Assembly (NCBI GenBank): GCA_017309115.1
Contig: JAFLEF010000001.1
Coordinates: 277,822-341,821, forward strand
Direction of reading: 5' to 3'
Length of the DNA stretch: 64,000 nt
From: Verrucomicrobiota bacterium
GTDB lineage: Bacteria > Verrucomicrobiota > Verrucomicrobiia > Limisphaerales > UBA9464
Of this stretch, positions 1-64,000 are shown in pieces (the first letter of the stretch is position 1; each line of letters starts with the position of its first letter). The notes under the pieces are model-generated. The model was not told where the DNA came from. It made no database searches and worked only from the letters and a program-made list of their open reading frames with translations. The position numbers and the translations under genes were made by a program.

Positions 1-480
1 GGCTGCGTTTTCGCTCAAGCCAAGGCTCACGCCGATTTGAGCAAAGGACTGTTGCCCGAAAAAGCGCTGCACCAACGGTTCGCGGTCGGGCGGCGTTAGT
101 TCCAGCAAGGAGTCGTCCAGAACAGGCGCCAGACGAGACCAGTCCGTTTCATCCGCCAGGGTTCTTAACTGCATGGCAATATCCTCCCGTCGTTCTCGCC
201 GGCGTTCCGTCCGGAGCTGTTTAGCCGCGACAAAACAGGTGTGTTGATGCAACCAACCCGCGACGGAGTATTCGATCGGCAGCGCCCGGGCCTGGCGGGC
301 CAGATCGATGAAGACGAGCTGGCATACTTCTTCAGCCAGTACGGTTCGACCGCCGCAGCGGCGTAGGGCGACCGAATAGACGAAGTTCAGATTTTGGCGG
401 ACCAACGTGGCAAACGCCGTTTCTGACCGGAGTTCAACGAACTCCCGCAGCAGGGCGGCGTTATCGGCGTCGGCATTCAC
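1..480 (-). CDS. ECF-type sigma-70 family RNA polymerase sigma factor (3' end outside the window)
   Basis: The reading frame runs from a GTG at 480-478 without a stop to position 1, giving the first 160 residues. An in-frame TAG lies three codons upstream, so the start cannot be earlier. The sigma region 2 pattern is visible (NLNFVYSVALRRCGG, then LAEEVCQLVFIDLARQA), followed by a WLHQHTCFVAAKQLRTERRR stretch. The sigma region 4 helix-turn-helix begins with LTPPDREPLVQRFF and SFAQIGVSLGLSENAA, where the window cuts it. ECF factors redirect RNA polymerase to a small regulon in response to an outside signal. This one differs in sequence from the two kinase-linked sigma factors further right. 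It is transcribed away from the dehydrogenase gene at 620, so positions 481-619 should hold divergent promoters, though I see no clear boxes there. Confidence 0.85.
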   Translation of the reverse strand, partial: MNADADNAALLREFVELRSETAFATLVRQNLNFVYSVALRRCGGRTVLAEEVCQLVFIDLARQARALPIEYSVAGWLHQHTCFVAAKQLRTERRRERREDIAMQLRTLADETDWSRLAPVLDDSLLELTPPDREPLVQRFFGQQSFAQIGVSLGLSENAA

Positions 481-619
481 TTTAACCTAGGAAACCCGCC
501 CTCCGCCAAAACCGCACAGAAATTTTCTCCGGAGATGTAGTTCGGCACCTTGCCAAGAAGGGTTCGAGCTCCTTTCCTAAACCCGAACCTCGCTCGCTGT
601 CACCAGAACCCAACCCGCC

Positions 620-1618
620 ATGCCCGTCGCTGTCTTCGATACCAAGCCCTACGATCGGAAATACCTCCAGGCCGCCAGCACCTCCACCGGGATCGAATGG
701 CGCTTCCACGAGTTCCGGCTGACCTCGGAAACGGTGGACACCGTCCACGACGTCGAGGCGGTTTGCGTCTTCGTCAACGACCGCTTGGACGCCAGCTGCC
801 TGGAAGTCCTGGCCCAAGCCGGGGTCAACCACGTGGCCCTTCGCTGCGCCGGATTCAACAACGTGGACCTGAAGGCCGCCCAGGCACTGGGAATCCGCGT
901 GACGCGCGTCCCGGCCTACTCACCCCACGCCGTGGCCGAACACACCGTCGCATTGCTCCTGACCCTTAACCGGCACATCCACCGCGCCTTCAATCGAGTG
1001 CGGGAACACAACTTCTCCCTCAACGGCCTCATCGGCTTTGACCTGTACGGCAAGACGGTCGGCATCGTTGGCACTGGTCGCATCGGTCGCCTCACCGCGG
1101 AAATTTTCCGGGGATTCGGATGCCATCTGCTCCTCAGTGATCCGTTTCCTAACGACCCCTGGGCCAACCCGCTCGGAGCGCGCTACGTCGAACTTCCGCA
1201 TCTCCTCGAATCCAGCGACATCGTTTCCCTTCACCTGCCGCTCACCCCGCAGTCCCATCACCTGCTGAATCGCGAGACGGTGGCGCTCATGAAACCGGGG
1301 GCCTACCTGATCAACACCAGCCGCGGAAAGCTCATCGACACCACCGCGGTCTTGGAAGGACTCAAGTCCGGACGTCTGGGAGGAGTGGCGCTAGACGTGT
1401 ACGAAGAAGAGGAAGGCGTCTTCTTCGAGGACCTTTCGCTGCAGGTGTTACCAGACGACGAACTCAATCTGCTGCTGACCTATCCCAACGTCTTGGTGAC
1501 CTCGCATCAGGCCTTTCTCACGGTCGAAGCCCTTCAGGAAATTGCCCGCGTCACGGTAACGAATCTGCTGGCCGCCCAGGAGGGCACCCCGTTCCTACCC
1601 GAGACCGCGTTGGCCTAA
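620..1618 (+). CDS. D-lactate dehydrogenase-family 2-hydroxyacid dehydrogenase
   Basis: This 332-residue NAD-dependent 2-hydroxyacid dehydrogenase would be cytoplasmic and interconvert a 2-oxo acid and the D-2-hydroxy acid, most likely pyruvate and D-lactate. The Rossmann motif GTGRIG lies at residues 151-156. The catalytic triad of the family falls at Arg235 (NTSRG), Glu264 (DVYEEE) and His296 (TSHQ), the same numbers as in Lactobacillus D-LDH, so length and spacing are canonical. The ATG has no strong Shine-Dalgarno sequence. It stands alone, divergent from the sigma factor and convergent with the gene at 1709. Its last roughly 30 codons recur as decayed copies in intergenic repeats at about 2.9 kb and 10.4 kb, which suggests other dehydrogenase copies once existed. 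The exact substrate cannot be fixed from sequence. Confidence 0.9.
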
Positions 1619-1708
1619 GCCAGCCAGTATTCGTCAGACCAGGGTGAATCCGAACCAAGCATTGAGGCGGACGCGCTCCAGTGCACTGCCGGAACTCCTC
1701 CGCGACCA

Positions 1709-2674
1709 TCAGTCCAGGAGCAGTCGGAAGAAGCGAAACTCCGAGTCCTCGGGGACCAGGTACGGCTGGAAGAAATCCCAGGGCACATCCTTCCACTCCG
1801 TTGAGGATCCGCTGAGGGTTGCCGCTCCCTGCAGAACCCGCGGACGAGGCAGACCGCGAATGAGGTGAATCACTCGTCTTCCCTGGCCATCGAGCTCCGC
1901 CTTGAGAAGTGTTGCCGGGTCAATGTGGAAGACCATCTCGAGCAGGATGAAATCCACATCACCGCGGATCGGGACGTAGCGAAGCGTCGTCGGGGCGGGG
2001 CCTCCGAGGTCCCACGGTAATTCCCCGGATTGGAGTCGAAGGGGAACCAACGAAAGTGTTCCCCAGCTCCCTGAGCCCGGTGCATCCAGGACGCCCAGAT
2101 CTTCCACCATTTGATTCGTCGTACCCGCCCCTTGAATCACCCGCTGCAAACGACCCTGGATTCCACTGGGCGATGAATCTGCGGAAGCCGCCGCGACCCA
2201 GACCCGGTAGCCTCCCCGCGGGATCTGGCGGGTGTAGTTGAACCACTGTCCCGCCTCGCAGTACGCCAACGAATGATTTCGCAAAACCTTCCACGTCCCC
2301 CGATCCCGCCAAGCTTCCGACGACTGTTCGAAGATCGGCACGATGGGAGATTCGCCGGAGCGGTACACGAGCGGAAAATCCGCCAACGGTGCCCGCAGGA
2401 AATCCACACCGGACACGCCGGCCAATCCGTCGTAATCCCCCCCGTCGTACGGCATCACGCTCGCGTGGGCCACATGCTTTCCTCCGCCAAAATCGAAGTC
2501 CTCGGTCTCAATCACAAACTTCCCGCGGTTCGCCAGGGCCTCCGCCACCGGATCAGCCGCCAACTCAAACCCACCGACGACCGCGACCAGGAACAGCAGA
2601 ATTCCCCAACCCCGTGTTCGGAAAGATTCCTTCCGGGCTCGTCCATAACGACTGTCAGGCAGCTTCATACGCAT
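1709..2674 (-). CDS. secreted protein with a CBM6-like carbohydrate-binding pattern
   Basis: A 321-residue protein begins MRMKLPDSR, then a basic stretch and a hydrophobic segment (GILLFLVAVVGGFELAA), which is a Sec signal peptide. The mature part opens with FVIETEDFDFGGGKH, the EAEDF-type opening of CBM6-like galactose-binding sandwiches in exported PVC proteins. Aromatic-rich turns such as GQWFNYTR and GGYRVWVAAASA follow. I see no catalytic motif, so binding of a carbohydrate outside the cell is the best guess. I chose the ATG at 2674 because AGGA lies nine bases upstream. That AGGA overlaps the outer end of the 186-bp inverted-repeat element at 2685-2870, so the element forms the leader of this gene. 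An ATG two codons later is also possible. Confidence 0.7.
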   Translation of the reverse strand: MRMKLPDSRYGRARKESFRTRGWGILLFLVAVVGGFELAADPVAEALANRGKFVIETEDFDFGGGKHVAHASVMPYDGGDYDGLAGVSGVDFLRAPLADFPLVYRSGESPIVPIFEQSSEAWRDRGTWKVLRNHSLAYCEAGQWFNYTRQIPRGGYRVWVAAASADSSPSGIQGRLQRVIQGAGTTNQMVEDLGVLDAPGSGSWGTLSLVPLRLQSGELPWDLGGPAPTTLRYVPIRGDVDFILLEMVFHIDPATLLKAELDGQGRRVIHLIRGLPRPRVLQGAATLSGSSTEWKDVPWDFFQPYLVPEDSEFRFFRLLLD

Positions 2675-2684
2675 CGTTTCAAGT

Positions 2685-2870
2685 CCTAGCCCGGATATTT
2701 CACAGGCTTTCGTCGCGAGGCGCCGCGAAAGCCCGTCTGGCAAGGCGGCCGAAGCGATTCCGAACCGGGCTGTATGGGGACATACTGTCCGGCGAGGAAT
2801 GCGAGGCCAACGCCGCCAGACGGGCTTGCAGCCAGCCGCAGCAGAAAGAGTGTGAAATATCCGGGCTAGG
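2685..2870. repeat. 186-bp hairpin element with 20-bp perfect terminal inverted repeats (REPIN/MITE-like)
   Basis: The left end CCTAGCCCGGATATTTCACA (2685-2704) is the exact reverse complement of the right end at 2851-2870. Inside, a second inverted pair (AAGCCCGTCTGGC near 2730, GCCAGACGGGCTT near 2816) would extend the fold into one long hairpin. There is no open reading frame of interest within it. The architecture fits a REP doublet (REPIN) or a small non-autonomous MITE; the mobilising enzyme is not in the window. It sits about ten bases before the start codon of the minus-strand lectin-like gene. Confidence 0.85.
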
Positions 2871-2934
2871 GGGTACTTGCCAAAACTGGTCCCGGACTCC
2901 CGGAAGGGTCAACCCGAGAGTGAGCGCCGTTCCG

Positions 2935-3121
2935 GTGACCAACCTAATCGCCGCCCAAGAGACCAACCCGGTTCCTTCCCAAGACCTCGAGGGCCTGAGC
3001 CAGCGGCGTTGGTACTTTGGATCCAATTTGGCTCGCGGAGCAGGCCGACCCATTGACATGGCCCCGTTCGCTCGTTTCCGTTCGGGCGAAACTGGGTGGA
3101 GGCGCCTCGGCTTCCACTCAC
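2935..3121 (+). repeat. dispersed repeat, copy A: decayed 3' end of a D-LDH gene plus conserved flank
   Basis: This stretch is nearly identical over about 180 bases to 10405-10597. Its left part still translates to TNLIAAQETNPVPSQDL, matching the carboxy terminus of the dehydrogenase at 620-1618 ([16 protein letters not shown]). The right part (GGATCCAA, then CCCGTTCGCTCGTTTCCGTT) does not match that gene. It is not a working gene. The remaining bases between it and the coding start at 3337 (3122-3336) show only a short inverted repeat (AGTCCCTC at 3142-3149, GAGGGACT at 3171-3178) and no gene. Confidence 0.8.
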
Positions 3122-3336
3122 ACCGACCAGCAAGCTTTTCGAGTCCCTCATTTCCCCCACCGCGCCTGTGGAGGGACTGGGGGAACGGGGGACGCATGGC
3201 ACGTTGGGGCTTCCCCGGCGGCGCGTCGTTTGTCCTCGGGGGGGTGGGGAATCCATAGGGGGGCTCGGTCACCTCGCCCCTTCCAGACAACCAATCTGTG
3301 ACTCTCACCTGCGCCTTCCCAAGTAGGGAGTTGATC

Positions 3337-6156
3337 ATGTACTCCCTGAAACATCTCCTGGCCTCCCTGGCCACCGTTACCCTCCACGCCATCGGCGCCG
3401 GCGACAGCGAATGGGCTCCGTGGGCGCCTCAACCCACAACGGCCCCTCCTGCGAGCCCGCACCGCATCGCCAGAGCCCGCGCTGCGGAGACATCGCCGGT
3501 GGAGGTGGATATTCTGGTGCTCTACACCACGGCCGCCCGGGATGGCGCCGGAGGCGTGGACGCGTTGAAGTCGGCGATCCTGGACGGCTTCGATGTCGCC
3601 AATCAGATCCACGCCAACAGCCGCACCTTTATCAGGCTGAACCCCGTGTCCATCCTGCAGTCACCCCTGGTGGAGACGGGGTCCGCCTTCACGGACCTGC
3701 CGAACCTGGCCGGCAGCTCGGGTCCATCCCTCCGCAATGAGTACCGCGCGGACCTGGTTCTATTGGTGTTCGAATCCGACAAGTCGGAGACCTCCGCCGT
3801 GGCGGGTCCGGGGCGTCCCGGGACCACGGGAAACAGCGCCACCGCCTACTTCAGCCTGCAGCGGAACTATCCGTGGGGCCTGGGCGCCGGGATCGCCGAC
3901 CGGTCCGGATTTCTCATGGGCTGTGCGGGTGACCCCGGTATCTACCGTGGATCCTTCGCCCATTCTCAGTCGCACCGGTTCGAGGCGGATGGGATCGAGT
4001 TCGCAACCATCATGGGAACTGCCGGCATGAACATTCCCTACTTCTCCAATCCTGAGGTCCTGTATCGCGGACAACCCACCGGAGTGGAGGGCGTCGCGGA
4101 CAACGCGGCCACCCTTCGGGAACTCGGGCCCAGGGTCGCAGACTACCAGCGGTGCACCAACCGCATTCAGTTTGAACTCGCCACGGCCACGGTCAGCGAG
4201 GCGGAAGGGATGGTCCGTCTCCGGATTGTGCGAACCGGCCCCTCGGACACCGCGTCCCAGTTCCGCGTCTACCCCGTCAACGGCACCGCCCGGTCCGGCA
4301 CGGACTTCGAATTCGCGGTGCAGGTCCTGCGAATCGAACCCGGCGAAAGTGAACGAATCGTTGAAGTGCCCCTTCGCAACGACACCGGGGCCCAGGGGAC
4401 GCGCTCCTTCCAACTGCGTCTGGGCAGTCCCTCCGTGGGCACGGGCGTGGGCATGAACGGCTTGGTGGAAATCCGGCTCGAGGACGATGACCTGCCCTTT
4501 GCGATCGCGAGGACCGAGGGCTTTGTCACGGAGGGCGGTCAAGGCACCACGGTCCGCATCACCCGTACCCGGGACATCGAGACGGAGGCTTCCGTAACGC
4601 TCGACTTCGTCCCGAGCGGAACCCAGGGCCCGCTGTTGGCGACGGCGACCCCGGAGGCGATCCCGGCGCCGCTTCCCCTGACGGTTCGGTTCCAACCGGG
4701 CCAGACCGAAGCCTCCGTCCGGCTCCGCGTGACCGAGGACGCGCAGGCCGTGCCCGACGTCGCAGTCCGGATCGGGCTCCAGGGTCCCTGGCCCGAGGGC
4801 ACGCCCGGAACCGCCCTGACACTCTGGCTTCGGGACAACGACGGGCGCATTGGTGTCGTGGGCAGCACTCCCGCCCAGCGGACAGCGGGGGCCATCGAGG
4901 GCCCGGTGCTGGCGCTCCCGGATGGCAGCTTCCTCGCCGGCCGTCGCGCGATCCGGGGAGGTGCCGTCCGCCTCGAACGTTATCGGACCGACGGCACCAC
5001 GGATCCGCAATGGCCGGTGCTTCTGTTCAAAGAGTCGGCGGACGCGGACGCCGGCCTCCAGTTTGGACGCCTAAACCAGATGGTCCGACAGCCGGACGGA
5101 AAGATCCTGGTCGCCGGATTTTTCGCCGCGGTGAACGATACCCCGCGCAGCGGCTTGGTCCGCCTGCTCCCCGGGGGTGGCATTGACCCGGAGTTTCAGA
5201 CGGGGCGGGGATTCAGCGGTCCGGTGCGGGGCGTATGCGTGCAGCCGGATGGCGGGATCGTGGCCGTGGGCTCCTTTCGCGAATTCAACGGCATGACGCG
5301 GAGCGTGGCGGCGCGCCTGACGCCGGACGGCTCCCTCGACGATTCCTTTAACCCCAGTTTCACCGGCATCTTCACGGGCTTTGAGCTCACCGCGGTGGCC
5401 ATGCAGGGCGAACGGATCCTGGTGAGCGGGCAATTCACCCGAGTGGGTGAGCAGAACAGCTCGGGAGTAGCCCGACTGCATCAGGACGGAACGGCCGACG
5501 CGACCTTCCGTTCCACCTTTGACGGAGTCGCGCTGGGCTTCCGGGTGCTGCCCGGGGGTGACCTGTACGCGTTCGGCCCCTTCCTCACTCCGGCACGCTG
5601 GGCTGTTCCGCTGCACTCCAACGGCACCTTCGACTCCCGTCGCCGGTTCCGCGGGCTGACGGGTCCAGTGCAGGACATCCTCCCCGTTGCTGGAGGGGAA
5701 GCCTATCTCTGCGGACGCTTCCCGGGGCTGACCGCGACGCCGCCGCTGTTCGCCCGGTTTGCCTCGGATGGCACCCCAGTGGCAGATTTCGGTCCGCTGC
5801 TCGATCCGGTGGGCTCCGTAACCGCCATTTTGGCGGGTCCGTCGGGCGGGCTGACCCTGGTGGGCAGCATGACCGAGGCAGGAGGTGTCGAGGCGGCCAG
5901 CATGATCCGGCTCGAGTCGGGAGCCTGGTCCACCGAACTGAGGCAACCCCAACACGATGCCGGCGGCCTGAGGATGGAGGCCCAGACGATCCCCGGCCTC
6001 ATCCACCGACTGGAGCGATCCAGCGACTGGAACTCCTGGGAGTTGGTGGAGTCCCGGGATGCCACCGCCCACGCGACCTGGTTTCACGACCCGGAGCCGG
6101 CGCCAGCATCCTTCTACCGGCTGAGCATCGGGACGGCACACTCCACCGCTCCGTGA
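3337..6156 (+). CDS. secreted metzincin-fold pseudoprotease with Calx-beta and delta-60 repeats
   Basis: A 939-residue exported protein. The ATG at 3337 has AGGGAG six bases upstream and starts a signal peptide (MYSLKHLLASLATVTLHA). Residues about 55-260 follow the reprolysin-like fold of the protein at 14152-17502: VDILVLYTTAA, LRNEYRADLVLLVFESDK, a Met-turn-like TIMGTAG and PYFSNP all align. The zinc motif HExxHxxGxxH is absent. The matching stretch (about residues 177-199) reads GAGIADRSGFLMGCAGD, with no histidine ligands, so hydrolysis by the usual mechanism is unlikely. Calx-beta-like sandwiches follow (about 270-500). The last 400 residues carry delta-60 propeller repeats (VRQPDGKILVAGFF, VCVQPDGGIVAVGSF) and a short C-terminal module ending SFYRLSIG. 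The role is probably adhesion or binding, but that is inference. Confidence 0.8.
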   Translation: MYSLKHLLASLATVTLHAIGAGDSEWAPWAPQPTTAPPASPHRIARARAAETSPVEVDILVLYTTAARDGAGGVDALKSAILDGFDVANQIHANSRTFIRLNPVSILQSPLVETGSAFTDLPNLAGSSGPSLRNEYRADLVLLVFESDKSETSAVAGPGRPGTTGNSATAYFSLQRNYPWGLGAGIADRSGFLMGCAGDPGIYRGSFAHSQSHRFEADGIEFATIMGTAGMNIPYFSNPEVLYRGQPTGVEGVADNAATLRELGPRVADYQRCTNRIQFELATATVSEAEGMVRLRIVRTGPSDTASQFRVYPVNGTARSGTDFEFAVQVLRIEPGESERIVEVPLRNDTGAQGTRSFQLRLGSPSVGTGVGMNGLVEIRLEDDDLPFAIARTEGFVTEGGQGTTVRITRTRDIETEASVTLDFVPSGTQGPLLATATPEAIPAPLPLTVRFQPGQTEASVRLRVTEDAQAVPDVAVRIGLQGPWPEGTPGTALTLWLRDNDGRIGVVGSTPAQRTAGAIEGPVLALPDGSFLAGRRAIRGGAVRLERYRTDGTTDPQWPVLLFKESADADAGLQFGRLNQMVRQPDGKILVAGFFAAVNDTPRSGLVRLLPGGGIDPEFQTGRGFSGPVRGVCVQPDGGIVAVGSFREFNGMTRSVAARLTPDGSLDDSFNPSFTGIFTGFELTAVAMQGERILVSGQFTRVGEQNSSGVARLHQDGTADATFRSTFDGVALGFRVLPGGDLYAFGPFLTPARWAVPLHSNGTFDSRRRFRGLTGPVQDILPVAGGEAYLCGRFPGLTATPPLFARFASDGTPVADFGPLLDPVGSVTAILAGPSGGLTLVGSMTEAGGVEAASMIRLESGAWSTELRQPQHDAGGLRMEAQTIPGLIHRLERSSDWNSWELVESRDATAHATWFHDPEPAPASFYRLSIGTAHSTAP

Positions 6157-6332
6157 AGCCGCCAATGAATCCGATGAACGCGCTCGCCGTGTCGAGGGAC
6201 GGCACGACCGCCGCACCGTCCGCGTCGAGGACCGGTCCCGGGGATCCCAGCAGGCTGAACCGCCTGCAGTTCCCCGGGGCCTGGCTTCGGGGGGTTGCGC
6301 CTTCAATCCGCGGGGCGCTAGCTTCCGAGGCC

Positions 6333-7076
6333 ATGTCTCCCGAATCCCTGCCCGACCCAGGCCACCGAGAGATATTCGCGACCACCCGGTGGAGTTTGGT
6401 GCTGAATGCGGGAACCGACGACCCCACCCACGGCGATGCCGCGCTGGAGCAGCTTTGCCGGTCCTACTGGACACCAATTTATGCCTACACCTGCCGCACG
6501 GGCGTGCCTCCGGAGTCCGCCCGGGACCTGACCCAGAAATTCTTCGCCACGCTGCTGGAGAAGAGGTGGCTGCAACGGGCGGACCGGGATCGGGGCCGGT
6601 TCCGGAACTTCCTGCTCACCTATCTCAAGCGGTTCCTGGCAGACGAACGTCAGCGCGAGTCGGCCCAGAAGCGGGGCAGCGGGCGCGAGGTCCTGTCGCT
6701 GGAGGACCTAGCTGGAGATGAGGGCGCGGTGTTTGGACCGTCGGCGGCGCGCACACCGGAGTGTGAGTACGACCGGCAATGGGCCCTGACCACACTAAAG
6801 AACGCACTGCAACAACTGCAGGCCGAGGCCATCCAACACGGGCAGGCCACCCTGTTTGAAGCCCTTCAGGGCCGCCTAACTGAAGGAGGCTCCGCGGAGT
6901 CATTGGCCGCGATCGGACAGCGCTTCGGACTGGGCGAGAGCGCCGTCAAGATGCGGCTCACCCGATGGCGGACACGCTATCAGGAGCTGATCCGTTCCGA
7001 GGTCGCTCAGACGGTTCCCCAACGCGCCGACATCAATGAGGAACTGCGGCACCTCATGGACGCCCTCGTGCAATGA
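6333..7076 (+). CDS. ECF-type RNA polymerase sigma factor paired with a WD40 kinase
   Basis: A 247-residue sigma-70 family protein. I use the ATG at 6333 because the conserved opening [15 protein letters not shown] follows it, as in the paralogue at 21969-22724; the open frame extends upstream without homology. Region 2 reads [17 protein letters not shown], then [15 protein letters not shown] and [20 protein letters not shown]. Region 4 reads [32 protein letters not shown]. Its stop overlaps the start of the kinase gene by four bases, so both are translationally coupled and probably form one signalling unit. No anti-sigma factor is encoded nearby; in PVC bacteria such sigma factors are repeatedly found next to Ser/Thr kinases, and regulation by the kinase is the likely scheme. 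Its target promoters are unknown. Confidence 0.9.
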
Positions 7077-10000
7077 CCCCCTCCCCCATCCTCTGCGGGA
7101 GCTGCGGACGGCCCTTGCCCCGGGATGAATCCGGGGGCAACTGCCCGTGGTGTCTGCTCGCGGGCGCGCTGGAGGTCCCGCAAACCCTGGCGGCCGAGTC
7201 CGCACCGCAGGCTCCATCCCCCGAGATGGAACCGCTGCAGTCGGAGGAGGCCGGCGCACAGGTCGGAAGATACCGGCTCCTCCAGAAGCTGGGCGAAGGC
7301 GGTTTCGGAATCGTGTACATGGCGGAGCAGCGGGAACCCGTAAAGCGCCGGGTGGCCCTCAAGATCATCAAGCTGGGCATGGACACGCGGCAGGTGGTGG
7401 CGCGTTTCGAGGCCGAGCGGCAGGCCCTGGCGCTCATGGACCACCCGAACATCTGCAAGGTCCTCGACGGCGGAGCCACCGAGACCGGGAGACCCTACTT
7501 CGTCATGGAGTTGGTGCGAGGGGTCCCAATCACCCGGTTCTGCAACGAGACCGGCCTGGGAATCCGCGAACGTCTGGAGTTGTTCATCCAGGTCTGCCAG
7601 GCGGTGCAGCACGCGCACCAGAAGGGCATCATCCACCGCGACATCAAGCCCTCGAACGTCCTGGTCACCCTGCATGACGGGCTGCCCGTGCCCAAGGTGA
7701 TTGACTTCGGCATCGCCAAGGCCACGCAGCACGAGCTCACGGAGAAGACCGTCTTCACCCAGTTCCATCACCTCATTGGCACCCCGGCCTACATGAGTCC
7801 GGAGCAGGCGGAGATGAGCAGCCTCGACATTGATACGAGGTCGGACATCTACAGCCTGGGCGTGCTGTTGTACGAGCTGCTGGTGGGACGCACCCCGTTG
7901 GACAATCGCGAGCTCCTCGTCGGCGGCCACGAGGAGATCCGGCGGCGGATCCGGGAACAGGATCCGGCCAAACCCTCAACCCGGGTCAGCACCCTCGAGG
8001 GCAGCGAGCGCGTGCTGGTCGCGCGGCAGCGTGCGGCGGATCCTGCCACGCTGGGATCTGAACTCCGCGGGGACCTGGACTGGATCGTTCTCAAGGCCCT
8101 CGAGAAGGACCGCCGACGGCGGTATGAAACGGCCAACGGATTCGCGCTGGATATCCGCCGCCATCTGGATCACGAGCCGGTGCTGGCCGCCCCTCCGAGC
8201 CGCCTGTACCAGCTGGGAAAGTATGTTCGGAGACACCGTGCGGCGGTGACTGGGGTGGCGAGCCTGGCGGTGGTCCTGATCCTCGGCTCGCTGATCAGCG
8301 GCTGGCAGGCGGTCCGGGCCACCCGGGCACGCAATGCCGCCCGGCAGGCCGAGGACACCGCCCGGCACACCGCCTATGCTGCGCAGATGCTGGTGGCCCA
8401 GTCCGATTGGGATACCGCCAACCTGAGCCACCTCCGCCGGCTGCTGGCCGAAACGGCCTCCCACCCGGATCGCGGGTTCGAGTGGTATTACTGGCAGCGT
8501 CAATGCCGGCTCGACCTGTTCACCCTGAAGGGACATCAGGGGAGGATCCATCAGGTCGCCTTCTCTCCGGACGGGGCGCAGCTCGCGAGCGTTGCCGGGG
8601 ATCGGCTGGTGAGGCTTTGGGACCCCCGGACCGGCGAGCACCTGAAGACGCTCCCGGGGCATGCGCATCCGGTATGGAGCGTGGCCTTCTCCCCCGATGG
8701 AGCCCGGCTGGCGAGCGCCGACTCCGAGTCCACAGTCAAGGTTTGGGACGTGACCAACGGTGAGGTGCTGTGGTCGGTCCCGGCCGGGATCGGCGGTGTG
8801 ACCGGGGTCCGGTTTTCGGGGGATGCCCGAACGCTGGCCGCCTCGGGAGAGTCCGGCGCCGCCGTGGCGTTCGATTCCCAGTCCGGTGAGGCATTGCGGA
8901 GGACGCCACCCCTGGACCCCAAGGAGGTCAAGATCTCCCTCACCACCCTCTCACCGGACCTGAAGACCGCGGCCATCGGCCTAAGTAACGGGGACATCGT
9001 TCTGCGGGACCTGGAGACGGGAATGCCGCGATTGAAGACCGACTGGCCACGGCCTCCCGAGGCCGGCTACCACTTCATCATGAGCCTCGCCTTCTCGCCC
9101 GATGGCGCGCGGCTCGCCCTGGGGGCGGCAGACGCCACGGTCCGGGTGGTCGAGACCGGCACCGGGGCGGTCACGCTCGACCTCAGGAACGACTGGACGC
9201 GGCCCGAGGTGATCGTGGCGTTTTCCCCCTCGGGCAGCGAACTCGCCATGGCCGGGGATCGAACGGTGTCATTCCGATCCCTGAACGGGGGTCCTTCGCA
9301 TCCCCCGCTCAAAGGGCATGGGACGGACATTCTGACGCTGGCGTACTCTCCCGACGGCGAGCGCCTGGCCAGTGGGGACCTCGGGGGCACGATCAAGCTG
9401 TGGTCGCTAGACCCGCAGCGGGAGAGACGGCGGATGCGCGGACACCACACGTCCCTGCGGACGGTCGCCGTGTCCCGGGATGGGCGGAAGATTCTCTCTT
9501 CGGATTGGCGGGAGCGAACGGTGATCTGGGACGCCGACACCGGTGAGCGATGGCGGGAGCTGGATGTTGCCGGCCCGTCCGCCTTGTTTCCGGATGGCCG
9601 GCGGCTCCTGGCAGCCCAGACGAAAAACTATTTCGGGCGAAATTCCCTCGTGATGGTGGACCTCGATACGGGCACAAAGTCCCCGGGGCCGCGAGTGGAG
9701 GATGTCGAGGCGGTTGCCGTCTCGCCGGATGGGGAACGCATGGCGACGCTGGGCCGGGATCGCATGGCCCGCCTCTGGGATGTTGCGACCGGAGGGGAGC
9801 TGCGAGCCCAGGCGGTGTCCTTCAGCTTCTTCCCGTTCCTCGCCTTCTCGCCGGATGGCAGCCTTCTGGCGATGGGCGGCGGGGATGGAGTCATGCTCTG
9901 GCGCACCGCGGATGGAAGCGTCGTGACCCCCCCGCGCCTCCAGCGGGAGTGCGGAAAGGTCCACTCCGCCGCCTTTTCCCCGGACGGAACGCAGCTGGTC

Positions 10001-10351
10001 CTAGGCACGGATGAGGCGGTGAGTGTCTGGGACCTGGCCGGCGACCAACGGCTCCTGCTCCTGGCCGGGCACACCCGGTACGTGCCTGCGGTCGGATTCT
10101 CGCCGGACGGCAAGCGGCTGCTCTCCGGCAGCGACGACGGCACCATCCGCCTGTGGCACAGCGTCACCGGACGGGAATTGATGACCCTCCGCGCACACCC
10201 ACGGGGGGTCGTGAGGGCTGCGTTCTCACCGGATGGCACCCGCCTGGTCACCGCCAGTGCCAGCGAGGACGCCACCGTATCGATTTGGAGGAGCGCTTCC
10301 CGGGACCAGGTCACCACTGAGAGGAATCTCGAGACCGGCGATCGGGACTAG
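7073..10351 (+). CDS. transmembrane Ser/Thr protein kinase with C-terminal WD40 propellers
   Basis: A 1,092-residue membrane kinase. The amino terminus has a zinc-ribbon pattern (CGSC at 8-11, CPWC at 24-27). The Hanks-type kinase domain spans about 66-350: glycine loop GEGGFG, Lys97 in VALK, catalytic Asp190 in [11 protein letters not shown] at 211-213 and a [10 protein letters not shown] activation segment. A transmembrane helix lies near 392-412 ([17 protein letters not shown]). From about 475 to the end there are WD40 units, each marked by FSPDGxxLAS and WD (for example [16 protein letters not shown]), enough for two propellers outside the membrane. It is coupled to the sigma factor ahead of it (ATGA overlap). 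The likely circuit is propeller sensing, kinase, then sigma factor. The stop codon lies about ten bases before a dispersed repeat. Confidence 0.92.
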
Positions 10352-10361
10352 GACGCAGCAG

Positions 10362-10597
10362 CAGGCCTTTCTAACGGTCGAAGCCCTCCAGGAAATTGCC
10401 CGGGGCACGGTAACGAATCTGCTCGCCGCCCAAGAGACCAACCCGGTTTCTTCCCAAGACCTCGCGGGCCGGAGCCAGCGGCGGTGGTACTTTGGATCCA
10501 TTTTGGCTCGCGGGTCAGGCCGACCCATTGACATCGCCCCGTTTGCTCGTTTCCGTTCGGGCGAAACTGGGTGGAGGCGCCTTGGCTTCCACTCCCG
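10362..10597 (+). repeat. dispersed repeat, copy B: 3' end of a D-LDH gene plus conserved flank
   Basis: The left part (10362-10445) still reads [20 protein letters not shown] in one frame, matching the end of the dehydrogenase at 620-1618 almost residue for residue. No start or upstream part of that gene is present. From about 10405 it matches copy A (2935-3121) nearly base for base, ending with GGCTTCCACTC. It fills most of the gap between the kinase stop (10351) and the secreted protein start (10644). It is a gene-fragment repeat, not a gene. Confidence 0.82.
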
Positions 10598-10643
10598 AAA
10601 AACGTCACGACAAACTCCCACCGCGGACCCTGTTCCGCCTCCC

Positions 10644-12281
10644 ATGAAGCCTGTCACCTTGTTGCTTGCCTGCCTCACACTCATCGCCACCTCCCTCCGA
10701 CTGACTCCTTCCGCATCCGCCGCCGAATCACCGCGGCTCACGGCCAGCCTTCTCGGCGAGGCGGAACTCGTGTTGCAGTGGCCGGTCGAATCGACGCCCC
10801 AACGACTCGAATTCTCCGTCCAGATCGGAACGGAGCCGACCTGGCAGACACTGGACGTGGTTCCCCGGCAAGTGGGAGGCTCCTGGGAGGTTCGCCTTCC
10901 CACAGCGACCCCGGCCCGCTTCTTCCGCCTGCGCGAAACGGACAATCGACCCACCGCCTTCTTTCTTCCCGATTCGGCACCCACCCGAAACTTTGAAGTG
11001 GAATACGACGGTCAAGGCAACCTGCATTTCGCCTACGTCCGGCATTCGAGTCAGCCGGAGGTTCAAGAAGTCGTCTACGGGACCTGTCCGGCCGGACGAG
11101 ACTGCGACCGGCCCGAAAACTGGAACACGGTCGTGGTCCACTCGGGAGCCATTGGCACACTGCAACTGGAGGTGACGGCCGATGGTCGTCCGCGGCTGGC
11201 CTTGCAGGATCAGTACACCGTCGCGGGATCGCGCCTCGCCTACCTGGCCTGCGAGGGGAACTGCCTGCAGTCGACCGCGTGGCGTGGGCTCGCGTTAGGG
11301 GAGAACCTGCCCGTGGGAGAAGTGTTTGGGAGGCACACGGACCAGCGCTGGTTTGCCATTGATGCGGCCGGCCGGCCACGTCTCCTCGTATCGAATCCCG
11401 ACGGCGCATTTTTTCTCGCCTGCGATCAAGGCTGCACCGAGCCATCGGGCGATTGGTCCAACACCCCTTTGGACACCACCGGCAATCCGTTTCTCAGCAG
11501 CCAATTGTTCACTCCTGTTCTCCAGCTCGGGCCGGATGGCCAGCCCCATATCCTGGGGCAAAACAGCCGGGAACTGGTTTACCTCACGGCGCGGGGTGAC
11601 TTTCGGCAGGCGGACAATTGGCGGCGACTGGTGCTGAGTGATCCCATGATCCAAGGGGTGCGCGATGAGCCGCCGGTCGCCCTTCAGTTCGCGACGGATC
11701 TGGATCTGGAACTGGATCGGCAGGGCGGCTTGGTCGCCGCGTTCGGGGGATTGGTCCCGGGAATTATTGAGCCGCGAACTTACCTCTTCCGCTGCCCGAA
11801 CGGTTGTGACGAGCTATCCAACTGGGGTGGCCGGCCTTTTCCGGGGACCGTTTCCGGCGGACTGGATCTCGCTCTCGACTCCTCCGACCGTCCCTTTTTC
11901 GTTTTGGCCGGTCAGATGCCATCCGGGGAGCGGCGGGTCCAGGTGGCCACGTGCGACGGAGGAGACTGCTATGACTTCAACGCGAACTGGCGGGCCACCA
12001 CCGTCGGCACATCCACCCAACTGGAAATCGAACGGCCCGTGAAACGACAACCAGAAACCCCGGCGCTTTGCTCCATTCCCACCACCAGTTGGGAGTTCGC
12101 CGCTAGCCGACTGATCTTCCGACCCGACGGCACGCCTCGCTTGGTCAGCAACGCCGTGGCGACCAGCATCTGTCAGCCCGGCATGGACGAATGGGTGGAT
12201 CGCTGGGGCGTTACGCGACGGGGTCGGACCATTGACGTCTGGGTCATCGAGGCCCGCGCCCGTTGGTCCGCACTTCCTTGA
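10644..12281 (+). CDS. secreted repeat protein with CxxxC...NW units, function unknown
   Basis: A 545-residue exported protein starting at the ATG at 10644 with signal peptide MKPVTLLLACLTLIATS. The open frame continues upstream, but only through the kinase tail and the dispersed repeat, so those starts are rejected. The body carries about six units in which a hydrophobic strand leads to two spaced cysteines and then a Trp: VVYGTCPAGRDC...NW, LAYLACEGNC...AW, FFLACDQGC...DW, a degenerate YLTARGDF...NW, YLFRCPNGC...NW and VQVATCDGGDC...NW. Spacing of about 60-80 residues fits blades of a disulphide-pinned beta-propeller (inference). No catalytic motif is recognised. It stands alone between the kinase module and the PcfJ-like gene. 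Confidence 0.75.
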   Translation: MKPVTLLLACLTLIATSLRLTPSASAAESPRLTASLLGEAELVLQWPVESTPQRLEFSVQIGTEPTWQTLDVVPRQVGGSWEVRLPTATPARFFRLRETDNRPTAFFLPDSAPTRNFEVEYDGQGNLHFAYVRHSSQPEVQEVVYGTCPAGRDCDRPENWNTVVVHSGAIGTLQLEVTADGRPRLALQDQYTVAGSRLAYLACEGNCLQSTAWRGLALGENLPVGEVFGRHTDQRWFAIDAAGRPRLLVSNPDGAFFLACDQGCTEPSGDWSNTPLDTTGNPFLSSQLFTPVLQLGPDGQPHILGQNSRELVYLTARGDFRQADNWRRLVLSDPMIQGVRDEPPVALQFATDLDLELDRQGGLVAAFGGLVPGIIEPRTYLFRCPNGCDELSNWGGRPFPGTVSGGLDLALDSSDRPFFVLAGQMPSGERRVQVATCDGGDCYDFNANWRATTVGTSTQLEIERPVKRQPETPALCSIPTTSWEFAASRLIFRPDGTPRLVSNAVATSICQPGMDEWVDRWGVTRRGRTIDVWVIEARARWSALP

Positions 12282-12370
12282 TAAACTCAACGTCGCACTC
12301 CACACGCTCCGAACGACCCAAATTCCTCTGGCCAGCGACAAGCTCATTCAACAAGGTGCTCTCCTATGAA

Positions 12371-12399
12371 CTGAGACCACTCACATCACTTGATATACT
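12371..12399 (+). promoter_or_regulatory. candidate sigma-70 promoter ahead of the PcfJ-like gene
   Basis: CTGAGA (12371-12376) and TATACT (12394-12399) are separated by 17 bases. The -10 box differs from TATAAT at one base and the -35 box from TTGACA at two. It lies in the gap 12282-12535, the only AT-richer part of that gap, about 135 bases before the start codon at 12536. Confidence 0.35.
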
Positions 12400-12535
12400 A
12401 AAATTCTTCCGCTGAGGGAAACCTCCGCAGTGGTGGAGACGGATTGCATTCGCGGCACTGTGCCCGGACGTCGCCACCCCGGGTCCCCTTCGGTCACGGT
12501 CGCGTGTCGGCCAGTGGAGAGTTTTCGATCAAGAG

Positions 12536-14026
12536 ATGTCTCAGTTTGGAATTGGGCAGTATCGGATTCCTCTCCGCCATGGCTCCCGGAGATCCCGTCA
12601 GCGCTTCGACCGCCGTTGGAGTCTGGCTGCGGAAGCGACCTTGGATACCGAGGATCGGCTCCAAGAGTCGACGCCCATACACGATCCGCTCGCGGTCGAG
12701 GACCAGTGGCTGGATGAATTCTTCCCGGTGGAGCGCATCCCGAGTTGTTGGTGGCTCCTGATCGCCTCCGGAGCCGGACGTTTGATGTTCCGGGAGTCGG
12801 CGACAACCCACACAACTCCGGACGGACCCCGCGACGTGGCGAATCCGGTGCGCGGGGCGGACCCGTTCCGGCAGTTCGAGGACGTTCACCTCTTCGTCCA
12901 GGAGACGCTCAGGGACCCGACGCCTTTCACCAACGACCAGGAACAGGCGATCACCCGTTTGGGAGCACTTCCGCATTTCCACGAGTGTGAGGCCATCGGA
13001 TTCGGCACCGCCGCGTCCGAGATCCTGGAACTCATCATCAGATTGCACCTCCTTTGGAGTCGTTCTCCGCACGATTGGCAGCCGACCAGAGGAACCCCCG
13101 AGCAAAACCTCGCCGATCTGTTCGCCCATCTGATCTACCAATACCCAGTGCCACCTTGGTTGGACAGTCGAAGGAATGCCCAGCTTCTCGACGCGCGGGA
13201 TCTCAACTGGCTGGCCCTGACCCTCTTCGTCGGTCGGGGCGGCAGTTTCAATCACGCGGCCGAGTACCTCTTCCTCGACTTCCGGGGTCGCCCCCTCTTC
13301 ACGCGCCGCGGGGTTTTTCATCTGGGGAACGCTCCCGATTACGCCACCGTGGACGAGGCGGTGTACCACGCCTTGATCCTCCAATCCGGCGGCGACGAAC
13401 CGGCACTCTGGGATTTCCTGGCGCGGTTCCGACTGCCGTCCCCAATGTTCGGCGCGGCGATGGTGCGCGAAGTTGCCCCCTGGTTGGCGAAGAACCGTTC
13501 GAACCTCGCCCCTGGTATTGGTCTGCTCGTGATCGCCTGGTTTTGTTTCCGAATGGAAGGGCCTCCCGACGCCCACCGGCAACTCACGCTTCGGCGACGT
13601 TCGGTCCGCTCGGTGCTGGCGGAGATCCGCTCCGACCTAAGCGGGGCGCAGCGTTGGAAGTGGTGTTGGAGGCTCCCGTTGAGCTGGAACGACACCTTCT
13701 GCGGATGGGATCGCGTGGTCACTACGGCCGACCTCACCTGGCGCTTCACTCAAATCTGCACCCTGGTCCGGCTGGCCCAGGAGTCGGAGGAAATGAACCA
13801 CTGTGTCGTCCTGTATTTCCAAGCATGCGCCTGGGGCAAGACCCTCATCTTCTCCCTCAGGAGCGACCGAGGCGATCGACTGACCCTCCAGATCTGTCCC
13901 CTGACTCACTTCGTGCTGCAGATTCGCGGCTACGCCAATCGTCCCCCCAGCCCCACCGAGCTCGCCGTCGTGGACGAATGGATGCGATCAACCACGTTCA
14001 GGTCGGCAGTTCCCCGACCGACCTAG
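12536..14026 (+). CDS. PcfJ-domain protein with unrecognised N-terminal region
   Basis: A 496-residue cytoplasmic protein with no signal peptide. The last 110 residues match the PcfJ-like pattern: LAQESEEMNHCVVLYFQAC near 410-430, then GKTLIFSLRS, RLTLQICP, VLQIRGYANRPPS and VVDEWM. PcfJ was first named from a conjugative plasmid but occurs in many chromosomes; its biochemical role is not established. The first 380 residues are rich in Trp, Arg and Leu and match nothing I recognise; one cysteine/tryptophan-rich part reads WKWCWRLPLSWNDTFCGW. The start ATG is preceded by CAAGAG. A perfect hairpin at 14086-14115 closes the transcript. No conjugation genes are adjacent; the conjugative element in this window begins 35 kb away. 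Confidence 0.72.
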   Translation: MSQFGIGQYRIPLRHGSRRSRQRFDRRWSLAAEATLDTEDRLQESTPIHDPLAVEDQWLDEFFPVERIPSCWWLLIASGAGRLMFRESATTHTTPDGPRDVANPVRGADPFRQFEDVHLFVQETLRDPTPFTNDQEQAITRLGALPHFHECEAIGFGTAASEILELIIRLHLLWSRSPHDWQPTRGTPEQNLADLFAHLIYQYPVPPWLDSRRNAQLLDARDLNWLALTLFVGRGGSFNHAAEYLFLDFRGRPLFTRRGVFHLGNAPDYATVDEAVYHALILQSGGDEPALWDFLARFRLPSPMFGAAMVREVAPWLAKNRSNLAPGIGLLVIAWFCFRMEGPPDAHRQLTLRRRSVRSVLAEIRSDLSGAQRWKWCWRLPLSWNDTFCGWDRVVTTADLTWRFTQICTLVRLAQESEEMNHCVVLYFQACAWGKTLIFSLRSDRGDRLTLQICPLTHFVLQIRGYANRPPSPTELAVVDEWMRSTTFRSAVPRPT

Positions 14027-14085
14027 GCTGCTGGACCGTTCCTCGGCCAGAATCCACGCCAGCTGCAGTACCGCACTTCGATTAA

Positions 14086-14115
14086 GCGCCCCGGTCGTGC
14101 CATTGACCGGGGCGC
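14086..14115. terminator. perfect 11-bp hairpin between convergent genes
   Basis: GCGCCCCGGTC (14086-14096) pairs with GACCGGGGCGC (14105-14115) across an eight-base loop. It lies between the ends of the PcfJ-like gene (+) and the metzincin gene (-), so it can serve both. Neither side has a true U-tract; on the minus strand it is followed by TTAATC. Termination is therefore likely from position and stability but not proven. Confidence 0.55.
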
Positions 14116-14151
14116 CTCCAATACTGAGGATCGTCAGCACGCTCACGAAGA

Positions 14152-17100
14152 CTACTGCGGGGGCGTCCGGAGCCGGAAAAACTGAGCTTCCCCATCCGCC
14201 CGAGTGGTAACGGTGGCGTTGGGTTCATAGCCTTCCAGGCGCACTTCGCCGCTAGGCTGCCACTCCTGAAGATCGACTGAGGATTCGATCCCATAGCGGC
14301 CACCGACCACTCCGTGAATCCGAGCCTGAAATTTATCTCCACTCAGCGAAGAAGACTCGACCCAGGGAACAAGCTCATCGAGGCGCAATTTCACTAGGGA
14401 CAACCCAGAGCGGTCTGGCAGGTCGTCAAAGGACCCACTCAGAAGTAGTGTTCCGTCGCCAAAAACGCGGATCCGTCCACCGGCTACGCTCGCGTTGGGC
14501 AGGTCACCAGGATCGAAAGAGGAATCCAGTGTTCCATCGGCCTTCAGTCGTGCGACGAACGGCCGCTGCGCACCCGCGATGCGATTGAAAACGCCGCACA
14601 CAATCATTCGCCCATCGGGAAGACACACCACATCCGAGACGTCTGCATCGGGATTGGGCGCCAAGAACGTGAGATCATTGGACCCATCTGCGTTGAGGCG
14701 TGCCAGCCTCCGGAGCGGACGCCCGCCCACCATATCAAAGTTCCCGATGAGAATGATCTTTCCATCGGGTTGGAAACGAATGCGCCACACCGGTCCCGAC
14801 GCACCCGTGCGCAGTTTGAAGCTGCGATCGAGTGTCCCATCAACGTTGAGTCGGGCCACGTAGGGTGCCGAGACGCCGTCGACACGCTGGAACAATCCGC
14901 CGATGAGAATGCGCCCATCCGGTTGTACGGCGATCGCCCCTACGACGGTGGAAGCCTCGTGAAGCGGGCCTCCTTGGGGCTGAAACGTTTCGTCCATCGC
15001 ACCATCCGTCTTCAGGCGGACGATAAAGGGGTGGCGTTCTCCGTTAACCCTTTCAAAGCCGCCTCCCACGACGATTCGCCCATCGGGTTGGAAAGCGAAG
15101 TCCAAGATCGTGCTGTCGAAACTGATCCCTCGTCCAAAGTCCTCATCCAACCGGCCGTCCGGATGTAATCGAATCAGCGAACCCCTGGGCTCTCCATTGA
15201 CCCTGGAAAACTGCCCGGCCACCACGATTCGGTTGTCCGGTTGAACCAGGACCCTCCGGATGACGGCATTGGCGGAGCCTTCACCGATGTTGTCGAGACG
15301 TCGGTGGCCTAGCAGGAGGGAGGGCGGGCGAAAGGATTCGTCCACGGTGCCGTCCGGTTTGAGTCGGGCGATGCCATCCCGTTCCAATCCGCCGATGCGG
15401 GCGAAGTTTCCCCAGACCAGAAGCGAACCGTCGCCCCGCAGCGCCACATCCGCTTCCGTTCCAAGGCTGGTTCCGTATCCAGCCACCCAAGAACCGACGC
15501 GTTGTTCGTCGAGAATCCGGATCACGTTGGTGCGCGCGCCAACGACCAAATTGAAGCTTCGATCCGGCCCAGGCTCGGTCCGATTCAAGACGGGAATCGC
15601 TATGAGGAAAGGTTCCCCCGACGGGATCCAAGTTCCATTCACGGCCTGATAATCCAAACCCGCGACCGCCGTGCCGTCTTCGGTATGGTAAGGAACGACG
15701 CTGGCACCGGCAGAAGGGATTTGCGATGCCGAGATCCGCACCGTCGCGGTTCCGACCGTCTCCCGGACAATCGACAGACTGCCATCGAATGCGGCCAGGA
15801 AGTGCGAGTCCGGAACGGTTGCATCCCGCAGCGTCACCATCAGCGAACTATTCGTGCCCAGGCCGTGTTCGCCCTGCACTGAGGTCAGGTTGAGACGAAT
15901 AAGCTCCTCCGCTTCCACAGTCGCGTCGGTCAATAGAGGGATAACCAGTTCGGCGGTAGCTTGATTCGTGGCGAACACGACCAAGGTCGAAGCCGGACGG
16001 GTAAAATCGAGGCCCGAGGTGGCGGTGCTGGCCGGGTCGAAAAGAACATTGACGCGGGTGCTCGTCGCCAGGTCACCAGTCCGCACGAGCCGCACCACAG
16101 CACTGCCATCCTGCTCCCGGACGATGAGGTCCTGTTCGGCGAACTCGATCCGGCTACGGGCATTCCGGTAACGGGCCACGTAGGGAGCGGTTTCGTTGAT
16201 CGTGCGGGCGCCATCGGCTGCCCGTTCGTGGCCGGCGGGAACTCCCCGTGGCACGCCATCCAGATTCAGCCGCGGATTGCTGAAGTAGGGCGTGAGAATG
16301 CCGGGTTCGTAACTCATGACATCGGTGTAAGTCACCCCGTCCACCTGAAACCGATGGCCGAACATATAAGGCTTCCGGGCGGCGTAGAAGGCAGGATCGG
16401 TACCCCATGGGTGCTCGCGGTCGTGGTCACAGCCGAGCAGGTGCCCCAATTCGTGGGGCAGATTCGAACCTTCCCGGTAGAGGGTAAACCGGCGCACCAG
16501 CATCCAACCAGTATTCGGATTACCCAGCGGAGGTGTGATATCTCCGGCCCAGCCCCAGATGCCATTCTTGTCGGATTCGACAATTAAGCAGACGAGGTCC
16601 GCCTGGTAGTCGTTGCGCAATTGAGTCACCCGTTCAAAGCCGCCCGTGCCGCTGCCAAGACGATTGGCATCGGTCGGTATGTCGCCGGATTCGTTATAGG
16701 GGATGAGACCAATGAACACCGGCTGGATGCGGACGTTGGCTTGGCTGTTGGTCAGGCGAAGGTTCGTAGAATCGACGCTTTCCAGAATTCGGCGGCGGAG
16801 ACCCTTTTCATCACCTTCACCCGCCAGCGCCTTGGGGGTATAGAGAAACATCACCTCAATCACGGTTGGCTCGGCGAGGGTGTCGGCGGGAGGCAGGTCC
16901 ACGGCGTGGCGACCCACTCCGGCGCGCGCACTCCCGAAGGCGTCCGCCGCGGCAGGCACTGGTTGTGGCACGGTTCCGCAGTAGGAATACGGGCGGCCGG
17001 ACGTTCGGGTCACCTCGATCACCTCGCTGTCGCCTCGCGGGGCGATTCGAAAGTCACCCAGACCGGTCAAACGGACCAGACCCGTGACGCTCCGCCCCTC

Positions 17101-17502
17101 CAGTGTGAGGGCGACGTGGCTGGCTTCGTCGGTGGTCGCCCGTCCGAGGATGATGTGACCGCCCGTGGCCGTGACTTCCACTGATTCCACCGCAACCGTG
17201 ATGTCCTGATTCTTCAACAGGTCCAATCGAACCGTCTGACCCGGCTGCCACCCGTCAACGCCTCGGGCGACGACCTCCGGATTGAGGAGGAAGTGGCTAA
17301 CCGCCGGAGGACCGAACTTCCTAGCTAGGAGAGTCTGCGGTTGAGCGGCCTCCGGAAGTGGGAGCAGAAGTCTCGGCAGATCCTCCGGTGCCCGGGGCGG
17401 CGGCGCGGCGGCAGTTACGTCGGGTAGGCCGAGCAGAGCGGTCAACGCAACGAGTACGATTCGACCGAACCGGATTTTCGTGGAAGGGCGAAGCAGGTGC
17501 AT
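14152..17502 (-). CDS. secreted metzincin peptidase with Calx-beta and delta-60 repeats
   Basis: A 1,116-residue exported protein. Residues 1-32 form a signal peptide (FGRIVLVALTALLGLP core). The reprolysin-like catalytic domain spans about 213-450. It has the complete zinc motif HELGHLLGCDH, with His350, Glu351, His354 and His360, and a Met-turn at DVMSYEPG, so it should be an active zinc endopeptidase. Two Calx-beta-like sandwiches follow (about 455-565 and 570-660). About six delta-60 propeller units occupy 680-1030 (IARLKPDGTVDESF, VRLKTDGAMDETF, LARLNADGSNDLTF), then a short C-terminal module ending FFRLRTPPQ. The substrate is unknown. It shares its whole architecture with the protein at 3337-6156, which has lost the zinc ligands. 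AGTAGGTG just upstream of the ATG may serve as ribosome binding site. Confidence 0.88.
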   Translation of the reverse strand: MHLLRPSTKIRFGRIVLVALTALLGLPDVTAAAPPPRAPEDLPRLLLPLPEAAQPQTLLARKFGPPAVSHFLLNPEVVARGVDGWQPGQTVRLDLLKNQDITVAVESVEVTATGGHIILGRATTDEASHVALTLEGRSVTGLVRLTGLGDFRIAPRGDSEVIEVTRTSGRPYSYCGTVPQPVPAAADAFGSARAGVGRHAVDLPPADTLAEPTVIEVMFLYTPKALAGEGDEKGLRRRILESVDSTNLRLTNSQANVRIQPVFIGLIPYNESGDIPTDANRLGSGTGGFERVTQLRNDYQADLVCLIVESDKNGIWGWAGDITPPLGNPNTGWMLVRRFTLYREGSNLPHELGHLLGCDHDREHPWGTDPAFYAARKPYMFGHRFQVDGVTYTDVMSYEPGILTPYFSNPRLNLDGVPRGVPAGHERAADGARTINETAPYVARYRNARSRIEFAEQDLIVREQDGSAVVRLVRTGDLATSTRVNVLFDPASTATSGLDFTRPASTLVVFATNQATAELVIPLLTDATVEAEELIRLNLTSVQGEHGLGTNSSLMVTLRDATVPDSHFLAAFDGSLSIVRETVGTATVRISASQIPSAGASVVPYHTEDGTAVAGLDYQAVNGTWIPSGEPFLIAIPVLNRTEPGPDRSFNLVVGARTNVIRILDEQRVGSWVAGYGTSLGTEADVALRGDGSLLVWGNFARIGGLERDGIARLKPDGTVDESFRPPSLLLGHRRLDNIGEGSANAVIRRVLVQPDNRIVVAGQFSRVNGEPRGSLIRLHPDGRLDEDFGRGISFDSTILDFAFQPDGRIVVGGGFERVNGERHPFIVRLKTDGAMDETFQPQGGPLHEASTVVGAIAVQPDGRILIGGLFQRVDGVSAPYVARLNVDGTLDRSFKLRTGASGPVWRIRFQPDGKIILIGNFDMVGGRPLRRLARLNADGSNDLTFLAPNPDADVSDVVCLPDGRMIVCGVFNRIAGAQRPFVARLKADGTLDSSFDPGDLPNASVAGGRIRVFGDGTLLLSGSFDDLPDRSGLSLVKLRLDELVPWVESSSLSGDKFQARIHGVVGGRYGIESSVDLQEWQPSGEVRLEGYEPNATVTTRADGEAQFFRLRTPPQ

Positions 17503-17503
17503 A

Positions 17504-17790
17504 TCACCTACTGCTTCGGGAACCGCGACGCACCATCACATCTGAAGAATCACCGGAGGCATCCGCAGAGAGAACCAATTCTCCGTTGACCAAAATGAAA
17601 ACGGCGGGTCGGCCGGCGATCCCAGGGACGTCTCGAAACCCAGTACACCCTCACCCACCACACTGAAATCAAATTGCCAGCCGAAACCCCGGCCGCCTTT
17701 GATCGCAATGTTCCAGTGGCTGAAGGAAGAAGCGGGGCCTTCACTGTGGGAGATGTGCCTTTGGTTACCCCGTTCCCCGTTTCCTCGTCT
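17504..17790 (-). pseudogene. possible decayed coding remnant between kinase and metzincin genes
   Basis: No intact gene fits this gap (17503-17857). On the minus strand two overlapping frames look protein-like. One, open from 17790 to 17536, contains HWNIAIKGGRGFGWQFDFSV. The other, open to a TGA at 17506-17504, contains AVFILVNGELVLSADASGDS. Neither has a usable start codon; joining them requires a frameshift. This could be an inactivated small exported protein, or chance. I do not recognise the family. Confidence 0.22.
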
Positions 17791-17857
17791 TCATCTGCTC
17801 TCCTCTGCGCAATCGGTGGACAACCCCCTCTGCGGCTTCCTGGAGAAACCCGAGTTC

Positions 17858-20800
17858 CTAGTCGAGGGTGATGGCCACCACGAACGGGACGGCCGAGCTG
17901 TCGCCGCCTAGCAGATCCAGGCGGACGATTTCCTTTTCCGGGAAGGGATTCAAATAGGCCCGATGGTAGAGACGAGGCTTCAAGTTCTTGGGATTCCATC
18001 CGACGAATTCGCCTTCCCAGGCAATCCGCGCCGGTCGGTCTGGTGCAAAAACGCCCGACCAGGTCCAATAGGCTACGTCATACCACGCGCGAATCTCGAG
18101 GTCGGCAGTGGTGCCGTCCGCGTAGTGCAGCCGATAACGGCCCCACACGTCCTCGGGCGCCCAATGCCAGGCGGCTTGGAGCATGTGAAGGGTGCGCGCC
18201 TTTTGGTGGACTGGGATTCCCGACACCGTCGGCCCGGCGTTCCAGAATCGAAACGCCCGGGGAACCTCTGGCCGGCCAGTGGTGATCAATCCCCGCACAT
18301 CCCAAGTCACGCCGTCGAGGCGCACCACCCCGCGCGGAAGGCGACCCAGATTTTGGAGTTCGTGGATCCACTCGTCATTGGCGAACGCACATCGGTCGAG
18401 GTGGCCGTTGTAGTGCGAGGTTAAGTCCAGGCAGGAGGCCGGAGTCTCGGCGGACCGCGGATCCCAATTGGAACGGGGTTCAACCCACGGCTCGGCATCT
18501 GGAATGGCCGGCTGGGATCCCGGTCGCGACCGCTGCCGGAGCAGTTGGCGGTGAGCCCAGGATTCCAGACGTTCCTCGATCGTGGCGCCCGGTTCGCCGG
18601 CATAGGCGGCGTCATTCCACGGAAACGCCGGCCAAACCTCAAACCCGCGAGGTCGAAGTCCGTAGTCCACCACCGGACGGAGCAAACGGGCGCCGTCGCC
18701 CGACATCGTGATACTGGGGGACCAGCCCTTGGTCACCGAGAGCCGAGCCAATCGGCGACCAGTCGTGCCGTCGTGAACGTCCACCGCGTTGAAGTCTGAC
18801 CCGGCGGATGGATCGCCCATAACGGTCAGGAACAGCCGCTGGCCGTCAGCCGAAAAACAAAGATCCGCGGGCGCCGCCCCACCCGGCGTGCGGGCCAGGA
18901 TCCGCCAGGTTCCCGTCTCCCACAGGGAAAGCTCCCCGGCAATCGAACAGGTGGCCAGCGTGCGGCCATCGGGCGAAAAGGCACCGGTAATGGTCGAAAC
19001 CCGGGGCGTCCCGACCGACATGTCGAAGTTCAGCACCTGGCGACCGGACTGCAGGTCCCAGACGCCGCCCTGACTGGAAGCCTGGAATGCGGCCAGCCAG
19101 CGCCCATCCGGGCTGATCCGGACCGCCCACGCGGCGAATTGCGGAGTCAGTTTCCAGGAGTATCGAAGGCGGCCGGAAGCCGTATCGTAGACCACGACCG
19201 AACCCGATTGAACCGACGCCGCGATCAGGTCGCCGGCCCGGTCGGTGGCGAGAGACCACACCGGCGCATCCAGAGTCAGGGTCCGAATCAGTTCGCCGGT
19301 GTCCGGATTCCACTGGCGAATGGTGTGGTCGGCGGAACTGCTGAACAGCGTGGTAGCTGCTCCACCCCAGGCGACCGCGCTGGCCCAGCGGAAGTGACCC
19401 CGGAGCACCTTCTGACGCTCACCCGTGACGGCATCCCAGATTGCCACCTGGCCGTCGAGGTGGGCCGTGGCCACCCGGCGTCCGTCGGGACTGAAGGTCG
19501 CCCGGAACACCGCTTCCGGCGGAGCGACGCGGGGACCATCCCCGGCCAGCGGCCAGGCGAGCGCGAACCGTTGATCCGTCACCGCAGCCCCCACCGCCAC
19601 CAGAGTCCGGGCCTGACGGTCCACTGCAAATTGGGAGCGGATCAATCCGTCGTTGGCCAGGGCCCGGACGGAGTGTCCGGTGGTCCAATCCCATACGTGA
19701 AATCGTCCTCGCTCGCCTCCGGTGACCAACGGTCCTCCTGGAGTCAGGACCCAACCGAACACCGGGACGTCGGATTGTCCGACCAGCGCGCCGCTTCCCG
19801 TGTCCCAAAATTTGACGGAACCCAGATCGCGCACGGTGACCAGACGATGGTGTTCCGGTGCCGGCAGAGCGGCCCGAATGGCCCGTCCATCGGCGGTGGG
19901 AGGGTCCGGTGCCGTTTGAAATTCGGGGGCGGTAGCTCCTACCCGCCACAGAGCGGCCACGCCCTTCCGGTCCACCGTCGCGTAGTGGGTTCCCTCTGGA
20001 TTGGCGACCACGGACTGAAGGGGATTTCCCGGAGGCGGACAAAGGCCCAACCGTTCGCCCGTTTCCGTGTTCCAGACCACCAGGGCGGGCTGCGCGGTCT
20101 TGCGGAGAAGTCGACCGCCGTCGGGACTAAACCACGCCGCCCCGTTCCATCCGACACTGGGATCGGCGGGCTGAAACTCTCGCTCCACCGTGCCGGTGTC
20201 GAGACGCCGCAGTTGCATCGCGGGCGCACCACTCCAGGTGACGAAGCGCTGACCATCCGGATGCAGGGCTACCTGAACTGGATCCTGCCCCGGTGCCATG
20301 GGCTCGGTTTCCAGTGTCAACGTTCGCTCCTCCCAGCCCTCGGGCAGACTCCAAAACCGAAGCCTCGGCCCACGATGAACGGTCAGGAACTGCCGGCCCG
20401 AAGGTGCGAAGCAAATCTGCAGGACCGGGTCGTCGGTGGAAGGGGACTTCCAAAGCAGGGCTCCCGTAGTGGCCGATCTCACTTCGGACGCCTCCCGGTC
20501 CGTCACCGCCAACCACTCCCCGTCCGCGGAAACCTCCAGGCGCAATTCCCGCCAGGCATCGACCCTGTTCGTCGAGGTGGTGAGGATGTTGGTTCGCATC
20601 AATCGATCGTGCGCCCGGGCCATCAGGCGTCCCCATTCCCAACCCCGCTCCGATTCCGGCTGCGCCAGCAACAGCGCGCGCGCCTTACTGGACTCGCCGT
20701 AATCGAGGTGTCGTTCGGCCAACTGCAAGGAGGCGACGTAGTTCAACCGGACCGTCTCGGCACGTTCGGCCCAGGCCCGTTGCCAGCCCCAAACCGTCGA

Positions 20801-21871
20801 GACCACCCCGGTCATCACGGTGATGGTCACCGCCAGCGTCAAACCCGCCACCAGCGGTCGGCGTTGCACCCATTTGAGAGCCCGTTCATGCGGCGCCAGC
20901 GGACGGACGCTCAACGGCTCGTTCCGCAACCAGCGTTCGAGATCGTCCGCTAAGGCGGCCGCGCTGGCGTAACGTCGGGACGGATTCTTCTCCAGACATC
21001 GCAGGCACACGGCCTCCAAATCTCGGTCGAGGCCAGGGACCAGGGTGGTCGGGCGGGGTGGCTCGGCGTCGGCCACCAACCGCAGCACTTCCAGGGCACT
21101 TTTCCCAAGAAACGGCGGCCGGCCGGTGAGCAGTTCAAAGAGGATCGCTCCGAGCGCGTAGATGTCGGCCGGCGTGCCAGCGTCCTTCGCGTTCCCCGAC
21201 GCCTGTTCCGGCGCCATGTAGGCCGGTGTGCCCAACACCGAAGTGCTCAGGGTCAGACTGCTGTCGCTGTCGGCGAGCTTGGCCAGACCGAAGTCGGCCA
21301 CATGTGGCGCCCCGTCGGCGTCGAGCAGGAAGTTGGAGGGCTTAAGGTCCCGATGCAGCACGCCCCGGGAATGGGCGTGGTGGACCGCCCGCGCCGCCTG
21401 CGCCAGAAACTGGGCCGCCTCGACCGGCGTGAACCGCCGCTGCTTCAGGGCCTGCGCCAGACTGCCGTGTTCGAAGTAGCGCAGAACCAGAAAGTGCATG
21501 CCCGCCTGGCGACCCACTTCGTACAGCGGAACAATGTTCGGATGATCCAGTCGGGCCACCGCCTCGGCCTCGGTCTGGAGTCGAGCGAAGGCATCCCGAT
21601 TGTTGAGCGCCGAGCTGTTGAGGGTCTTGAGGGCGACCACCCGATTGAGCCGACGTTGCCGGGCCCGATACACCACCCCCGTGCCGCCGCGGCCCACTTC
21701 ACCGAGAATCTCGTAGTCACCCAATTCCCCGGGTACTTCCTCCGACGGCCCGCCTCCCGGGACCGCCACCGTCTCCTCGCTGAGCGCCGATCCGAACAGA
21801 CAGGCGGGACAGTTGCCCCCGGCGTGCCCGGCCGGGAGCGGACGCTGACAGAGGGCGCAGACGGAATTCAT
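17858..21871 (-). CDS. transmembrane Ser/Thr protein kinase with WD40 propellers and extra C-terminal domain
   Basis: A 1,337-residue membrane kinase built like the one at 7073-10351. The zinc-ribbon pattern at the amino terminus is CALC (5-8) and CPAC (21-24). The kinase domain (about 53-320) has the loop GRGGTG, Lys82, Asp175 in HRDLKPSN, Asp193 in DFG and GTPAYMAPEQ. A transmembrane helix lies near 343-365 (LTLAVTITVMTGVVSTVWGW). WD40 units run from about 440 to 1100 (VSADGEWLAV, FSPDGRRVATAHLDGQVAIWD). Unlike the other kinase, about 190 residues follow the propellers: LTSHYNGHLDR, LPRGVVRLDGVTWDVRGLI, GRYRLHYADGT and VPFVVAITLD. This is a beta-rich domain I have seen on PVC exported proteins but cannot name. 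It lies 97 bases after its sigma factor gene. Confidence 0.92.
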   Translation of the reverse strand: MNSVCALCQRPLPAGHAGGNCPACLFGSALSEETVAVPGGGPSEEVPGELGDYEILGEVGRGGTGVVYRARQRRLNRVVALKTLNSSALNNRDAFARLQTEAEAVARLDHPNIVPLYEVGRQAGMHFLVLRYFEHGSLAQALKQRRFTPVEAAQFLAQAARAVHHAHSRGVLHRDLKPSNFLLDADGAPHVADFGLAKLADSDSSLTLSTSVLGTPAYMAPEQASGNAKDAGTPADIYALGAILFELLTGRPPFLGKSALEVLRLVADAEPPRPTTLVPGLDRDLEAVCLRCLEKNPSRRYASAAALADDLERWLRNEPLSVRPLAPHERALKWVQRRPLVAGLTLAVTITVMTGVVSTVWGWQRAWAERAETVRLNYVASLQLAERHLDYGESSKARALLLAQPESERGWEWGRLMARAHDRLMRTNILTTSTNRVDAWRELRLEVSADGEWLAVTDREASEVRSATTGALLWKSPSTDDPVLQICFAPSGRQFLTVHRGPRLRFWSLPEGWEERTLTLETEPMAPGQDPVQVALHPDGQRFVTWSGAPAMQLRRLDTGTVEREFQPADPSVGWNGAAWFSPDGGRLLRKTAQPALVVWNTETGERLGLCPPPGNPLQSVVANPEGTHYATVDRKGVAALWRVGATAPEFQTAPDPPTADGRAIRAALPAPEHHRLVTVRDLGSVKFWDTGSGALVGQSDVPVFGWVLTPGGPLVTGGERGRFHVWDWTTGHSVRALANDGLIRSQFAVDRQARTLVAVGAAVTDQRFALAWPLAGDGPRVAPPEAVFRATFSPDGRRVATAHLDGQVAIWDAVTGERQKVLRGHFRWASAVAWGGAATTLFSSSADHTIRQWNPDTGELIRTLTLDAPVWSLATDRAGDLIAASVQSGSVVVYDTASGRLRYSWKLTPQFAAWAVRISPDGRWLAAFQASSQGGVWDLQSGRQVLNFDMSVGTPRVSTITGAFSPDGRTLATCSIAGELSLWETGTWRILARTPGGAAPADLCFSADGQRLFLTVMGDPSAGSDFNAVDVHDGTTGRRLARLSVTKGWSPSITMSGDGARLLRPVVDYGLRPRGFEVWPAFPWNDAAYAGEPGATIEERLESWAHRQLLRQRSRPGSQPAIPDAEPWVEPRSNWDPRSAETPASCLDLTSHYNGHLDRCAFANDEWIHELQNLGRLPRGVVRLDGVTWDVRGLITTGRPEVPRAFRFWNAGPTVSGIPVHQKARTLHMLQAAWHWAPEDVWGRYRLHYADGTTADLEIRAWYDVAYWTWSGVFAPDRPARIAWEGEFVGWNPKNLKPRLYHRAYLNPFPEKEIVRLDLLGGDSSAVPFVVAITLD

Positions 21872-21968
21872 CGCAAGCCAGCGGCGAAGGCGAACGGGAA
21901 GGAACGATAGGTCATCAAGGCCATCATCCGCTGCTTCGGAAAGTATCGGGGACCGTCACCAAAAATTT

Positions 21969-22724
21969 TCAGGAAGTGAGAACCGCCAAGAGGTGGCGCA
22001 TCTCCTCGTCGAGATCCGCGACCCGGGGAACTGTCTGGGCCACTTCCTGCCGCAACAGTTCCCGATAGCGCGACCGCCAGCGGCTGAGCCGCATCCGGAC
22101 GGCGCTTTCTCCGAGACCCAAGCGGGCACCAATCTCCACCAAAGTCCCGGACGGCTCGCCTCCGCCCAGGAATCCTTGCAGGGCCGCGAACAATTCGCCC
22201 TGACCGGCTCGCTCCGCTTCGGCCCGCAGGTGCGTCAGGGTGTTGTCGAGGGTGGCCAGGGCCCACCGCCGGTCGAACTCCTGCTCGGGCGTCCGGCCGG
22301 AACTAAGTTCAAAGGGTCGTTCCTCCTCGGCCTCCAGTTCGTCCAGGGACAGCAGCACTTCGCCGCCTCCTCGCTTCTGGGCCTTGGCCCGGTCGTGTTC
22401 ATCCGCCAGAAACCGCTGGAGCACCGTGAGCAGAAACGTGCGGAAGCGGCCCTTGTGCGGATCTGCGACCCCGATCCACCCTTTGCGGAGCAACCGGGCG
22501 AAGAACTCCTGAGTGAGATCCCGCGCGGCCTCCGGTCCGTGACCGGTCCGGCGGATGTAGGCATGGATGGCCGGCCAGTAGGATCGGCACAGCGTTTCGA
22601 GCGCCTCCTGGGCAAGGCTGGAGTCGTCGTCCCGACCGGCGTTCAGCACGAGACTCCAGTGGGTGGTAGCGAACGCGCCGACGGGGGCGCCCTCCGATTC
22701 GGAACTGCGGATTGGGGAGTTCAC
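21969..22724 (-). CDS. ECF-type RNA polymerase sigma factor paired with a WD40 kinase
   Basis: A 251-residue sigma-70 family protein starting at a GTG (22724). The opening [15 protein letters not shown] aligns with the paralogue at 6333-7076. Region 2 contains LCRSYWPAIHAYIRRTG, ARDLTQEFFARLLRK and KGRFRTFLLTVLQRFLADE; region 4 contains GTLVEIGARLGLGESAVRMRLSRWRSRY. It precedes the kinase gene 17858-21871 on the same strand with a 97-base gap, giving a second copy of the sigma-kinase module. Its GTG overlaps the stop of an upstream LamG-like remnant (GTGA). No ribosome binding site is evident, so translation may have depended on coupling to that upstream frame. Confidence 0.88.
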   Translation of the reverse strand: MNSPIRSSESEGAPVGAFATTHWSLVLNAGRDDDSSLAQEALETLCRSYWPAIHAYIRRTGHGPEAARDLTQEFFARLLRKGWIGVADPHKGRFRTFLLTVLQRFLADEHDRAKAQKRGGGEVLLSLDELEAEEERPFELSSGRTPEQEFDRRWALATLDNTLTHLRAEAERAGQGELFAALQGFLGGGEPSGTLVEIGARLGLGESAVRMRLSRWRSRYRELLRQEVAQTVPRVADLDEEMRHLLAVLTS

Positions 22725-23019
22725 GTCCGGATAGAAGAACCAAGCGTCCCACCCGCGGGTAGTCCAAAGTGGGAACGCTCCCGGGCTGGAAACGACCGCT
22801 CAGTTCTGGGAACGATCACCGAAGGACGAGGGCTGAAGACTGCGCCCTTGGTTCCACTATTGTCCGTGCCGGTCTTGTTGGCCCAAAATTCGATCGTGAA
22901 CGAACCGGGCGGGTTGAAAGCGGCGTTGTACGGTACTGACGGATACTGTGCGGCGCCGTTGAGAAGGGCGGCCCGATCAGTCCCCGTGGCGCCGGGCTGT
23001 TGCAGGGCGATGCGGTTTT
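22721..23019 (-). pseudogene. 5'-truncated remnant of a LamG/concanavalin-like domain protein
   Basis: The minus strand has an open frame from about 23030 down to a TGA at 22723-22721 with no ATG or GTG in its upper part. It reads ALLNGAAQYPSVPYNAAFNP, then GSFTIEFWANKTGTDNSG, the start of a LamG-type jelly-roll (FTIEFWAN is the hallmark strand), then degenerates. The upstream coding part is missing; the frame runs instead into the 3' end of the esterase gene next to a run of eight A at 23012-23019. It fills the gap 22725-23036. It is best read as a fragment of a lost exported protein that was once next to the sigma factor. Confidence 0.5.
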
Positions 23020-23036
23020 TTTTGCTCTGGGGAGAC

Positions 23037-24836
23037 TTATTGGGATTTTCCCAAATTCACAAACGCCTCTGCGAACGCCTTGCCCATCTGCGCAAAGATC
23101 TTCGCACTGCCAAAATAGTGGTAACCACCGTTGGAAGCGCCTTTCAGGGCCTCCCTGTCTTTAGGGGGCAGCACTTCCTCCAATGCGAGGTCGAGCTGTT
23201 CCTGGTCCGCTTTGGTGATTCCCTCAATCCGCACATCCAACGCGGCATAGCGATCCGGAGTCTCGGGATCATATTGATCATTGGCATAGACGGCCAAGAC
23301 GTTCTTCCCCTTCTTCAAATGCTTGATCTGCTCCTCTTCGAGGATGATGGAGCTGTATTGCGGCTTATCCTGCCACCAGATGTAGGTGTGTATCTTTTTT
23401 CCGTTCAAGTACACATGAAATCCCTGTCTCGCCAGAACGGCGATCCGATACGATGCAAAGTCGAGATCCTCGACTTCAAACGTCGTCCGCATCAGCAGGA
23501 ATTCGGCCTCCCCCCATTTTGAGGGGAATGTGTTCAGGGTGATTCCGCTATGTTTCCAGGTGCCCTTTCCAATGGGGGACTTGCCTTCAGTCCACTTCTG
23601 GTCATCGAAGTCGGGCCTGTACCAATTCTCTATCCCCGCAGGCAGTGTGATGTCGCGGAATCGTCGGTCATCATACGTCTCCAGCTTGTCCTTCTTTTCG
23701 GTGGCATCCACCGCAACAAAGCGCCAGATCCGTTCCTCCGGCAGAGGCTTGCCCACGGGCTTCCAGTACCGATCCCACTTCCGTTCCCTGTCGAGCGTAC
23801 CATCCTTCTTCAATACGTGAGCCGTGCCGACGATCGCATTGTACTCGTCCTGCTTGGGTTCTGCTGCGGCAATGTCGTCGTCCCAAAAGGGAGCGGTTTC
23901 GACGGCAACCACATTGCCCTTGAACTCGGGCAGGTCGGCCGGCGCGGCCATGGCCTTGCGGAACACCTCATTTTCGCTTTTACCACCGACTCCGAGCACA
24001 CCGATCACGAAGGGCATCTTCGGGGCAGACAGATCCTTGCGAACATCGCGAATGAACTTGGCCAGCAGGTCTGAATAGACATCGTATTTTCCGGGTTTGT
24101 CAGGACCGGGATAAGTCGTCCCATCAACCAGATCATTGAATCCTTGAAGCCAGACAAAACCAGCGAGTTCATAGCCAGCCTTCTCGTCATATTTCGGACA
24201 GACTCGCTTGGGATCGGCCAGCACCTTCTTCACGTGGTCGATCATCATCCGGTAAAACACACCTGAGGCGGCATCCTTTTCTTCCTGCCATTTTTGCCGG
24301 TCCTCGAGTTTGGGAATTCCGTGGGCGCCACCGGGGTGCTTGTCCCACTCTTTCTGAATTTCCTTGGGCAGCTTGTAGGGTCCGGCACTGGGTGGACGAA
24401 ACTCGGTGTTGAGCGACCTGCCGCCCCAGGCGGACTTGATGATCAGAATGGGTTCCTTCAGCTGTTTCTCCATGTAGATCCCGAAGGTGAACTCAGGACC
24501 AATATTGCCACACATTTCGGTGGGACGCTCTCCCCGTGCCCCAAAGCCAGCGGTCAGTTTTCCCAACCCTTCGCCATTGGCGCTACCATCATAGGGTCCG
24601 GTCAAATAGGACATCCAGACGTTGTCACAGACCCGCGGGTTGCCGTCAGGGTTTCGCATTTCCCTGAGTAGGGGTGCCGTCAGCGGGTCCTTGCCGATAT
24701 AGTCAAACGTGCTGATTGCGGCGTGTCCCTCCATGTTGGACTGGCCAGCGAGAATGAACACCTTGAGCGGCTGAGCGAAGGATTCCGGAGCGAGGGCGAA
24801 CAGTAAGGCTGCGGTTAGGAGCAGAATTGGTTTCAT
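23037..24836 (-). CDS. exported sialate O-acetylesterase-like SGNH hydrolase
   Basis: A 599-residue exported carbohydrate esterase. The signal peptide is MKPILLLTAALLFALAPESFA. The nucleophile block VFILAGQSNMEG puts Ser33 in the SGNH position, with KSAWGGRSLNTEF (Gly block) and FVWLQGFNDLVDG (Asn block, WLQG.ND) following. A beta-sandwich of about 170 residues comes next (ENWYRPDFDDQKW, FHVYLNGKKIHTY, KGKNVLAVYAND). The final block GGYHYFGSAKIFAQMGKAF supplies the probable catalytic His, so the sandwich appears inserted before the last catalytic block. Family members remove acetyl groups from sugars, but the sugar here is unknown. It is the last gene of the minus-strand operon, 36 bases after its neighbour. 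Confidence 0.85.
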   Translation of the reverse strand: MKPILLLTAALLFALAPESFAQPLKVFILAGQSNMEGHAAISTFDYIGKDPLTAPLLREMRNPDGNPRVCDNVWMSYLTGPYDGSANGEGLGKLTAGFGARGERPTEMCGNIGPEFTFGIYMEKQLKEPILIIKSAWGGRSLNTEFRPPSAGPYKLPKEIQKEWDKHPGGAHGIPKLEDRQKWQEEKDAASGVFYRMMIDHVKKVLADPKRVCPKYDEKAGYELAGFVWLQGFNDLVDGTTYPGPDKPGKYDVYSDLLAKFIRDVRKDLSAPKMPFVIGVLGVGGKSENEVFRKAMAAPADLPEFKGNVVAVETAPFWDDDIAAAEPKQDEYNAIVGTAHVLKKDGTLDRERKWDRYWKPVGKPLPEERIWRFVAVDATEKKDKLETYDDRRFRDITLPAGIENWYRPDFDDQKWTEGKSPIGKGTWKHSGITLNTFPSKWGEAEFLLMRTTFEVEDLDFASYRIAVLARQGFHVYLNGKKIHTYIWWQDKPQYSSIILEEEQIKHLKKGKNVLAVYANDQYDPETPDRYAALDVRIEGITKADQEQLDLALEEVLPPKDREALKGASNGGYHYFGSAKIFAQMGKAFAEAFVNLGKSQ

Positions 24837-24872
24837 GAGGATTTGAAGGGGGTCTTCGATGATGACTTTGGC

Positions 24873-27275
24873 CTATCTCAGACGAATCAGTTCAGGGGAC
24901 TCCGTCGAGGCTTCTATCGCGCGGATTGTTTCGCGAACGCTCTTGGCCTTCTGCAGCATGAGCTCCTTGGGAAAGTCCTTTTCGTCCTTTTCAAAGTAGT
25001 TCGCGATCCGGGTCAGGTCGGGAACGACCGACTTGGCATTAGTCCCGTAGCTGAGCAGAATTTCCATCAGTTCCGGGGTTCGATGTTCGCTCGCCCAGGG
25101 ATTCTGATCGCGTGTGTAGTTCACGCAGGCGCGGATGCCTTCCTCGATCCGATGCTTGGCCAGCAAGCGGAGTCCCTCCACGCGAATCGAATCGGCGAAC
25201 ATTTCGCCGCTCGGAGCGGGTTCGACGATCGCCTGATAGATGGCCGGCAAGAGGGGTTTGATGTCTTCGGCCGAGAGATGGCGATAGACCGAACCGATGC
25301 TGCCGCGGGCGCGACCGTCCTGATTCTTGAGTCCAGCTCGCACGGCTTGGTAGAGCGCCTCGCGATCCACGCCCTCAAGCGACCGGCTCAGCATTCCGTC
25401 GTTATCGAACAGGGCGAAGGACAGATACCGCTGCTGCATGCCGCGTGGATCGCTCTGCGGATTCACCTGAGCCAGCAGTTCGAGCAGTTGCGGCACCGTC
25501 TTCATGGCGGGTGTGCCGATCGCGGCGAGCGCTTCGGCGGCCTTGATCCGCAGCCAGAGGTCTGGGTCCGCCAGTGCTCTCTGCAGCGGTTCAAGGGCGG
25601 GCGCACCCCGCCCGCGCAAGGCAATCAGGGCCTGGCAGGCGCCGTATCGGGAATTCAGGGCGCTCGACTCCAACAGGGTCACGAGGGGTGAAACGGAGAC
25701 ATCTTTGCGCCGGCCCAAGGCCATCGCAGCTCGCTCGCGAACCACGGGCGACCAACTGCCGAGACGCACCAACAGTTCCTCGGCGCTAAGCTTGTCGTAG
25801 GCGCTATAGCGGTCCTTGTTGTCCCACCCCCGACCATCTTGGATGAGGGCCTGGGCCGCGGCGGCGTCCAACTGCGGGATGACAGCCGGTCGCTTGCCCG
25901 TCAGATAGAGCCTCTTGAGTGGAGCTGCGTAAGCCAACAAGTAAGCACCAGTGGCGTCCCAACCTTCGTAACTATCGTTCTCCGGCTCGGGCGGTCCCTG
26001 ATGGGCGAACGTGCCGTCCCAGCGGCGGGCGAAGTCGAAGTACCACGCGCCAAATTCCTCCATCCAAACTCCCGTAGCCTGAGGGCCGGACTGGGCGATG
26101 CCAGGCATGGCCCAGAGGATGTTGAAGTAATTGCCGGTGTGTCCCGTGTCGCGCTCCGGTCCATGGGAGGCCACGCTCATGCGGGAAAAGAACTCGGCGC
26201 CATTGGGTTCACCCAGCAGGTTGAACAGAACGGCCGCCATTCCGCATTTGCCGTTGTCTTCGTGGTTCTCAATCCATGGGTGATGGTCGCCATAGGGAAT
26301 CGCCCCTTTGCCGATGTAGAAGCGTAGCAGACGGGCGCTCAGCTCGATGGCGCGGGCCACTTCCGGATCGTTCACACCCGCTTCACGCGCCAGCACCAAC
26401 CCAATGGTCAACGGCACGCCCGGCGAGTTCATCATCCCGTATCCGCCGAGACGACCGTCGGGCCTAGCGAATCCATGGCCCCACGAACCGACCGCGCTCT
26501 GACCCTTAGCGGCTTCCAGAGCGAGACGTCGCAGTCCTGGCATCACGGACTGGTCGCCAGTCGCCAGCGCATACTCGGCGACGAGCATCATGACGTAGCC
26601 GTAGTACCAGGTCTGCATCGAGTTCTCCGAGAAGCCGGCCGCCCACTGGGCTTCCTTCTTAATCAGCGGCAGGTAGGCAGGATCTCCGCTGGCCAGGAGG
26701 GCGAGCGCATTGAGCGAGCGCACGAGGGGATCGTCGTGACTCGGAGATCTGCCCACTTTCGCGGCCAACGCTTGGCACCCCTGTTCCAGGATTCGTTTGG
26801 ATTTCGAACACTCGTAAGGGGCGGTGGCGCCGTAACTGCCAAGCACCGGGAGTTTGACCGTGACTGGTTCTACCTGGCCTGCTCGCCAGCGGGTTAAAGT
26901 GAGTCTTCCTCCACCCGCTTCTGTTTCCGCGATGGTGACTGCCCGGCCCAACTCGGTGCGCGGGTCGTAGGAAAACGGCTTCCCGTCAACTCCCAGGAGG
27001 ACGTCACCAACTTGGAAACTGCCGTCGGCGGGAGAACCCTTCTCCACTTGAGTAACGAAAATCTGCCGCGCATCGGTGGTCACCATCTGATCGCAGAACA
27101 TCCATCCGCGCAGCCCCGTTGGGCCGAGGTTCCAGTCATGCTTGGCGCCCGCTGGAATGGACTCACCTTGGGTGAAGTCGGGGATCTTCAAAGGCTGGCT
27201 CTTGGCTGCGGCCGCGGTGGGATCTGGTGCACCGAGCAGAGCCACGAAGAAGAGAGTGAAGAGACGCATCGTCAT
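24873..27275 (-). CDS. exported DUF6288-like protein with PDZ and HEAT repeats
   Basis: An 800-residue exported protein. A signal peptide (MRLFTLFFVALLGAPDPTAAAA) is followed by a PDZ-like domain (about 75-150: IFVTQVEKGSPADGSFQVGD, then VLLGVDGKPF). The centre (about 170-500) is an alpha-helical barrel-like region with repeated ALATGDQ, GGYGMMNSPGVPLTIG and ARAIELSARLLRFYIG helices, resembling the DUF6288 family of PVC bacteria. HEAT repeats near 520-620 include SWSPVVRERAAMALGRR and DLWLRIKAAEALAAIGTPA. There is no catalytic motif that I can name, and the biochemical role of the family is unknown. It overlaps the methyltransferase gene upstream by four bases, so the two are co-translated. 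Confidence 0.78.
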   Translation of the reverse strand: MTMRLFTLFFVALLGAPDPTAAAAKSQPLKIPDFTQGESIPAGAKHDWNLGPTGLRGWMFCDQMVTTDARQIFVTQVEKGSPADGSFQVGDVLLGVDGKPFSYDPRTELGRAVTIAETEAGGGRLTLTRWRAGQVEPVTVKLPVLGSYGATAPYECSKSKRILEQGCQALAAKVGRSPSHDDPLVRSLNALALLASGDPAYLPLIKKEAQWAAGFSENSMQTWYYGYVMMLVAEYALATGDQSVMPGLRRLALEAAKGQSAVGSWGHGFARPDGRLGGYGMMNSPGVPLTIGLVLAREAGVNDPEVARAIELSARLLRFYIGKGAIPYGDHHPWIENHEDNGKCGMAAVLFNLLGEPNGAEFFSRMSVASHGPERDTGHTGNYFNILWAMPGIAQSGPQATGVWMEEFGAWYFDFARRWDGTFAHQGPPEPENDSYEGWDATGAYLLAYAAPLKRLYLTGKRPAVIPQLDAAAAQALIQDGRGWDNKDRYSAYDKLSAEELLVRLGSWSPVVRERAAMALGRRKDVSVSPLVTLLESSALNSRYGACQALIALRGRGAPALEPLQRALADPDLWLRIKAAEALAAIGTPAMKTVPQLLELLAQVNPQSDPRGMQQRYLSFALFDNDGMLSRSLEGVDREALYQAVRAGLKNQDGRARGSIGSVYRHLSAEDIKPLLPAIYQAIVEPAPSGEMFADSIRVEGLRLLAKHRIEEGIRACVNYTRDQNPWASEHRTPELMEILLSYGTNAKSVVPDLTRIANYFEKDEKDFPKELMLQKAKSVRETIRAIEASTESPELIRLR

Positions 27276-28171
27276 AAATCTGACCTCTTGAGTTGTCGGA
27301 ATTCTGTCTTCGCTTCGATGAGGCTTCTAAGAGCACCGAGTTTGCGAATATGCTCCGGCGTGGTGCCGCAACAGCCGCCCACGATCTGCACCGGCCACGT
27401 TCGGGCGTAGTGCAGGTAACTCTCCGGATCGACGGCGTCCGTGTTAATCCAGCCGTCCTTTTCGTCGGCATAGCCAATGTTGCCATAGGCCATGAGCGGA
27501 AAATCGGGGCCGCAGATCGACCGCAACTCGGCGAGTGGTTTGGCCAGGGTGTGGGCTGGGCCGCAGTTGATACCCAAGGCATTCACTCCCAGCGGCAGCA
27601 ATACTTCAGCGGCAACCGCCAGTGACTCGCCGGACAAGATTCGGCCTTCGCGGTCGCACACAAAACTGACCCACGTGGGCCGACCAGTGATCGTCGCCAA
27701 TTGGGCCGCAATGACGGCTTCCCGAATGGACGTCATCGTCTCGATCAACAGCAGATCAACGCCCGCTTCCACGAGATGTTGGATGCGCTCGGAATGCTCG
27801 GCGCGGCATTCGTCGTCGGGTGGAACCAGGTCGGGACGATAGCAATCCTCCAGCGGGGCCACTGAACCGGCCACTCGGGCAGGCTGGCCGAACTCAGCGA
27901 CCGCTTCTTGAGCGGTCGCCACCGCGCGCCGGGTCAATTCGCGCGCATCGTGCCCTTTACCAGCCAGCACCCGGCGATGAGTGCGAAAGGTGTTGGTAGT
28001 GATGATGTCCGCGCTTGCCTTCAGGTAATCCAGATGGATCTGGCGCAACGTTCCCAACCCGGTGTCATTGGTGAGCGCATTCGCCGACCACAACGGCAAG
28101 CCGGTGTCCACTCCACGCCGGTTCAATTCCGTGCCAGTCGCGCCATCCAGCAAGAGAAGTTTACCGTTCAT
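27272..28171 (-). CDS. homocysteine S-methyltransferase family protein
   Basis: A 299-residue cytoplasmic enzyme of the zinc- and homocysteine-dependent methyltransferase family. The opening LLLDGATGTELNRRG is diagnostic. Zinc ligands are the cysteine in GINCGP and the vicinal pair in VGGCCGTTPEHI, at the usual spacing. It also has DLLLIETMTSIREA and GKGHDARELT. Length agrees with the stand-alone MmuM/HMT-type enzymes, which take methyl groups from S-methylmethionine or betaine-like donors to make methionine; the donor cannot be read from sequence. It is unusual as a cytoplasmic enzyme inside an operon of mostly exported proteins. Both of its gene boundaries overlap the neighbours by four bases. 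Confidence 0.9.
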   Translation of the reverse strand: MNGKLLLLDGATGTELNRRGVDTGLPLWSANALTNDTGLGTLRQIHLDYLKASADIITTNTFRTHRRVLAGKGHDARELTRRAVATAQEAVAEFGQPARVAGSVAPLEDCYRPDLVPPDDECRAEHSERIQHLVEAGVDLLLIETMTSIREAVIAAQLATITGRPTWVSFVCDREGRILSGESLAVAAEVLLPLGVNALGINCGPAHTLAKPLAELRSICGPDFPLMAYGNIGYADEKDGWINTDAVDPESYLHYARTWPVQIVGGCCGTTPEHIRKLGALRSLIEAKTEFRQLKRSDL

Positions 28172-29031
28172 GGGTTTCCCCTTCCCGTGGGGGATTGGCT
28201 GGCCGGGGCGGCCTTCGCACCGGGCAGACGTTGCGGACGAAGTCGCAAGGTGACGTTAGAGCCCACGGCCGGCAGGTTCGCGGGGTTCACCTGCCACAGG
28301 AGTGCTTCCGAATCCTGACTATGAATCGCGGGCAGGCATAGCAACTCGTCCCCGAAGGTTGAGAGCGAGATCACATTTCCACTTTCGTCGCTCAGATAGC
28401 GGCGCGGTCCGGGTCCGTCGCCATCCAAAACGGATCCGGCGAAGAGAAAGGTGTGGGTCGGAAACTTGGCCGGTTTGTCCGCAGACTCAGAGTGACCGGA
28501 CCTCTTGTTGGAGGGTGCGATAAAATCGCTGATGGGGTACTCGACTAAGTTCCCCTCGTTGTCTTTGAGCACCAGAAAGACATCCACCGGACCGCCGCTG
28601 GGGGGAACGTCAAACCAGCGCTCCGTTTGATCCCCCAGTTGCTGGCGCGTGGCGGGGCTCCCCGGTTTGGCACCCAACAGCAGAAGCGCCGCGTGCAGGT
28701 GCATCGGCTTCGCTCCAATCGCGACAATCGACTCGTGCTCCTTGGTGCCCTTGGTGCAGGCCACCAACTCCAACGCACCTCGATGAAGGCAGACGGAACC
28801 TTCCACATCCACGCACCGCTCCTGAACGTTGATCGTCACCCCAGGGAACTTAAGTTTCTCCATAGCCGCTTGCAGGGCGGCGTTCGTGGTGCCCCCGGCT
28901 GCGCCCGGCCGATCGGACGACGGGGCCTCTGAGCGGGATTCGGCTGCGGCCAGGGACACGAAGAACAGCGTCAGCACCGCCCGCCACCGAACAGAACCCG
29001 CTGGTTTCTTGGTGCCTGCTAGAGCGGTCAT
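28168..29031 (-). CDS. exported YdjY-domain protein
   Basis: A 287-residue exported protein. I chose the ATG at 29031: it opens a signal peptide (KPAGSVRWRAVLTLFFVSLA) and has GAGAA upstream; earlier ATGs run into the neighbouring gene. The YdjY pattern covers about residues 60-150: VDVEGSVCLHRGALELVAC, GTKEHESIVAI, then MHLHAALLLLGAKPG. A second half (VDVFLVLKDNEGNLVEYPI, HTFLFAGSVLDGDG, ISLSTFGDELLCLP) is the extension common in planctomycete and verrucomicrobial relatives. The molecular role of YdjY domains is not known. It follows the cyclase-like gene by 38 bases and overlaps the methyltransferase gene by four. Confidence 0.82.
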   Translation of the reverse strand: MTALAGTKKPAGSVRWRAVLTLFFVSLAAAESRSEAPSSDRPGAAGGTTNAALQAAMEKLKFPGVTINVQERCVDVEGSVCLHRGALELVACTKGTKEHESIVAIGAKPMHLHAALLLLGAKPGSPATRQQLGDQTERWFDVPPSGGPVDVFLVLKDNEGNLVEYPISDFIAPSNKRSGHSESADKPAKFPTHTFLFAGSVLDGDGPGPRRYLSDESGNVISLSTFGDELLCLPAIHSQDSEALLWQVNPANLPAVGSNVTLRLRPQRLPGAKAAPASQSPTGRGNP

Positions 29032-29069
29032 TCTTTTCTCAAGCAACCTGCCCCGACGGTCGACGACCC

Positions 29070-30281
29070 TCACGGCATCCTCCATTCGACCAGCTCCAGT
29101 GCCATCACGGCATAGCTCGTGACGAGTACGGGATCCGCTTCCCACCATCGCGGTTCAGGATTCACCCAGGAACCGTCTGGTCGTTGAAGCTGGAGCAAGC
29201 GCCCAGCGACCGCATCCCGCCAAAGGACATCCGCGCCAGTGGCCTGCGGAAGACGATCCTCCCCGGCAGCGGTCAGTGCCTTGGTCAGCAAATAGAGGTA
29301 ATAGAAGTAACCCTGCTGCCCCATCCCGGGGTTTTCTTCCAGGGTGTAGTTGGAGCGAAGCCAGTTCTTAACCGCCACGACCCGCGGATCGTCCGGACCC
29401 AGCTTGGCGTAGATGAAGCTAAGCAGTCCGCCGTAGCTCATGCTGCCATAGCTCCGGAGAGCCACTCGGCCCGTCTGCGAGTTGGTGACGGCTCCTGCCA
29501 TGCTGTGGCCGGGGTAATAGAAGAAGCCGCCCCGATCCTTCGGGTCAGTCGACACCCGCTCGGAGGTGTTGGTGCCGGGCAAGTTTTGGCAGTTCTCCAG
29601 AAAGCGCACCGCCGCCTTCCAGTCCAAGTCGGCCACTGGCATGGCAGTCGAAGGGAGATCCTTCAGGATAACAGCCTCGGAAGCCCGCATCGCCTCGATG
29701 GCCACCAGGGTGTTGTTCATGTCGGAGTGGTCATACTTGCTGCCGTAGCCCACTCCACCGTCAAACGGCGTGTCATTCGTCCCTTTGACGCCCCGATCAA
29801 TCTGGGTGCTGGCGAGGAACTCGCGGGCCTTCAAGATCACCGGCAGGAAGTTCGTGTCCGCGGCCGAGGTCAGCGCCAGCAGCGACAGGGACGTGTTGTA
29901 GTTCGCCAGTCCGACTTTCTGGATGGAACCATCCGGTCTCACGCAGGAGAGGAGATAATCAAAGCCCCGATTCATCTCGGAGGTACGGCTCCGCTGAAAT
30001 CGTTGGGTGGGTTCCAAATTCATCGCCGTCAAGGCCAAGGCCGTGACCGCCGGTTGATCCGGGGTGGACCACCAACCGTTCGAATTCTGAGCCCTTTGAA
30101 GGAAGACAAGTCCACGCTCGATCGCCGCGCGAACCTCTTGCCGCGACGGCGCCTGAGCCGGCTGGGAGGAGGTGGCTCGCTGGGCATTTAAACTCAGGCA
30201 AAGAGCCCAGAACGCGCCGGCGGCTAGAACGGCTGTTGGTATGAGCTGATATCGCATTTTGGGAATCTCAGGGGGATTCAT
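29070..30281 (-). CDS. exported terpenoid-cyclase-like (prenyltransferase/squalene oxidase repeat) protein
   Basis: A 403-residue exported alpha/alpha-barrel protein. The N-terminal hydrophobic stretch ([19 protein letters not shown]) follows MRYQ and acts as signal peptide; the ATG eight codons earlier overlaps the upstream gene stop. Repeats with the QxxxGxW-type pattern are seen: [32 protein letters not shown], and [20 protein letters not shown]. The DxDD acid motif of squalene-hopene cyclases is not present, so real cyclase activity is doubtful. Exported proteins of this fold in PVC bacteria have no agreed function; a protein- or glycan-binding role is possible. Its start overlaps the stop of the enolase-superfamily gene by four bases. 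Confidence 0.82.
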
Positions 30282-31381
30282 TCGACGACGACCTCCCGCG
30301 GGCCAAGTACGTCGAGTTTCGGGCGAACACCGAGACCCGGCGCCCGGGGCGCGGCCATGCGGCTGTTCACCCGCTGGGGCGCCCCGTCAGCCGTGCTCAC
30401 GGTCACGTAACTGTTGAAGTCAGTCGTGCTGAAGAGGAGTTCCGTAGGCGTGCTGTGCGCCAGATGTGCGATGGCGGCCGTGGCAATATCGCCGCCCCAG
30501 GAATCTTCCAGTGTCATCCCAATTCCCATGCTCACACAGAGGTCACGGGCCTGCTTGATCTTCGTGAGCCCTCCCAGCTTGCTAATCTTCAGGTTCACCA
30601 CGTCCATCGCGAGATCGGCCTTTGCCCGGAGCAGAATGCCGAGATCGTCGATGTTTTCGTCGAGTACGAACGGATGCGGAATCTGACGACGCACGGCGAG
30701 GCATTCCTCGTAGGTACGGCAGGGTTGTTCGATGTAGACATCCACGTCTTGCACGGCCTTGGCAATACGAATGGCTTCGTGCTGAACCCATCCGGTGTTC
30801 GCATCAGCCACCAGTCGGTCCCCGGGCTGAAGCTCGGCGGCGACGGCCTTGATACGCGCAATGTCGACATCTGGATCACCCCCGACCTTGAGCTGGAACC
30901 GTCGATAACCTTCCGCGCGATAGCCCGCGACCTTGGCCGCCATATGTTCCGGTGACTCCTGCGAGATGGCGCGGTAGAGATGAACGTCCTCGCCGTAACG
31001 TCCACCCAGCAATTCACAGACGGGCAGGCCAGTCGCTTGGCCCAGGATGTCCCAGCAGGCGATATCGACACCGCTTTTCACATAGGGATGGCCGATCAAC
31101 GCGGCATCCATTGTGCGATTGAGCTTGCCGAGTTGACGCGGGTCTTCGCCGAGCAAGTGCGGCCCAAGTTCGCGCAATCCGGCGCGTACGCCCTTGGCAT
31201 AGGCCGGCAGATAGAACGGCCCGAGCGGACAGACCTCACCGTAGCCAATGAAACCGGAGTCGGTTTCTACGCCGACAATGGTACTATCGAAGACGGTTAC
31301 AGATTTGCCGCCGGACCATTTGTAAGTCACTTCGTGCAGCGGAAGGTCCACGCGATGGGCAAAGATGCGGGTGATTTTCAT
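30278..31381 (-). CDS. mandelate racemase/muconate lactonizing enzyme family protein
   Basis: A 367-residue cytoplasmic enolase-superfamily enzyme starting [15 protein letters not shown]; the longer open frame upstream lacks homology and overlaps the previous gene. Metal ligands are the acids in [14 protein letters not shown] and FVLDEN. A catalytic Lys precedes them in FQLKVGG, and the second lysine is in LKISKLGG, with the closing motif TLEDSWGGD. These enzymes abstract a proton alpha to a carboxylate, then eliminate water or racemise. The IEQPC and LEDSWGGD motifs recall the cis-3-hydroxyproline dehydratase and hydroxyproline-betaine branch, but that is a weak assignment. It is one of only two clear cytoplasmic enzymes of the operon, so it may process a product made outside. 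Confidence 0.88.
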
Positions 31382-31394
31382 GGATGAAGTCGGA

Positions 31395-32423
31395 TCATTT
31401 GCAGGCCGAGACCGGCTTCGGAACGACTCCCAATCGTTGGTAGTCGAACCCGCTGCCGAGAGGCTGGTAGTCGCCCACGACTTCGACGCTGCGGGTAACA
31501 TTGATGGCTGACTCCAGGCCCAGACCCCAGTAGGCGGCGTTGATGATCAGTCGACGCAAGCCGGCGCTCTTCAAGTCGGAGGCGCTGCCCATCGTTGAGT
31601 GGAAGACCCGGGCGGTCTTGCCTCCGCTGGTCTGCCAAGGCTTCACCCACGCCACCGGCAACGGTTCGAGCTTTTCGTTCGGCGGGTCCTCGGGCCGGCG
31701 GCCCAGGAGCGGTTGTCCCCAGACGAGCGCCGTGCAGTCCTCCGGCAGACTCTTGCCTTCCTCGTATGTGCGATAGACGTCCGTGTCACCCCAGATGTCG
31801 GTGACGCCGGCGAGGACGGGATGGCCCCTTTGCTCCTGGACGATAATGCCGCGCGTGGAGTCGGCCATCCATTCTCCGTGGTGGTTCAGAAACGTGCCAC
31901 CCAGAACGTCCTCCCCCCAGCGCACCTGCCGGCCATTAATCTTGTAAGGCAACGAACCGATAAAGCCGTGATTCGCGGTGCGGAGCGCGATGATGGGTCG
32001 GCCGGAGTCCACATACTTCACGATGTGCTCCAACTCGGACTTAGGCAGCGTGAGCAGACGGGTGAAGAAGATGACGAGATCGGCGGACGCGAGGTGTTCC
32101 AGGCCGGGGATGTGGTGCGGTTTGAATTCGGCCTCTTTCCCCTTCTCCGGATACACCGGTAGGGTCGGGTCCACCTCGCCGCGCTCGTTCACTCCGAAGA
32201 GCACAGTGCAGTCGAACCCATGATGCATGCTGAGAATCTTCGCCATCATGGGCATCGCCTGCTCGCTGCGATACTCCTGGTCGGCGGCGATCAGGATGAG
32301 GTGTTTGCCCTTTCCGGGGCCGTTGCCGCCGGGATAGGTCAGCCACTGCGGATTCTCCGGCACGGGATGCGCGAGAACGCGGAGTCCGAACGCGAGGAAC
32401 GTACTGAGGAGGATCGCCTTCAT
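31395..32423 (-). CDS. exported ThuA-like domain protein
   Basis: A 342-residue exported protein. The signal peptide is [18 protein letters not shown]. The class-I glutamine amidotransferase-like fold of ThuA is seen from [19 protein letters not shown] through [47 protein letters not shown] and [17 protein letters not shown] to [20 protein letters not shown]. ThuA was linked to trehalose utilisation, and related proteins have been tied to keto-sugar metabolism in other bacteria; its chemistry is unsettled. The nucleophile Cys of true amidotransferases is absent. It overlaps the zincin gene upstream by four bases and ends 13 bases before the enolase-superfamily gene. Confidence 0.88.
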
Positions 32424-33199
32424 TTTGTGGCAGGCACACCCCAGAGGGTTTCGAGCAGCATGAACATCCCGGGGTCATGCGATTTCAGCTCGGCGCGAGT
32501 GAAGGGAAAGAAGTCGTTGCGCGTGAAGTAGGCCTCGGTGGTTTCCGCGAAATACTCCATCGGGCTGGTCATAGCATAGGCCCGCTCGTAGGTGTTGGCC
32601 CTCCCGTTGCCTTCCCCAAAGGAGCGTTCGACCCGCTCGTAGCTGCCGCTAGCCTTGGCGCGATCGTAGGCGGCCTTGATCTCGGCGTTATCGAAGCCGT
32701 TCGTGAGCACCCGGAAGTGGTAGGCGTGGGCCAGTTCGTGCAGGGCGAAGTTCGGCATTCGCCGCATCTCCGACTCAAAGTCATTCACGCCGGAAAACTC
32801 CACACCCCGCGCCATCAGTGGATCGCGACCGTTGGCGGCCAACCAGCCCGAATCGGGATGAAACTCCGCGCCGCTGCGGCCCGGCTGGTAGGCGGGGGAA
32901 AAATACAGAGGCACTTTCTTCAGTTCGGCCACGGCGGCCGCTGGCAGATCGCGCACAATCTCATCGAGCATCTTCTTCAATCCAGCGAGGGCGCGCGCGG
33001 TGTCTTCCGCCTCAGTCTCCAGCAACTTCTGATGGATGTGAACCTGCCAGCCGGAAATGTCGCGCGTCGCCCGCGGAACGACCACACGCTCGGGAGTCTT
33101 GGGTTCGGCTGTACGGGCCATCGTGAGACTCGTCAGCAGCACGATCAGGTAAACGACGGTGAAGCGGAGGAGTGGAATCGCTGACAGAGGATACTTCAT
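32420..33199 (-). CDS. exported zincin-type metallopeptidase-like protein
   Basis: A 259-residue exported protein with signal peptide LRFTVVYLIVLLTSLTMA. The zinc motif is HELAHAYH (HExxH) in PNFALHELAHAYHFR. The third ligand is probably a Glu in MEYFAETTEAYFTRNDFFPF, about 55 residues later, which is a gluzincin-like arrangement. Conserved flanks include VPLYFSPAYQPGRSGAEFHP and DPGMFMLLETLWG. Proteins like this are annotated as metallopeptidases in PVC genomes without a known substrate. It lies four bases after the end of the propeller gene upstream and overlaps the ThuA-like gene by four, so it is translated with both. Confidence 0.8.
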   Translation of the reverse strand: MKYPLSAIPLLRFTVVYLIVLLTSLTMARTAEPKTPERVVVPRATRDISGWQVHIHQKLLETEAEDTARALAGLKKMLDEIVRDLPAAAVAELKKVPLYFSPAYQPGRSGAEFHPDSGWLAANGRDPLMARGVEFSGVNDFESEMRRMPNFALHELAHAYHFRVLTNGFDNAEIKAAYDRAKASGSYERVERSFGEGNGRANTYERAYAMTSPMEYFAETTEAYFTRNDFFPFTRAELKSHDPGMFMLLETLWGVPATK

Positions 33200-33203
33200 G
33201 CCG

Positions 33204-34679
33204 TTATTTCGGGATTTCGTTCAGTGTGTAGTAAGCGCGGTCGTGCAACAGCAGTTCGCCGTCCCGGGACTTGAACTCAGGCAGGTGGAAGTCGTGAACG
33301 TGCCCCTGAACCAGGCCCTTCACCCGCAGGCGCACGCTGCTTCCGTCCGCCGCGACTTCGGCGGAGGTGATTTTGGGGTGCGTATGATCCACCTCAGGGC
33401 TGCCATAGTCCTCCTGGTAAATGTGCGTGTAGGTCTGGAGCGAATAGCTCTCCGGGCGGGCGGCGAGCGCGGCCTCCACGGGGCGGGTGAAGCGCAGCAC
33501 GAAGCCATCGGGCTGAGCCCGAATGTCGAGGATTTCGAACGGCGTCTTGCCGGTCCAGTCGAGACGCTGGAGCAGATTGTCCTTCATCCCGCGCACGGGC
33601 CAACCGCGGTTCGTGCCGCCCACGATCAACTTACCTTCGGGTGTGAAATGCACCGCCAGGATCCCGGTGCCCAACCCTTCGCGGAAGGGATAACACGCAC
33701 CCTGCCAAACGCCGTTGACCAACTCCGTCGTCACGCGCATCACGACGCACAACGAGTAATCACCGACGAAGATCTGCTGATCGAACGGACCGAACAACCC
33801 ACCCGCGCGGCACACTTCGAACGCGGAGATCGAGCGGCCCATCTTTTTGTAGGGGAACACCACGGCGTAGGGAACCAATTCCTTCACGCGCAGACGCTCC
33901 GTCTCCAAGCGCGACGGCGAATTCGGCATCACCGGGGTCGCGCCCAGGTTGGTCGCAAACGGATACCAGTTGAAGCTGATAGGGTGCCCCATGAAGCCAC
34001 CCGGCTTGAGGTGCTTGAGCGAACACGAGCCGTTCCACGGCCCCTGGCTCTCAACGTAGAACATCTCACCCTGCTCGTTGGGCCCCACGCCCAGCGGACT
34101 CCGGAGTCCACTGCACAACGGGATGGTCTTTCCGTCCGGCGTAATCTTGAGCGCCCAACCCCGAAACAATTCCTTCGAGTGGTAAGACTCGGACAGCCCC
34201 AGCGCGACGTAGAGATTTCCCGCCGCGTCAAACTTCGATCCGAGCGCAAACTCATGATAGTGACCGAAACCCCAGGCATCGCTGATCGTATCGTACCGGT
34301 CTGCGCGACCGTCGCCATTCGTGTCGGCGATCCTCGTGATCTCGGCCGCATGCGTCGCGTAGAACGCGCCGTCGCGCCAAGCCAGCCCGAGCACTTCGTC
34401 CAAACCGCTGGCGAATGTGCTCACCTTCGGGCTGGGGTTCTCCGCGCCCACACCGGTGAACAGCAGGATTTCCCCGCGCCGCGTCCCAACCGCGAGCCTT
34501 CCATCCGGCAGCGAAACGAAACTGCCGGACTCCAGATACACACCCTCCGGCATCGGAACATTCACCAGGCGGTAGTACGCGGCCTCCCGTTCCGCCGTGC
34601 CCCACGAATCACCAAACTCCTCGGCGGCCGTGACGAGGAACGGGAGCAGGCAAAGAAAGCTGAGAAGAAAACGACTCAT
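33204..34679 (-). CDS. exported sorbosone-dehydrogenase-like beta-propeller protein
   Basis: A 491-residue exported protein. The signal peptide is MSRFLLSFLCLLPFLVTAA. Propeller strands resemble the PVC-type glucose/sorbosone dehydrogenase-like family: SFVSLPDGRLAVGTRRGEIL, VLGLAWRDGAFYATHAAEIT, DTNGDGRADRYDTISDAWGF, LRSPLGVGPNEQGEMFYVES and IFVGDYSLCVVMRVT. Ca-binding-like DTNGDGRAD is typical. Whether it binds PQQ cannot be seen. A C-terminal beta-domain (PFEILDIRAQPDGFVLRFTR) follows the propeller. Position directly after the five-haem cytochrome gene, with a four-base overlap, suggests that electrons from any oxidation could pass to that cytochrome; this is inference. Confidence 0.82.
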   Translation of the reverse strand: MSRFLLSFLCLLPFLVTAAEEFGDSWGTAEREAAYYRLVNVPMPEGVYLESGSFVSLPDGRLAVGTRRGEILLFTGVGAENPSPKVSTFASGLDEVLGLAWRDGAFYATHAAEITRIADTNGDGRADRYDTISDAWGFGHYHEFALGSKFDAAGNLYVALGLSESYHSKELFRGWALKITPDGKTIPLCSGLRSPLGVGPNEQGEMFYVESQGPWNGSCSLKHLKPGGFMGHPISFNWYPFATNLGATPVMPNSPSRLETERLRVKELVPYAVVFPYKKMGRSISAFEVCRAGGLFGPFDQQIFVGDYSLCVVMRVTTELVNGVWQGACYPFREGLGTGILAVHFTPEGKLIVGGTNRGWPVRGMKDNLLQRLDWTGKTPFEILDIRAQPDGFVLRFTRPVEAALAARPESYSLQTYTHIYQEDYGSPEVDHTHPKITSAEVAADGSSVRLRVKGLVQGHVHDFHLPEFKSRDGELLLHDRAYYTLNEIPK

Positions 34680-36895
34680 GGCTGGGCGATGAAGTGGTAC
34701 TCCAGTTTCAACTCACCGCCCGTCGCCGGCAGCAGGAGTTCCTTGGCGTCTCCAACGCCACGCACCGTGCCCGGCCCGGAGAGGCGCACCACCAAACTCC
34801 TGCCGATGGCGAACTCGTTCACTCCGCGGGGCTCGATGGAAGTGTTGGCAGCGACACGGAAGTACAGGCCAGCCGGCGGGGCCTGAGGAAACCTCAGGGT
34901 GCGTTCAAGTCGGGGACGGCCCGCGTTGGGCCGTTCGACAAAGAAGTCCTCCACCGCAAAACCGTCCACAAGGTAGCGAAACGTTGGCCGTTGCCGATCG
35001 TCGAGGATGTAGCCCTGGAACGAAACCGTCCGTGGTCGGGGGGTTGGATCCGGCACGGGCCAGACTTGGTCCGGCTGCGCGAGGACGGCGAAGGCCGGCC
35101 CCGAAGGAAACTTGACGGCGTCTCGGCCAAGGATGCGCGCCTCCCCGGCACCTTGGCCGCGCCAGATACCGGAAGCCTCGATGAACCCACCGGTCCAAAG
35201 AGAAGCGAGCCGCATCTGCTCGGCATCAAACGAGAGGTTGATGCCACCCGGATAGCCGACTCCGATGCCCCGCTTGCCAATGCCCGGGAACGCGCGGCGA
35301 ATGATGACGGCCTCGTCCTTCACCGTGATGACGAGCGGCTCCAGCACCAACCCGGCGGGTTCGCTCGCATCAGGCCCTTGCTCGAGATATTGCCACAGCG
35401 CGTCCCGCTGCTGACCGGAGTCACCGCCGAGCACGTTGGTCAGCGGAGATTTTCCATCAGGCCAGAACCCGGGCATGATCGTGAGCGGCGAGAACCGCTC
35501 CGGTTGCTCAAGGTAACGATGAAACCAGTTCTCTTCCAACCGCTCCGTCATCGTCATCAAGTCCAAGGCCTGGATGGCCCCGGCGCTCTTCTCCCGGAAG
35601 GTGTGGCAGGCAATGCAGTTAAATCCTTTGCTGCCCACGAGATCACGGCCGACCTGGCGCGGCCGGCCGCTCTCGCCAACGCGGGTGAACACCGCTGGCG
35701 GCAGCGTATCGACAGCCTTCAAGCGGGCCACAAGTGGACCGGCGTTCGCCGAGCCAAACTTCGGCATCCGCGTGTTCAAATACGGTCGAGCGGAGGCACC
35801 GTTCGCGATGACTTCGTGCAGCCACCGCGCCTTGAGCTTGGCCCCCACGCCGGTGAGCGTTGGCGGGAGGCGGCCCTGGTCACCCAGATTCTCGTCCTTG
35901 CCGGTGAAATACTCGTGGCGATCAGCCGGGACTCCGCCGAGTCCATCCCGTTGATGACACGCAACGCAATTCAACTGAGTGAGCGTCAACTGCACCTCCT
36001 CCGCGGGCGTCCACAGCCTCGCGTCCTCGGACAACACCGCCCGCAACGCCGCACGTTGATTCTCCGCGAGCGGATAATGCGGCCAAGCGCCGCGCTGGTC
36101 CGACAGACATCCCTCACCCCCGCGCAGCTTGCTGAAGGCCGTGAGCACGGGGGACCCGAGTGGGGCCTCCGCGCGGTGGCAGGCCTGGCACCGATACTCG
36201 GCAAACAGCGCCTTGCCCCGCGCGGCGAGCGAAGGATCAGGTGAGAAGGCCGGTGGTGGAGTCTTCTGTTCGCGCAGCAGATAGCTCGCGAGGTCCGTCG
36301 CCTCTGTTCGTTCGAGCTGACCATCCGGCATCCGCCCGCTGGGCCGAATGTCGAGCGGTCGTTCCAGGAACGCCGCCAAGCTCGCAACGGTGTATTTTTC
36401 CGCCAAGGGACCCAGCGGCACCGAGCCGGACAACGACTTCTCCGGCGAATGACACGCCACGCACCCGACCGAGTGATACAACTTCCGGCCGCGCTCCACC
36501 GCCTCCGGTTGGGGCAGCTCCGAGGGCTTGGGTCGACCCAACGTGGCGAGGTAGTGCGCCAGCGCGTTGGCCACGTCCTCACGTTGCGCTTCCGGCAAGT
36601 GCGCCAGCACATCCGGCATCGTTGTCCCCGGCTTCACGCCGGAGGGCGACGCCAGGAACCGCCGCAGGTGTGCTCCGTTGACCCGTGCTCCGACCTCGGA
36701 CAGGTCCGGCCCTGGTTTTGAGAGAAACGCCTTCTGTTCGCTAACGTGACAGGCGGTGCAACCCAACTCGCTCACGAGCACCGCCCCCGCGAACGGTTCC
36801 CGGCCGACGCGCTCCCACCCGGCGACGAACGGCGCTTGGGCGTGAACCAACCCGATCAGGATCGTTGCAAAAAATGCCCGCAGAACACCCTTCAT
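34676..36895 (-). CDS. exported pentahaem cytochrome c protein
   Basis: A 739-residue exported protein with five CxxCH haem sites: GCTACH, GCVACH, CQACH, NCVACH and NCIACH, spread over the first 450 residues. The signal peptide is short (LRAFFATILIGLVHAQA). Met ligands may lie in GTTMPDV, SGRMPDG, NTRMPKF and IMPGFWP. The last 250 residues are a haem-free beta-rich domain (RTVSFQGYILDDRQRPTFRY, FRVAANTSIEPRGVNEFA) like those on PVC-type periplasmic cytochromes. It would carry electrons in the periplasm. Both gene ends overlap neighbours by four bases: the peptidase gene upstream and the sorbosone-dehydrogenase-like gene downstream. Confidence 0.9.
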   Translation of the reverse strand: MKGVLRAFFATILIGLVHAQAPFVAGWERVGREPFAGAVLVSELGCTACHVSEQKAFLSKPGPDLSEVGARVNGAHLRRFLASPSGVKPGTTMPDVLAHLPEAQREDVANALAHYLATLGRPKPSELPQPEAVERGRKLYHSVGCVACHSPEKSLSGSVPLGPLAEKYTVASLAAFLERPLDIRPSGRMPDGQLERTEATDLASYLLREQKTPPPAFSPDPSLAARGKALFAEYRCQACHRAEAPLGSPVLTAFSKLRGGEGCLSDQRGAWPHYPLAENQRAALRAVLSEDARLWTPAEEVQLTLTQLNCVACHQRDGLGGVPADRHEYFTGKDENLGDQGRLPPTLTGVGAKLKARWLHEVIANGASARPYLNTRMPKFGSANAGPLVARLKAVDTLPPAVFTRVGESGRPRQVGRDLVGSKGFNCIACHTFREKSAGAIQALDLMTMTERLEENWFHRYLEQPERFSPLTIMPGFWPDGKSPLTNVLGGDSGQQRDALWQYLEQGPDASEPAGLVLEPLVITVKDEAVIIRRAFPGIGKRGIGVGYPGGINLSFDAEQMRLASLWTGGFIEASGIWRGQGAGEARILGRDAVKFPSGPAFAVLAQPDQVWPVPDPTPRPRTVSFQGYILDDRQRPTFRYLVDGFAVEDFFVERPNAGRPRLERTLRFPQAPPAGLYFRVAANTSIEPRGVNEFAIGRSLVVRLSGPGTVRGVGDAKELLLPATGGELKLEYHFIAQP

Positions 36896-39201
36896 CGTTC
36901 AGCCCTTCCGTGGTCGGGGTCCTTCCCGCTCGAGCCGGTGGGCAAATGCTCGTGCAGGTAATGGGTCAGCGTGCGGTAGAAGTGCACGACCGTGTTGGTC
37001 CCTTCCGAGATGCTGTGCGAGCGGTTCGGATACGGCATAACGGTGAACGGTTTGTCGCGCGCGATGAGTTCGTTCATCAGCATCTCCGTGCCCTGATAGT
37101 GGCCGTTGTCGTCGCCGGTGCCATGGACGACGAGCAGGTTACCCCGCAGATGCTGCGCATGCGTCAGCGGCGAGCCATCGCGATAGCCTGCGGCATTGTC
37201 GCCGGGCAAGCCCATGTAGCGCTCCTGGTAAATGGTGTCGTAAAGAAGCTGATTCGCATTCGGAGCCACGGCGATTGCCGTGGAATACAGGTCGGGATAA
37301 CGAAAGATCGCGTTCAAGCTCATGCTGCCGCCACCGCTCCAGCCCCAGACCCCCACGCGCCCGGCATCGGCTTCCGGCCAGAGTCCGAGCATCGCGCGCA
37401 CGGCGGCAGCCTGGTCGTGCGTCGCGAGAATGCCAATCTGCCGATACACGCTGCGGCGCCATTCGCGTCCGCGCGGCGCGGGCGTGCCCCGATTATCCAC
37501 GCTCGCCACAAAATAGCCCTGCTGCGCGAGCATCCAATGCCACAGCCCAGTCTCCCCGTCCCACGAATCCCGCACGGTCTGTCCCGCCGGCTCGCCATAG
37601 ACGTAGATCAACAACGGATGTTTCCCCACGCCCTCCCGTGCCGGAGGACGAATTCTCCAGGCATCCAGCAAAACGTTTCCTCCGATGTCGATCTTCAGGA
37701 ATTCACTCACGGGCTGCTTCAGCGCCGAAAGCTTTTCTCGAAGCTCGCGATTGTCGGTCAGCACCCGGACCACTTTGTGATCGGGCAGGCTGACGAGTTC
37801 CACCGTCGTCGGCGTGGTGAAGGTGGACCAAGTATGCACCGCCCAACGGCAGTCCGGCGACACATCGTAGGTGTGCCAGCCGGGTTGTCCGTCGGGGGTG
37901 AGGCGCTCCGCGGGGCCGCCGGTCAGCCGTGTCCGGTAGAGGTATCGCTGGGTGAAGTTATCCGGGGAAGCGGCGTAGTAGAGCCAGCCGCCGGCGTTGT
38001 CCTGCGCCTCGATCGCGATCACGTCGAAGTCGCCGTCTGTGATCCGGGTGAATGACTTATCCTCCGCATCGGCGCGGTAGGCGTGCCGCCAGCCATCACG
38101 TTCGCTTAGCCAGACGAACCCTCCTTCCGGATCCGCCCAGCGGAACGGGTTCAGGTTGTCCACCCAAGCGGCGTCCGTCTCGCGCAGCATGACGCGCGTT
38201 GCCCCGTTCTTGGGATTGGCCAACATCACGAGATTGGTGTTCTGAAGGCGATTGAACTGCTGAAGGAGAAGGTGCGCACCGTTCGGCGTCCATTCAAGGT
38301 GAGGCAGATAATGCTCCCGCGGGTCGCCCGGAATCTGGAGCCAGCGCACGCGGCCTCCGGTGGCCGCCACCACACCCAAGCGAGTGGCCGAGTTGGTCTC
38401 GCCTACCTTGGGATACGGGAACGAAGTGATCTGGGGATAGCTGTCCGCCGTGTTGTTGAGCAGATGGAACTGGCGCACACCCGTGAGATCGAATTGCCAG
38501 AAGGCGAGGAACCGTCCGTCCGGGCTCCAACGAAAGCCATTGCGAATCTCGAGCTCCTCCTCGTTCACCCAGTCCGAGGTGCCGTTGATGCGCGTGGGGG
38601 AACCGTCGGTGGTCAGGGCCGTGACGCGCATCCGCGTCAATTCCTGAACGTAAAGGTTGTTCTCGCGCACGTAGGCCACCCGCGATCCGTCGGGCGAAAA
38701 CTGGGCGAACATCAGCGTAGACGGCGCGCTGTCTCCCCCGAGCCGCCGGAGTTTGCGCGTGGCCAGGTCCAGTACCCAGTAATTACCGCGCGTGTTCCGG
38801 CGCCAGACCCGCCGGCTGTCCGTGAAGAGCAACAGCTTGGATTCGTCCGCCGAAAATTCGAACGCCTCGACTTCCAGCGGCGCGGTCGACCCTTCCGGAA
38901 TGAACGCACTTGGCGGCACGAGCAGTTTCTTCCCGCCCGTCGGATCGATCCGAACGAGATCACGGCCCGGACTGCCCGCTTCCGGAGTCTCCAACGTGAA
39001 GTAGTCCGAGGCGCGCCGACTCCAACGCAAGGGCGCGGGACGTTCCTCCCGGAACTCCTTGGACCCAAAGATACGGTCCACGGTGAGCAAGGAGGGATCA
39101 GTGGCCCGCGGGGGAATACTGTGGGCGATTCCCGTTGGTTCAGAGGCTCCCGCTTCGAGTACCAGGCAGGCGAACCAGGCGAGCAGACCGAGGAGTTTCA
39201 T
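36892..39201 (-). CDS. exported S9B dipeptidyl peptidase IV-type peptidase
   Basis: A 769-residue exported serine peptidase. The signal peptide is MKLLGLLAWFACLVLEAG. The N-terminal propeller (about 40-490) contains DWVNEEELEI at 210-219; the paired Glu residues match the DPP-IV motif that holds the free amino end of the substrate. The hydrolase domain has GWSGGG with Ser622, the acid in HGTGDDN (697-698) and His729 in NRSHSIS, so the triad is complete. It should release dipeptides, often X-Pro, from peptides outside the cytoplasm. Length is normal for the family. Gene ends overlap both neighbours by four bases. Its place among cytochromes and propeller proteins is unexplained; peptide products could feed the same catabolic unit. 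Confidence 0.93.
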   Translation of the reverse strand: MKLLGLLAWFACLVLEAGASEPTGIAHSIPPRATDPSLLTVDRIFGSKEFREERPAPLRWSRRASDYFTLETPEAGSPGRDLVRIDPTGGKKLLVPPSAFIPEGSTAPLEVEAFEFSADESKLLLFTDSRRVWRRNTRGNYWVLDLATRKLRRLGGDSAPSTLMFAQFSPDGSRVAYVRENNLYVQELTRMRVTALTTDGSPTRINGTSDWVNEEELEIRNGFRWSPDGRFLAFWQFDLTGVRQFHLLNNTADSYPQITSFPYPKVGETNSATRLGVVAATGGRVRWLQIPGDPREHYLPHLEWTPNGAHLLLQQFNRLQNTNLVMLANPKNGATRVMLRETDAAWVDNLNPFRWADPEGGFVWLSERDGWRHAYRADAEDKSFTRITDGDFDVIAIEAQDNAGGWLYYAASPDNFTQRYLYRTRLTGGPAERLTPDGQPGWHTYDVSPDCRWAVHTWSTFTTPTTVELVSLPDHKVVRVLTDNRELREKLSALKQPVSEFLKIDIGGNVLLDAWRIRPPAREGVGKHPLLIYVYGEPAGQTVRDSWDGETGLWHWMLAQQGYFVASVDNRGTPAPRGREWRRSVYRQIGILATHDQAAAVRAMLGLWPEADAGRVGVWGWSGGGSMSLNAIFRYPDLYSTAIAVAPNANQLLYDTIYQERYMGLPGDNAAGYRDGSPLTHAQHLRGNLLVVHGTGDDNGHYQGTEMLMNELIARDKPFTVMPYPNRSHSISEGTNTVVHFYRTLTHYLHEHLPTGSSGKDPDHGRAER

Positions 39202-41765
39202 TGGAAAACGCTGTGCTGCGCGTTCCCGCCGGAGAGCAGATACGCCATTAAATCCATCAACTCCTCGGGGTTCATCCCACCAATCATCCCGGTGGGCATG
39301 GCGGAAATCTGGGAGTAACTGATGCTTTCGACTTCCGCGGCTGAAACCTTCGCAATCTGGTTGAGGTCGAAGGGATTCGAAGCGACCGCGACTTCCTGGT
39401 CATTGCGCAGAACGAGGCGTCCGCGGAGTTCTTCGCCGTCTTTGAGCTTCACCATGCTCACCATGTACTGCTCGGAAATGGAGGCGCTCGGCTCGCAAAT
39501 GGCAACCAGGATGTCGCGAAGGGAGTACCGACTACCCACGGAGCCGAGGTCGGGTCCGGAATATCCGCCTTCGCCACCGATGCGATGACAGGCGATGCAC
39601 AGGCCGGCCGAGAACATCTTTTTGCCGCTGTCGAAATCGCGCCCGCGCAGCTCGCCGCCGAACAGATTCATCGCGCTCTCGACCGTCCACGCCACGCGCG
39701 GGCCCTTGGGCTGGGGCAATTTGCTGAGGTCTACGGCCGGAAAGTCGGCGAGCAGGCCGGTCAGTTTCTCCACGTCGGCTGTTTCAAGCTGCGCGATGGC
39801 ATCCTGACGAATGGCGCGGATGTATCCCGCGAAACTCCGGCCGCCATCCTTGGCCAATGCCTCGTTCAGCCAGCCGAAAAAGTACTTCCGGTCTTCCAGC
39901 GCCCAGCCACTACGAACGCGACGCAAGCAGTCTGCGAAGTGAATGTTCCGGGTATTGGGCGTGTTCGCCATCATCTTCAAAATGGCCGCACCATACTCGT
40001 GCCGGGCGAGCATCGTCCGGTCGTAGTCCACCGTTTCGGCCTGCTGGGACTTCATGAGCGCGATGGTTTTCCGCGCGATCGACGGCGCATCGAGGAAGGA
40101 GAGTACCCGGCATAACTCGGCATTCACGGCGACATCGCTACCGGGGAAATGCACGTCGAGCTGGGCAATGATGGCTGCCGCTTGCTTCGTGGAGGGCACA
40201 CCCAGGCGCACGAAACACAGCGCGTAGGCGCGCAGCAGCGCGAGTTGATCTTCGCGTTCGAACTTCCCAAACGGAAGTTCGCCCAGCTTCTCGAGCAGAC
40301 GGGCCGAGAGGGACTTGTCCCCGTGGCGCACCAAGGCGATGGCCGCGTAAATCACAGCGCGCGGATGGGTCTCCGCAAAAACTTTCTCCTGCCACAAGGG
40401 GAGGTCTTGATTCTCGATCGCAATGCGCGCGGCGTAGCGGATGTGTCGGTCGGCGTGGGCGAGAAACGGCCACGCCGTCTCCACCGCCTCCACCCCGACA
40501 CCGGGAGTGTGCCGCTTCTCCAGCGAGTGCCGCAGTGCGCGGAGATCCCTGTTGGCCACCAGCGGACGCGCTGAGCCGCTGGTCGTTCCGCCCGTGTAGC
40601 GCACGCGATACAGCCGCGACTCCGTCAGGCGCCCGCCGGTGAGGAAGTACATCGCGCCGTCCGGGCCAAAGCGCATCGCCGCGATATTCAGCGGGCTGCC
40701 ATGGAGGAACTCCGCCTTCGTCCCAGTGTAACTGGAACCACTCTCCTGCATCGTCACGGTGAAGATGGTGCCGAACGTCCAGTCGCACACGAAGAGATCG
40801 TTCTGAAACTCCGCCGGAAAATTCGAGTGATGGCCGAAGCTGATGGCCGTCGGCGAACCGGGCCCCATGTCGAGCACCGAACCCAGGCTGTCCGCGAAGT
40901 AATCGCGCCACACGCCCGTGTTCGCCCGCCAGCCGAATTCCGCGCCACTCGTAACGTGATTGATGCGCGTGGGCCGATACCAGGGTGAGCCGATATCGAA
41001 CTCCATGTCCGAGTCATACGTGAACAACTCACCCTCACGATTGAGTGCCAAGTCCACCGAATTGCGAAAGCCTGACGCGATCAACCGCCACTCCTTGCCG
41101 TCGGGCGAGATGCGGCAAATCCAACCGCCCGGTGGTTCCAGCCCCACCGAGTGACCGCTCGGGTCGGGAATGATCGGCAGCAACGAATCCTCCTGCCAAA
41201 CCCGCGGCTGCGCGGACACCGAACCCTCCGGTACGTGCGTGTAATTTCCCGCCACCAGATAAAGCCCCGTGCCGTCCGCCGTCGGGATGATGGAATGCGC
41301 CGAGTGTTCGTAGCCCACGTTGAGTTTTTTCAGCAGCGTAAACTCGTCATACTGATCGTCTCCGTCCGTATCGCGGATGCGATAGAAGCCGCGCATGTTC
41401 GCCAGATAGAGACTATCGAACGCGTGAACCAGCCCGAACGCGCCGCCCACCTTGCGGCTGCCCCACTCGATCGGCTCGTAGGGAAATCCCGACAGGTTCT
41501 CCACCTTAAGCCCCGCGCCAGCCGTTGGCAGCGTCACCCGGTAAATGCCCGTCTCATCTTGGTCCGAAACGAGGAGCCGACCCTTCGGATCGAATGCCAT
41601 CGCAATCCACGACCCCTGGGCCTTCGGAACAACGTAGAGCAACTCCGCATCGAAGCCCGCGCGCAACGTGATGCCCGTATCGGCATCAAGCACCAACGCG
41701 GGCGCAACCGCGCCGGCTATGCGGAAGGCCAAGAACGCGCAGAGAATGGAGAGGATGCTCCTCAC
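39198..41765 (-). CDS. PVC-type haem-binding protein: dehydrogenase-like propeller with C-terminal cytochrome c domain
   Basis: An 855-residue exported protein starting at a GTG. The signal peptide is SILSILCAFLAFRIAGAVA. A sorbosone-dehydrogenase-like propeller fills about 30-410 (WIAMAFDPKGRLLVSDQDET, FYRIRDTDGDDQYDEFTLL, FRNSVDLALNREGELFTYDS). A helical middle region (about 415-690) with HEAT-like units follows. The last 130 residues have one haem site, GLCIACHRIGGEGGYSGPDL, then SLRDILVAICEPSASISEQY and GELRGR-type strands, the hallmark of the PVC haem-binding family. It probably oxidises a sugar-like substrate and passes electrons to its haem. It is the first gene of the operon, next to the divergent PAS-AraC regulator, so the gap 41766-41892 should hold its promoter, although no clear boxes are visible. 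Confidence 0.9.
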   Translation of the reverse strand: MRSILSILCAFLAFRIAGAVAPALVLDADTGITLRAGFDAELLYVVPKAQGSWIAMAFDPKGRLLVSDQDETGIYRVTLPTAGAGLKVENLSGFPYEPIEWGSRKVGGAFGLVHAFDSLYLANMRGFYRIRDTDGDDQYDEFTLLKKLNVGYEHSAHSIIPTADGTGLYLVAGNYTHVPEGSVSAQPRVWQEDSLLPIIPDPSGHSVGLEPPGGWICRISPDGKEWRLIASGFRNSVDLALNREGELFTYDSDMEFDIGSPWYRPTRINHVTSGAEFGWRANTGVWRDYFADSLGSVLDMGPGSPTAISFGHHSNFPAEFQNDLFVCDWTFGTIFTVTMQESGSSYTGTKAEFLHGSPLNIAAMRFGPDGAMYFLTGGRLTESRLYRVRYTGGTTSGSARPLVANRDLRALRHSLEKRHTPGVGVEAVETAWPFLAHADRHIRYAARIAIENQDLPLWQEKVFAETHPRAVIYAAIALVRHGDKSLSARLLEKLGELPFGKFEREDQLALLRAYALCFVRLGVPSTKQAAAIIAQLDVHFPGSDVAVNAELCRVLSFLDAPSIARKTIALMKSQQAETVDYDRTMLARHEYGAAILKMMANTPNTRNIHFADCLRRVRSGWALEDRKYFFGWLNEALAKDGGRSFAGYIRAIRQDAIAQLETADVEKLTGLLADFPAVDLSKLPQPKGPRVAWTVESAMNLFGGELRGRDFDSGKKMFSAGLCIACHRIGGEGGYSGPDLGSVGSRYSLRDILVAICEPSASISEQYMVSMVKLKDGEELRGRLVLRNDQEVAVASNPFDLNQIAKVSAAEVESISYSQISAMPTGMIGGMNPEELMDLMAYLLSGGNAQHSVFQ

Positions 41766-41892
41766 AGTTCGGTGTTGGGAGGTCTTCGAGGAAGGAAGTT
41801 CACTTGGCAGAGGTGCAGGACGAGAGCATTGTTTTCAGGTAGAAGTTACCTTTGGACTCATCATCCGTCTTGGAGTTGAATGTCATCCAGCC

Positions 41893-42657
41893 GTGAAATC
41901 CCGCCCACTGACGCAGCTCGCCGCAGCGGTTCCTGGCGTAGCGCCGCCGGTGGACGTCACCCTCCTGGAAAGCCTCTTCGACCAGGCGCCGGACGTGGTG
42001 TTCTTCATCAAGGATGCGACCGGACGGTACCTGGTGGTTAACCGTTCCCTCGTCGAGCGGCACGGTCTGCGCCACAAATCCCAGGTGCTCGGCAAGCGGC
42101 CCTCCGAAATTTGTCCCGGTGAATTTGGCCGCATTCCGGCCGCCCAGGACGAGGCCGTGTTGCAGACTGGCCGCCCGCTCTTGGACCACCTTGAACTGCA
42201 TTGGTCCACCCCACACAAGCCTGGATGGTGCCTCACGACGAAGCTGCCGATCCGTGATGCCGCCGGGAAGATCATCGGTCTGATCGGCATCTCGCGCGAC
42301 GTTCGAGCGCCCATCGGAACCCGCGAGATCCCCCTTGATTTCGCCGCTGCGCTCGACCAGTTCGAGAACAACCTGGCCGAACATATCACTCCTTCCGCCC
42401 TAGCCCGTCGAGCGAAGCTTGCCCCGCCCCGGTTTGCCCGTCTGATGAAGCGGTTCTTCGGCCTAACTCCCAGCCAATTCATCGCGAAGACCCGAGTCGC
42501 TGCGGCGTCACGTTTGCTGCGCGAGACCGAGCAGACCGTCGCTGACATCGCGCTGGCCTGTGGTTTCTATGACCATAGTTCCTTCACCCGGACCTTCCGC
42601 GCCCTGACCGGAGTGACTCCGACCCAGTTTCGCGCCGGTGGAGCAGCGAGGCTATGA
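41893..42657 (+). CDS. PAS-domain AraC-family transcriptional regulator
   Basis: A 254-residue regulator. I chose the GTG at 41893 because the PAS domain begins soon after it (LLESLFDQAPDVVFFIKDAT, then RYLVVNRSLVERHG) and the longer frame upstream overlaps the divergent gene; no strong ribosome binding site supports it. The PAS domain covers about 20-135 and ends IIGLIGISRDVRA. The AraC DNA-binding domain covers about 150-250: TPSALARRAKLAPPRFARLM, then TVADIALACGFYDHSSFTRT and FRALTGVTPTQFR. It is divergent from the twelve-gene operon at 23037-41765 and probably controls it, with PAS sensing a small molecule or redox state. Its stop overlaps the sulfotransferase start by four bases. Confidence 0.87.
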   Translation: MKSRPLTQLAAAVPGVAPPVDVTLLESLFDQAPDVVFFIKDATGRYLVVNRSLVERHGLRHKSQVLGKRPSEICPGEFGRIPAAQDEAVLQTGRPLLDHLELHWSTPHKPGWCLTTKLPIRDAAGKIIGLIGISRDVRAPIGTREIPLDFAAALDQFENNLAEHITPSALARRAKLAPPRFARLMKRFFGLTPSQFIAKTRVAAASRLLRETEQTVADIALACGFYDHSSFTRTFRALTGVTPTQFRAGGAARL

Positions 42658-44231
42658 AAGGGCGTCAACCTGCGGTCAAACCTGGCAAGGCGGGTTCCCC
42701 CATCATTCCCGGCTTGGGCGCTGACCTGCCGGCTCTTCAGAAGGCGCGGGCGCTGTGGCAGGCCAATCGTTTTGACGAGTCCGTGGAGTTGTTTGAGCAA
42801 ACGGCCCAGCGGTATCCGCAAAACGCCGTTGCCTTGATTGACGCCGCCCGTGCTCTGGGAGCTCGATTCGAAATTGGCCGGGCGGAACCGTTCCTCGAGC
42901 GGCTGATGGTCCTGGCCAAAGGACGCCCGGACTTGCTGCATCTGGTCGGGCAGACCTACCGGATGATTTTCCGGCCCGAACTGGCGCAACGTTGTTTTGA
43001 GCAAGTGGTGGCTCGGACCCGCGATATTCCCGATGCCGCGCTCGAACTGGCCGTGTTGCTCGAACGTCGGCATCAGGTCACCGAAGCGTTCGCCCAGATT
43101 GAGGACTGTCTTCGTCATGATCCAACCTACGCCGAGGCCCAGTTGTTTCGAGCCCGTCTGTTGCGACGGCTGAAACGAGGCGAGGAATCCCTCAGCGCCT
43201 TCCGGAAGATGGCCCACGACAACTCACTACATCCAGCGGTACGCGCTCAGGCTTGGACCGAAGTGGCCCAGGAATTGGACCGCCGGGAAGAGTATCGGCC
43301 GGCCATGCTCGCGTTGCTGCAGGCCAAGGAATTATTGCGGCAACGGGAGGGACCGCTGTTGCGCGAAGCGGAGTCTGTTCTGCAACACCTCGTAACACTC
43401 AACGAGTCTCTCACGGCGGATCACTATCAGCGCTGGCAACAGGAAGGAAGCGAACAGCCTTCCGCTCGAACGGCGGTACTAACCAGTTTTCCGCGTTCGG
43501 GTACGACGCTTCTGGAGCAGGTCCTCGATAGTCACTCGGACGTGGTCAGTTCCGACGAACGGGAGGCCTTTGCCCGGGATATCTTTCCCTCGCTCTGGTT
43601 GGGCTCGGGACTGCCCTATCCCACGGCCGCGGCATTAGATTCTTGCCCACCTGCGGAGCGGGCGCGGCTGAGGCAGCGCTATTCTCGGTTTATGGAAGCC
43701 GCCCTCAACGAACCTTTGGCCGGGCGGCTGCATCTGGACAAGAATCCGCCGATGACTCTGGTACTTCCCGGATTCCTTCGGCTGTTCCCTGAAGTGCGGG
43801 TGCTGTTCGCGCTACGTGATCCGCGGGACGTGGTGATCAGCTGTTTCTTCCAGTCGCTGCCGCTCAACCCCAACAGCGTTTGTTTTCTGACGTTGGAGCG
43901 GACGTGTCGGCGGTATGCCGAGGACCTGCGGGTCTGGAGGATTCTGCGAGAAAGGATGGTCTCCCCCTGGCTGGAAGTCCGCTACGAAGACACCGTGGCC
44001 GACCTGGAGCGCGAGGCTCGCCGCGCCCTGGGATTCCTCGGGCTTCCCTGGGAGGAGTCGGTGCTTGGATATCGCGAACGGTTGCGGACTCGGGCTGTGG
44101 GTTCCCCCAGCTATGAAGCCGTTAGTCAGCCTCTGTACACCAAAGCGATCGGCCGCTGGAAACACTACCAGGAGTTCTTGGAACCCTGCCTGCCAATCCT
44201 GGAGCCCGCGGTCCAGACGTTCCAATACTGA
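42654..44231 (+). CDS. TPR-containing sulfotransferase family protein
   Basis: A 525-residue protein without a signal peptide. The first 250 residues are TPR-like helices (ALWQANRFDESVELFEQTAQ, DPTYAEAQLFRARLLRRLKR). The sulfotransferase domain follows. The 5'-phosphosulfate loop is SFPRSGTTLLEQ near 278-289, and the 3'-phosphate motif is FALRDPRDVVISCF near 380-395. It ends with LEVRYEDTVADLEREARRAL and ALGFLGLPWEES, typical of the family. It would transfer sulfate from PAPS to a hydroxyl or Tyr on a protein or glycan. It is coupled to the AraC gene by a four-base overlap, so the regulator and this enzyme share a transcript; the acceptor is unknown. Confidence 0.9.
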   Translation: MKGRQPAVKPGKAGSPIIPGLGADLPALQKARALWQANRFDESVELFEQTAQRYPQNAVALIDAARALGARFEIGRAEPFLERLMVLAKGRPDLLHLVGQTYRMIFRPELAQRCFEQVVARTRDIPDAALELAVLLERRHQVTEAFAQIEDCLRHDPTYAEAQLFRARLLRRLKRGEESLSAFRKMAHDNSLHPAVRAQAWTEVAQELDRREEYRPAMLALLQAKELLRQREGPLLREAESVLQHLVTLNESLTADHYQRWQQEGSEQPSARTAVLTSFPRSGTTLLEQVLDSHSDVVSSDEREAFARDIFPSLWLGSGLPYPTAAALDSCPPAERARLRQRYSRFMEAALNEPLAGRLHLDKNPPMTLVLPGFLRLFPEVRVLFALRDPRDVVISCFFQSLPLNPNSVCFLTLERTCRRYAEDLRVWRILRERMVSPWLEVRYEDTVADLEREARRALGFLGLPWEESVLGYRERLRTRAVGSPSYEAVSQPLYTKAIGRWKHYQEFLEPCLPILEPAVQTFQY

Positions 44232-44448
44232 AACCCCAGACCGCCGGCTGTTACAGCTGGACGGAGAAAAAGGGACCGTCATTGATGCGAACGGTACGCG
44301 CGATTCCCGGCCGACACGAACCGTTGTGGACGAGGGAGAAGGTGGGGCACTAATTCAGCCGCACGGATTGACGCCTCCCGACCAACCCGGCGGACGACCC
44401 GCTCCGGTTGCATCTCGGGGGGGACAGACCCAAAGTTGCGCTCACGGA

Positions 44449-45429
44449 ATGGAAGCGACCGAACAAACCGCGGACGTGCTGGTCATCGGAGCCGGGATGG
44501 CGGGACTGACCGCGGCGGCGGAATTGCAAGGTGCCGGTCGCCGGGTGCTCGTCCTCGACAAGGGCCGCGGCTTGGGCGGGCGGTTGGCGAGCCGTCGGAT
44601 TGGGGGAGCGACGTTCGACCATGGGGCACAGTTCATCACCAGCCACCATCCGCGCTTCACCGCCCTGCTCGAACAGGGTCGGCGCAGCGGCGCCGTCCAG
44701 GAATGGAGCCGCGGTTTTGCGGGCCGTGCGGACGATCCAATACACTGGTGCGGCCAACCCGCGATGTCCGCCGTGGCCAAACACCTTGCGCTCGGCCTGG
44801 ACTACCAGTTGGAAACGGCCGTGGTCGCCTTGCAGCGGGTCGGCGATCGCTGGCGCGCCGAAACCACGACGGGCCGCGCTTTCACCGCCGGAGCCGTGGT
44901 CCTCACGCCGCCCGTGCCGCAGTCGCTCGCGCTTCTTGACGCAGGCGGCTTCGTCCTCGCCCCCGATTTACGGACCCGGCTCGCGGGCATCGAATACGAG
45001 CGTTGCCTGGCCGTCCTGGCCGTGACCCAGGGTCCTTCGCGGGTACCTCCTCCCGGCGGCCTGGCACTCACCCAGGGGCCGATCACTTGGATCGCAGACA
45101 ACCAGCTGAAGGGAATCTCCTCAGAGCCATCCGTGACGATCCTCGCCACACCTGACTTCAGCCGGGAACATTGGGAAAACGACCAGCAGGAAAGCGCCCG
45201 GCTGCTACTCGCGGCCGCGGCCGAATGGCTCGACGCGAACGTGACAACCTTTCAAGTCCACGGCTGGCGCTACAGCAAGCCGAAGCGGGTCTATGGAGAG
45301 CGCTGCGTGCTTGTGTGCCAGTCCCCGGCGCTGGTCCTCGCGGGCGATGCCTTTTCCGGCCCGCGCGTCGAAGAGGCCGCGCTCTCGGGCTGGGCCGCAG
45401 CCACGGCGATTTTGGAGGCCGCCAGCTAG
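44449..45429 (+). CDS. FAD-dependent amine oxidase/renalase-like oxidoreductase
   Basis: A 326-residue flavoprotein. The ATG at 44449 begins just before the dinucleotide-binding motif VLVIGAGMAGLTAAAEL (GxGxxG). The family signature DKGRGLGGRLASRRIGGATF and DHGAQFIT follow, and the closing FAD contact is LVLAGDAFSGPRVEEAALSG. These are marks of the renalase-like branch of the amine oxidase superfamily, which oxidises reduced nicotinamide isomers or related compounds; the substrate here is unknown. The open frame runs further upstream, but only across the sulfotransferase gene in another frame. The gap 44232-44448 shows nothing I recognise. The gene ends convergently with the membrane protein at 45554. 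Confidence 0.85.
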   Translation: MEATEQTADVLVIGAGMAGLTAAAELQGAGRRVLVLDKGRGLGGRLASRRIGGATFDHGAQFITSHHPRFTALLEQGRRSGAVQEWSRGFAGRADDPIHWCGQPAMSAVAKHLALGLDYQLETAVVALQRVGDRWRAETTTGRAFTAGAVVLTPPVPQSLALLDAGGFVLAPDLRTRLAGIEYERCLAVLAVTQGPSRVPPPGGLALTQGPITWIADNQLKGISSEPSVTILATPDFSREHWENDQQESARLLLAAAAEWLDANVTTFQVHGWRYSKPKRVYGERCVLVCQSPALVLAGDAFSGPRVEEAALSGWAAATAILEAAS

Positions 45430-45553
45430 CCGACAAAGGGCGTCGGCAGTCCGAAGCCCGGAGACGATGGTCTGCGCGCGGCAGTGTCCGCGAAGGTCGA
45501 ACGGCTGAAGCGCCACTTCGATGAGCCTCCGTTTCTTCGTGGTCGTCATGGGG

Positions 45554-46639
45554 TCACGCCGAGGGCGGAAAGACCCACAGCGCGGGGCGGCCCACGTTGC
45601 AGTGAACGGCGCGGCCGAGCAGGGTACCGGTGGCCACCGAGTAGTAGAGATTGCTGCGGGCGAGATTGCCGAGAACGAAGCCGGTGGCTGGCTGGCTGAG
45701 CTGGTGCAGGCGCATTTCGGCAGAGGGCACCGGATAGAAAATGGCTTGCACTGCGGCGTTGGGGCTACCGTCTTCGCCAACCAACTCCGGGAAGCGGGAG
45801 ATCCAAGCGCGAGGGTCGTGGCCAGAGACAGCAGCGGCGCGATCGGCGGCGAAGACGGTCTTTCGGCTGAGCGCGGGAAGCACCAGCAGGCTGACGAACG
45901 CCCAGAGCGTCATCCAGCAAGCGTGCCCGAACAGCGCGGCGGCGGTTGGGCGGGCGGCCAGTTGGAAGAGTTGTGTGCCGACAAAACTGCCAAGCAGATT
46001 CCAGCCGAGGATCAGCGCGAACGTTCGTCCGGGCAGACCCTGGGCGATCTGCCAGCGGCGCCGGCTCGATTCGGCGGCGAGTTCAGACTTGGGCAAGGTG
46101 CTCATCCAGCCCGCTGGCAGGAGGCTCCTGGCACGGCGACCGAGCCCGACAACCCCGCCAGTAAACGCTGGGTCACTGACCGTGCCGGTAAGCATCGACC
46201 CTCCCTCGTGCGAATGCTCGGAAGTCGCGACGCCTCCGATCACGAACAGGAGCTGCCGCCGCCCCAGGACCAGAACCAAGGTCACGAGCGCAATGCCTGC
46301 GCCAAATCCCCCCGTGAGCCTAAGACTTAGCGCGCTCGCGAGCCCGGCGACGACGAGCACAAGGGTGTGACCCGCCACGCCGCGTGACCAGCCGCGCAAG
46401 AAGGTGGCGACCGACGGCCGTGGCTCGGGCATCAGCACCACGCCGCCAAGGACGTCGCAGGCCGCCTGTACGGCGATCACGCCGGCACCAATCGCCCAGA
46501 ACAGCAGCGGTCCGGGCGGAGCGCCGTCGTTGCGCGTTAGCCAGAAAAGCCCTGAACACGCGGCCAGCACCCAGAACCCGACATTGGTGATACCAAGGCG
46601 CAGGCGGCGGCGGGAAAGGCGAATCTGGTCCGGACCCAT
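45554..46639 (-). CDS. integral membrane protein of unknown function
   Basis: A 361-residue protein with about seven hydrophobic segments, including GFWVLAACSGLFWL, LLFWAIGAGVIAVQAACDVL, TLVLVVAGLASALSL, GAGIALVTLVLVLGRRQLLF, FALILGWNLLGSFVGTQLF and ACWMTLWAFVSLLVLPAL. A central soluble stretch (HSHEGGSMLTGTVSDPAFTG, ESSRRRWQIAQG) and a C-terminal soluble domain of about 100 residues (VFAADRAAAVSGHDPRAWIS, RLHQLSQPATGF) lie between and after them. The C-terminal part ends NLYYSVATGTLLGRAVHCNV. I recognise no family and see no zinc or nucleotide motif. It is transcribed alone, convergent with the flavoprotein gene; the next 197 bases (46640-46836) contain nothing firm. Confidence 0.75.
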   Translation of the reverse strand: MGPDQIRLSRRRLRLGITNVGFWVLAACSGLFWLTRNDGAPPGPLLFWAIGAGVIAVQAACDVLGGVVLMPEPRPSVATFLRGWSRGVAGHTLVLVVAGLASALSLRLTGGFGAGIALVTLVLVLGRRQLLFVIGGVATSEHSHEGGSMLTGTVSDPAFTGGVVGLGRRARSLLPAGWMSTLPKSELAAESSRRRWQIAQGLPGRTFALILGWNLLGSFVGTQLFQLAARPTAAALFGHACWMTLWAFVSLLVLPALSRKTVFAADRAAAVSGHDPRAWISRFPELVGEDGSPNAAVQAIFYPVPSAEMRLHQLSQPATGFVLGNLARSNLYYSVATGTLLGRAVHCNVGRPALWVFPPSA

Positions 46640-46836
46640 CCCACGTAGAGTTGCACAGAACTGTTCACGACGCGACCGACGGCCTCCCGGCCCGCGGACC
46701 TAGGGGCGCCTTGGGCCAACCCCGCCGGCATTCCCGCCGGTCACCCGAAGGCTCCCGTTGGCTGCCACCGCGAACGAAGGGGCAATGCCTGCGGTGATCC
46801 TATTCCAGGTCCGGTTCCCGCCTACCCGTAGGCAGG

Positions 46837-47691
46837 TCAGACGACACCGTGCTTCGAAAACCACGCCAGCATCCGCTTCCAGGCGTCCGTCGCCGCGTCC
46901 TTCCGATAGCTCGGACGGTAGTCGGCGTGAAAGGCGTGGGGCATTTCCGGATAGACGTAGATCTGACTCTCCTGGTCCTTGCCCGCCGCCTTCAGCGCGG
47001 CGTTGAGACGCTCCACCGCCGCTGGCGGAATGCCCGTGTCGGCCCCGCCGTACAACCCCAAGACCGGCGCGTGCAGCTGACCCGCGATGTCGGCGGGGGT
47101 TTTCGGCTGCGCCGGCGGATTAGGATTCAACCCGCCGTACCACGCGACCCCAGCTTTGATGGCCGGATTGTGGGCCGTGTACATCCAGGTCATGCGCCCG
47201 CCCCGGCAGAATCCGGTGATGCCCAAGCGGCGGATGTCCGCCTTGGGCTGCGTGCCCGCCCACGCCACGGCCGCATCCAAATCCGCAAACGCCTGTTCGT
47301 CGGTCAATTGATTCGCCCCGGCCAACACGTCCTTGATTTCCGGCAGTTGGGACAAGTCGCCGATTCGCGAATAAGGCTCGACCACCAGGGCAAAATAGCC
47401 GGCCTTGGCCAGGCGGCGCGCCACATCTTTAATGTGTTCGTGGGCGCCCCAGATTTCGGGGACGACCAGGATCGTGGGGTACTTTCCGGCCCGTTGTGGC
47501 ACCGCGAAGTACACCGGGATCTGCGTGCCGTCCTTCGCCGTAATCCGCGTCCCTCCGGACTCCAGACCGTCCGCCGAGGTCACGATCATGGTCTGGGCAC
47601 TGACCGGTTGCATGGAGAGGGCAATCCCGGCCGCCGCTGAGGCGACGAGAAACTCTCTGCGGGACTTCAACGATCGGGATCGGGTGTTCAT
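46837..47691 (-). CDS. Tat-exported dienelactone hydrolase family protein
   Basis: A 284-residue alpha/beta hydrolase starting at the ATG at 47691. The leader has a twin-arginine motif (SRREFLVASAAAGIALSMQP), so it should be exported folded by Tat. The catalytic Cys is in GITGFCRGGRM, the acid in YGGADTGIPP and the His in MPHAFHAD, which is the Cys-Asp-His triad of dienelactone hydrolases. The rest also fits (YPTILVVPEIWGAHEHIKDV, LAKAGYFALVVEPYSR). Family members hydrolyse lactones and various esters; an exported form is more likely a general esterase. The hairpin GCCTACCCGTAGGC at 46820-46833 lies just past its stop, but no T-run follows it. Confidence 0.9.
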   Translation of the reverse strand: MNTRSRSLKSRREFLVASAAAGIALSMQPVSAQTMIVTSADGLESGGTRITAKDGTQIPVYFAVPQRAGKYPTILVVPEIWGAHEHIKDVARRLAKAGYFALVVEPYSRIGDLSQLPEIKDVLAGANQLTDEQAFADLDAAVAWAGTQPKADIRRLGITGFCRGGRMTWMYTAHNPAIKAGVAWYGGLNPNPPAQPKTPADIAGQLHAPVLGLYGGADTGIPPAAVERLNAALKAAGKDQESQIYVYPEMPHAFHADYRPSYRKDAATDAWKRMLAWFSKHGVV

Positions 47692-47788
47692 CGGCGGCAA
47701 GAATGAAGCCGGGCCGTCCCCCGTTTCCACCCCAAATGCCCAGGACCAGCGCCCCGACTGAAATGGTCCAGTTAAGTCCCGAGAAAAA

Positions 47789-47820
47789 ATCTGCGTAAAT
47801 CGGCGTTGAATCTGCGGTTA
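47789..47820 (+). repeat. three imperfect tandem units of 10-11 bp
   Basis: The units are ATCTGCGTAA, ATCGGCGTTGA and ATCTGCGGTTA, read on the + strand, in the gap between the hydrolase and the orphan antitoxin. They may be a decayed short repeat or a protein-binding site. Nothing else is seen in this gap. Confidence 0.35.
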
Positions 47821-47864
47821 AACCGTTCCCTCAGAACTTCCAAAAATCCGAGCCACCCGAGGCG

Positions 47865-48104
47865 TTACTGATGGCCACCCTTCTCCCACGATGGAAACGC
47901 CGGCTCGTCCAGATCGATGTCCTGATAAAGCTTCGGATCGAGCGGTTTCGCCGAAACTGGGGGAGGGCCGGGACGTTGAATGGCCACCAATCGGGCCACG
48001 GGCAATCCATGCCGGGCGATCACGACCTCTTCCCCGCGTTCGGCCCGGCGAAGCAAATCGGCCAGTTGGCTTTTGGCCTGCGCCAAGGAAGCTTGCATGA
48101 CCAT
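47865..48104 (-). CDS. Phd/YefM-type antitoxin, no toxin beside it
   Basis: A 79-residue antitoxin beginning at the ATG at 48104 (MVMQASLAQAKSQLADLLRR). The family pattern continues AERGEEVVIARHGLPVARLV, where the amino-terminal half binds DNA and the tail (SAKPLDPKLYQDIDLDEPAF) would clamp a toxin. GGAAG lies about eleven bases upstream. It follows the VapC gene by 40 bases on the same strand, and no toxin gene follows it. It may therefore be a relic of a second module, a regulator of the VapBC operon, or an extra antitoxin. An internal ATG two codons later is an alternative start. Confidence 0.82.
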   Translation of the reverse strand: MVMQASLAQAKSQLADLLRRAERGEEVVIARHGLPVARLVAIQRPGPPPVSAKPLDPKLYQDIDLDEPAFPSWEKGGHQ

Positions 48105-48144
48105 AAAAACCGTTACTTCCGGCAGTGGGTCAAGCTCACTCCGG

Positions 48145-48579
48145 TTATGGGCGCAGGTGGAGAAAATCGAGACCAGCGAAGGTGGTGAAATCCGAGTCGA
48201 AGGAGACGACGCGGGCTCCGGCAGACGAGGAGAGCGCGGCGATCCAGGCGTCTGTCCAACGGTGAGCTGAAAAACCCGGGATGCGGCTCCAGGATTCGAA
48301 GCGTTTTTCGGCGGCGAGGGAATCTTCGACGAAACAGACCTCGGGCAGGACCGTGAAGGCGTGGTAAGCATCCCACGCCTCGGCGGAGGAGAAAGGCGCT
48401 CCGTGCATCACCTGTGAATGGGTGAGCAGGCGGAGCAAGCCCAGCATGGTCACTCGGCAAAAGGCGATTTCGGCGGCGGCCTCGTGTTCCCAGTAGCGAC
48501 GGGCACGGGCGTGGTGCGCATGGTCCGGGTCGATGAGGGCGAGCCAGAGGTTAAGGTCAGGAACGTCAATTGCCGCCAT
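48145..48579 (-). CDS. vapC: PIN-domain toxin (VapC-type ribonuclease)
   Basis: A 144-residue PIN-domain protein, the toxin partner of the RHH antitoxin gene before it. Acidic active-site residues are seen at the start (DVPDLNLWLALIDPDHAHHA), in the middle (RWTDAWIAALS) and near the end (VVSFDSDFTTF). The pattern FCRVTMLGLLRLLTHSQVM places it in the PIN group that cuts RNA in toxin-antitoxin systems. The ATG at 48579 has GAGG six bases upstream; an ATG two codons earlier is possible. The start overlaps the antitoxin gene by 14 bases, so the pair is translationally coupled. The RNA target is unknown. Confidence 0.9.
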   Translation of the reverse strand: MAAIDVPDLNLWLALIDPDHAHHARARRYWEHEAAAEIAFCRVTMLGLLRLLTHSQVMHGAPFSSAEAWDAYHAFTVLPEVCFVEDSLAAEKRFESWSRIPGFSAHRWTDAWIAALSSSAGARVVSFDSDFTTFAGLDFLHLRP

Positions 48580-48826
48580 GGGCATCCTCGGCGACGAGCA
48601 GGGCGTCGATTTCGCGGTTGGAAAGGGCAGGGTGCGGGACGCCGCTGGCCTTGCGGATCACGGGCAGAGGACTGCGCGGACGGGCTTCGGTCCTGGCGGC
48701 TGCGATTTGGGCGAGACCGGTCTGGAGGATTTCGGCGACGAAGTCCTTGAGCAGCACACCGCGCAGGGCGGATTGGGCCTTGAGTTCGCGAAACAGCGGA
48801 TCGGGTAGGTCGAGCGTCGTTCTCAT
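48566..48826 (-). CDS. vapB: ribbon-helix-helix antitoxin (VapB-type)
   Basis: An 86-residue protein starting MRTTLDLPDPLFRELKAQSA, the strand and first helix of a ribbon-helix-helix DNA-binding domain, followed by GVLLKDFVAEILQTGL. The C-terminal tail (PRSPLPVIRKASGVPHPALS) would bind the PIN toxin encoded directly after it. Such antitoxins also repress their own operon. A good promoter (48836-48863) lies just ahead, and the predicted transcript begins almost at the ATG, so translation may be leaderless. This operon is the last chromosomal gene set before the tRNA-Ser integration site. Confidence 0.87.
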   Translation of the reverse strand: MRTTLDLPDPLFRELKAQSALRGVLLKDFVAEILQTGLAQIAAARTEARPRSPLPVIRKASGVPHPALSNREIDALLVAEDAHGGN

Positions 48827-48835
48827 AAAAACAGT

Positions 48836-48863
48836 TTTATGCGAAAATGCGCGATGCGGTCAA
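48836..48863 (-). promoter_or_regulatory. candidate promoter of the vapBC operon
   Basis: Read on the minus strand, TTGACC (48863-48858) and CATAAA (48841-48836) are separated by 16 bases. The start of transcription would fall near 48829, only a few bases before the antitoxin ATG at 48826, implying a leaderless message. No ribosome binding site is seen. Confidence 0.5.
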
Positions 48864-49078
48864 AAATGGCAACGGGTGAAAGGCGTGTCGGAGGGGTAGC
48901 GTCGAAAGAAGAAGGACAACTTGAGGCTGACCAAGCGTTCATCCCGGAGAGACTCCCAGATCCCGAAAACCTGCCACGCGCCCTGCCACGAACCTGGGCG
49001 AAACTGAAATCTGGAGCGTTCGGGACGGCTGTGATCGACGGGACTGCTGCTTCGAGTTTGTGCGTGAGTCCGAACAAC

Positions 49079-49112
49079 AAAAAAACCCAGCCAACCGTTG
49101 TGGTTCACTGGG
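49079..49112 (-). terminator. intrinsic terminator of the displaced tRNA-Ser gene
   Basis: Read on the minus strand, CCCAGTGAACC pairs with GGTTGGCTGGG across the loop ACAAC, with one mismatch and one wobble, and seven U follow. It lies ten bases after the CCA end of the tRNA-Ser fragment on the same strand, where a tRNA terminator belongs. No other minus-strand gene ends here. Confidence 0.85.
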
Positions 49113-49122
49113 ATAAAGTAGA

Positions 49123-49150
49123 TGGCGGAGAGGGAGGGATTCGAAACCTC
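49123..49150 (-). other. 3' fragment of tRNA-Ser: attachment site at the mobile element boundary
   Basis: Read on the minus strand, the sequence has four T-stem bases, a T-loop TTCGAAT, CCCTC, acceptor strand CCTCTCC, discriminator G73 and CCA. G73 with this acceptor strand fits tRNA-Ser. The T-stem has one broken pair (T where G53 should be, facing C61). Upstream on that strand there is no anticodon, variable or D arm, so this is not a whole gene. It marks where an element entered the 3' end of a tRNA-Ser gene; the whole gene should be at the far end of the element. Confidence 0.85.
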
Positions 49151-49171
49151 ACTACCCGTGTTCAGAAATCT

Positions 49172-49298
49172 TCGCAAATCGTCGCAAAATGACCGCTTTT
49201 ATTCGGTATTTTGACACTTTTCCTCTCTCTTTTGAAAAAGCCCGGTCGGTCGAAAAAGCGCACGGAAACGAACAAGAGTTGTCAGCAATTGTCGGCAA
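49172..49298 (+). repeat. paired 10-bp direct repeats inside the att border
   Basis: TCGCAAA occurs at 49172-49178 and 49182-49188, exactly ten bases apart. TTGTCAGCAA and TTGTCGGCAA abut at 49279-49298, again a ten-base period. Both lie within 150 bases of the tRNA fragment, the position of integrase or excisionase arm sites. The surrounding stretch 49151-49363 is AT-richer than its neighbours and carries no gene. Confidence 0.5.
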
Positions 49299-49363
49299 AA
49301 CCAACCCATGAGCGGACATCGGGATGATGGGGTTCCCGGTGAGGTGTCGAGCCGACGGCCTTC

Positions 49364-49708
49364 TTACTCCATTCCGACAGTCGGAAAGTATCGCTGCCGG
49401 AATCGAGTCAACGTCCAAAGCCGCTGATCTGTGTACACCAGCGTCAGTCCCTCGGTGTTAGCTATAGCGGCGAGCAGCCGGTCCACCGGATCTCCGTGCG
49501 CCCAGTCCCAAAGCCCGGCGCCCCGAGCGGCCTCAAACGTTACTTGTACCGTCCGGTAACCCGCCGTCGCCTCGGCGAGCCATTCGGCGGGAGCGAAACG
49601 ACGGAGCCGATTATTGCGAACAAGGCTGTTCCACCGACGCCGACCTGCCGGATCGCCGAAAAACAACTCTCCACTCACGCCCGCGAACCCGCGATTCGGT
49701 GGACGCAT
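49364..49708 (-). pseudogene. N-terminally truncated PIN-domain (VapC-like) toxin
   Basis: The carboxy half matches the PIN family: GDPVDRLLAAIANTEGLTLV, then YTDQRLWTLTRFRQRYF. The D..DRL..A.A pattern carries the late active-site acids. The expected opening with the first catalytic Asp (LLDTHxLLW type) is missing; instead the frame starts at the junction with the ATPase remnant (MRPPNRGFAGVSGELFFGDP). Without the first acid it should be inactive. It could instead be an odd full gene of 114 residues, but no antitoxin is adjacent. Confidence 0.6.
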
Positions 49709-49905
49709 ACGAATGCAAGTGGAGCCCGCTTCAGCCCGACCTCCGAAACCTGGTCGACTTCCGGGCCGCCTATCCTCAGGGACGAAACTTTGTCGTAGTT
49801 CCCCAGCGAATGGAGCCCGCCGTGCGTCAAATTGCCGGGCTAGCGTTTGAATGGGTCACCCCTGTCGAATTGATGGCAATGGCCAAGTCTTCGACCGACC
49901 AATGA
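49699..49905 (+). pseudogene. C-terminal remnant of a DUF4143-type AAA ATPase
   Basis: The frame reads DAYECKWSPLQPDLRNLVDF, RAAYPQGRNFVVVPQRMEP and GLAFEWVTPVEL before a TGA at 49903-49905. This is the last 65 residues of ATPases of the ATP-binding DUF4143 family (their ECKW..FR..YP.G.N pattern). The nucleotide-binding part and DUF4143 core are absent; upstream in this frame the match stops. It is head-to-head with the truncated PIN gene, so both were cut at the same junction near 49700. Confidence 0.6.
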
Positions 49906-49973
49906 GCGGACCAGCCCCCCCATGGGACAGACGGCGGGCTCGATGCGATCCGATGGGAAACAGCCCGTATTCC

Positions 49974-50198
49974 TCAGTGAACCTCAAAGCGGCGCAGTGC
50001 GGCGATCACATCGGGCCAGCGGAAGAAGACACTGTGCCCGATTTTGATGTAAGGCAGGTACCGTCGCTTCATCCACGTCTCAATGCACCGCGGCGTCTTC
50101 TTGAGCCGCAGGGAGAGTTCACGCTTTGTCAGAAATCCATCCTCAGCGGTCAGAATCGGTTCTCTTGGAGGCGAAGTTGGAGAGGAATCTTTCGTCAT
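49974..50198 (-). CDS. excisionase-like helix-turn-helix protein
   Basis: A 74-residue DNA-binding protein. The ATG at 50198 opens MTKDSSPTSPPREPILTAED; an earlier ATG, 17 codons upstream, is possible. The winged HTH pattern of AlpA/Xis-type proteins is clear: GFLTKRELSLRLKKTPRCIE, then TWMKRRYLPYIKIGHSVFFR and WPDVIAALRRFE. Such proteins guide recombination direction or switch element genes. It is the closest intact element gene to the tRNA-Ser border, which fits a recombination directionality factor, but the integrase that would work with it is not in the window. Confidence 0.78.
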   Translation of the reverse strand: MTKDSSPTSPPREPILTAEDGFLTKRELSLRLKKTPRCIETWMKRRYLPYIKIGHSVFFRWPDVIAALRRFEVH

Positions 50199-50449
50199 CG
50201 TGCAGACATCTTCGCACTTTGCCGAAGCCCGTCGGTGTACCTGCAACACAATCGTTCACCATCAAAATGCTCCAGCGCCAACTTTTACCCGACATACGGA
50301 AGACCGGGACTCCATCCTCAAGCGAGGTACCGTGTTGATCGGGTTACGGCGTGTCCTCCTGCGATGTACGCCCTGTCCATGCGGGCACCAAGAATCATCG
50401 CCGCCGCGCTGGCGCGACAGCGATGACCAGCGGCGCATGCCGCGATCGA

Positions 50450-51016
50450 TCAGACGTACCAGTGCCCGAGGCTGCGGAGGGATGAATGCGTGGTACTTCC
50501 GAGGATAATGTGGTCGAGGACTTCGATCTTGAGCAGTTGACCCGCTCGGATGAGGTCTCGGGTTGTGCGGATGTCTGCCTCACTGGGAGTGGGATCACCC
50601 GCCGGATGGTTGTGAGCCAAAATCACCGCATGGGCACTGGCCACAATGGCCACTCGGAAGACTTCCCGAGCATGGACGAGGACGGAGTCCAGAATTCCCA
50701 TTCCCACGATGACGTGACCCTTGATCCGTCGACGGGTGTTGAGAATGAGGACTACGAAGAATTCGCGATCCGGATCGAAGTACGGATTGGTTTGCACATG
50801 CAACCGCCAGTAATCGGCCGCCTGTTGCGGTGTGGAACAGTCCTGCAGTTGATCGGGAGTAGGACATTCGCGCAGTGCGACCAGTTTCCATTCCCGGGGT
50901 TGGTTGGCGGACCGGATGGCCCGGGCACCCTGCTGGGTGGCGGCTTCGATGGCCTGGGTCAGGGGTGAAGTGCAACGGTGCGATTCGTTCGGCGAGGTGA
51001 CTTCGGTGGTGCTCAT
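50450..51016 (-). CDS. RadC-family JAB-domain protein
   Basis: A 188-residue protein starting MSTTEVTSPNESHRCTSPLT. The JAB/MPN metal-binding pattern is in the last third: VILAHNHPAGDPTPSEADIR, with His-x-His and the distal Asp, preceded by DREFFVVLILNTRRRIKGHV and followed by LLKIEVLDHIILG. The N-terminal helix-hairpin-helix of chromosomal RadC is missing, as in most plasmid, ICE and phage members. The activity of these proteins is not established despite the name; a role in element maintenance or host defence evasion is possible. An unusually structured inverted-repeat leader (51021-51096) lies directly before the start codon. Confidence 0.85.
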   Translation of the reverse strand: MSTTEVTSPNESHRCTSPLTQAIEAATQQGARAIRSANQPREWKLVALRECPTPDQLQDCSTPQQAADYWRLHVQTNPYFDPDREFFVVLILNTRRRIKGHVIVGMGILDSVLVHAREVFRVAIVASAHAVILAHNHPAGDPTPSEADIRTTRDLIRAGQLLKIEVLDHIILGSTTHSSLRSLGHWYV

Positions 51017-51020
51017 GTGT

Positions 51021-51096
51021 TGTGGTTCGTGCCGAAGGAGCGGGAGTGCTCTCTTCACCGGGACCCCAGAGAGCACGACTGCTCCGCCGAACCACA
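51021..51096. promoter_or_regulatory. nested inverted repeats before the RadC-like gene
   Basis: Three stems fit inside each other. TGTGGTTCG (51021-51029) pairs with CGAACCACA (51088-51096). GGAGC near 51037-51041 pairs with GCTCC near 51081-51085. GTGCTCTCT (51046-51054) pairs with AGAGAGCAC (51068-51076), with a 13-base loop. The structure ends four bases before the ATG at 51016. It could hide the start of translation, be an operator, or be a single-strand DNA structure. The rest of the gap up to 51328 has no gene I can support. Confidence 0.6.
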
Positions 51097-51328
51097 CCCG
51101 GACGCGGTCGCGCCGTCGGGCAGCGAAGCCTCAGCAGCGCCGTGACAGGGCCGCGGCTGCGGGCCTGGCGCGAGCGGTGCGCGAAGCAACCAAAGGCGCG
51201 ATCGCGGGAGGGCATGAGCACCCATGATTCACCGCCGAAATGAAGGGGCGCCTGCCACTGATCTCAACGTCAGCACCAAATAATCCCGGAAGGGAATCAC
51301 GTTCAGTCAACGGATAGTGCCAGCCACT

Positions 51329-54300
51329 TCACACCCGGATTGCCGGTTTCCGGCCGGGTTTAACTGTTTCGGCCGGGGTCTCCTGCTCTGCCATGGAAAT
51401 TGCCTGTTCCGGGCCCGGTTCGGCGTCGAGTTGGGTGGCGGCTTGGTTCTTGGTCAGGTCGAGTTGGTCGGCGATGGCGGACTGGCGATTCCGCAGCTCT
51501 TGAAAATGCTCCTCGTGCTCGAATGGATGGCCAATCCGCGCTTCGAGTTCGGTGGCACGTTTGAGGTGGCTGGCGCTCTCTTGTTCTAGTTTTTCACCCC
51601 GTTCCTCGATACTCTGGAGGGTGGCTTCCAGGGATCGGATGGTGCCCAGGGCGGTGTCGGTCACTCGGGCGGGGTAACTATTGTGACCCCGGAGGATGAT
51701 CTCCGGGCCGTCACCGAAGCCGGTTCGAAGGACGAGGTCGAACCCGCCGAATCGCCCCACTTGGACTTCATTCAGGGAGCGGCTTTTGAGCTTCTCGGCC
51801 TGACGGAGGAGGAGTTCGCCGGCGATTCCCCGGTTGGTGATGGTCTGACCGTTGATCTCGATGGTGAAACGATCGCCAGAAGTGTCTTCACGGCTCCCCA
51901 GGTCAAGGCGCAGGTTGGCTAGTCGGCGGGCACAGCTGCTTGCATCGTCTTCGGCGCGTCGGCGCTCACCCCGGATCCGGTACTGCTCCTCGGAATGGGC
52001 GGACCGCAATCGCGTCAGCCGCATCAATTCGGCATCCACCTGCGCCTTCTCGATGACCAGGGGATTCCCGGACGCGATGGCTTTGACCTCGGCATAGGTC
52101 AGGGCAGCCGAATCGAGGTCCTCCAGACGCCGGATCGTCATGTCACCGCTCATCACCTGGGCGATGAACTTCGCCTTGGTCTCCAAGGTTTGCCACATGT
52201 AGGCGTCGAAGGATCCACCAGTGACGTAGCGGTAGATCTGGACCACGGGATTTCGGTTCCCCTGACGGAGGATTCGGCCTTCGCGCTGCTCGACATCGGC
52301 GGGTCGCCACGGGGCGTCCAAGTGATGCAGGGCAATCAGCCGTTCCTGGACGTTGGTCCCAGAGCCCATCTTCTGGGTGCTCCCGAAGAGAATTCGAACC
52401 TTGCCGCTCCGAACGTCTCGGAAGAGGCCTAGCTTCGCGGCGTCAGTCTCAAAATCCTGGATGAATTCCATTTGGCTCGGCGGAACGCCCAGCGCCTCCA
52501 GCTTTGCCGCCATGTCGCGATACACGGAGAAGCCGGAATCGCGCGGGGTGGAGAGGTCGCAGAAGACCAACTGAGTGGAACGTTCCGGCTCCGAAGCCTT
52601 CCAGATGCGGTGGATGTTCTCGACGGCGAGGTTGACCTTGCTCTGCGGGTCGTCCCGGGCCCCCGGAAGCACCAAGCGCAGGTCAAGCGCCGCCTTCCGG
52701 CCCTCGGACGTGATCTTCAGCATGTTGTCCACTCGTGGGTCCACGCGGTTGGTTTTCAAGGCCTCCGCTCGGGCGGCGAGTTGCCCGACGAGCGCTTTCA
52801 ATTCCGGGGTGGCGGGGGCGTTCCGAATGCTCGGCTTGCCGTTCTCCAGTGTCGGGCGCGGCAGATGGAGCATGTCGGCCGTCTGCACGTCCGCCGTCTG
52901 ACGGAACATCTGCATCAATTCCGGGACGTTGATAAACCGGGCGAAGCGGGTGTTGAGCCGATACCCAGCGCCTTCCGGCGAAAGCTCCAGGGCCGTGACC
53001 GGCTCTCCGAACGTGGCGGCCCACGAATCAAAGTGATGGAGGCTATGGCGTTTCAACGCCTCCGGCTGGAGATACCGCTGCATGGTGAACATTTCGGCCA
53101 TGCTGTTGGCGATGGGTGTGCCCGTGGCAAAGACCACCCCACCGCCCCCATTGAGCGACTGGACGTGACGGACCTTGAGGTACATATCGAAGGCCCGCTC
53201 GCTCGCCGTCTGCGGCAGACCGGCAATCCGGGTCATCTTCGAGACGTAGAACAGATTCTTGAAGTAGTGGGCTTCATCGACAAACAGCCGATCCACCCCC
53301 AATTCCTCAAAGGTCAGGGTGTTGTCCTTCTTCCCTTCCGCAGCGAGTCCTTGGAGTCGGACTTCGAGCCGCTTCTTGGCCTTCTCAATCTCCTTCACCA
53401 GCCGTCGATCCCCGGAGCCGACGTGCTGCCGTTTCACCATCTCCAGTTCATGCAGCTGTTCCTCGAAAAACCGTTCCTTGGTGTCTTTGGCCAGGGGAAT
53501 TCGCTCGAACCCGGAATGAGTGACGATCACGGCATCCCAATTCCCCGTGGCGATCCGACTGAAGAGTTTCTTCCGGTTCGCCGCCTCAAAGTCCGCCTTT
53601 CCGGCCACCAGAATTTGGGCACCCGGATACAAGGTGAGCAGCTCTGTGGAAAACTGGCCGAGCATGTGGTTCGGAACCGCAAAGAGCGGCTTGTGGCACA
53701 ATCCCAGGCGTCGCAACTCCATGGCAGCGGCTACCATTGTGAAGGTCTTCCCTGCCCCTACGACGTGCGCGAGCAAGGTGTTGGGAGTCTGTAGAATGCG
53801 CCAGATTCCCGCCTTTTGATGACCCTGAAGGGTGATGTTCTGACTGGCACCGGGCAGCGTGAGGTGGTCGCCACTGAAGGTGCGCACGCGGGTGTGATTG
53901 AACGTGTCGTTGTACTGCCGACACAGCCGCTCCCGCCGGGAATCCTCGCTCCAAATCCATTCCGCGAACCGCTCCTTGATCCGCTGCTGCTTCTCACGCG
54001 CCGCCTCCGTCGCCTGGGCGTTAACGGTGGGTTTCTGATCCGCGTCGTAATCGTGAACGGTCGGGGTCCTGAGGTTGAGCGCATCCTCGATGAGTTCGAG
54101 GGCCGAACGGCGATCCGTTCCCCAATCGGTGGTATTGGCCGTCGCCCGTTTGACCTCCCAATCTCCCTCGAGAAACCAAGTCCCTAACGCAGCCACGTGG
54201 CCAACCCGAACCCCGGTCGAGACTCCCAGCAGTTCCTGGGTGAACTGTTCGACATCACTGGCCGGCAGCCAGGCGGCGCCGAGGCGTACATCGATTTCGG

Positions 54301-56233
54301 AAGGGCCCAAGTCCGCCGGCAGAACCGATTTCAGGGCTGTGGCATTCTCCAGAAATCGCGGATCGGTGAGCGCCGCGGCTTCGGCGATTTCCAACTTCTC
54401 GCGCACGTTTCCGGAGAGGTATTGGTCCTCCGTCTCCCACTGATTCGACTGGGGATTCAGGAAGATCAGGCCTTTGAGTTCGGGCACCAGTTCGTCCGCG
54501 GATCGCCGGAGTAGGCCCGACATGTGATCCAGATCCACCCTGCCCTTGTCGTTGAGCGAAACCAGGAGAGCCTCCTTCGCATCCGCCGCCCTCAACACCT
54601 CGTGGCGCCGGTGAATGGTCCGCTCCCGAAAGACGGCGGCTTTGGTGGCCAGTCCAGATTCACTGTCGAACTGCTCAAGGGACAGCAGTAACGGCAGGTC
54701 GGGATCGCCGTCGAAAGCCCGCTGATTGGCCCGCGCATGGATGGGACCATGGCGACCAGCAAACCGGTCGTAGGCCACGTTGAGTGCGTGCCGGGCGGCA
54801 AGAACTTGGTCCTCAGGGCTGCCGTCGAGCTGGGTTCGAAGGCAGCTGCGGACCGCGTCCCGAACCTGAATGAGGCCCCGGATCCGCGTCCTCGTTTCCA
54901 AAGGCAGGTCGTTGAGGGGGCGCAGGACATCTTCGTCCCGGAAGCACACCAAGCCATTGTTCAGACAATAGGCGTTCGGCTTGACGTCATCCGGGGCCGG
55001 CACGGTTTGATCGAGGGTCGGTTCCGCGATTCGCCGTTCCTGCGAGTGGTAGACGCCCGACGGCAGCTGTGAGATCGCTGACTGCAACGCCTCCGCCAGA
55101 TCTCGTCCGTCGGACTCCAAGGTCGGTTCGCGGTCGCGGTACATCCGGCCGGCCAGTCGCATCCGTCCGAGCATCCGCTCCGGACGTTGGGCGAAGTACT
55201 CGTTCAGCCTGAAGTCTTCACCGGCCTCATTGGTGTACCCCACGGTCGCCTTCCACGACGGCCCCGCGGGCGCCTCGCCGGGTTGCAGCCGCCGGAGCAT
55301 CACGATGTCGGTGGTGACTTCCGTCCCCGCATTCTTCTTGAAGGCATCATTGGGCAGACGGATGGCACCCAGCAACTCAGCCTGGGTGGAAAGGTGTTCC
55401 CGCAGGGTTGAATCCAGTTTGTCCAAGGTTCCCTTCGACGTGATGAACAGGATCAGGCCTCCCGGACGGACTCTTTCCACACTGGCCGCAAAAAAGTAGT
55501 CGTGAATGGGAAACTTGTAGTCGTTCCACCGCGGATCATGGACCGGATAGTCCCCGAACGGCACGTTGGAGATCGCGACGTCATAGAATCCGGCGGCCAA
55601 CTTTGCCTTCTCGAACGGCTGCGCCCGAAGGTCAGCCTCCGGATAGAGTGCCTGAGCAATTCGCGCCGTCAGCGGATCAATCTCAATGCCCGTAATCGTC
55701 GAGCGTTGCAGCATTGCCGGCGGCATCAGCCCAATGAAGTGGCCGGTTCCACAAGCCGGTTCCAGTACTCGCCCGCCCTCGAACCCGAATCGTTCCAAGG
55801 CCGCATACATGGCGGAGACGATGACCGGAGAGGTGTAATGCGCATTGAGCGTGGTGGACCGAGCGAAGTCCCATTCCTCGCGAGACAAGGTCCGCCGAAG
55901 AACGTCGCGCTCACGGACCCAATCGTCGTTGGAGTCGTCGAAAACCTGGGGAAGCGAACCCCAGCCGACGTACTGGACCAAGGTCCCCTTCTCCGTCGTC
56001 GTAGCCGGACGCCCGTCGGTCTCCAGAGTGCGAAGGGCCTGGATCGCGGTCAGGTTCTGCCAAAACTTCTGCTTCGGGCCTCCCTCCCCCAACGCGTCGG
56101 CCGCCGAGATCCGATAGCTGTTGAGATTCCGGGACGGCGGATCGCGTTGGAGTATGCCAAGGCGCTCACCCCCGGATTCCGAGCTCAAGTCTCCGGGGGC
56201 AGCAACACGTACCGTACCCGAACGGTCTCCCAT
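51329..56233 (-). CDS. N6-adenine methylase and superfamily II helicase fusion (DarB-like)
   Basis: A protein of about 1,634 residues from the ATG at 56233. The methylase domain comes first: motif I VLEPACGTGHFIG (about 156-168) and motif IV SNVPFG (about 222). The helicase follows, with Walker A HVVGAGKTF (near 825-830), the DEAH box LFVDEAHYFKNL (near 985) and helicase C motifs FGSTQKMGSGTNVQERL and QREGRILRQGN. A coiled-coil tail ends it (LEQESASHLKRATELEARIG). Such fusions are common on conjugative elements and phages; P1 DarB is the best-known relative and protects incoming DNA from restriction, a role I infer here. The open frame extends to 56500 over the next gene; that longer start is discussed separately. 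Confidence 0.9.
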   Translation of the reverse strand: MGDRSGTVRVAAPGDLSSESGGERLGILQRDPPSRNLNSYRISAADALGEGGPKQKFWQNLTAIQALRTLETDGRPATTTEKGTLVQYVGWGSLPQVFDDSNDDWVRERDVLRRTLSREEWDFARSTTLNAHYTSPVIVSAMYAALERFGFEGGRVLEPACGTGHFIGLMPPAMLQRSTITGIEIDPLTARIAQALYPEADLRAQPFEKAKLAAGFYDVAISNVPFGDYPVHDPRWNDYKFPIHDYFFAASVERVRPGGLILFITSKGTLDKLDSTLREHLSTQAELLGAIRLPNDAFKKNAGTEVTTDIVMLRRLQPGEAPAGPSWKATVGYTNEAGEDFRLNEYFAQRPERMLGRMRLAGRMYRDREPTLESDGRDLAEALQSAISQLPSGVYHSQERRIAEPTLDQTVPAPDDVKPNAYCLNNGLVCFRDEDVLRPLNDLPLETRTRIRGLIQVRDAVRSCLRTQLDGSPEDQVLAARHALNVAYDRFAGRHGPIHARANQRAFDGDPDLPLLLSLEQFDSESGLATKAAVFRERTIHRRHEVLRAADAKEALLVSLNDKGRVDLDHMSGLLRRSADELVPELKGLIFLNPQSNQWETEDQYLSGNVREKLEIAEAAALTDPRFLENATALKSVLPADLGPSEIDVRLGAAWLPASDVEQFTQELLGVSTGVRVGHVAALGTWFLEGDWEVKRATANTTDWGTDRRSALELIEDALNLRTPTVHDYDADQKPTVNAQATEAAREKQQRIKERFAEWIWSEDSRRERLCRQYNDTFNHTRVRTFSGDHLTLPGASQNITLQGHQKAGIWRILQTPNTLLAHVVGAGKTFTMVAAAMELRRLGLCHKPLFAVPNHMLGQFSTELLTLYPGAQILVAGKADFEAANRKKLFSRIATGNWDAVIVTHSGFERIPLAKDTKERFFEEQLHELEMVKRQHVGSGDRRLVKEIEKAKKRLEVRLQGLAAEGKKDNTLTFEELGVDRLFVDEAHYFKNLFYVSKMTRIAGLPQTASERAFDMYLKVRHVQSLNGGGGVVFATGTPIANSMAEMFTMQRYLQPEALKRHSLHHFDSWAATFGEPVTALELSPEGAGYRLNTRFARFINVPELMQMFRQTADVQTADMLHLPRPTLENGKPSIRNAPATPELKALVGQLAARAEALKTNRVDPRVDNMLKITSEGRKAALDLRLVLPGARDDPQSKVNLAVENIHRIWKASEPERSTQLVFCDLSTPRDSGFSVYRDMAAKLEALGVPPSQMEFIQDFETDAAKLGLFRDVRSGKVRILFGSTQKMGSGTNVQERLIALHHLDAPWRPADVEQREGRILRQGNRNPVVQIYRYVTGGSFDAYMWQTLETKAKFIAQVMSGDMTIRRLEDLDSAALTYAEVKAIASGNPLVIEKAQVDAELMRLTRLRSAHSEEQYRIRGERRRAEDDASSCARRLANLRLDLGSREDTSGDRFTIEINGQTITNRGIAGELLLRQAEKLKSRSLNEVQVGRFGGFDLVLRTGFGDGPEIILRGHNSYPARVTDTALGTIRSLEATLQSIEERGEKLEQESASHLKRATELEARIGHPFEHEEHFQELRNRQSAIADQLDLTKNQAATQLDAEPGPEQAISMAEQETPAETVKPGRKPAIRV

Positions 56234-56541
56234 GCCTGGCGGTGGGCCTGATCCGCGGTCAGGCCCTCCGCCATCAAGCGGCTTCGGAGCGTGGCCATCT
56301 CGTCCTTGGTCTTCTCCTCCGCCTCCAGCAACCGTTGGTGCAGCTGGCCCTGGGCTTCCAGGTCGCGGACCAGCTTCGGGAGGAACTCCCGCCAGTGTCG
56401 CTCGGCCATCCGGCCGTATTGGGTCAAGGGAGCCATGTCTTGGACGTGATGAAGCAAACAGGTCGAGCTGCCGATCCGAATCCTGGGGTCGAACTGCCAT
56501 AAGCTATTCGAGGGGCCGTCAATGGGAAGGTTTGAGCTCAC
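56185..56541 (-). CDS. conserved small protein of conjugative elements, function unknown
   Basis: A 118-residue protein, highly charged and helical. It contains DMAPLTQYGRMAERHWREFL, PKLVRDLEAQGQLHQRLLEA and a C-terminal stretch GLTADQAHRQAWETVRVRYV LLPPE, a pattern I associate with small proteins upstream of element methylase-helicases. It has no motif that names a function. Its stop overlaps the helicase start (56233) by 49 bases, and its start overlaps the XRE regulator stop by four, so the three genes form one translational chain. The helicase frame is also open across most of this gene. Confidence 0.75.
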   Translation of the reverse strand: MSSNLPIDGPSNSLWQFDPRIRIGSSTCLLHHVQDMAPLTQYGRMAERHWREFLPKLVRDLEAQGQLHQRLLEAEEKTKDEMATLRSRLMAEGLTADQAHRQAWETVRVRYVLLPPET

Positions 56542-56831
56542 TCCCCACGCCGCCGAGTCGCGGCCTGGGTGCTTATCCCCAATGGAGCGCCCTTGGAGCG
56601 AGTGGGGAGCGGTGGGAGAATCTTCCCGGCCTCTACCCCAAAGACCTGGGCAAAATAGAGGATCTGTTTGTCGGTCGCCACCGAACGGCGGGTCTCGATG
56701 TTAGCCAGGATGTCTCGGGTAATGCTGCATCCCAGGATTTGGAGTCGGGCCACCAGATCGTCCTGCGACCAGTGGCGTTCATAACGTAGACGGGACACAA
56801 TTTGTCCAATGACGTTGGAATCGCGACGCAT
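56538..56831 (-). CDS. XRE-family HTH regulator
   Basis: A 97-residue Cro/C1-type regulator. The HTH pattern is IGQIVSRLRYERHWSQDDLV, ARLQILGCSITRDILANIET and RRSVATDKQILYFAQVFGVE. An ATG four codons earlier (56843) is an alternative start. It overlaps the next gene by four bases and probably represses the transfer-region promoters, as in other elements; the operator is not identified. Confidence 0.87.
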   Translation of the reverse strand: MRRDSNVIGQIVSRLRYERHWSQDDLVARLQILGCSITRDILANIETRRSVATDKQILYFAQVFGVEAGKILPPLPTRSKGAPLGISTQAATRRRGE

Positions 56832-56920
56832 GGGTACCTCCAAGGCCCATGGATATGAGGGAGCACAGACAGCCAGGGGGCCGTCGTCAAACCATGGAGG
56901 AAGAATTTAGGGAACTATCG

Positions 56921-57169
56921 CTACAGAGGATCGTCGAACGGGGAGTCGATGGGCGGCGGATCTCGTTTGGGAGGGGGTCCCCAGGGTAGGATCACAATCG
57001 TCACTGGACCAACCTCCGTCCGACGAGGTCGGCGAGGCCGAACCAAAATCCAGAGGATGACCGCAAGGCCCACGTAGACACAACCGATGTACAGGTAGTG
57101 GCCATGCTCCTCGATCAGGTAATCTAGGAAGTCGGTTATGGGCCGCAGGGGGTGATCCAAATGATTCAT
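56921..57169 (-). CDS. small single-pass membrane protein
   Basis: An 82-residue protein. It has an amphipathic N-terminus (LRPITDFLDYLIEEHG), one transmembrane helix (LYIGCVYVGLAVILWILV), a basic stop-transfer sequence (RPRRPRR), and a Pro-rich acidic tail (PPKRDPPPIDSPF). No family is recognised. It lies between the transfer genes and the regulator. The 240-base gap before it (57170-57410) shows a six-base hairpin at 57291-57310 but no gene. Confidence 0.6.
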   Translation of the reverse strand: MNHLDHPLRPITDFLDYLIEEHGHYLYIGCVYVGLAVILWILVRPRRPRRTEVGPVTIVILPWGPPPKRDPPPIDSPFDDPL

Positions 57170-57410
57170 GGTGATCCGAGGCTGGGGAGTTTATCCCAAA
57201 CTAGAGCCGAATGGCATTTGGCCAGCAAATCGCGGGCAAATCCGTTCCATTTCGCCCCTTTCTTGCAGCTTGTTATTCAAGGTCTGTAAACGGGTCAGCC
57301 TATAGACCCGGTCACGCTCCCACCTGAGGGATTAGAAAATCCGAGACTGCCAGTACGGCGGGCCTCGAAATCAGGTCGACAGGAAGGAAGACGCAACCGG
57401 GTCAGGAAGA

Positions 57411-57812
57411 TCAGACTCCGACGGAGTGACTCTGCTGTTGGCCCTGAGTGCGAGCCACGACGCGCTTGGCTTGCCGTGCCAGTTGGGCAATGACGCCTTC
57501 GCGCTGCTCTTCCGGAAGATCCTTCACGAGGGTCTCGTAGGCTTGTTTCAGGTCGGGATTCCGATTGATGGACTTCAGGACTCCCTCGCGCATGCGGTGC
57601 TGACGGTCGAGTTCCCGGACCTCGTTGAGCACCAGGGTTCGCTCAAGGCGCTCCCGTGGCATTCCCTGAATGTAGGCCCAATACTTGGGGTTTTCCTTGA
57701 TGTGGGCGTCAATCTTGGCATCCACCTCCGGGTTTTGCCGGTAGGTAGGCTGATCAGTGGGGGCGGCAGCGCCGCCGGCGCCGCTGGGCGCGGGGGATTT
57801 TGGTTTGTTCAT
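57411..57812 (-). CDS. hypothetical soluble element protein
   Basis: A 133-residue soluble protein. A Pro/Ala-rich start (SPAPSGAGGAAAP) precedes charged helices: PEVDAKIDAHIKENPKYWAY, GMPRERLERTLVLNEVREL, and LPEEQREGVIAQLARQAKRV. No domain is recognised. It lies 104 bases before the lipoprotein gene's end on the same strand, in the transfer region, so a mating-pair or regulatory role is possible but not shown. Confidence 0.6.
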   Translation of the reverse strand: MNKPKSPAPSGAGGAAAPTDQPTYRQNPEVDAKIDAHIKENPKYWAYIQGMPRERLERTLVLNEVRELDRQHRMREGVLKSINRNPDLKQAYETLVKDLPEEQREGVIAQLARQAKRVVARTQGQQQSHSVGV

Positions 57813-57916
57813 AACGCTTCATGGTTTGTTGTTTCACGGTAGCCACCGTGTTCACCGGGATGAGCGGGATGGCGGGTGACCCAGAACCATCCTCAGATCA
57901 TCCGGGCAAAGTGTCC

Positions 57917-58519
57917 TCAGGGTTGCGCTGGGTCGAAGAAGGGTGTCGGTGGAACTCCATTCGTGATCCCCGGCACCGACGACATCAGGCGCGCCAGTTC
58001 CTGTTCCATCTGGGTGAGCCGATGTTCGGTCTGACTGATGCGGGTGGTCGTCCGCGTGTGGCTCTGGGCGACCGCCATCATATCGCCGATTACCTTCTGA
58101 AGTTGGTCATAAGACTGCGCCAATCTCGCGGCTTCCTTCATAACCCGTTCGGTGGCGTCCTTCTGTCGGTTCAATTCGGCCACGATTGGATCATTGGAAG
58201 GGGCCGGCGAGTGCGCCGGATCCAGAAGTGGGTTCAGCGCGACACCCGTGCCAGGGCGGTCCTGGCCCGGGAGAAGGTACCATCGGGATTCCGCCTCGAC
58301 CCGATAGACGGGATGTTGCTCGTGCATCACTCCGGATTGGCTGGGATCCACGTAGCGGCCGAGATGGTAGGCGCGGATGACTTCTCCATGGCGGACCGAT
58401 TCCACGGGCGCGGCCCCGGAGGGTGGCAGCGGCTCCACCCCAACGGGCGCGGTTGAGCGCGAGGTGCAGGAAATCACCAGCAGCGGGATCGGAAGGAAGA
58501 CGACGATCAGAAGTTTCAT
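57917..58519 (-). CDS. conjugal transfer-region lipoprotein
   Basis: A 200-residue lipoprotein. The signal peptide ends in a lipobox (LLVISC), so Cys18 would be lipidated. The middle is extended and Pro-rich (VEPLPPSGAAPVES), then a long helical region with coiled-coil character follows (LNRQKDATERVMKEAARLAQ, RISQTEHRLTQMEQELARLM). It is the last gene of the transfer run before the small proteins, 41 bases after the VirB10-like gene. No named family, but position suggests an envelope part of the secretion channel. Confidence 0.7.
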   Translation of the reverse strand: MKLLIVVFLPIPLLVISCTSRSTAPVGVEPLPPSGAAPVESVRHGEVIRAYHLGRYVDPSQSGVMHEQHPVYRVEAESRWYLLPGQDRPGTGVALNPLLDPAHSPAPSNDPIVAELNRQKDATERVMKEAARLAQSYDQLQKVIGDMMAVAQSHTRTTTRISQTEHRLTQMEQELARLMSSVPGITNGVPPTPFFDPAQP

Positions 58520-58560
58520 GGTTTGAGGGAGGGCTCGGAATCGGAAGGGAGACTACCAAA

Positions 58561-59604
58561 TCACTGGGCTGACCGCGCAGGTTCGGCCGGGGCCGTTCCT
58601 AAAGCCGGAGACGGTTCGAACGGGGTCTGGGAGCCACCAATCTCCGCGGCCGAGCGGTCTATGGTTTGGAGGACGTACAGGTAGAACTGCTTGCCGCTGG
58701 GAACCCGGGTGTAGAATCCGTCGCGCTCGATCGCGTCCAGAATTCGTTTCGCGTAGATCTCCAGCACGTCCTGGGCACCTTGGAGCGGCGCATTGTTGAG
58801 GGATCGGCTGTCGAGATTGCCGAAAATGGTCGGTTGTTGCTCCGTCAAGGCGCTGGCGGCACCGCTGAGCAGGGTGGCAGCGAAGAGTTTGATCTCGGCG
58901 AGGTCGTCCGACTTGATGATCCGGCCGCGAAGACCGGCGCTTCCATCGGTTATCCCCCAGCCCTCCTGATCTCCGGAGAACTCCCGATCCAGCACGATGC
59001 CCCTCAGCTGCAGTTCCTCACCGGTTTGCCAGACCAGGGTCCAGGAATTGCCACTGGCGATGCGCTCTCGATGACGGTCCGTCTGAGCCGTCCCGTGGAG
59101 TTCGGTGCCGGCGGGAATGACCAGTTTCCCGGCGTGGTAAACGTCCTCCGTAATCAGGCCGACGATGGGCGTCTGAATCGAAGCCGAGTCCACCGTAATG
59201 ACGGTCTCGCAGGGAATCAGCCGGCCGTAGGGTGCGTAGACGTTGGGGGCCGCCTTCGGTTCTCGCAATCCCGTTATGTCGGCAAACAGACCGATAGGGG
59301 CCATCGTCGGTTGGCTCTCGGGCTTGGCGGGCTTTTCAGTCGCACTCGCATTGGTCCGTGCCGCCACGACCACCGGTTCGGGTTTGGGCACGGGAGTCCG
59401 GAACACTTCCATGGGGCGTTCGACGGTCTGCACTCCCTGATCCACCCGATTGGTCCGCACCGGGAACGGCAGGTCGGCTTCGTCGCTACTGGAACGTTGG
59501 CGTACCACACCGAACACCAGGAGTCCGCCGCCAAAGACCAGTCCGAATAGGAGCAACCGGCCCGACTTGGTTTTCCAGAATTGGAGAAAGGAATTGGGAG
59601 TCAT
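58561..59604 (-). CDS. trbI: type IV secretion VirB10/TrbI-like protein
   Basis: A 347-residue bitopic inner-membrane protein. A short cytoplasmic start is followed by a transmembrane helix (GRLLLFGLVFGGGLLVFGVV), a Pro/Thr-rich linker and the VirB10 beta-barrel: YAPYGRLIPCETVITVDSA, QTPIVGLITEDVYHAG, VIPAGTELHGTAQTD and ELQLRGIVLD. VirB10 spans both membranes and couples channel opening to ATP use. Its start overlaps the stop of the VirB9-like gene by four bases. Confidence 0.85.
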   Translation of the reverse strand: MTPNSFLQFWKTKSGRLLLFGLVFGGGLLVFGVVRQRSSSDEADLPFPVRTNRVDQGVQTVERPMEVFRTPVPKPEPVVVAARTNASATEKPAKPESQPTMAPIGLFADITGLREPKAAPNVYAPYGRLIPCETVITVDSASIQTPIVGLITEDVYHAGKLVIPAGTELHGTAQTDRHRERIASGNSWTLVWQTGEELQLRGIVLDREFSGDQEGWGITDGSAGLRGRIIKSDDLAEIKLFAATLLSGAASALTEQQPTIFGNLDSRSLNNAPLQGAQDVLEIYAKRILDAIERDGFYTRVPSGKQFYLYVLQTIDRSAAEIGGSQTPFEPSPALGTAPAEPARSAQ

Positions 59605-60485
59605 GGCAGAGGTGCCGAAGCCTCATTCGGCTGAAGGTTCTCCTGGGGCTCCGGGGACGTCCGAGTCACCAGCACGGAGAAGTCATTCTTGAGGGAAAGT
59701 TCCGCCCGAGCGCCGTCGGGAGTTCCGGTGAGTGCGAAATACACCGCCATTTCTCCCCTTGGCGGCAGGACGCCAGACGCGTCGCTGATGGACTGGTGAT
59801 ACAGCCGGTCGCCCACCCGGACGGCAAATGAGTCGGGACGATAGCGGAATTCGCGCTCCGACTTGTTCCGCATCCGCACGTGGAACACGAGGGTGTCCTC
59901 CGGGTTGAAGCGAAAGATCTCCTGAATCTGAATCTCGTAGTCGTTGAAGTCCGTGACCGCAGGTGTGGCCGCGAAGGTCCTGGCTTCCACTTGCGCGACC
60001 GATTCCGGGTGCTGTTGCCGCAAGAGCGGATACGCCTTGGCTTTGTCCAACAGCGCCAATAGGCGGGTCGGCGAGACGGCGGGAGCCGGCTGAACCTGCG
60101 CCGTGGTGACCCGCTCCTCCAAATTGAGCGCCAGCACCGGGACATTGCTTTCGACCAACTCGAAGACGTAGGTCCGCCGGTTCCACCGGATGTTCAGGTT
60201 CGAGGCAGCCCCTCGAGTGGTCGCGCGAAGCGAGAGGAAGGACGAACCCTTGGTGTGGGCGAGTTGGAAGACGCCCGGAATTTTGGGATCCGCTGAAACC
60301 CCTGCCCCATCCAAGGCGGCGATGGAACTGGGGAAGCTGATGGTTGTGACCCGATTGGTCGCCACCGGAACGACCACCACGACGCGGTCGTCGAGAATGG
60401 CCCGTTGAATCGACTCAGAGGAAGCCGCCACCGCCGAGTTGGCCGCCAGACAGGCCAGAATCACCAGGTTACTTGGAGCTTTCAT
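59601..60485 (-). CDS. trbG: type IV secretion VirB9/TrbG-like protein
   Basis: A 294-residue periplasmic or outer-membrane-associated protein with signal peptide PSNLVILACLAANSAVAA. The TrbG-like opening is TNRVTTISFPSSIAALDGAG; the later NIRWNRRTYVFELV and FRFNPEDTLVFHVRMRNKSE also fit, as does the C-terminal sandwich (FRYRPDSFAVRVGDRLYHQS). It would form the outer part of the channel with TrbI and a lipoprotein. It overlaps trbF by 17 bases upstream and trbI by four downstream. The match is weaker than for TrbI. Confidence 0.75.
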   Translation of the reverse strand: MKAPSNLVILACLAANSAVAASSESIQRAILDDRVVVVVPVATNRVTTISFPSSIAALDGAGVSADPKIPGVFQLAHTKGSSFLSLRATTRGAASNLNIRWNRRTYVFELVESNVPVLALNLEERVTTAQVQPAPAVSPTRLLALLDKAKAYPLLRQQHPESVAQVEARTFAATPAVTDFNDYEIQIQEIFRFNPEDTLVFHVRMRNKSEREFRYRPDSFAVRVGDRLYHQSISDASGVLPPRGEMAVYFALTGTPDGARAELSLKNDFSVLVTRTSPEPQENLQPNEASAPLP

Positions 60486-61128
60486 ATTTGAATTCGGCGA
60501 CGGCCATCGGGAAGCGCCCGTTGACCGCCAGATTGGGGTTTCGGATCAGGCGAAGGCTCAGCTTGAAGTTGAACACCTCCGCAAAGGCCTTCTCTTGAAA
60601 GACACCGTTGCGGATGACCTGGCCGCTGACGTTGGCCAACACCTCGTTTTCCCGGGTGGTCAGGATGTCGATCTTGGCGATCTCCGGCTTTTGATGAAGT
60701 TGCTTGGCGCGAAACTCTGGCGTCTCGCGGATGCGGAGGTCCTGGGCTTTCTGATGAGCCGCCTTCAGGAAGGTTTGAGCGAGCAGTTGCGGCTGATCGA
60801 AGTCGCGAGGATTGCGATTCAAGAAGGCCAAGGTCGCCAGCTCCGCCTGCTGGGCGTGGAGTTCCTTGGCCTCCTGAAACTCGAGAAGCGGACTGAGGTA
60901 GTAGGTTTGGGCAGGATCAATGATCACCACCCGTTCGCGATGCTTGAACTGCTGGACCAAGTGGTAGCGGTCAAAGGCGGCCAATCCGCTCACCGCCACA
61001 GCGACGAAGAACCAAAACCACGGCAGGCGATCGCGTTGGGTAAACAGTTGGGTGGGATCAAAACGCCGCTGGGGCGCACCCACCGGATTGACCGTGGGAT
61101 GGTTCACTCGTAAGGGAATCGAGTTCAT
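60469..61128 (-). CDS. trbF: type IV secretion VirB8/TrbF-like protein
   Basis: A 219-residue bitopic inner-membrane protein. After a short cytoplasmic part there is one transmembrane helix (LPWFWFFVAVAVSGLAAF), then the VirB8-like periplasmic fold: ERVVIIDPAQTYYLSPLLEF, ATLAFLNRNPRDFDQPQLLA, VSGQVIRNGVFQEKAFAEVF and FKLSLRLIRNPNL. VirB8 helps assemble the channel at the inner membrane. It lies six bases after trbL and overlaps trbG by 17. Confidence 0.78.
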   Translation of the reverse strand: MNSIPLRVNHPTVNPVGAPQRRFDPTQLFTQRDRLPWFWFFVAVAVSGLAAFDRYHLVQQFKHRERVVIIDPAQTYYLSPLLEFQEAKELHAQQAELATLAFLNRNPRDFDQPQLLAQTFLKAAHQKAQDLRIRETPEFRAKQLHQKPEIAKIDILTTRENEVLANVSGQVIRNGVFQEKAFAEVFNFKLSLRLIRNPNLAVNGRFPMAVAEFKYESSK

Positions 61129-61134
61129 GGTGGT

Positions 61135-62202
61135 TTAGAAGTATTGCCGGCGGTCTTTGGCGATGAGTTCGCGGACCGCCTTGTCGCCAGTGATGTCGTC
61201 GCCGGGGCGACCCCGAGCGCTGCGGGGAGGAAGACCACTGCCGGCAATGATGATGGCGCCGGCACTGCCGTGTCCGGCAGCGGTGGACAAGGTACTCATG
61301 ACGGCCGCCATTCCCGCGGCACCTGCCGTCACCAACGGAATCCCAGTAGCCGCGGCCACCGCCCCTGCCCCCGCGGTGGTCGCCGCCGTCTGCAACGCCC
61401 CGCTGACGGCGCCACTGATCAACTGGCTTCCGGCCAGCGCCCCGGAGGTAAAGACGGTCTGGATTACCAACGGTGCGGAAACCGTGCTGAACACGATCCA
61501 GAAGGAAAGAAATGCGAGCCCGACCAGATTCTGCAAGCCGTAGCCGGTCGCGGTCGGATCAAGAAACTTCAAGGCCGGATCGGTCATGAAATCCAGGAAC
61601 CCCTGTGTGATCAGGGCGGCCACCGCCCAGCCCAGCGGCCACAGCAGGACGCCCACCAGATTCAACAGATACCGCGTCCCCACCGACTTGAGCGGGTGTA
61701 TCGCCATCAAGCCGATGAGGAGCGGCGAGAGCGCATAGCCCAGGTAGAGAATCACCTTCTGGAAGACGTACGCCCAGAAGAGGAGAAACGCCGCAAACTG
61801 TCCCACCAACCAAAGGCCCCCCGTGATCAGGGCCTCGACCGTAAATCCATTGAGGTCACCCAGGATGTGCCACCACGAACGCTCCAGCCCGGTGTCCCGC
61901 TTCACGACCAACAACGCGACGTACTGTTCACTTACAGCGGCGGGATCCACCCCCAGGCCCGCGAGGACGGACTCCTGCAGCAACTCTTGAATCCGATTCC
62001 CCCACTCCGGCAGGAACACCAGGAGCGCGGTCAAGAGGAGCAATCGCCCCAGATGCAGCATCAGCGTCTTCGGCGAGAAGCCGTGCAAAACGGAGGTGAT
62101 CGTTCCCACGATGAACAGCATGAACGCCACCATCCGAAGGAGCGCGTGCAACTCGGCGCACTTCTGCAGGAATGTCGGAAAGATCTGCTCAAAGGTGGCC
62201 AT
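61135..62202 (-). CDS. trbL: type IV secretion VirB6/TrbL-like membrane protein
   Basis: A 355-residue polytopic protein with about six transmembrane segments (LLRMVAFMLFIVGTITSVL, LGRLLLLTALLVFLPEW, LVGQFAAFLLFWAYVFQKVI, LYLGYALSPLLIGLMAI, LLWPLGWAVAALITQGFL, LQNLVGLAFLSFWIVFSTVS). A Gly/Ala-rich tail follows (TTAGAGAVAAATGIPLVTAG), typical of TrbL/VirB6. It forms part of the inner-membrane channel. It sits between trbJ (12 bases) and trbF (6 bases). Confidence 0.85.
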   Translation of the reverse strand: MATFEQIFPTFLQKCAELHALLRMVAFMLFIVGTITSVLHGFSPKTLMLHLGRLLLLTALLVFLPEWGNRIQELLQESVLAGLGVDPAAVSEQYVALLVVKRDTGLERSWWHILGDLNGFTVEALITGGLWLVGQFAAFLLFWAYVFQKVILYLGYALSPLLIGLMAIHPLKSVGTRYLLNLVGVLLWPLGWAVAALITQGFLDFMTDPALKFLDPTATGYGLQNLVGLAFLSFWIVFSTVSAPLVIQTVFTSGALAGSQLISGAVSGALQTAATTAGAGAVAAATGIPLVTAGAAGMAAVMSTLSTAAGHGSAGAIIIAGSGLPPRSARGRPGDDITGDKAVRELIAKDRRQYF

Positions 62203-62214
62203 ACGTTCTGTGCG

Positions 62215-63024
62215 TTAGCGGGTGGGAAACCGCGTGGCCTGATTCAGAAGCCGGAACGTCTGGCCGTACCGGACAACCGCTTCGTGGAACTCCGCGTGTT
62301 GTTGCTCCTTCTTCGCCTCCACTTGACGCTGGGCGTCCGCCCGATTCGCGATGTCCTGGACGAGGGCCGACGCACTGGCCTGCGCGACCTCATGGTCCGT
62401 GCTCTCCAGGGCTGATCCCAAGCCGACCAAGACACCGGTCAATTTCTGCACCTCGGCATCCGTCTCGGCGGACTTCAGCGCCTCGGTCGTTTTTGAGAGC
62501 TCGTTCTTGAGCGCGACCCGTCGCGCGGCCGCATCGTCAACGACCCCGAGAAAGTTGGCGGTGGTCTGCTGAACCGCCCCAATGGCCCGGTAGGGCTCCG
62601 CGCGGCGATGGACGACCTCACCGCCGGGAGTGGAGAACGTCTCTCCCACGGCCCGGTACAATCCATGGGCGCTCTCCAGCATCGCGTCCTTTGCCTCGGC
62701 GGCCCCCTGGAGCTCACCCAAAGTCTGACCGACTTCCGGTTTCCCCAGGTCCGCTGTCAGGACACCAATGGACTCCGGTTCAATGCTGGCCGGTTCGCCG
62801 AACAGGTCCACGTAGTGATGCAGTGTTTTGACCTGGTCCTTCAGCTGCTCGATCTGGCTGACCTGATGGCCAATGATTTGAACGAACTTGGCAATCTGCT
62901 GGGCGGTACCCACGATCTGTTGGGTGTGAACCGCGGGATCGTAAACGGTCCATTGAGCGTGGGCCGTGGAGGCCAATCCAGCGCACGCCAGAAGAACAAC
63001 AAGTTGGGCTCTGTGAGGTTTCAT
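62215..63024 (-). CDS. trbJ: type IV secretion VirB5/TrbJ-like protein
   Basis: A 269-residue periplasmic protein with signal peptide LVVLLACAGLASTAHA followed at once by the TrbJ-like opening QWTVYDPAVHTQQIVGTAQQ. The remainder is long helices with coiled-coil character (IGHQVSQIEQLKDQVKTLHH, RVALKNELSKTTEALKSAET, NRADAQRQVEAKKEQQHAEF), as in the VirB5 pilus-tip adhesin family. It lies nine bases after the small lipoprotein gene and 12 bases before trbL. Confidence 0.85.
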   Translation of the reverse strand: MKPHRAQLVVLLACAGLASTAHAQWTVYDPAVHTQQIVGTAQQIAKFVQIIGHQVSQIEQLKDQVKTLHHYVDLFGEPASIEPESIGVLTADLGKPEVGQTLGELQGAAEAKDAMLESAHGLYRAVGETFSTPGGEVVHRRAEPYRAIGAVQQTTANFLGVVDDAAARRVALKNELSKTTEALKSAETDAEVQKLTGVLVGLGSALESTDHEVAQASASALVQDIANRADAQRQVEAKKEQQHAEFHEAVVRYGQTFRLLNQATRFPTR

Positions 63025-63033
63025 GATGGGATC

Positions 63034-63456
63034 CTATTCTTCGATGCGCAGGAACTTGGTGGTGGGTTGAAAGGTGACGCCGTCCAGGCGCTGCTCAGGC
63101 AGTTGGACCGGGTAAAGTCGAATGTTCCCGACCCGGTTTCGCTGACGCTGGAGAGAGACGTAGAGCCAGTACTGTTGTTTGACCGCGTCGCTCTTCCCCT
63201 TGTCGTAACCCGCCGCGTAGGCTTTTTGGGTCTCCTTCTTGGCCAGGTAGTGCAGGCCCTCGCTGAGGAGCACGCCGCCGGCGGCGCCCGCAGTCGTGGC
63301 GATGGGGTTTCCATCCGACAGTTCGTAGCCGAGATAGGCGCCCCCTGCCCCCAGTGCGGCATCGCCCAGGGGACGGCTGGCAGTGCATCCGGTGAGGAGG
63401 CACACGGCCACGGCGAGCAGGACGAGTCGTTCTGGATGTTCAGTCTTGGAGTTCAT
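63034..63456 (-). CDS. small transfer-region lipoprotein with glycine zipper
   Basis: A 140-residue lipoprotein. The lipobox LLTGC ends the signal peptide. A glycine-zipper stretch (GDAALGAGGAYLGYELSDG, TAGAAGGVLLSEGL) follows, then a charged region (KKETQKAYAAGYDKGKSDA) and a beta-rich end. Its place between virB4 and trbJ matches the small lipoprotein slot of Trb clusters, but sequence similarity to a named Trb protein is not clear. It overlaps the virB4 stop by four bases. Confidence 0.7.
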   Translation of the reverse strand: MNSKTEHPERLVLLAVAVCLLTGCTASRPLGDAALGAGGAYLGYELSDGNPIATTAGAAGGVLLSEGLHYLAKKETQKAYAAGYDKGKSDAVKQQYWLYVSLQRQRNRVGNIRLYPVQLPEQRLDGVTFQPTTKFLRIEE

Positions 63457-64000
63457 GTAAGTTTCTTGGAGATCTCGGAAGTGGGTGAAGACGGCGGTTG
63501 GGCATGCGCGATGATGCCTTCCACCACGCTGGGACTTTGCCGCAACTCACGGGCGCGCTTATCAAAATGCTCCCCGCTCGAGCTGGAGCAGTAGAGCATC
63601 TCCGGCGAGGCGATGTTGTGGACGGTGCCGCAGAGGGCCCGGGTCGAATCGGTGTGGAGGTAAGTGAAGGGCGAGTACTTCTGCCCGGCTTGGTGATCCG
63701 GCAGCGGGTAGTTCATGATCGCGTGCTGCGTGACCTCGGGAATCGCGATGTCCCGACCCATGTCCTCCAAGTCGGTTCGGTCGTTCTGACGGAGGATGAA
63801 AAACTGCCGCGAATTACCGAACACCGCCGACCGAATGCGGCTCTGCTTGAAGCGCGCATACTGCTGCACGATGGAAATGTTCCAGCAGTTGAACTTCCGG
63901 AGCTGGGCGTAGCTCTCCTGCACGATCTCCTGGCCGCCGGGGATGTCGAGGAATCGGGCGACCTCCTCGTATACGTTCCGTTTCCGGACAGCCCGGGGCA
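63453..64000 (-). CDS. virB4: type IV secretion VirB4/TrbE-like ATPase (5' part outside the window)
   Basis: The last 181 codons of a longer gene are present; the frame is open to the right edge. The C-terminal ATPase part is recognisable: FLDIPGGQEIVQESYAQLRK, FNCWNISIVQQYARFKQSRI, VFGNSRQFFILRQNDRTDLE and VTQHAIMNYPLPDHQ. The Walker motifs lie beyond the edge. VirB4 powers channel assembly and substrate transfer. It is the first of the visible transfer genes and overlaps the lipoprotein gene by four bases. Confidence 0.82.
   Translation of the reverse strand, partial: PRAVRKRNVYEEVARFLDIPGGQEIVQESYAQLRKFNCWNISIVQQYARFKQSRIRSAVFGNSRQFFILRQNDRTDLEDMGRDIAIPEVTQHAIMNYPLPDHQAGQKYSPFTYLHTDSTRALCGTVHNIASPEMLYCSSSSGEHFDKRARELRQSPSVVEGIIAHAQPPSSPTSEISKKLT

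Follow-up and report, generated by a model that had tools for sequence, protein, structure and literature searches.

Known systems for the utilisation of hydroxyproline contain a dehydratase of the same family as the HypD enzyme considered here, and the hydroxyproline genes of Pseudomonas aeruginosa are described, in the available text of PMC6608401, as activated by the AraC-family protein LhpR. A second point of comparison is the breakdown of algal hydroxyproline-rich glycoproteins proposed for Latescibacteria, where the accessible part of PMC4454575 assigns the steps acting on these glycoproteins to glycoside hydrolases and also mentions a sialate O-acetylesterase. A third is formed by the PVC-type haem-binding and propeller dehydrogenase families, none of the literature found on which, in the portions available, concerns a gene set such as the one described below.

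The locus studied here is a run of twelve genes in the window, by which we mean the whole stretch of 64,000 nucleotides that was analysed. Like the P. aeruginosa genes it is accompanied by an AraC-family regulator, a likeness to LhpR considered here at the level of the AraC domain, and in a few relatives its HypD gene is joined by DapA-like, epimerase-family and D-amino-acid dehydrogenase genes of the known hydroxyproline type. Unlike the known systems, the run contains no epimerase, no oxidase (D-Hyp dehydrogenase) and no Pyr4H2C deaminase, and is not an lhp-type cluster; instead, it encodes exported peptidases, an esterase, a ThuA-fold protein, propellers and cytochromes. Its substrate class would be like that proposed for the Latescibacteria, but it has no glycoside hydrolase by Pfam and would target the peptide and hydroxyproline. 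Nor is it a polysaccharide utilisation locus of the SusC/D type, as neither a SusC/SusD pair nor glycoside hydrolases were matched by Pfam among the twelve genes. Its products g01, g03 and g04 belong to the PVC-type families or resemble them, but are linked here with HypD and with ThuA, in the latter case also by fusion. In the open-access literature searched, no description of the locus was found.

We propose that the run is probably a substrate-induced utilisation locus for proline-/hydroxyproline-rich (glyco)proteins, under the control of one divergent PAS-AraC regulator and most probably a new form of hydroxyproline utilisation, part of which takes place beyond the cytoplasm. This reading would give a recurrent, regulated gene set of Verrucomicrobiota and some relatives a concrete substrate class, proline-/hydroxyproline-rich wall proteins, and would provide a setting for families that have no assigned function, namely DUF6288, secreted ThuA, g08 and the propeller of g04.

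Organisation of the gene run

The twelve ORFs, g01 to g12, occupy the minus strand one after another, the first starting at 41765 and the last ending at 23037. The first-pass annotation had described a twelve-gene run with seven ATGA-type overlaps and gaps of 4 to 38 bases, and our ORF call reproduced the coordinates of all twelve genes and the junctions: four-base overlaps are found at seven of the eleven (g01/g02, g02/g03, g03/g04, g05/g06, g07/g08, g09/g10 and g10/g11), and the intergenic gaps measure 4 (g04/g05), 13 (g06/g07), 38 (g08/g09) and 36 bases (g11/g12). The starts of g07 (31381) and g09 (29031) were chosen by us within longer ORFs, and the g08/g09 junction becomes a 79-base overlap if the longest g09 ORF (29148) is used. 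Signal peptides had been claimed for ten of the twelve products, and a hydrophobic N-terminal core was indeed found in ten (9-residue Kyte-Doolittle mean of 2.2-3.0 in the first 40 residues), the two without such a core being g07 (1.6) and g10 (1.3); export is predicted here from Kyte-Doolittle hydrophobicity. The same annotation had not taken in the divergent regulator of the PAS-AraC type, which is part of the system along with the twelve genes.

The first gene, g01 (39198..41765), encodes a PVC-type haem-binding CxxCH protein with a weak propeller N-terminus (TIGR02603 passes its cut-off with 91 bits; TIGR02604, at 79 bits, does not). Beyond the peptidase g02 lie g03 (34676..36895), a multihaem cytochrome c with DUF6797 (PF00034, PF13442, PF20601) in which five CxxCH motifs were counted by eye, and g04 (33204..34679), a beta-propeller dehydrogenase-like protein (PF23500, 1.4e-8). 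Gene g06 (31395..32423) has no Pfam match, yet by fold comparison its product has the ThuA / class I GATase-like fold; in six other loci (L112, L117, L131, L135, L136, L144) ThuA and propeller are fused into a single protein. The second half of the run comprises g08 (29070..30281), an exported squalene-cyclase-like protein with weak TIGR01787/PF13243 matches; g09 (28168..29031), an exported YdjY-domain protein (NF040466, 150 bits, cut-off 50); g10 (27272..28171), a member of the homocysteine S-methyltransferase family without signal peptide (PF02574, 216 bits) that scores under the NCBIfam equivalog cut-offs; g11 (24873..27275), an exported PDZ, DUF6288 and HEAT protein (PF19805, 526 bits); and g12 (23037..24836), an exported carbohydrate esterase of the SASA family that carries an additional portion at its C-terminus (PF03629, 1.8e-17). 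Downstream on the same strand, at 17858-22724, are the genes for an ECF sigma factor and for a large Ser/Thr kinase containing WD40 repeats, and the only counterpart of these neighbours among 19 loci compared is one distant kinase match (25% identity, L160).

The dehydratase and the two peptidases

The product of g07 (30278..31381, minus strand) is HypD, a cytoplasmic protein to judge from its N-terminus, which scores 599.7 bits (599.7-599.8 over protein and genome searches) against the curated equivalog NF043002, the cut-off of which is 500. Its closest solved structure is 4mgg (499 bits), with which K165, D193, E218, D241/E242 and K265 are identical in the alignment; we take these to be the metal and lysine positions, and the positions so presumed are invariant in all 87 aligned sequences. 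HypD above the cut-off is present in 37 of the 51 genomes of the window's family. A second full-length HypD (L069, G000:C90:5868-6971) lies in the same genome as g07 with none of the partners, and in another locus (L101) HypD was called as two ORFs, a possible decay or assembly error.

Gene g02 (36892..39201, minus strand) encodes a DPP-IV type S9 peptidase (PF00930, 3e-89; PF00326, 8e-40) with all the features of the S9B group, namely DPPIV_N and Peptidase_S9 domains, the E-E motif and the Ser-Asp-His residues. Aligned to the DPP-IV structure 5olj, it matches at DWVNEEE, GWSGGG, DDN and HS, presumably the catalytic positions. The other peptidase, g05 (32420..33199, minus strand), is an exported zincin with a fold of the Pro-Pro-endopeptidase (PPEP) / lethal-factor type; it contains HExxH, a zinc Glu and an oxyanion Tyr seven residues before the zinc Glu, and lethal factor fits this fold about equally well as PPEP. 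Residues of PPEP-3 as given in the available text of PMC12828418 were used for the comparison. Compared with PPEP-1, -2 and -3, the g05 zincin has a spacing from HExxH to the Tyr that is longer by about 17 residues and is without the tandem Glu before the presumed zinc Glu, and an alignment-profile search of PDB sequences returned no match to PPEP-1/2/3 up to an E value of 1. An exported enzyme with the Pro-Pro-endopeptidase fold is predicted in these bacteria. Larger proteins of 587 to 1511 aa include the zincin domain in five loci (L143, L109, L098, L112, L089), and in L143 it follows, by eye, a sulfatase-like N-terminus.

Recurrence of the gene set

The recurrence of the partners was followed in 92 distinct HypD loci, made up of the best 80 of 488 HypD relatives in a wider scan together with the loci of the window's family, 15 of the 92 being under 8 kb. 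Co-directional runs with HypD include the zincin in 27 loci, DPP-IV in 18, the propeller in 17, the cytochrome in 16, ThuA in 12, SASA in 11, DUF6288 in 5, a prolyl oligopeptidase in 3 and a g01-like gene in 1; g08, g09 and g10 occur in none of these 92 runs, and 43 of the loci carry none of the partners. The prolyl oligopeptidase stands next to HypD in two loci of the window's genus (L062, by Pfam, and L067) where others have DPP-IV. In L123, a locus of Verrucomicrobium sp. BvORR106, HypD is accompanied by cytochrome, propeller, SASA and DUF6288 genes and by one resembling prolyl oligopeptidase. Ten Fisher tests, uncorrected, on the ties among partners gave p values of 0.001 for zincin-SASA, 0.012 for cytochrome/propeller-SASA, 0.028 for SASA-DUF6288 and 0.034 for S9-zincin, the remaining six pairs having p > 0.1. 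On the HypD tree, the number of trait changes is 9 for S9, 14 for the zincin, 12 for cytochrome/propeller, 11 for SASA and 6 for DUF6288, so that the association does not go back to one inheritance and the genes have repeatedly come together or parted.

Within the window's family, counting HypD over the cut-off and DPP-IV matches of about 50% identity or more, HypD and DPP-IV lie within 10 kb on one contig in 17 of the 26 genomes having both, and HypD and the zincin in 17 of 31, for a crude chance expectation of about 0.005 per genome; as 14 of the 17 DPP-IV cases belong to one genus, these genomes are not independent. That the run is a chance gathering of gene families abundant in these bacteria is hardly credible to us: some of the families are common, the g04 search giving 1-7 matches per genome across 51 genomes and SASA proteins numbering several per genome in some, but DPP-IV and zincin orthologues number about one per genome in the window's family, their adjacency to HypD is far above the crude estimate, and both the orthology of the regulator and the block-swapped conservation described next speak against it.

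The case for regarding the entire run as a single functional set is strongest in G013, a genome of another genus of the window's family, in which eleven of the twelve genes are found in one run with the two blocks swapped, g08-g12 preceding g02-g07. Contig C106 carries g08 (83% identity), g09 (73%), g10 (87%), g11 (85%), g12 (64%), a sulfatase-like gene (NCBIfam sulfatase matches below cut-off), g02 (81%) and g03, in this order, and contig C390 continues with g03, g04, g05, g06 and g07, the ends of the two contigs having 141 identical bases in common. A divergent copy of the regulator (90%) heads the run, and g01 is the one gene of the set not found in G013. G012, of the same genus as G013, has SASA and g02-g07 in one run, g08-g11 not being found in the 20 kb around it; in G050, of the window's genus, HypD is on a different contig from a cluster made up of SASA, DPP-IV, cytochrome, propeller, ThuA and a DUF6288 remnant. 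The twelve genes could instead be two unrelated tandem units, a hydroxyproline-peptide operon (g02-g07) and a separate envelope or methyl-metabolism unit (g08-g12), as the absence of g08-g10 from the runs of the 92 HypD loci and the retention of the own order of g08-g12 in G013 would allow. We think this distinctly unlikely, since both blocks occur in a single G013 run, in opposite order and with the same regulator, since DUF6288 (0-2 copies per genome in 15 genomes) is nevertheless found in the HypD run in 5 of the 92 loci, and since in one locus (L158) a regulator of 84% identity is divergent from a SASA-DUF6288 pair.

The first-pass annotation had grouped exported hydrolases, a haem/propeller set and two cytoplasmic enzymes, and had named a lack of co-conservation elsewhere as what would count against it; the set recurs, and its co-conservation is borne out. 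The locus is genuine, recurs beyond chance and is regulated; the family identities, the two folds, the recurrence and the linkage to the regulator are established computationally.

The divergent regulator and its upstream element

The regulator gene (41893..42657, plus strand, its GTG start inferred by us) is divergent from the operon and encodes PAS_4 (PF08448) and HTH_18 (PF12833) domains. A TPR protein with a C-terminal sulfotransferase domain, at 42654-44231, overlaps the end of this gene by four bases. All full-length copies of at least 74% identity in the family (in G000, G012, G013, G043 and G042) adjoin the operon, and a partial copy lies at the end of a small contig in G050. The regulator is clearly present in 13 of the 92 HypD loci (as two ORFs in L123), and 11 of these 13 copies are divergent and no more than about 1 kb from HypD.

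Paralogues of 51-60% identity were inspected in 18 loci. In three (L173, L174, L175) the paralogue lies beside DapA-like and epimerase-family genes, which are divergent from it and have behind them a protein, ThuA-like by eye, of some 450 aa, and in two more (L176, L177) an epimerase-family gene is within about 8 kb with a Xaa-Pro-aminopeptidase-like gene near. Seven lie beside an S9 peptidase, found by tblastn in L180, L186, L188, L190, L191 and L192 and as an ORF in L185, and six (L169, L182, L183, L184, L187, L189) have no such gene beside them. In the six tblastn cases the peptidases are of 835-981 aa and 25-27% identical to g02, and the paralogues are of 51-57% identity. This adjacency to distant S9 peptidases suggests a wider proline-peptide regulon.

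A GTCTTG element (41867..41872, plus strand), 29 bases before AAAnnnCGCCCA at the regulator start, is a candidate promoter or operator. Across related loci, GTCTTG stands 29 or 30 bases before AAAnnn[C/A/G]GC[A/C]CA at the start of the regulator. Of 22 regulators that adjoin HypD or S9 genes, 18 have GTCTTG (mean 0.8 and maximum 5 in mononucleotide shuffles), and the composite element occurs in 14 of 35 upstream regions, compared with 0 in 300 shuffles, a significance that the shuffles overstate because the upstream sequences are related; neither was found in L173-L175. The GTCTTG region is a possible promoter or operator common to loci of the HypD type and of the S9-peptidase type.

Proposed function

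Outside the cytoplasm, in the periplasm or at the surface, the SASA esterase (and in G013 the sulfatase-like enzyme) would strip acyl and sulfate groups from a glycan, and the ThuA protein, the propellers and the multihaem cytochrome would oxidise or open the sugar part and pass electrons to the respiratory chain; these proteins probably treat a glycan part of the substrate. The Pro-Pro-endopeptidase-like zincin g05 would cut proline-rich stretches and the DPP-IV g02, replaced by the prolyl oligopeptidase in some relatives, would trim X-Pro/X-Hyp dipeptides. Uptake and peptide hydrolysis would be carried out by genes elsewhere, after which HypD would dehydrate a 3-hydroxylated proline to pyrroline-2-carboxylate, which would enter central metabolism; the methyltransferase g10 may draw on this material for a methyl group. 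On the most economical view, compounds of the hydroxyproline type would be the inducers of the locus. We infer in this scheme the proline preference of g02 and g05, the oxidation of sugar by g03, g04 and g06 and the peptide origin of the g07 substrate.

The balance between peptide and glycan could also be the reverse, the locus mainly oxidising and deacylating a glycan, with the peptidases and HypD serving only to remove the stub of peptide left on a glycoprotein or a compound like peptidoglycan. Peptidases make up just two of the ten exported proteins, SASA recurs in the HypD run in 11 of the 92 loci and is tied to the zincin (p 0.001), and the G013 copy includes the sulfatase-like gene with its sub-threshold matches. 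We nevertheless consider this reading improbable, because the zincin and DPP-IV are the most recurrent partners of HypD, because Pfam gives none of the twelve genes a match to glycoside hydrolases or polysaccharide lyases, and because paralogues of the regulator lie beside S9 peptidases or DapA/epimerase-family genes in 10 of the 18 loci. The substrate had at first been pictured as an acetylated, peptide-bearing sugar compound; its peptide part stands and a glycan part is likely, given SASA and the G013 sulfatase-like gene, but that description misses the amino acid, and its sugar core is not supported.

HypD might scavenge 3-hydroxyproline from bacterial peptide antibiotics or animal collagen and not from algal wall proteins: telomycin contains cis-3-Hyp, and the available text of PMC5144071 argues for antibiotics rather than collagen as the source of free hydroxyprolines. 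A dozen genes with esterase and oxidation parts would, however, be a large outfit for a rare peptide, and some named relatives are MAGs titled from lakes (such as Baikal and Lac Pavin); we give this origin a small probability.

Hydroxyproline-type genes in relatives and a possible diatom substrate

Six loci have a DapA-like gene behind HypD, and four have one of the proline-racemase family. The DapA-like gene is directly behind HypD (<100 bases) in L090, L091, L122 and L146 and three genes past it in L109, and the ORF in L086 (5377-5631) is shortened to 84 residues, a possible decay or assembly error. The proline-racemase-family genes follow HypD in L090, L091 and L109 and, 8 kb on, in L143; against the closest 4-Hyp epimerase models (cut-offs 442 and 450) they score 370 and 412 bits in L109 and 424 and 407 bits in L143. 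An FAD D-amino-acid-dehydrogenase-like gene (below model cut-offs) is found in L090 and L109, and genes resembling Xaa-Pro aminopeptidase, also below cut-off, are present in L109 at 9 kb upstream and in L143 at 6.5 kb downstream. Genome-wide, a DapA-like gene is present in 42 of the 51 genomes of the window's family, an epimerase-family gene in 48 of 51 (two over the cut-off) and a dehydrogenase-like gene in all 6 genomes tested. In these 6 genomes no member of PF02423, which we take to be the family of one usual type of pyrroline-2-carboxylate reductase, was found over the cut-off, with weak partial sub-threshold matches in 3.

The isomer of 3,4-dihydroxyproline in diatoms is the 2,3-cis-3,4-trans one. 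The amino acid 3,4-dihydroxyproline is reported from diatom walls and from the silaffin tpSil1H in the accessible parts of PMC4557024 and PMC5501833. According to the available text of PMC5144071, the aconitase X LhpI, another cis-3-Hyp dehydratase, acts on the 2,3-cis-3,4-cis isomer about 300 times more slowly than on cis-3-Hyp, the product from this dihydroxyproline being a 4-hydroxy-pyrroline-2-carboxylate. The locus might degrade diatom cell-wall protein, with HypD acting on 3,4-dihydroxyproline, a speculation that we hold to be doubtful. Dehydration would then yield 4-hydroxy-pyrroline-2-carboxylate, which could be handed directly to a DapA-like deaminase, and a HypD gene adjoining a DapA-like gene, together with the missing PF02423 reductase, fits such a 4-hydroxylated product; the reduction of pyrroline-2-carboxylate could instead be performed by ProC or other reductases. 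If true, it would name a fate for an amino acid long known in diatom walls (reported 1969). We know of no earlier pathway for 3,4-dihydroxyproline, and this would be the first. In the window's genome, the candidates for the further steps lie away from the run, the epimerase-family gene on C57, the dehydrogenase-like gene on C110 and the DapA-like gene on C30, where it is not near HypD.
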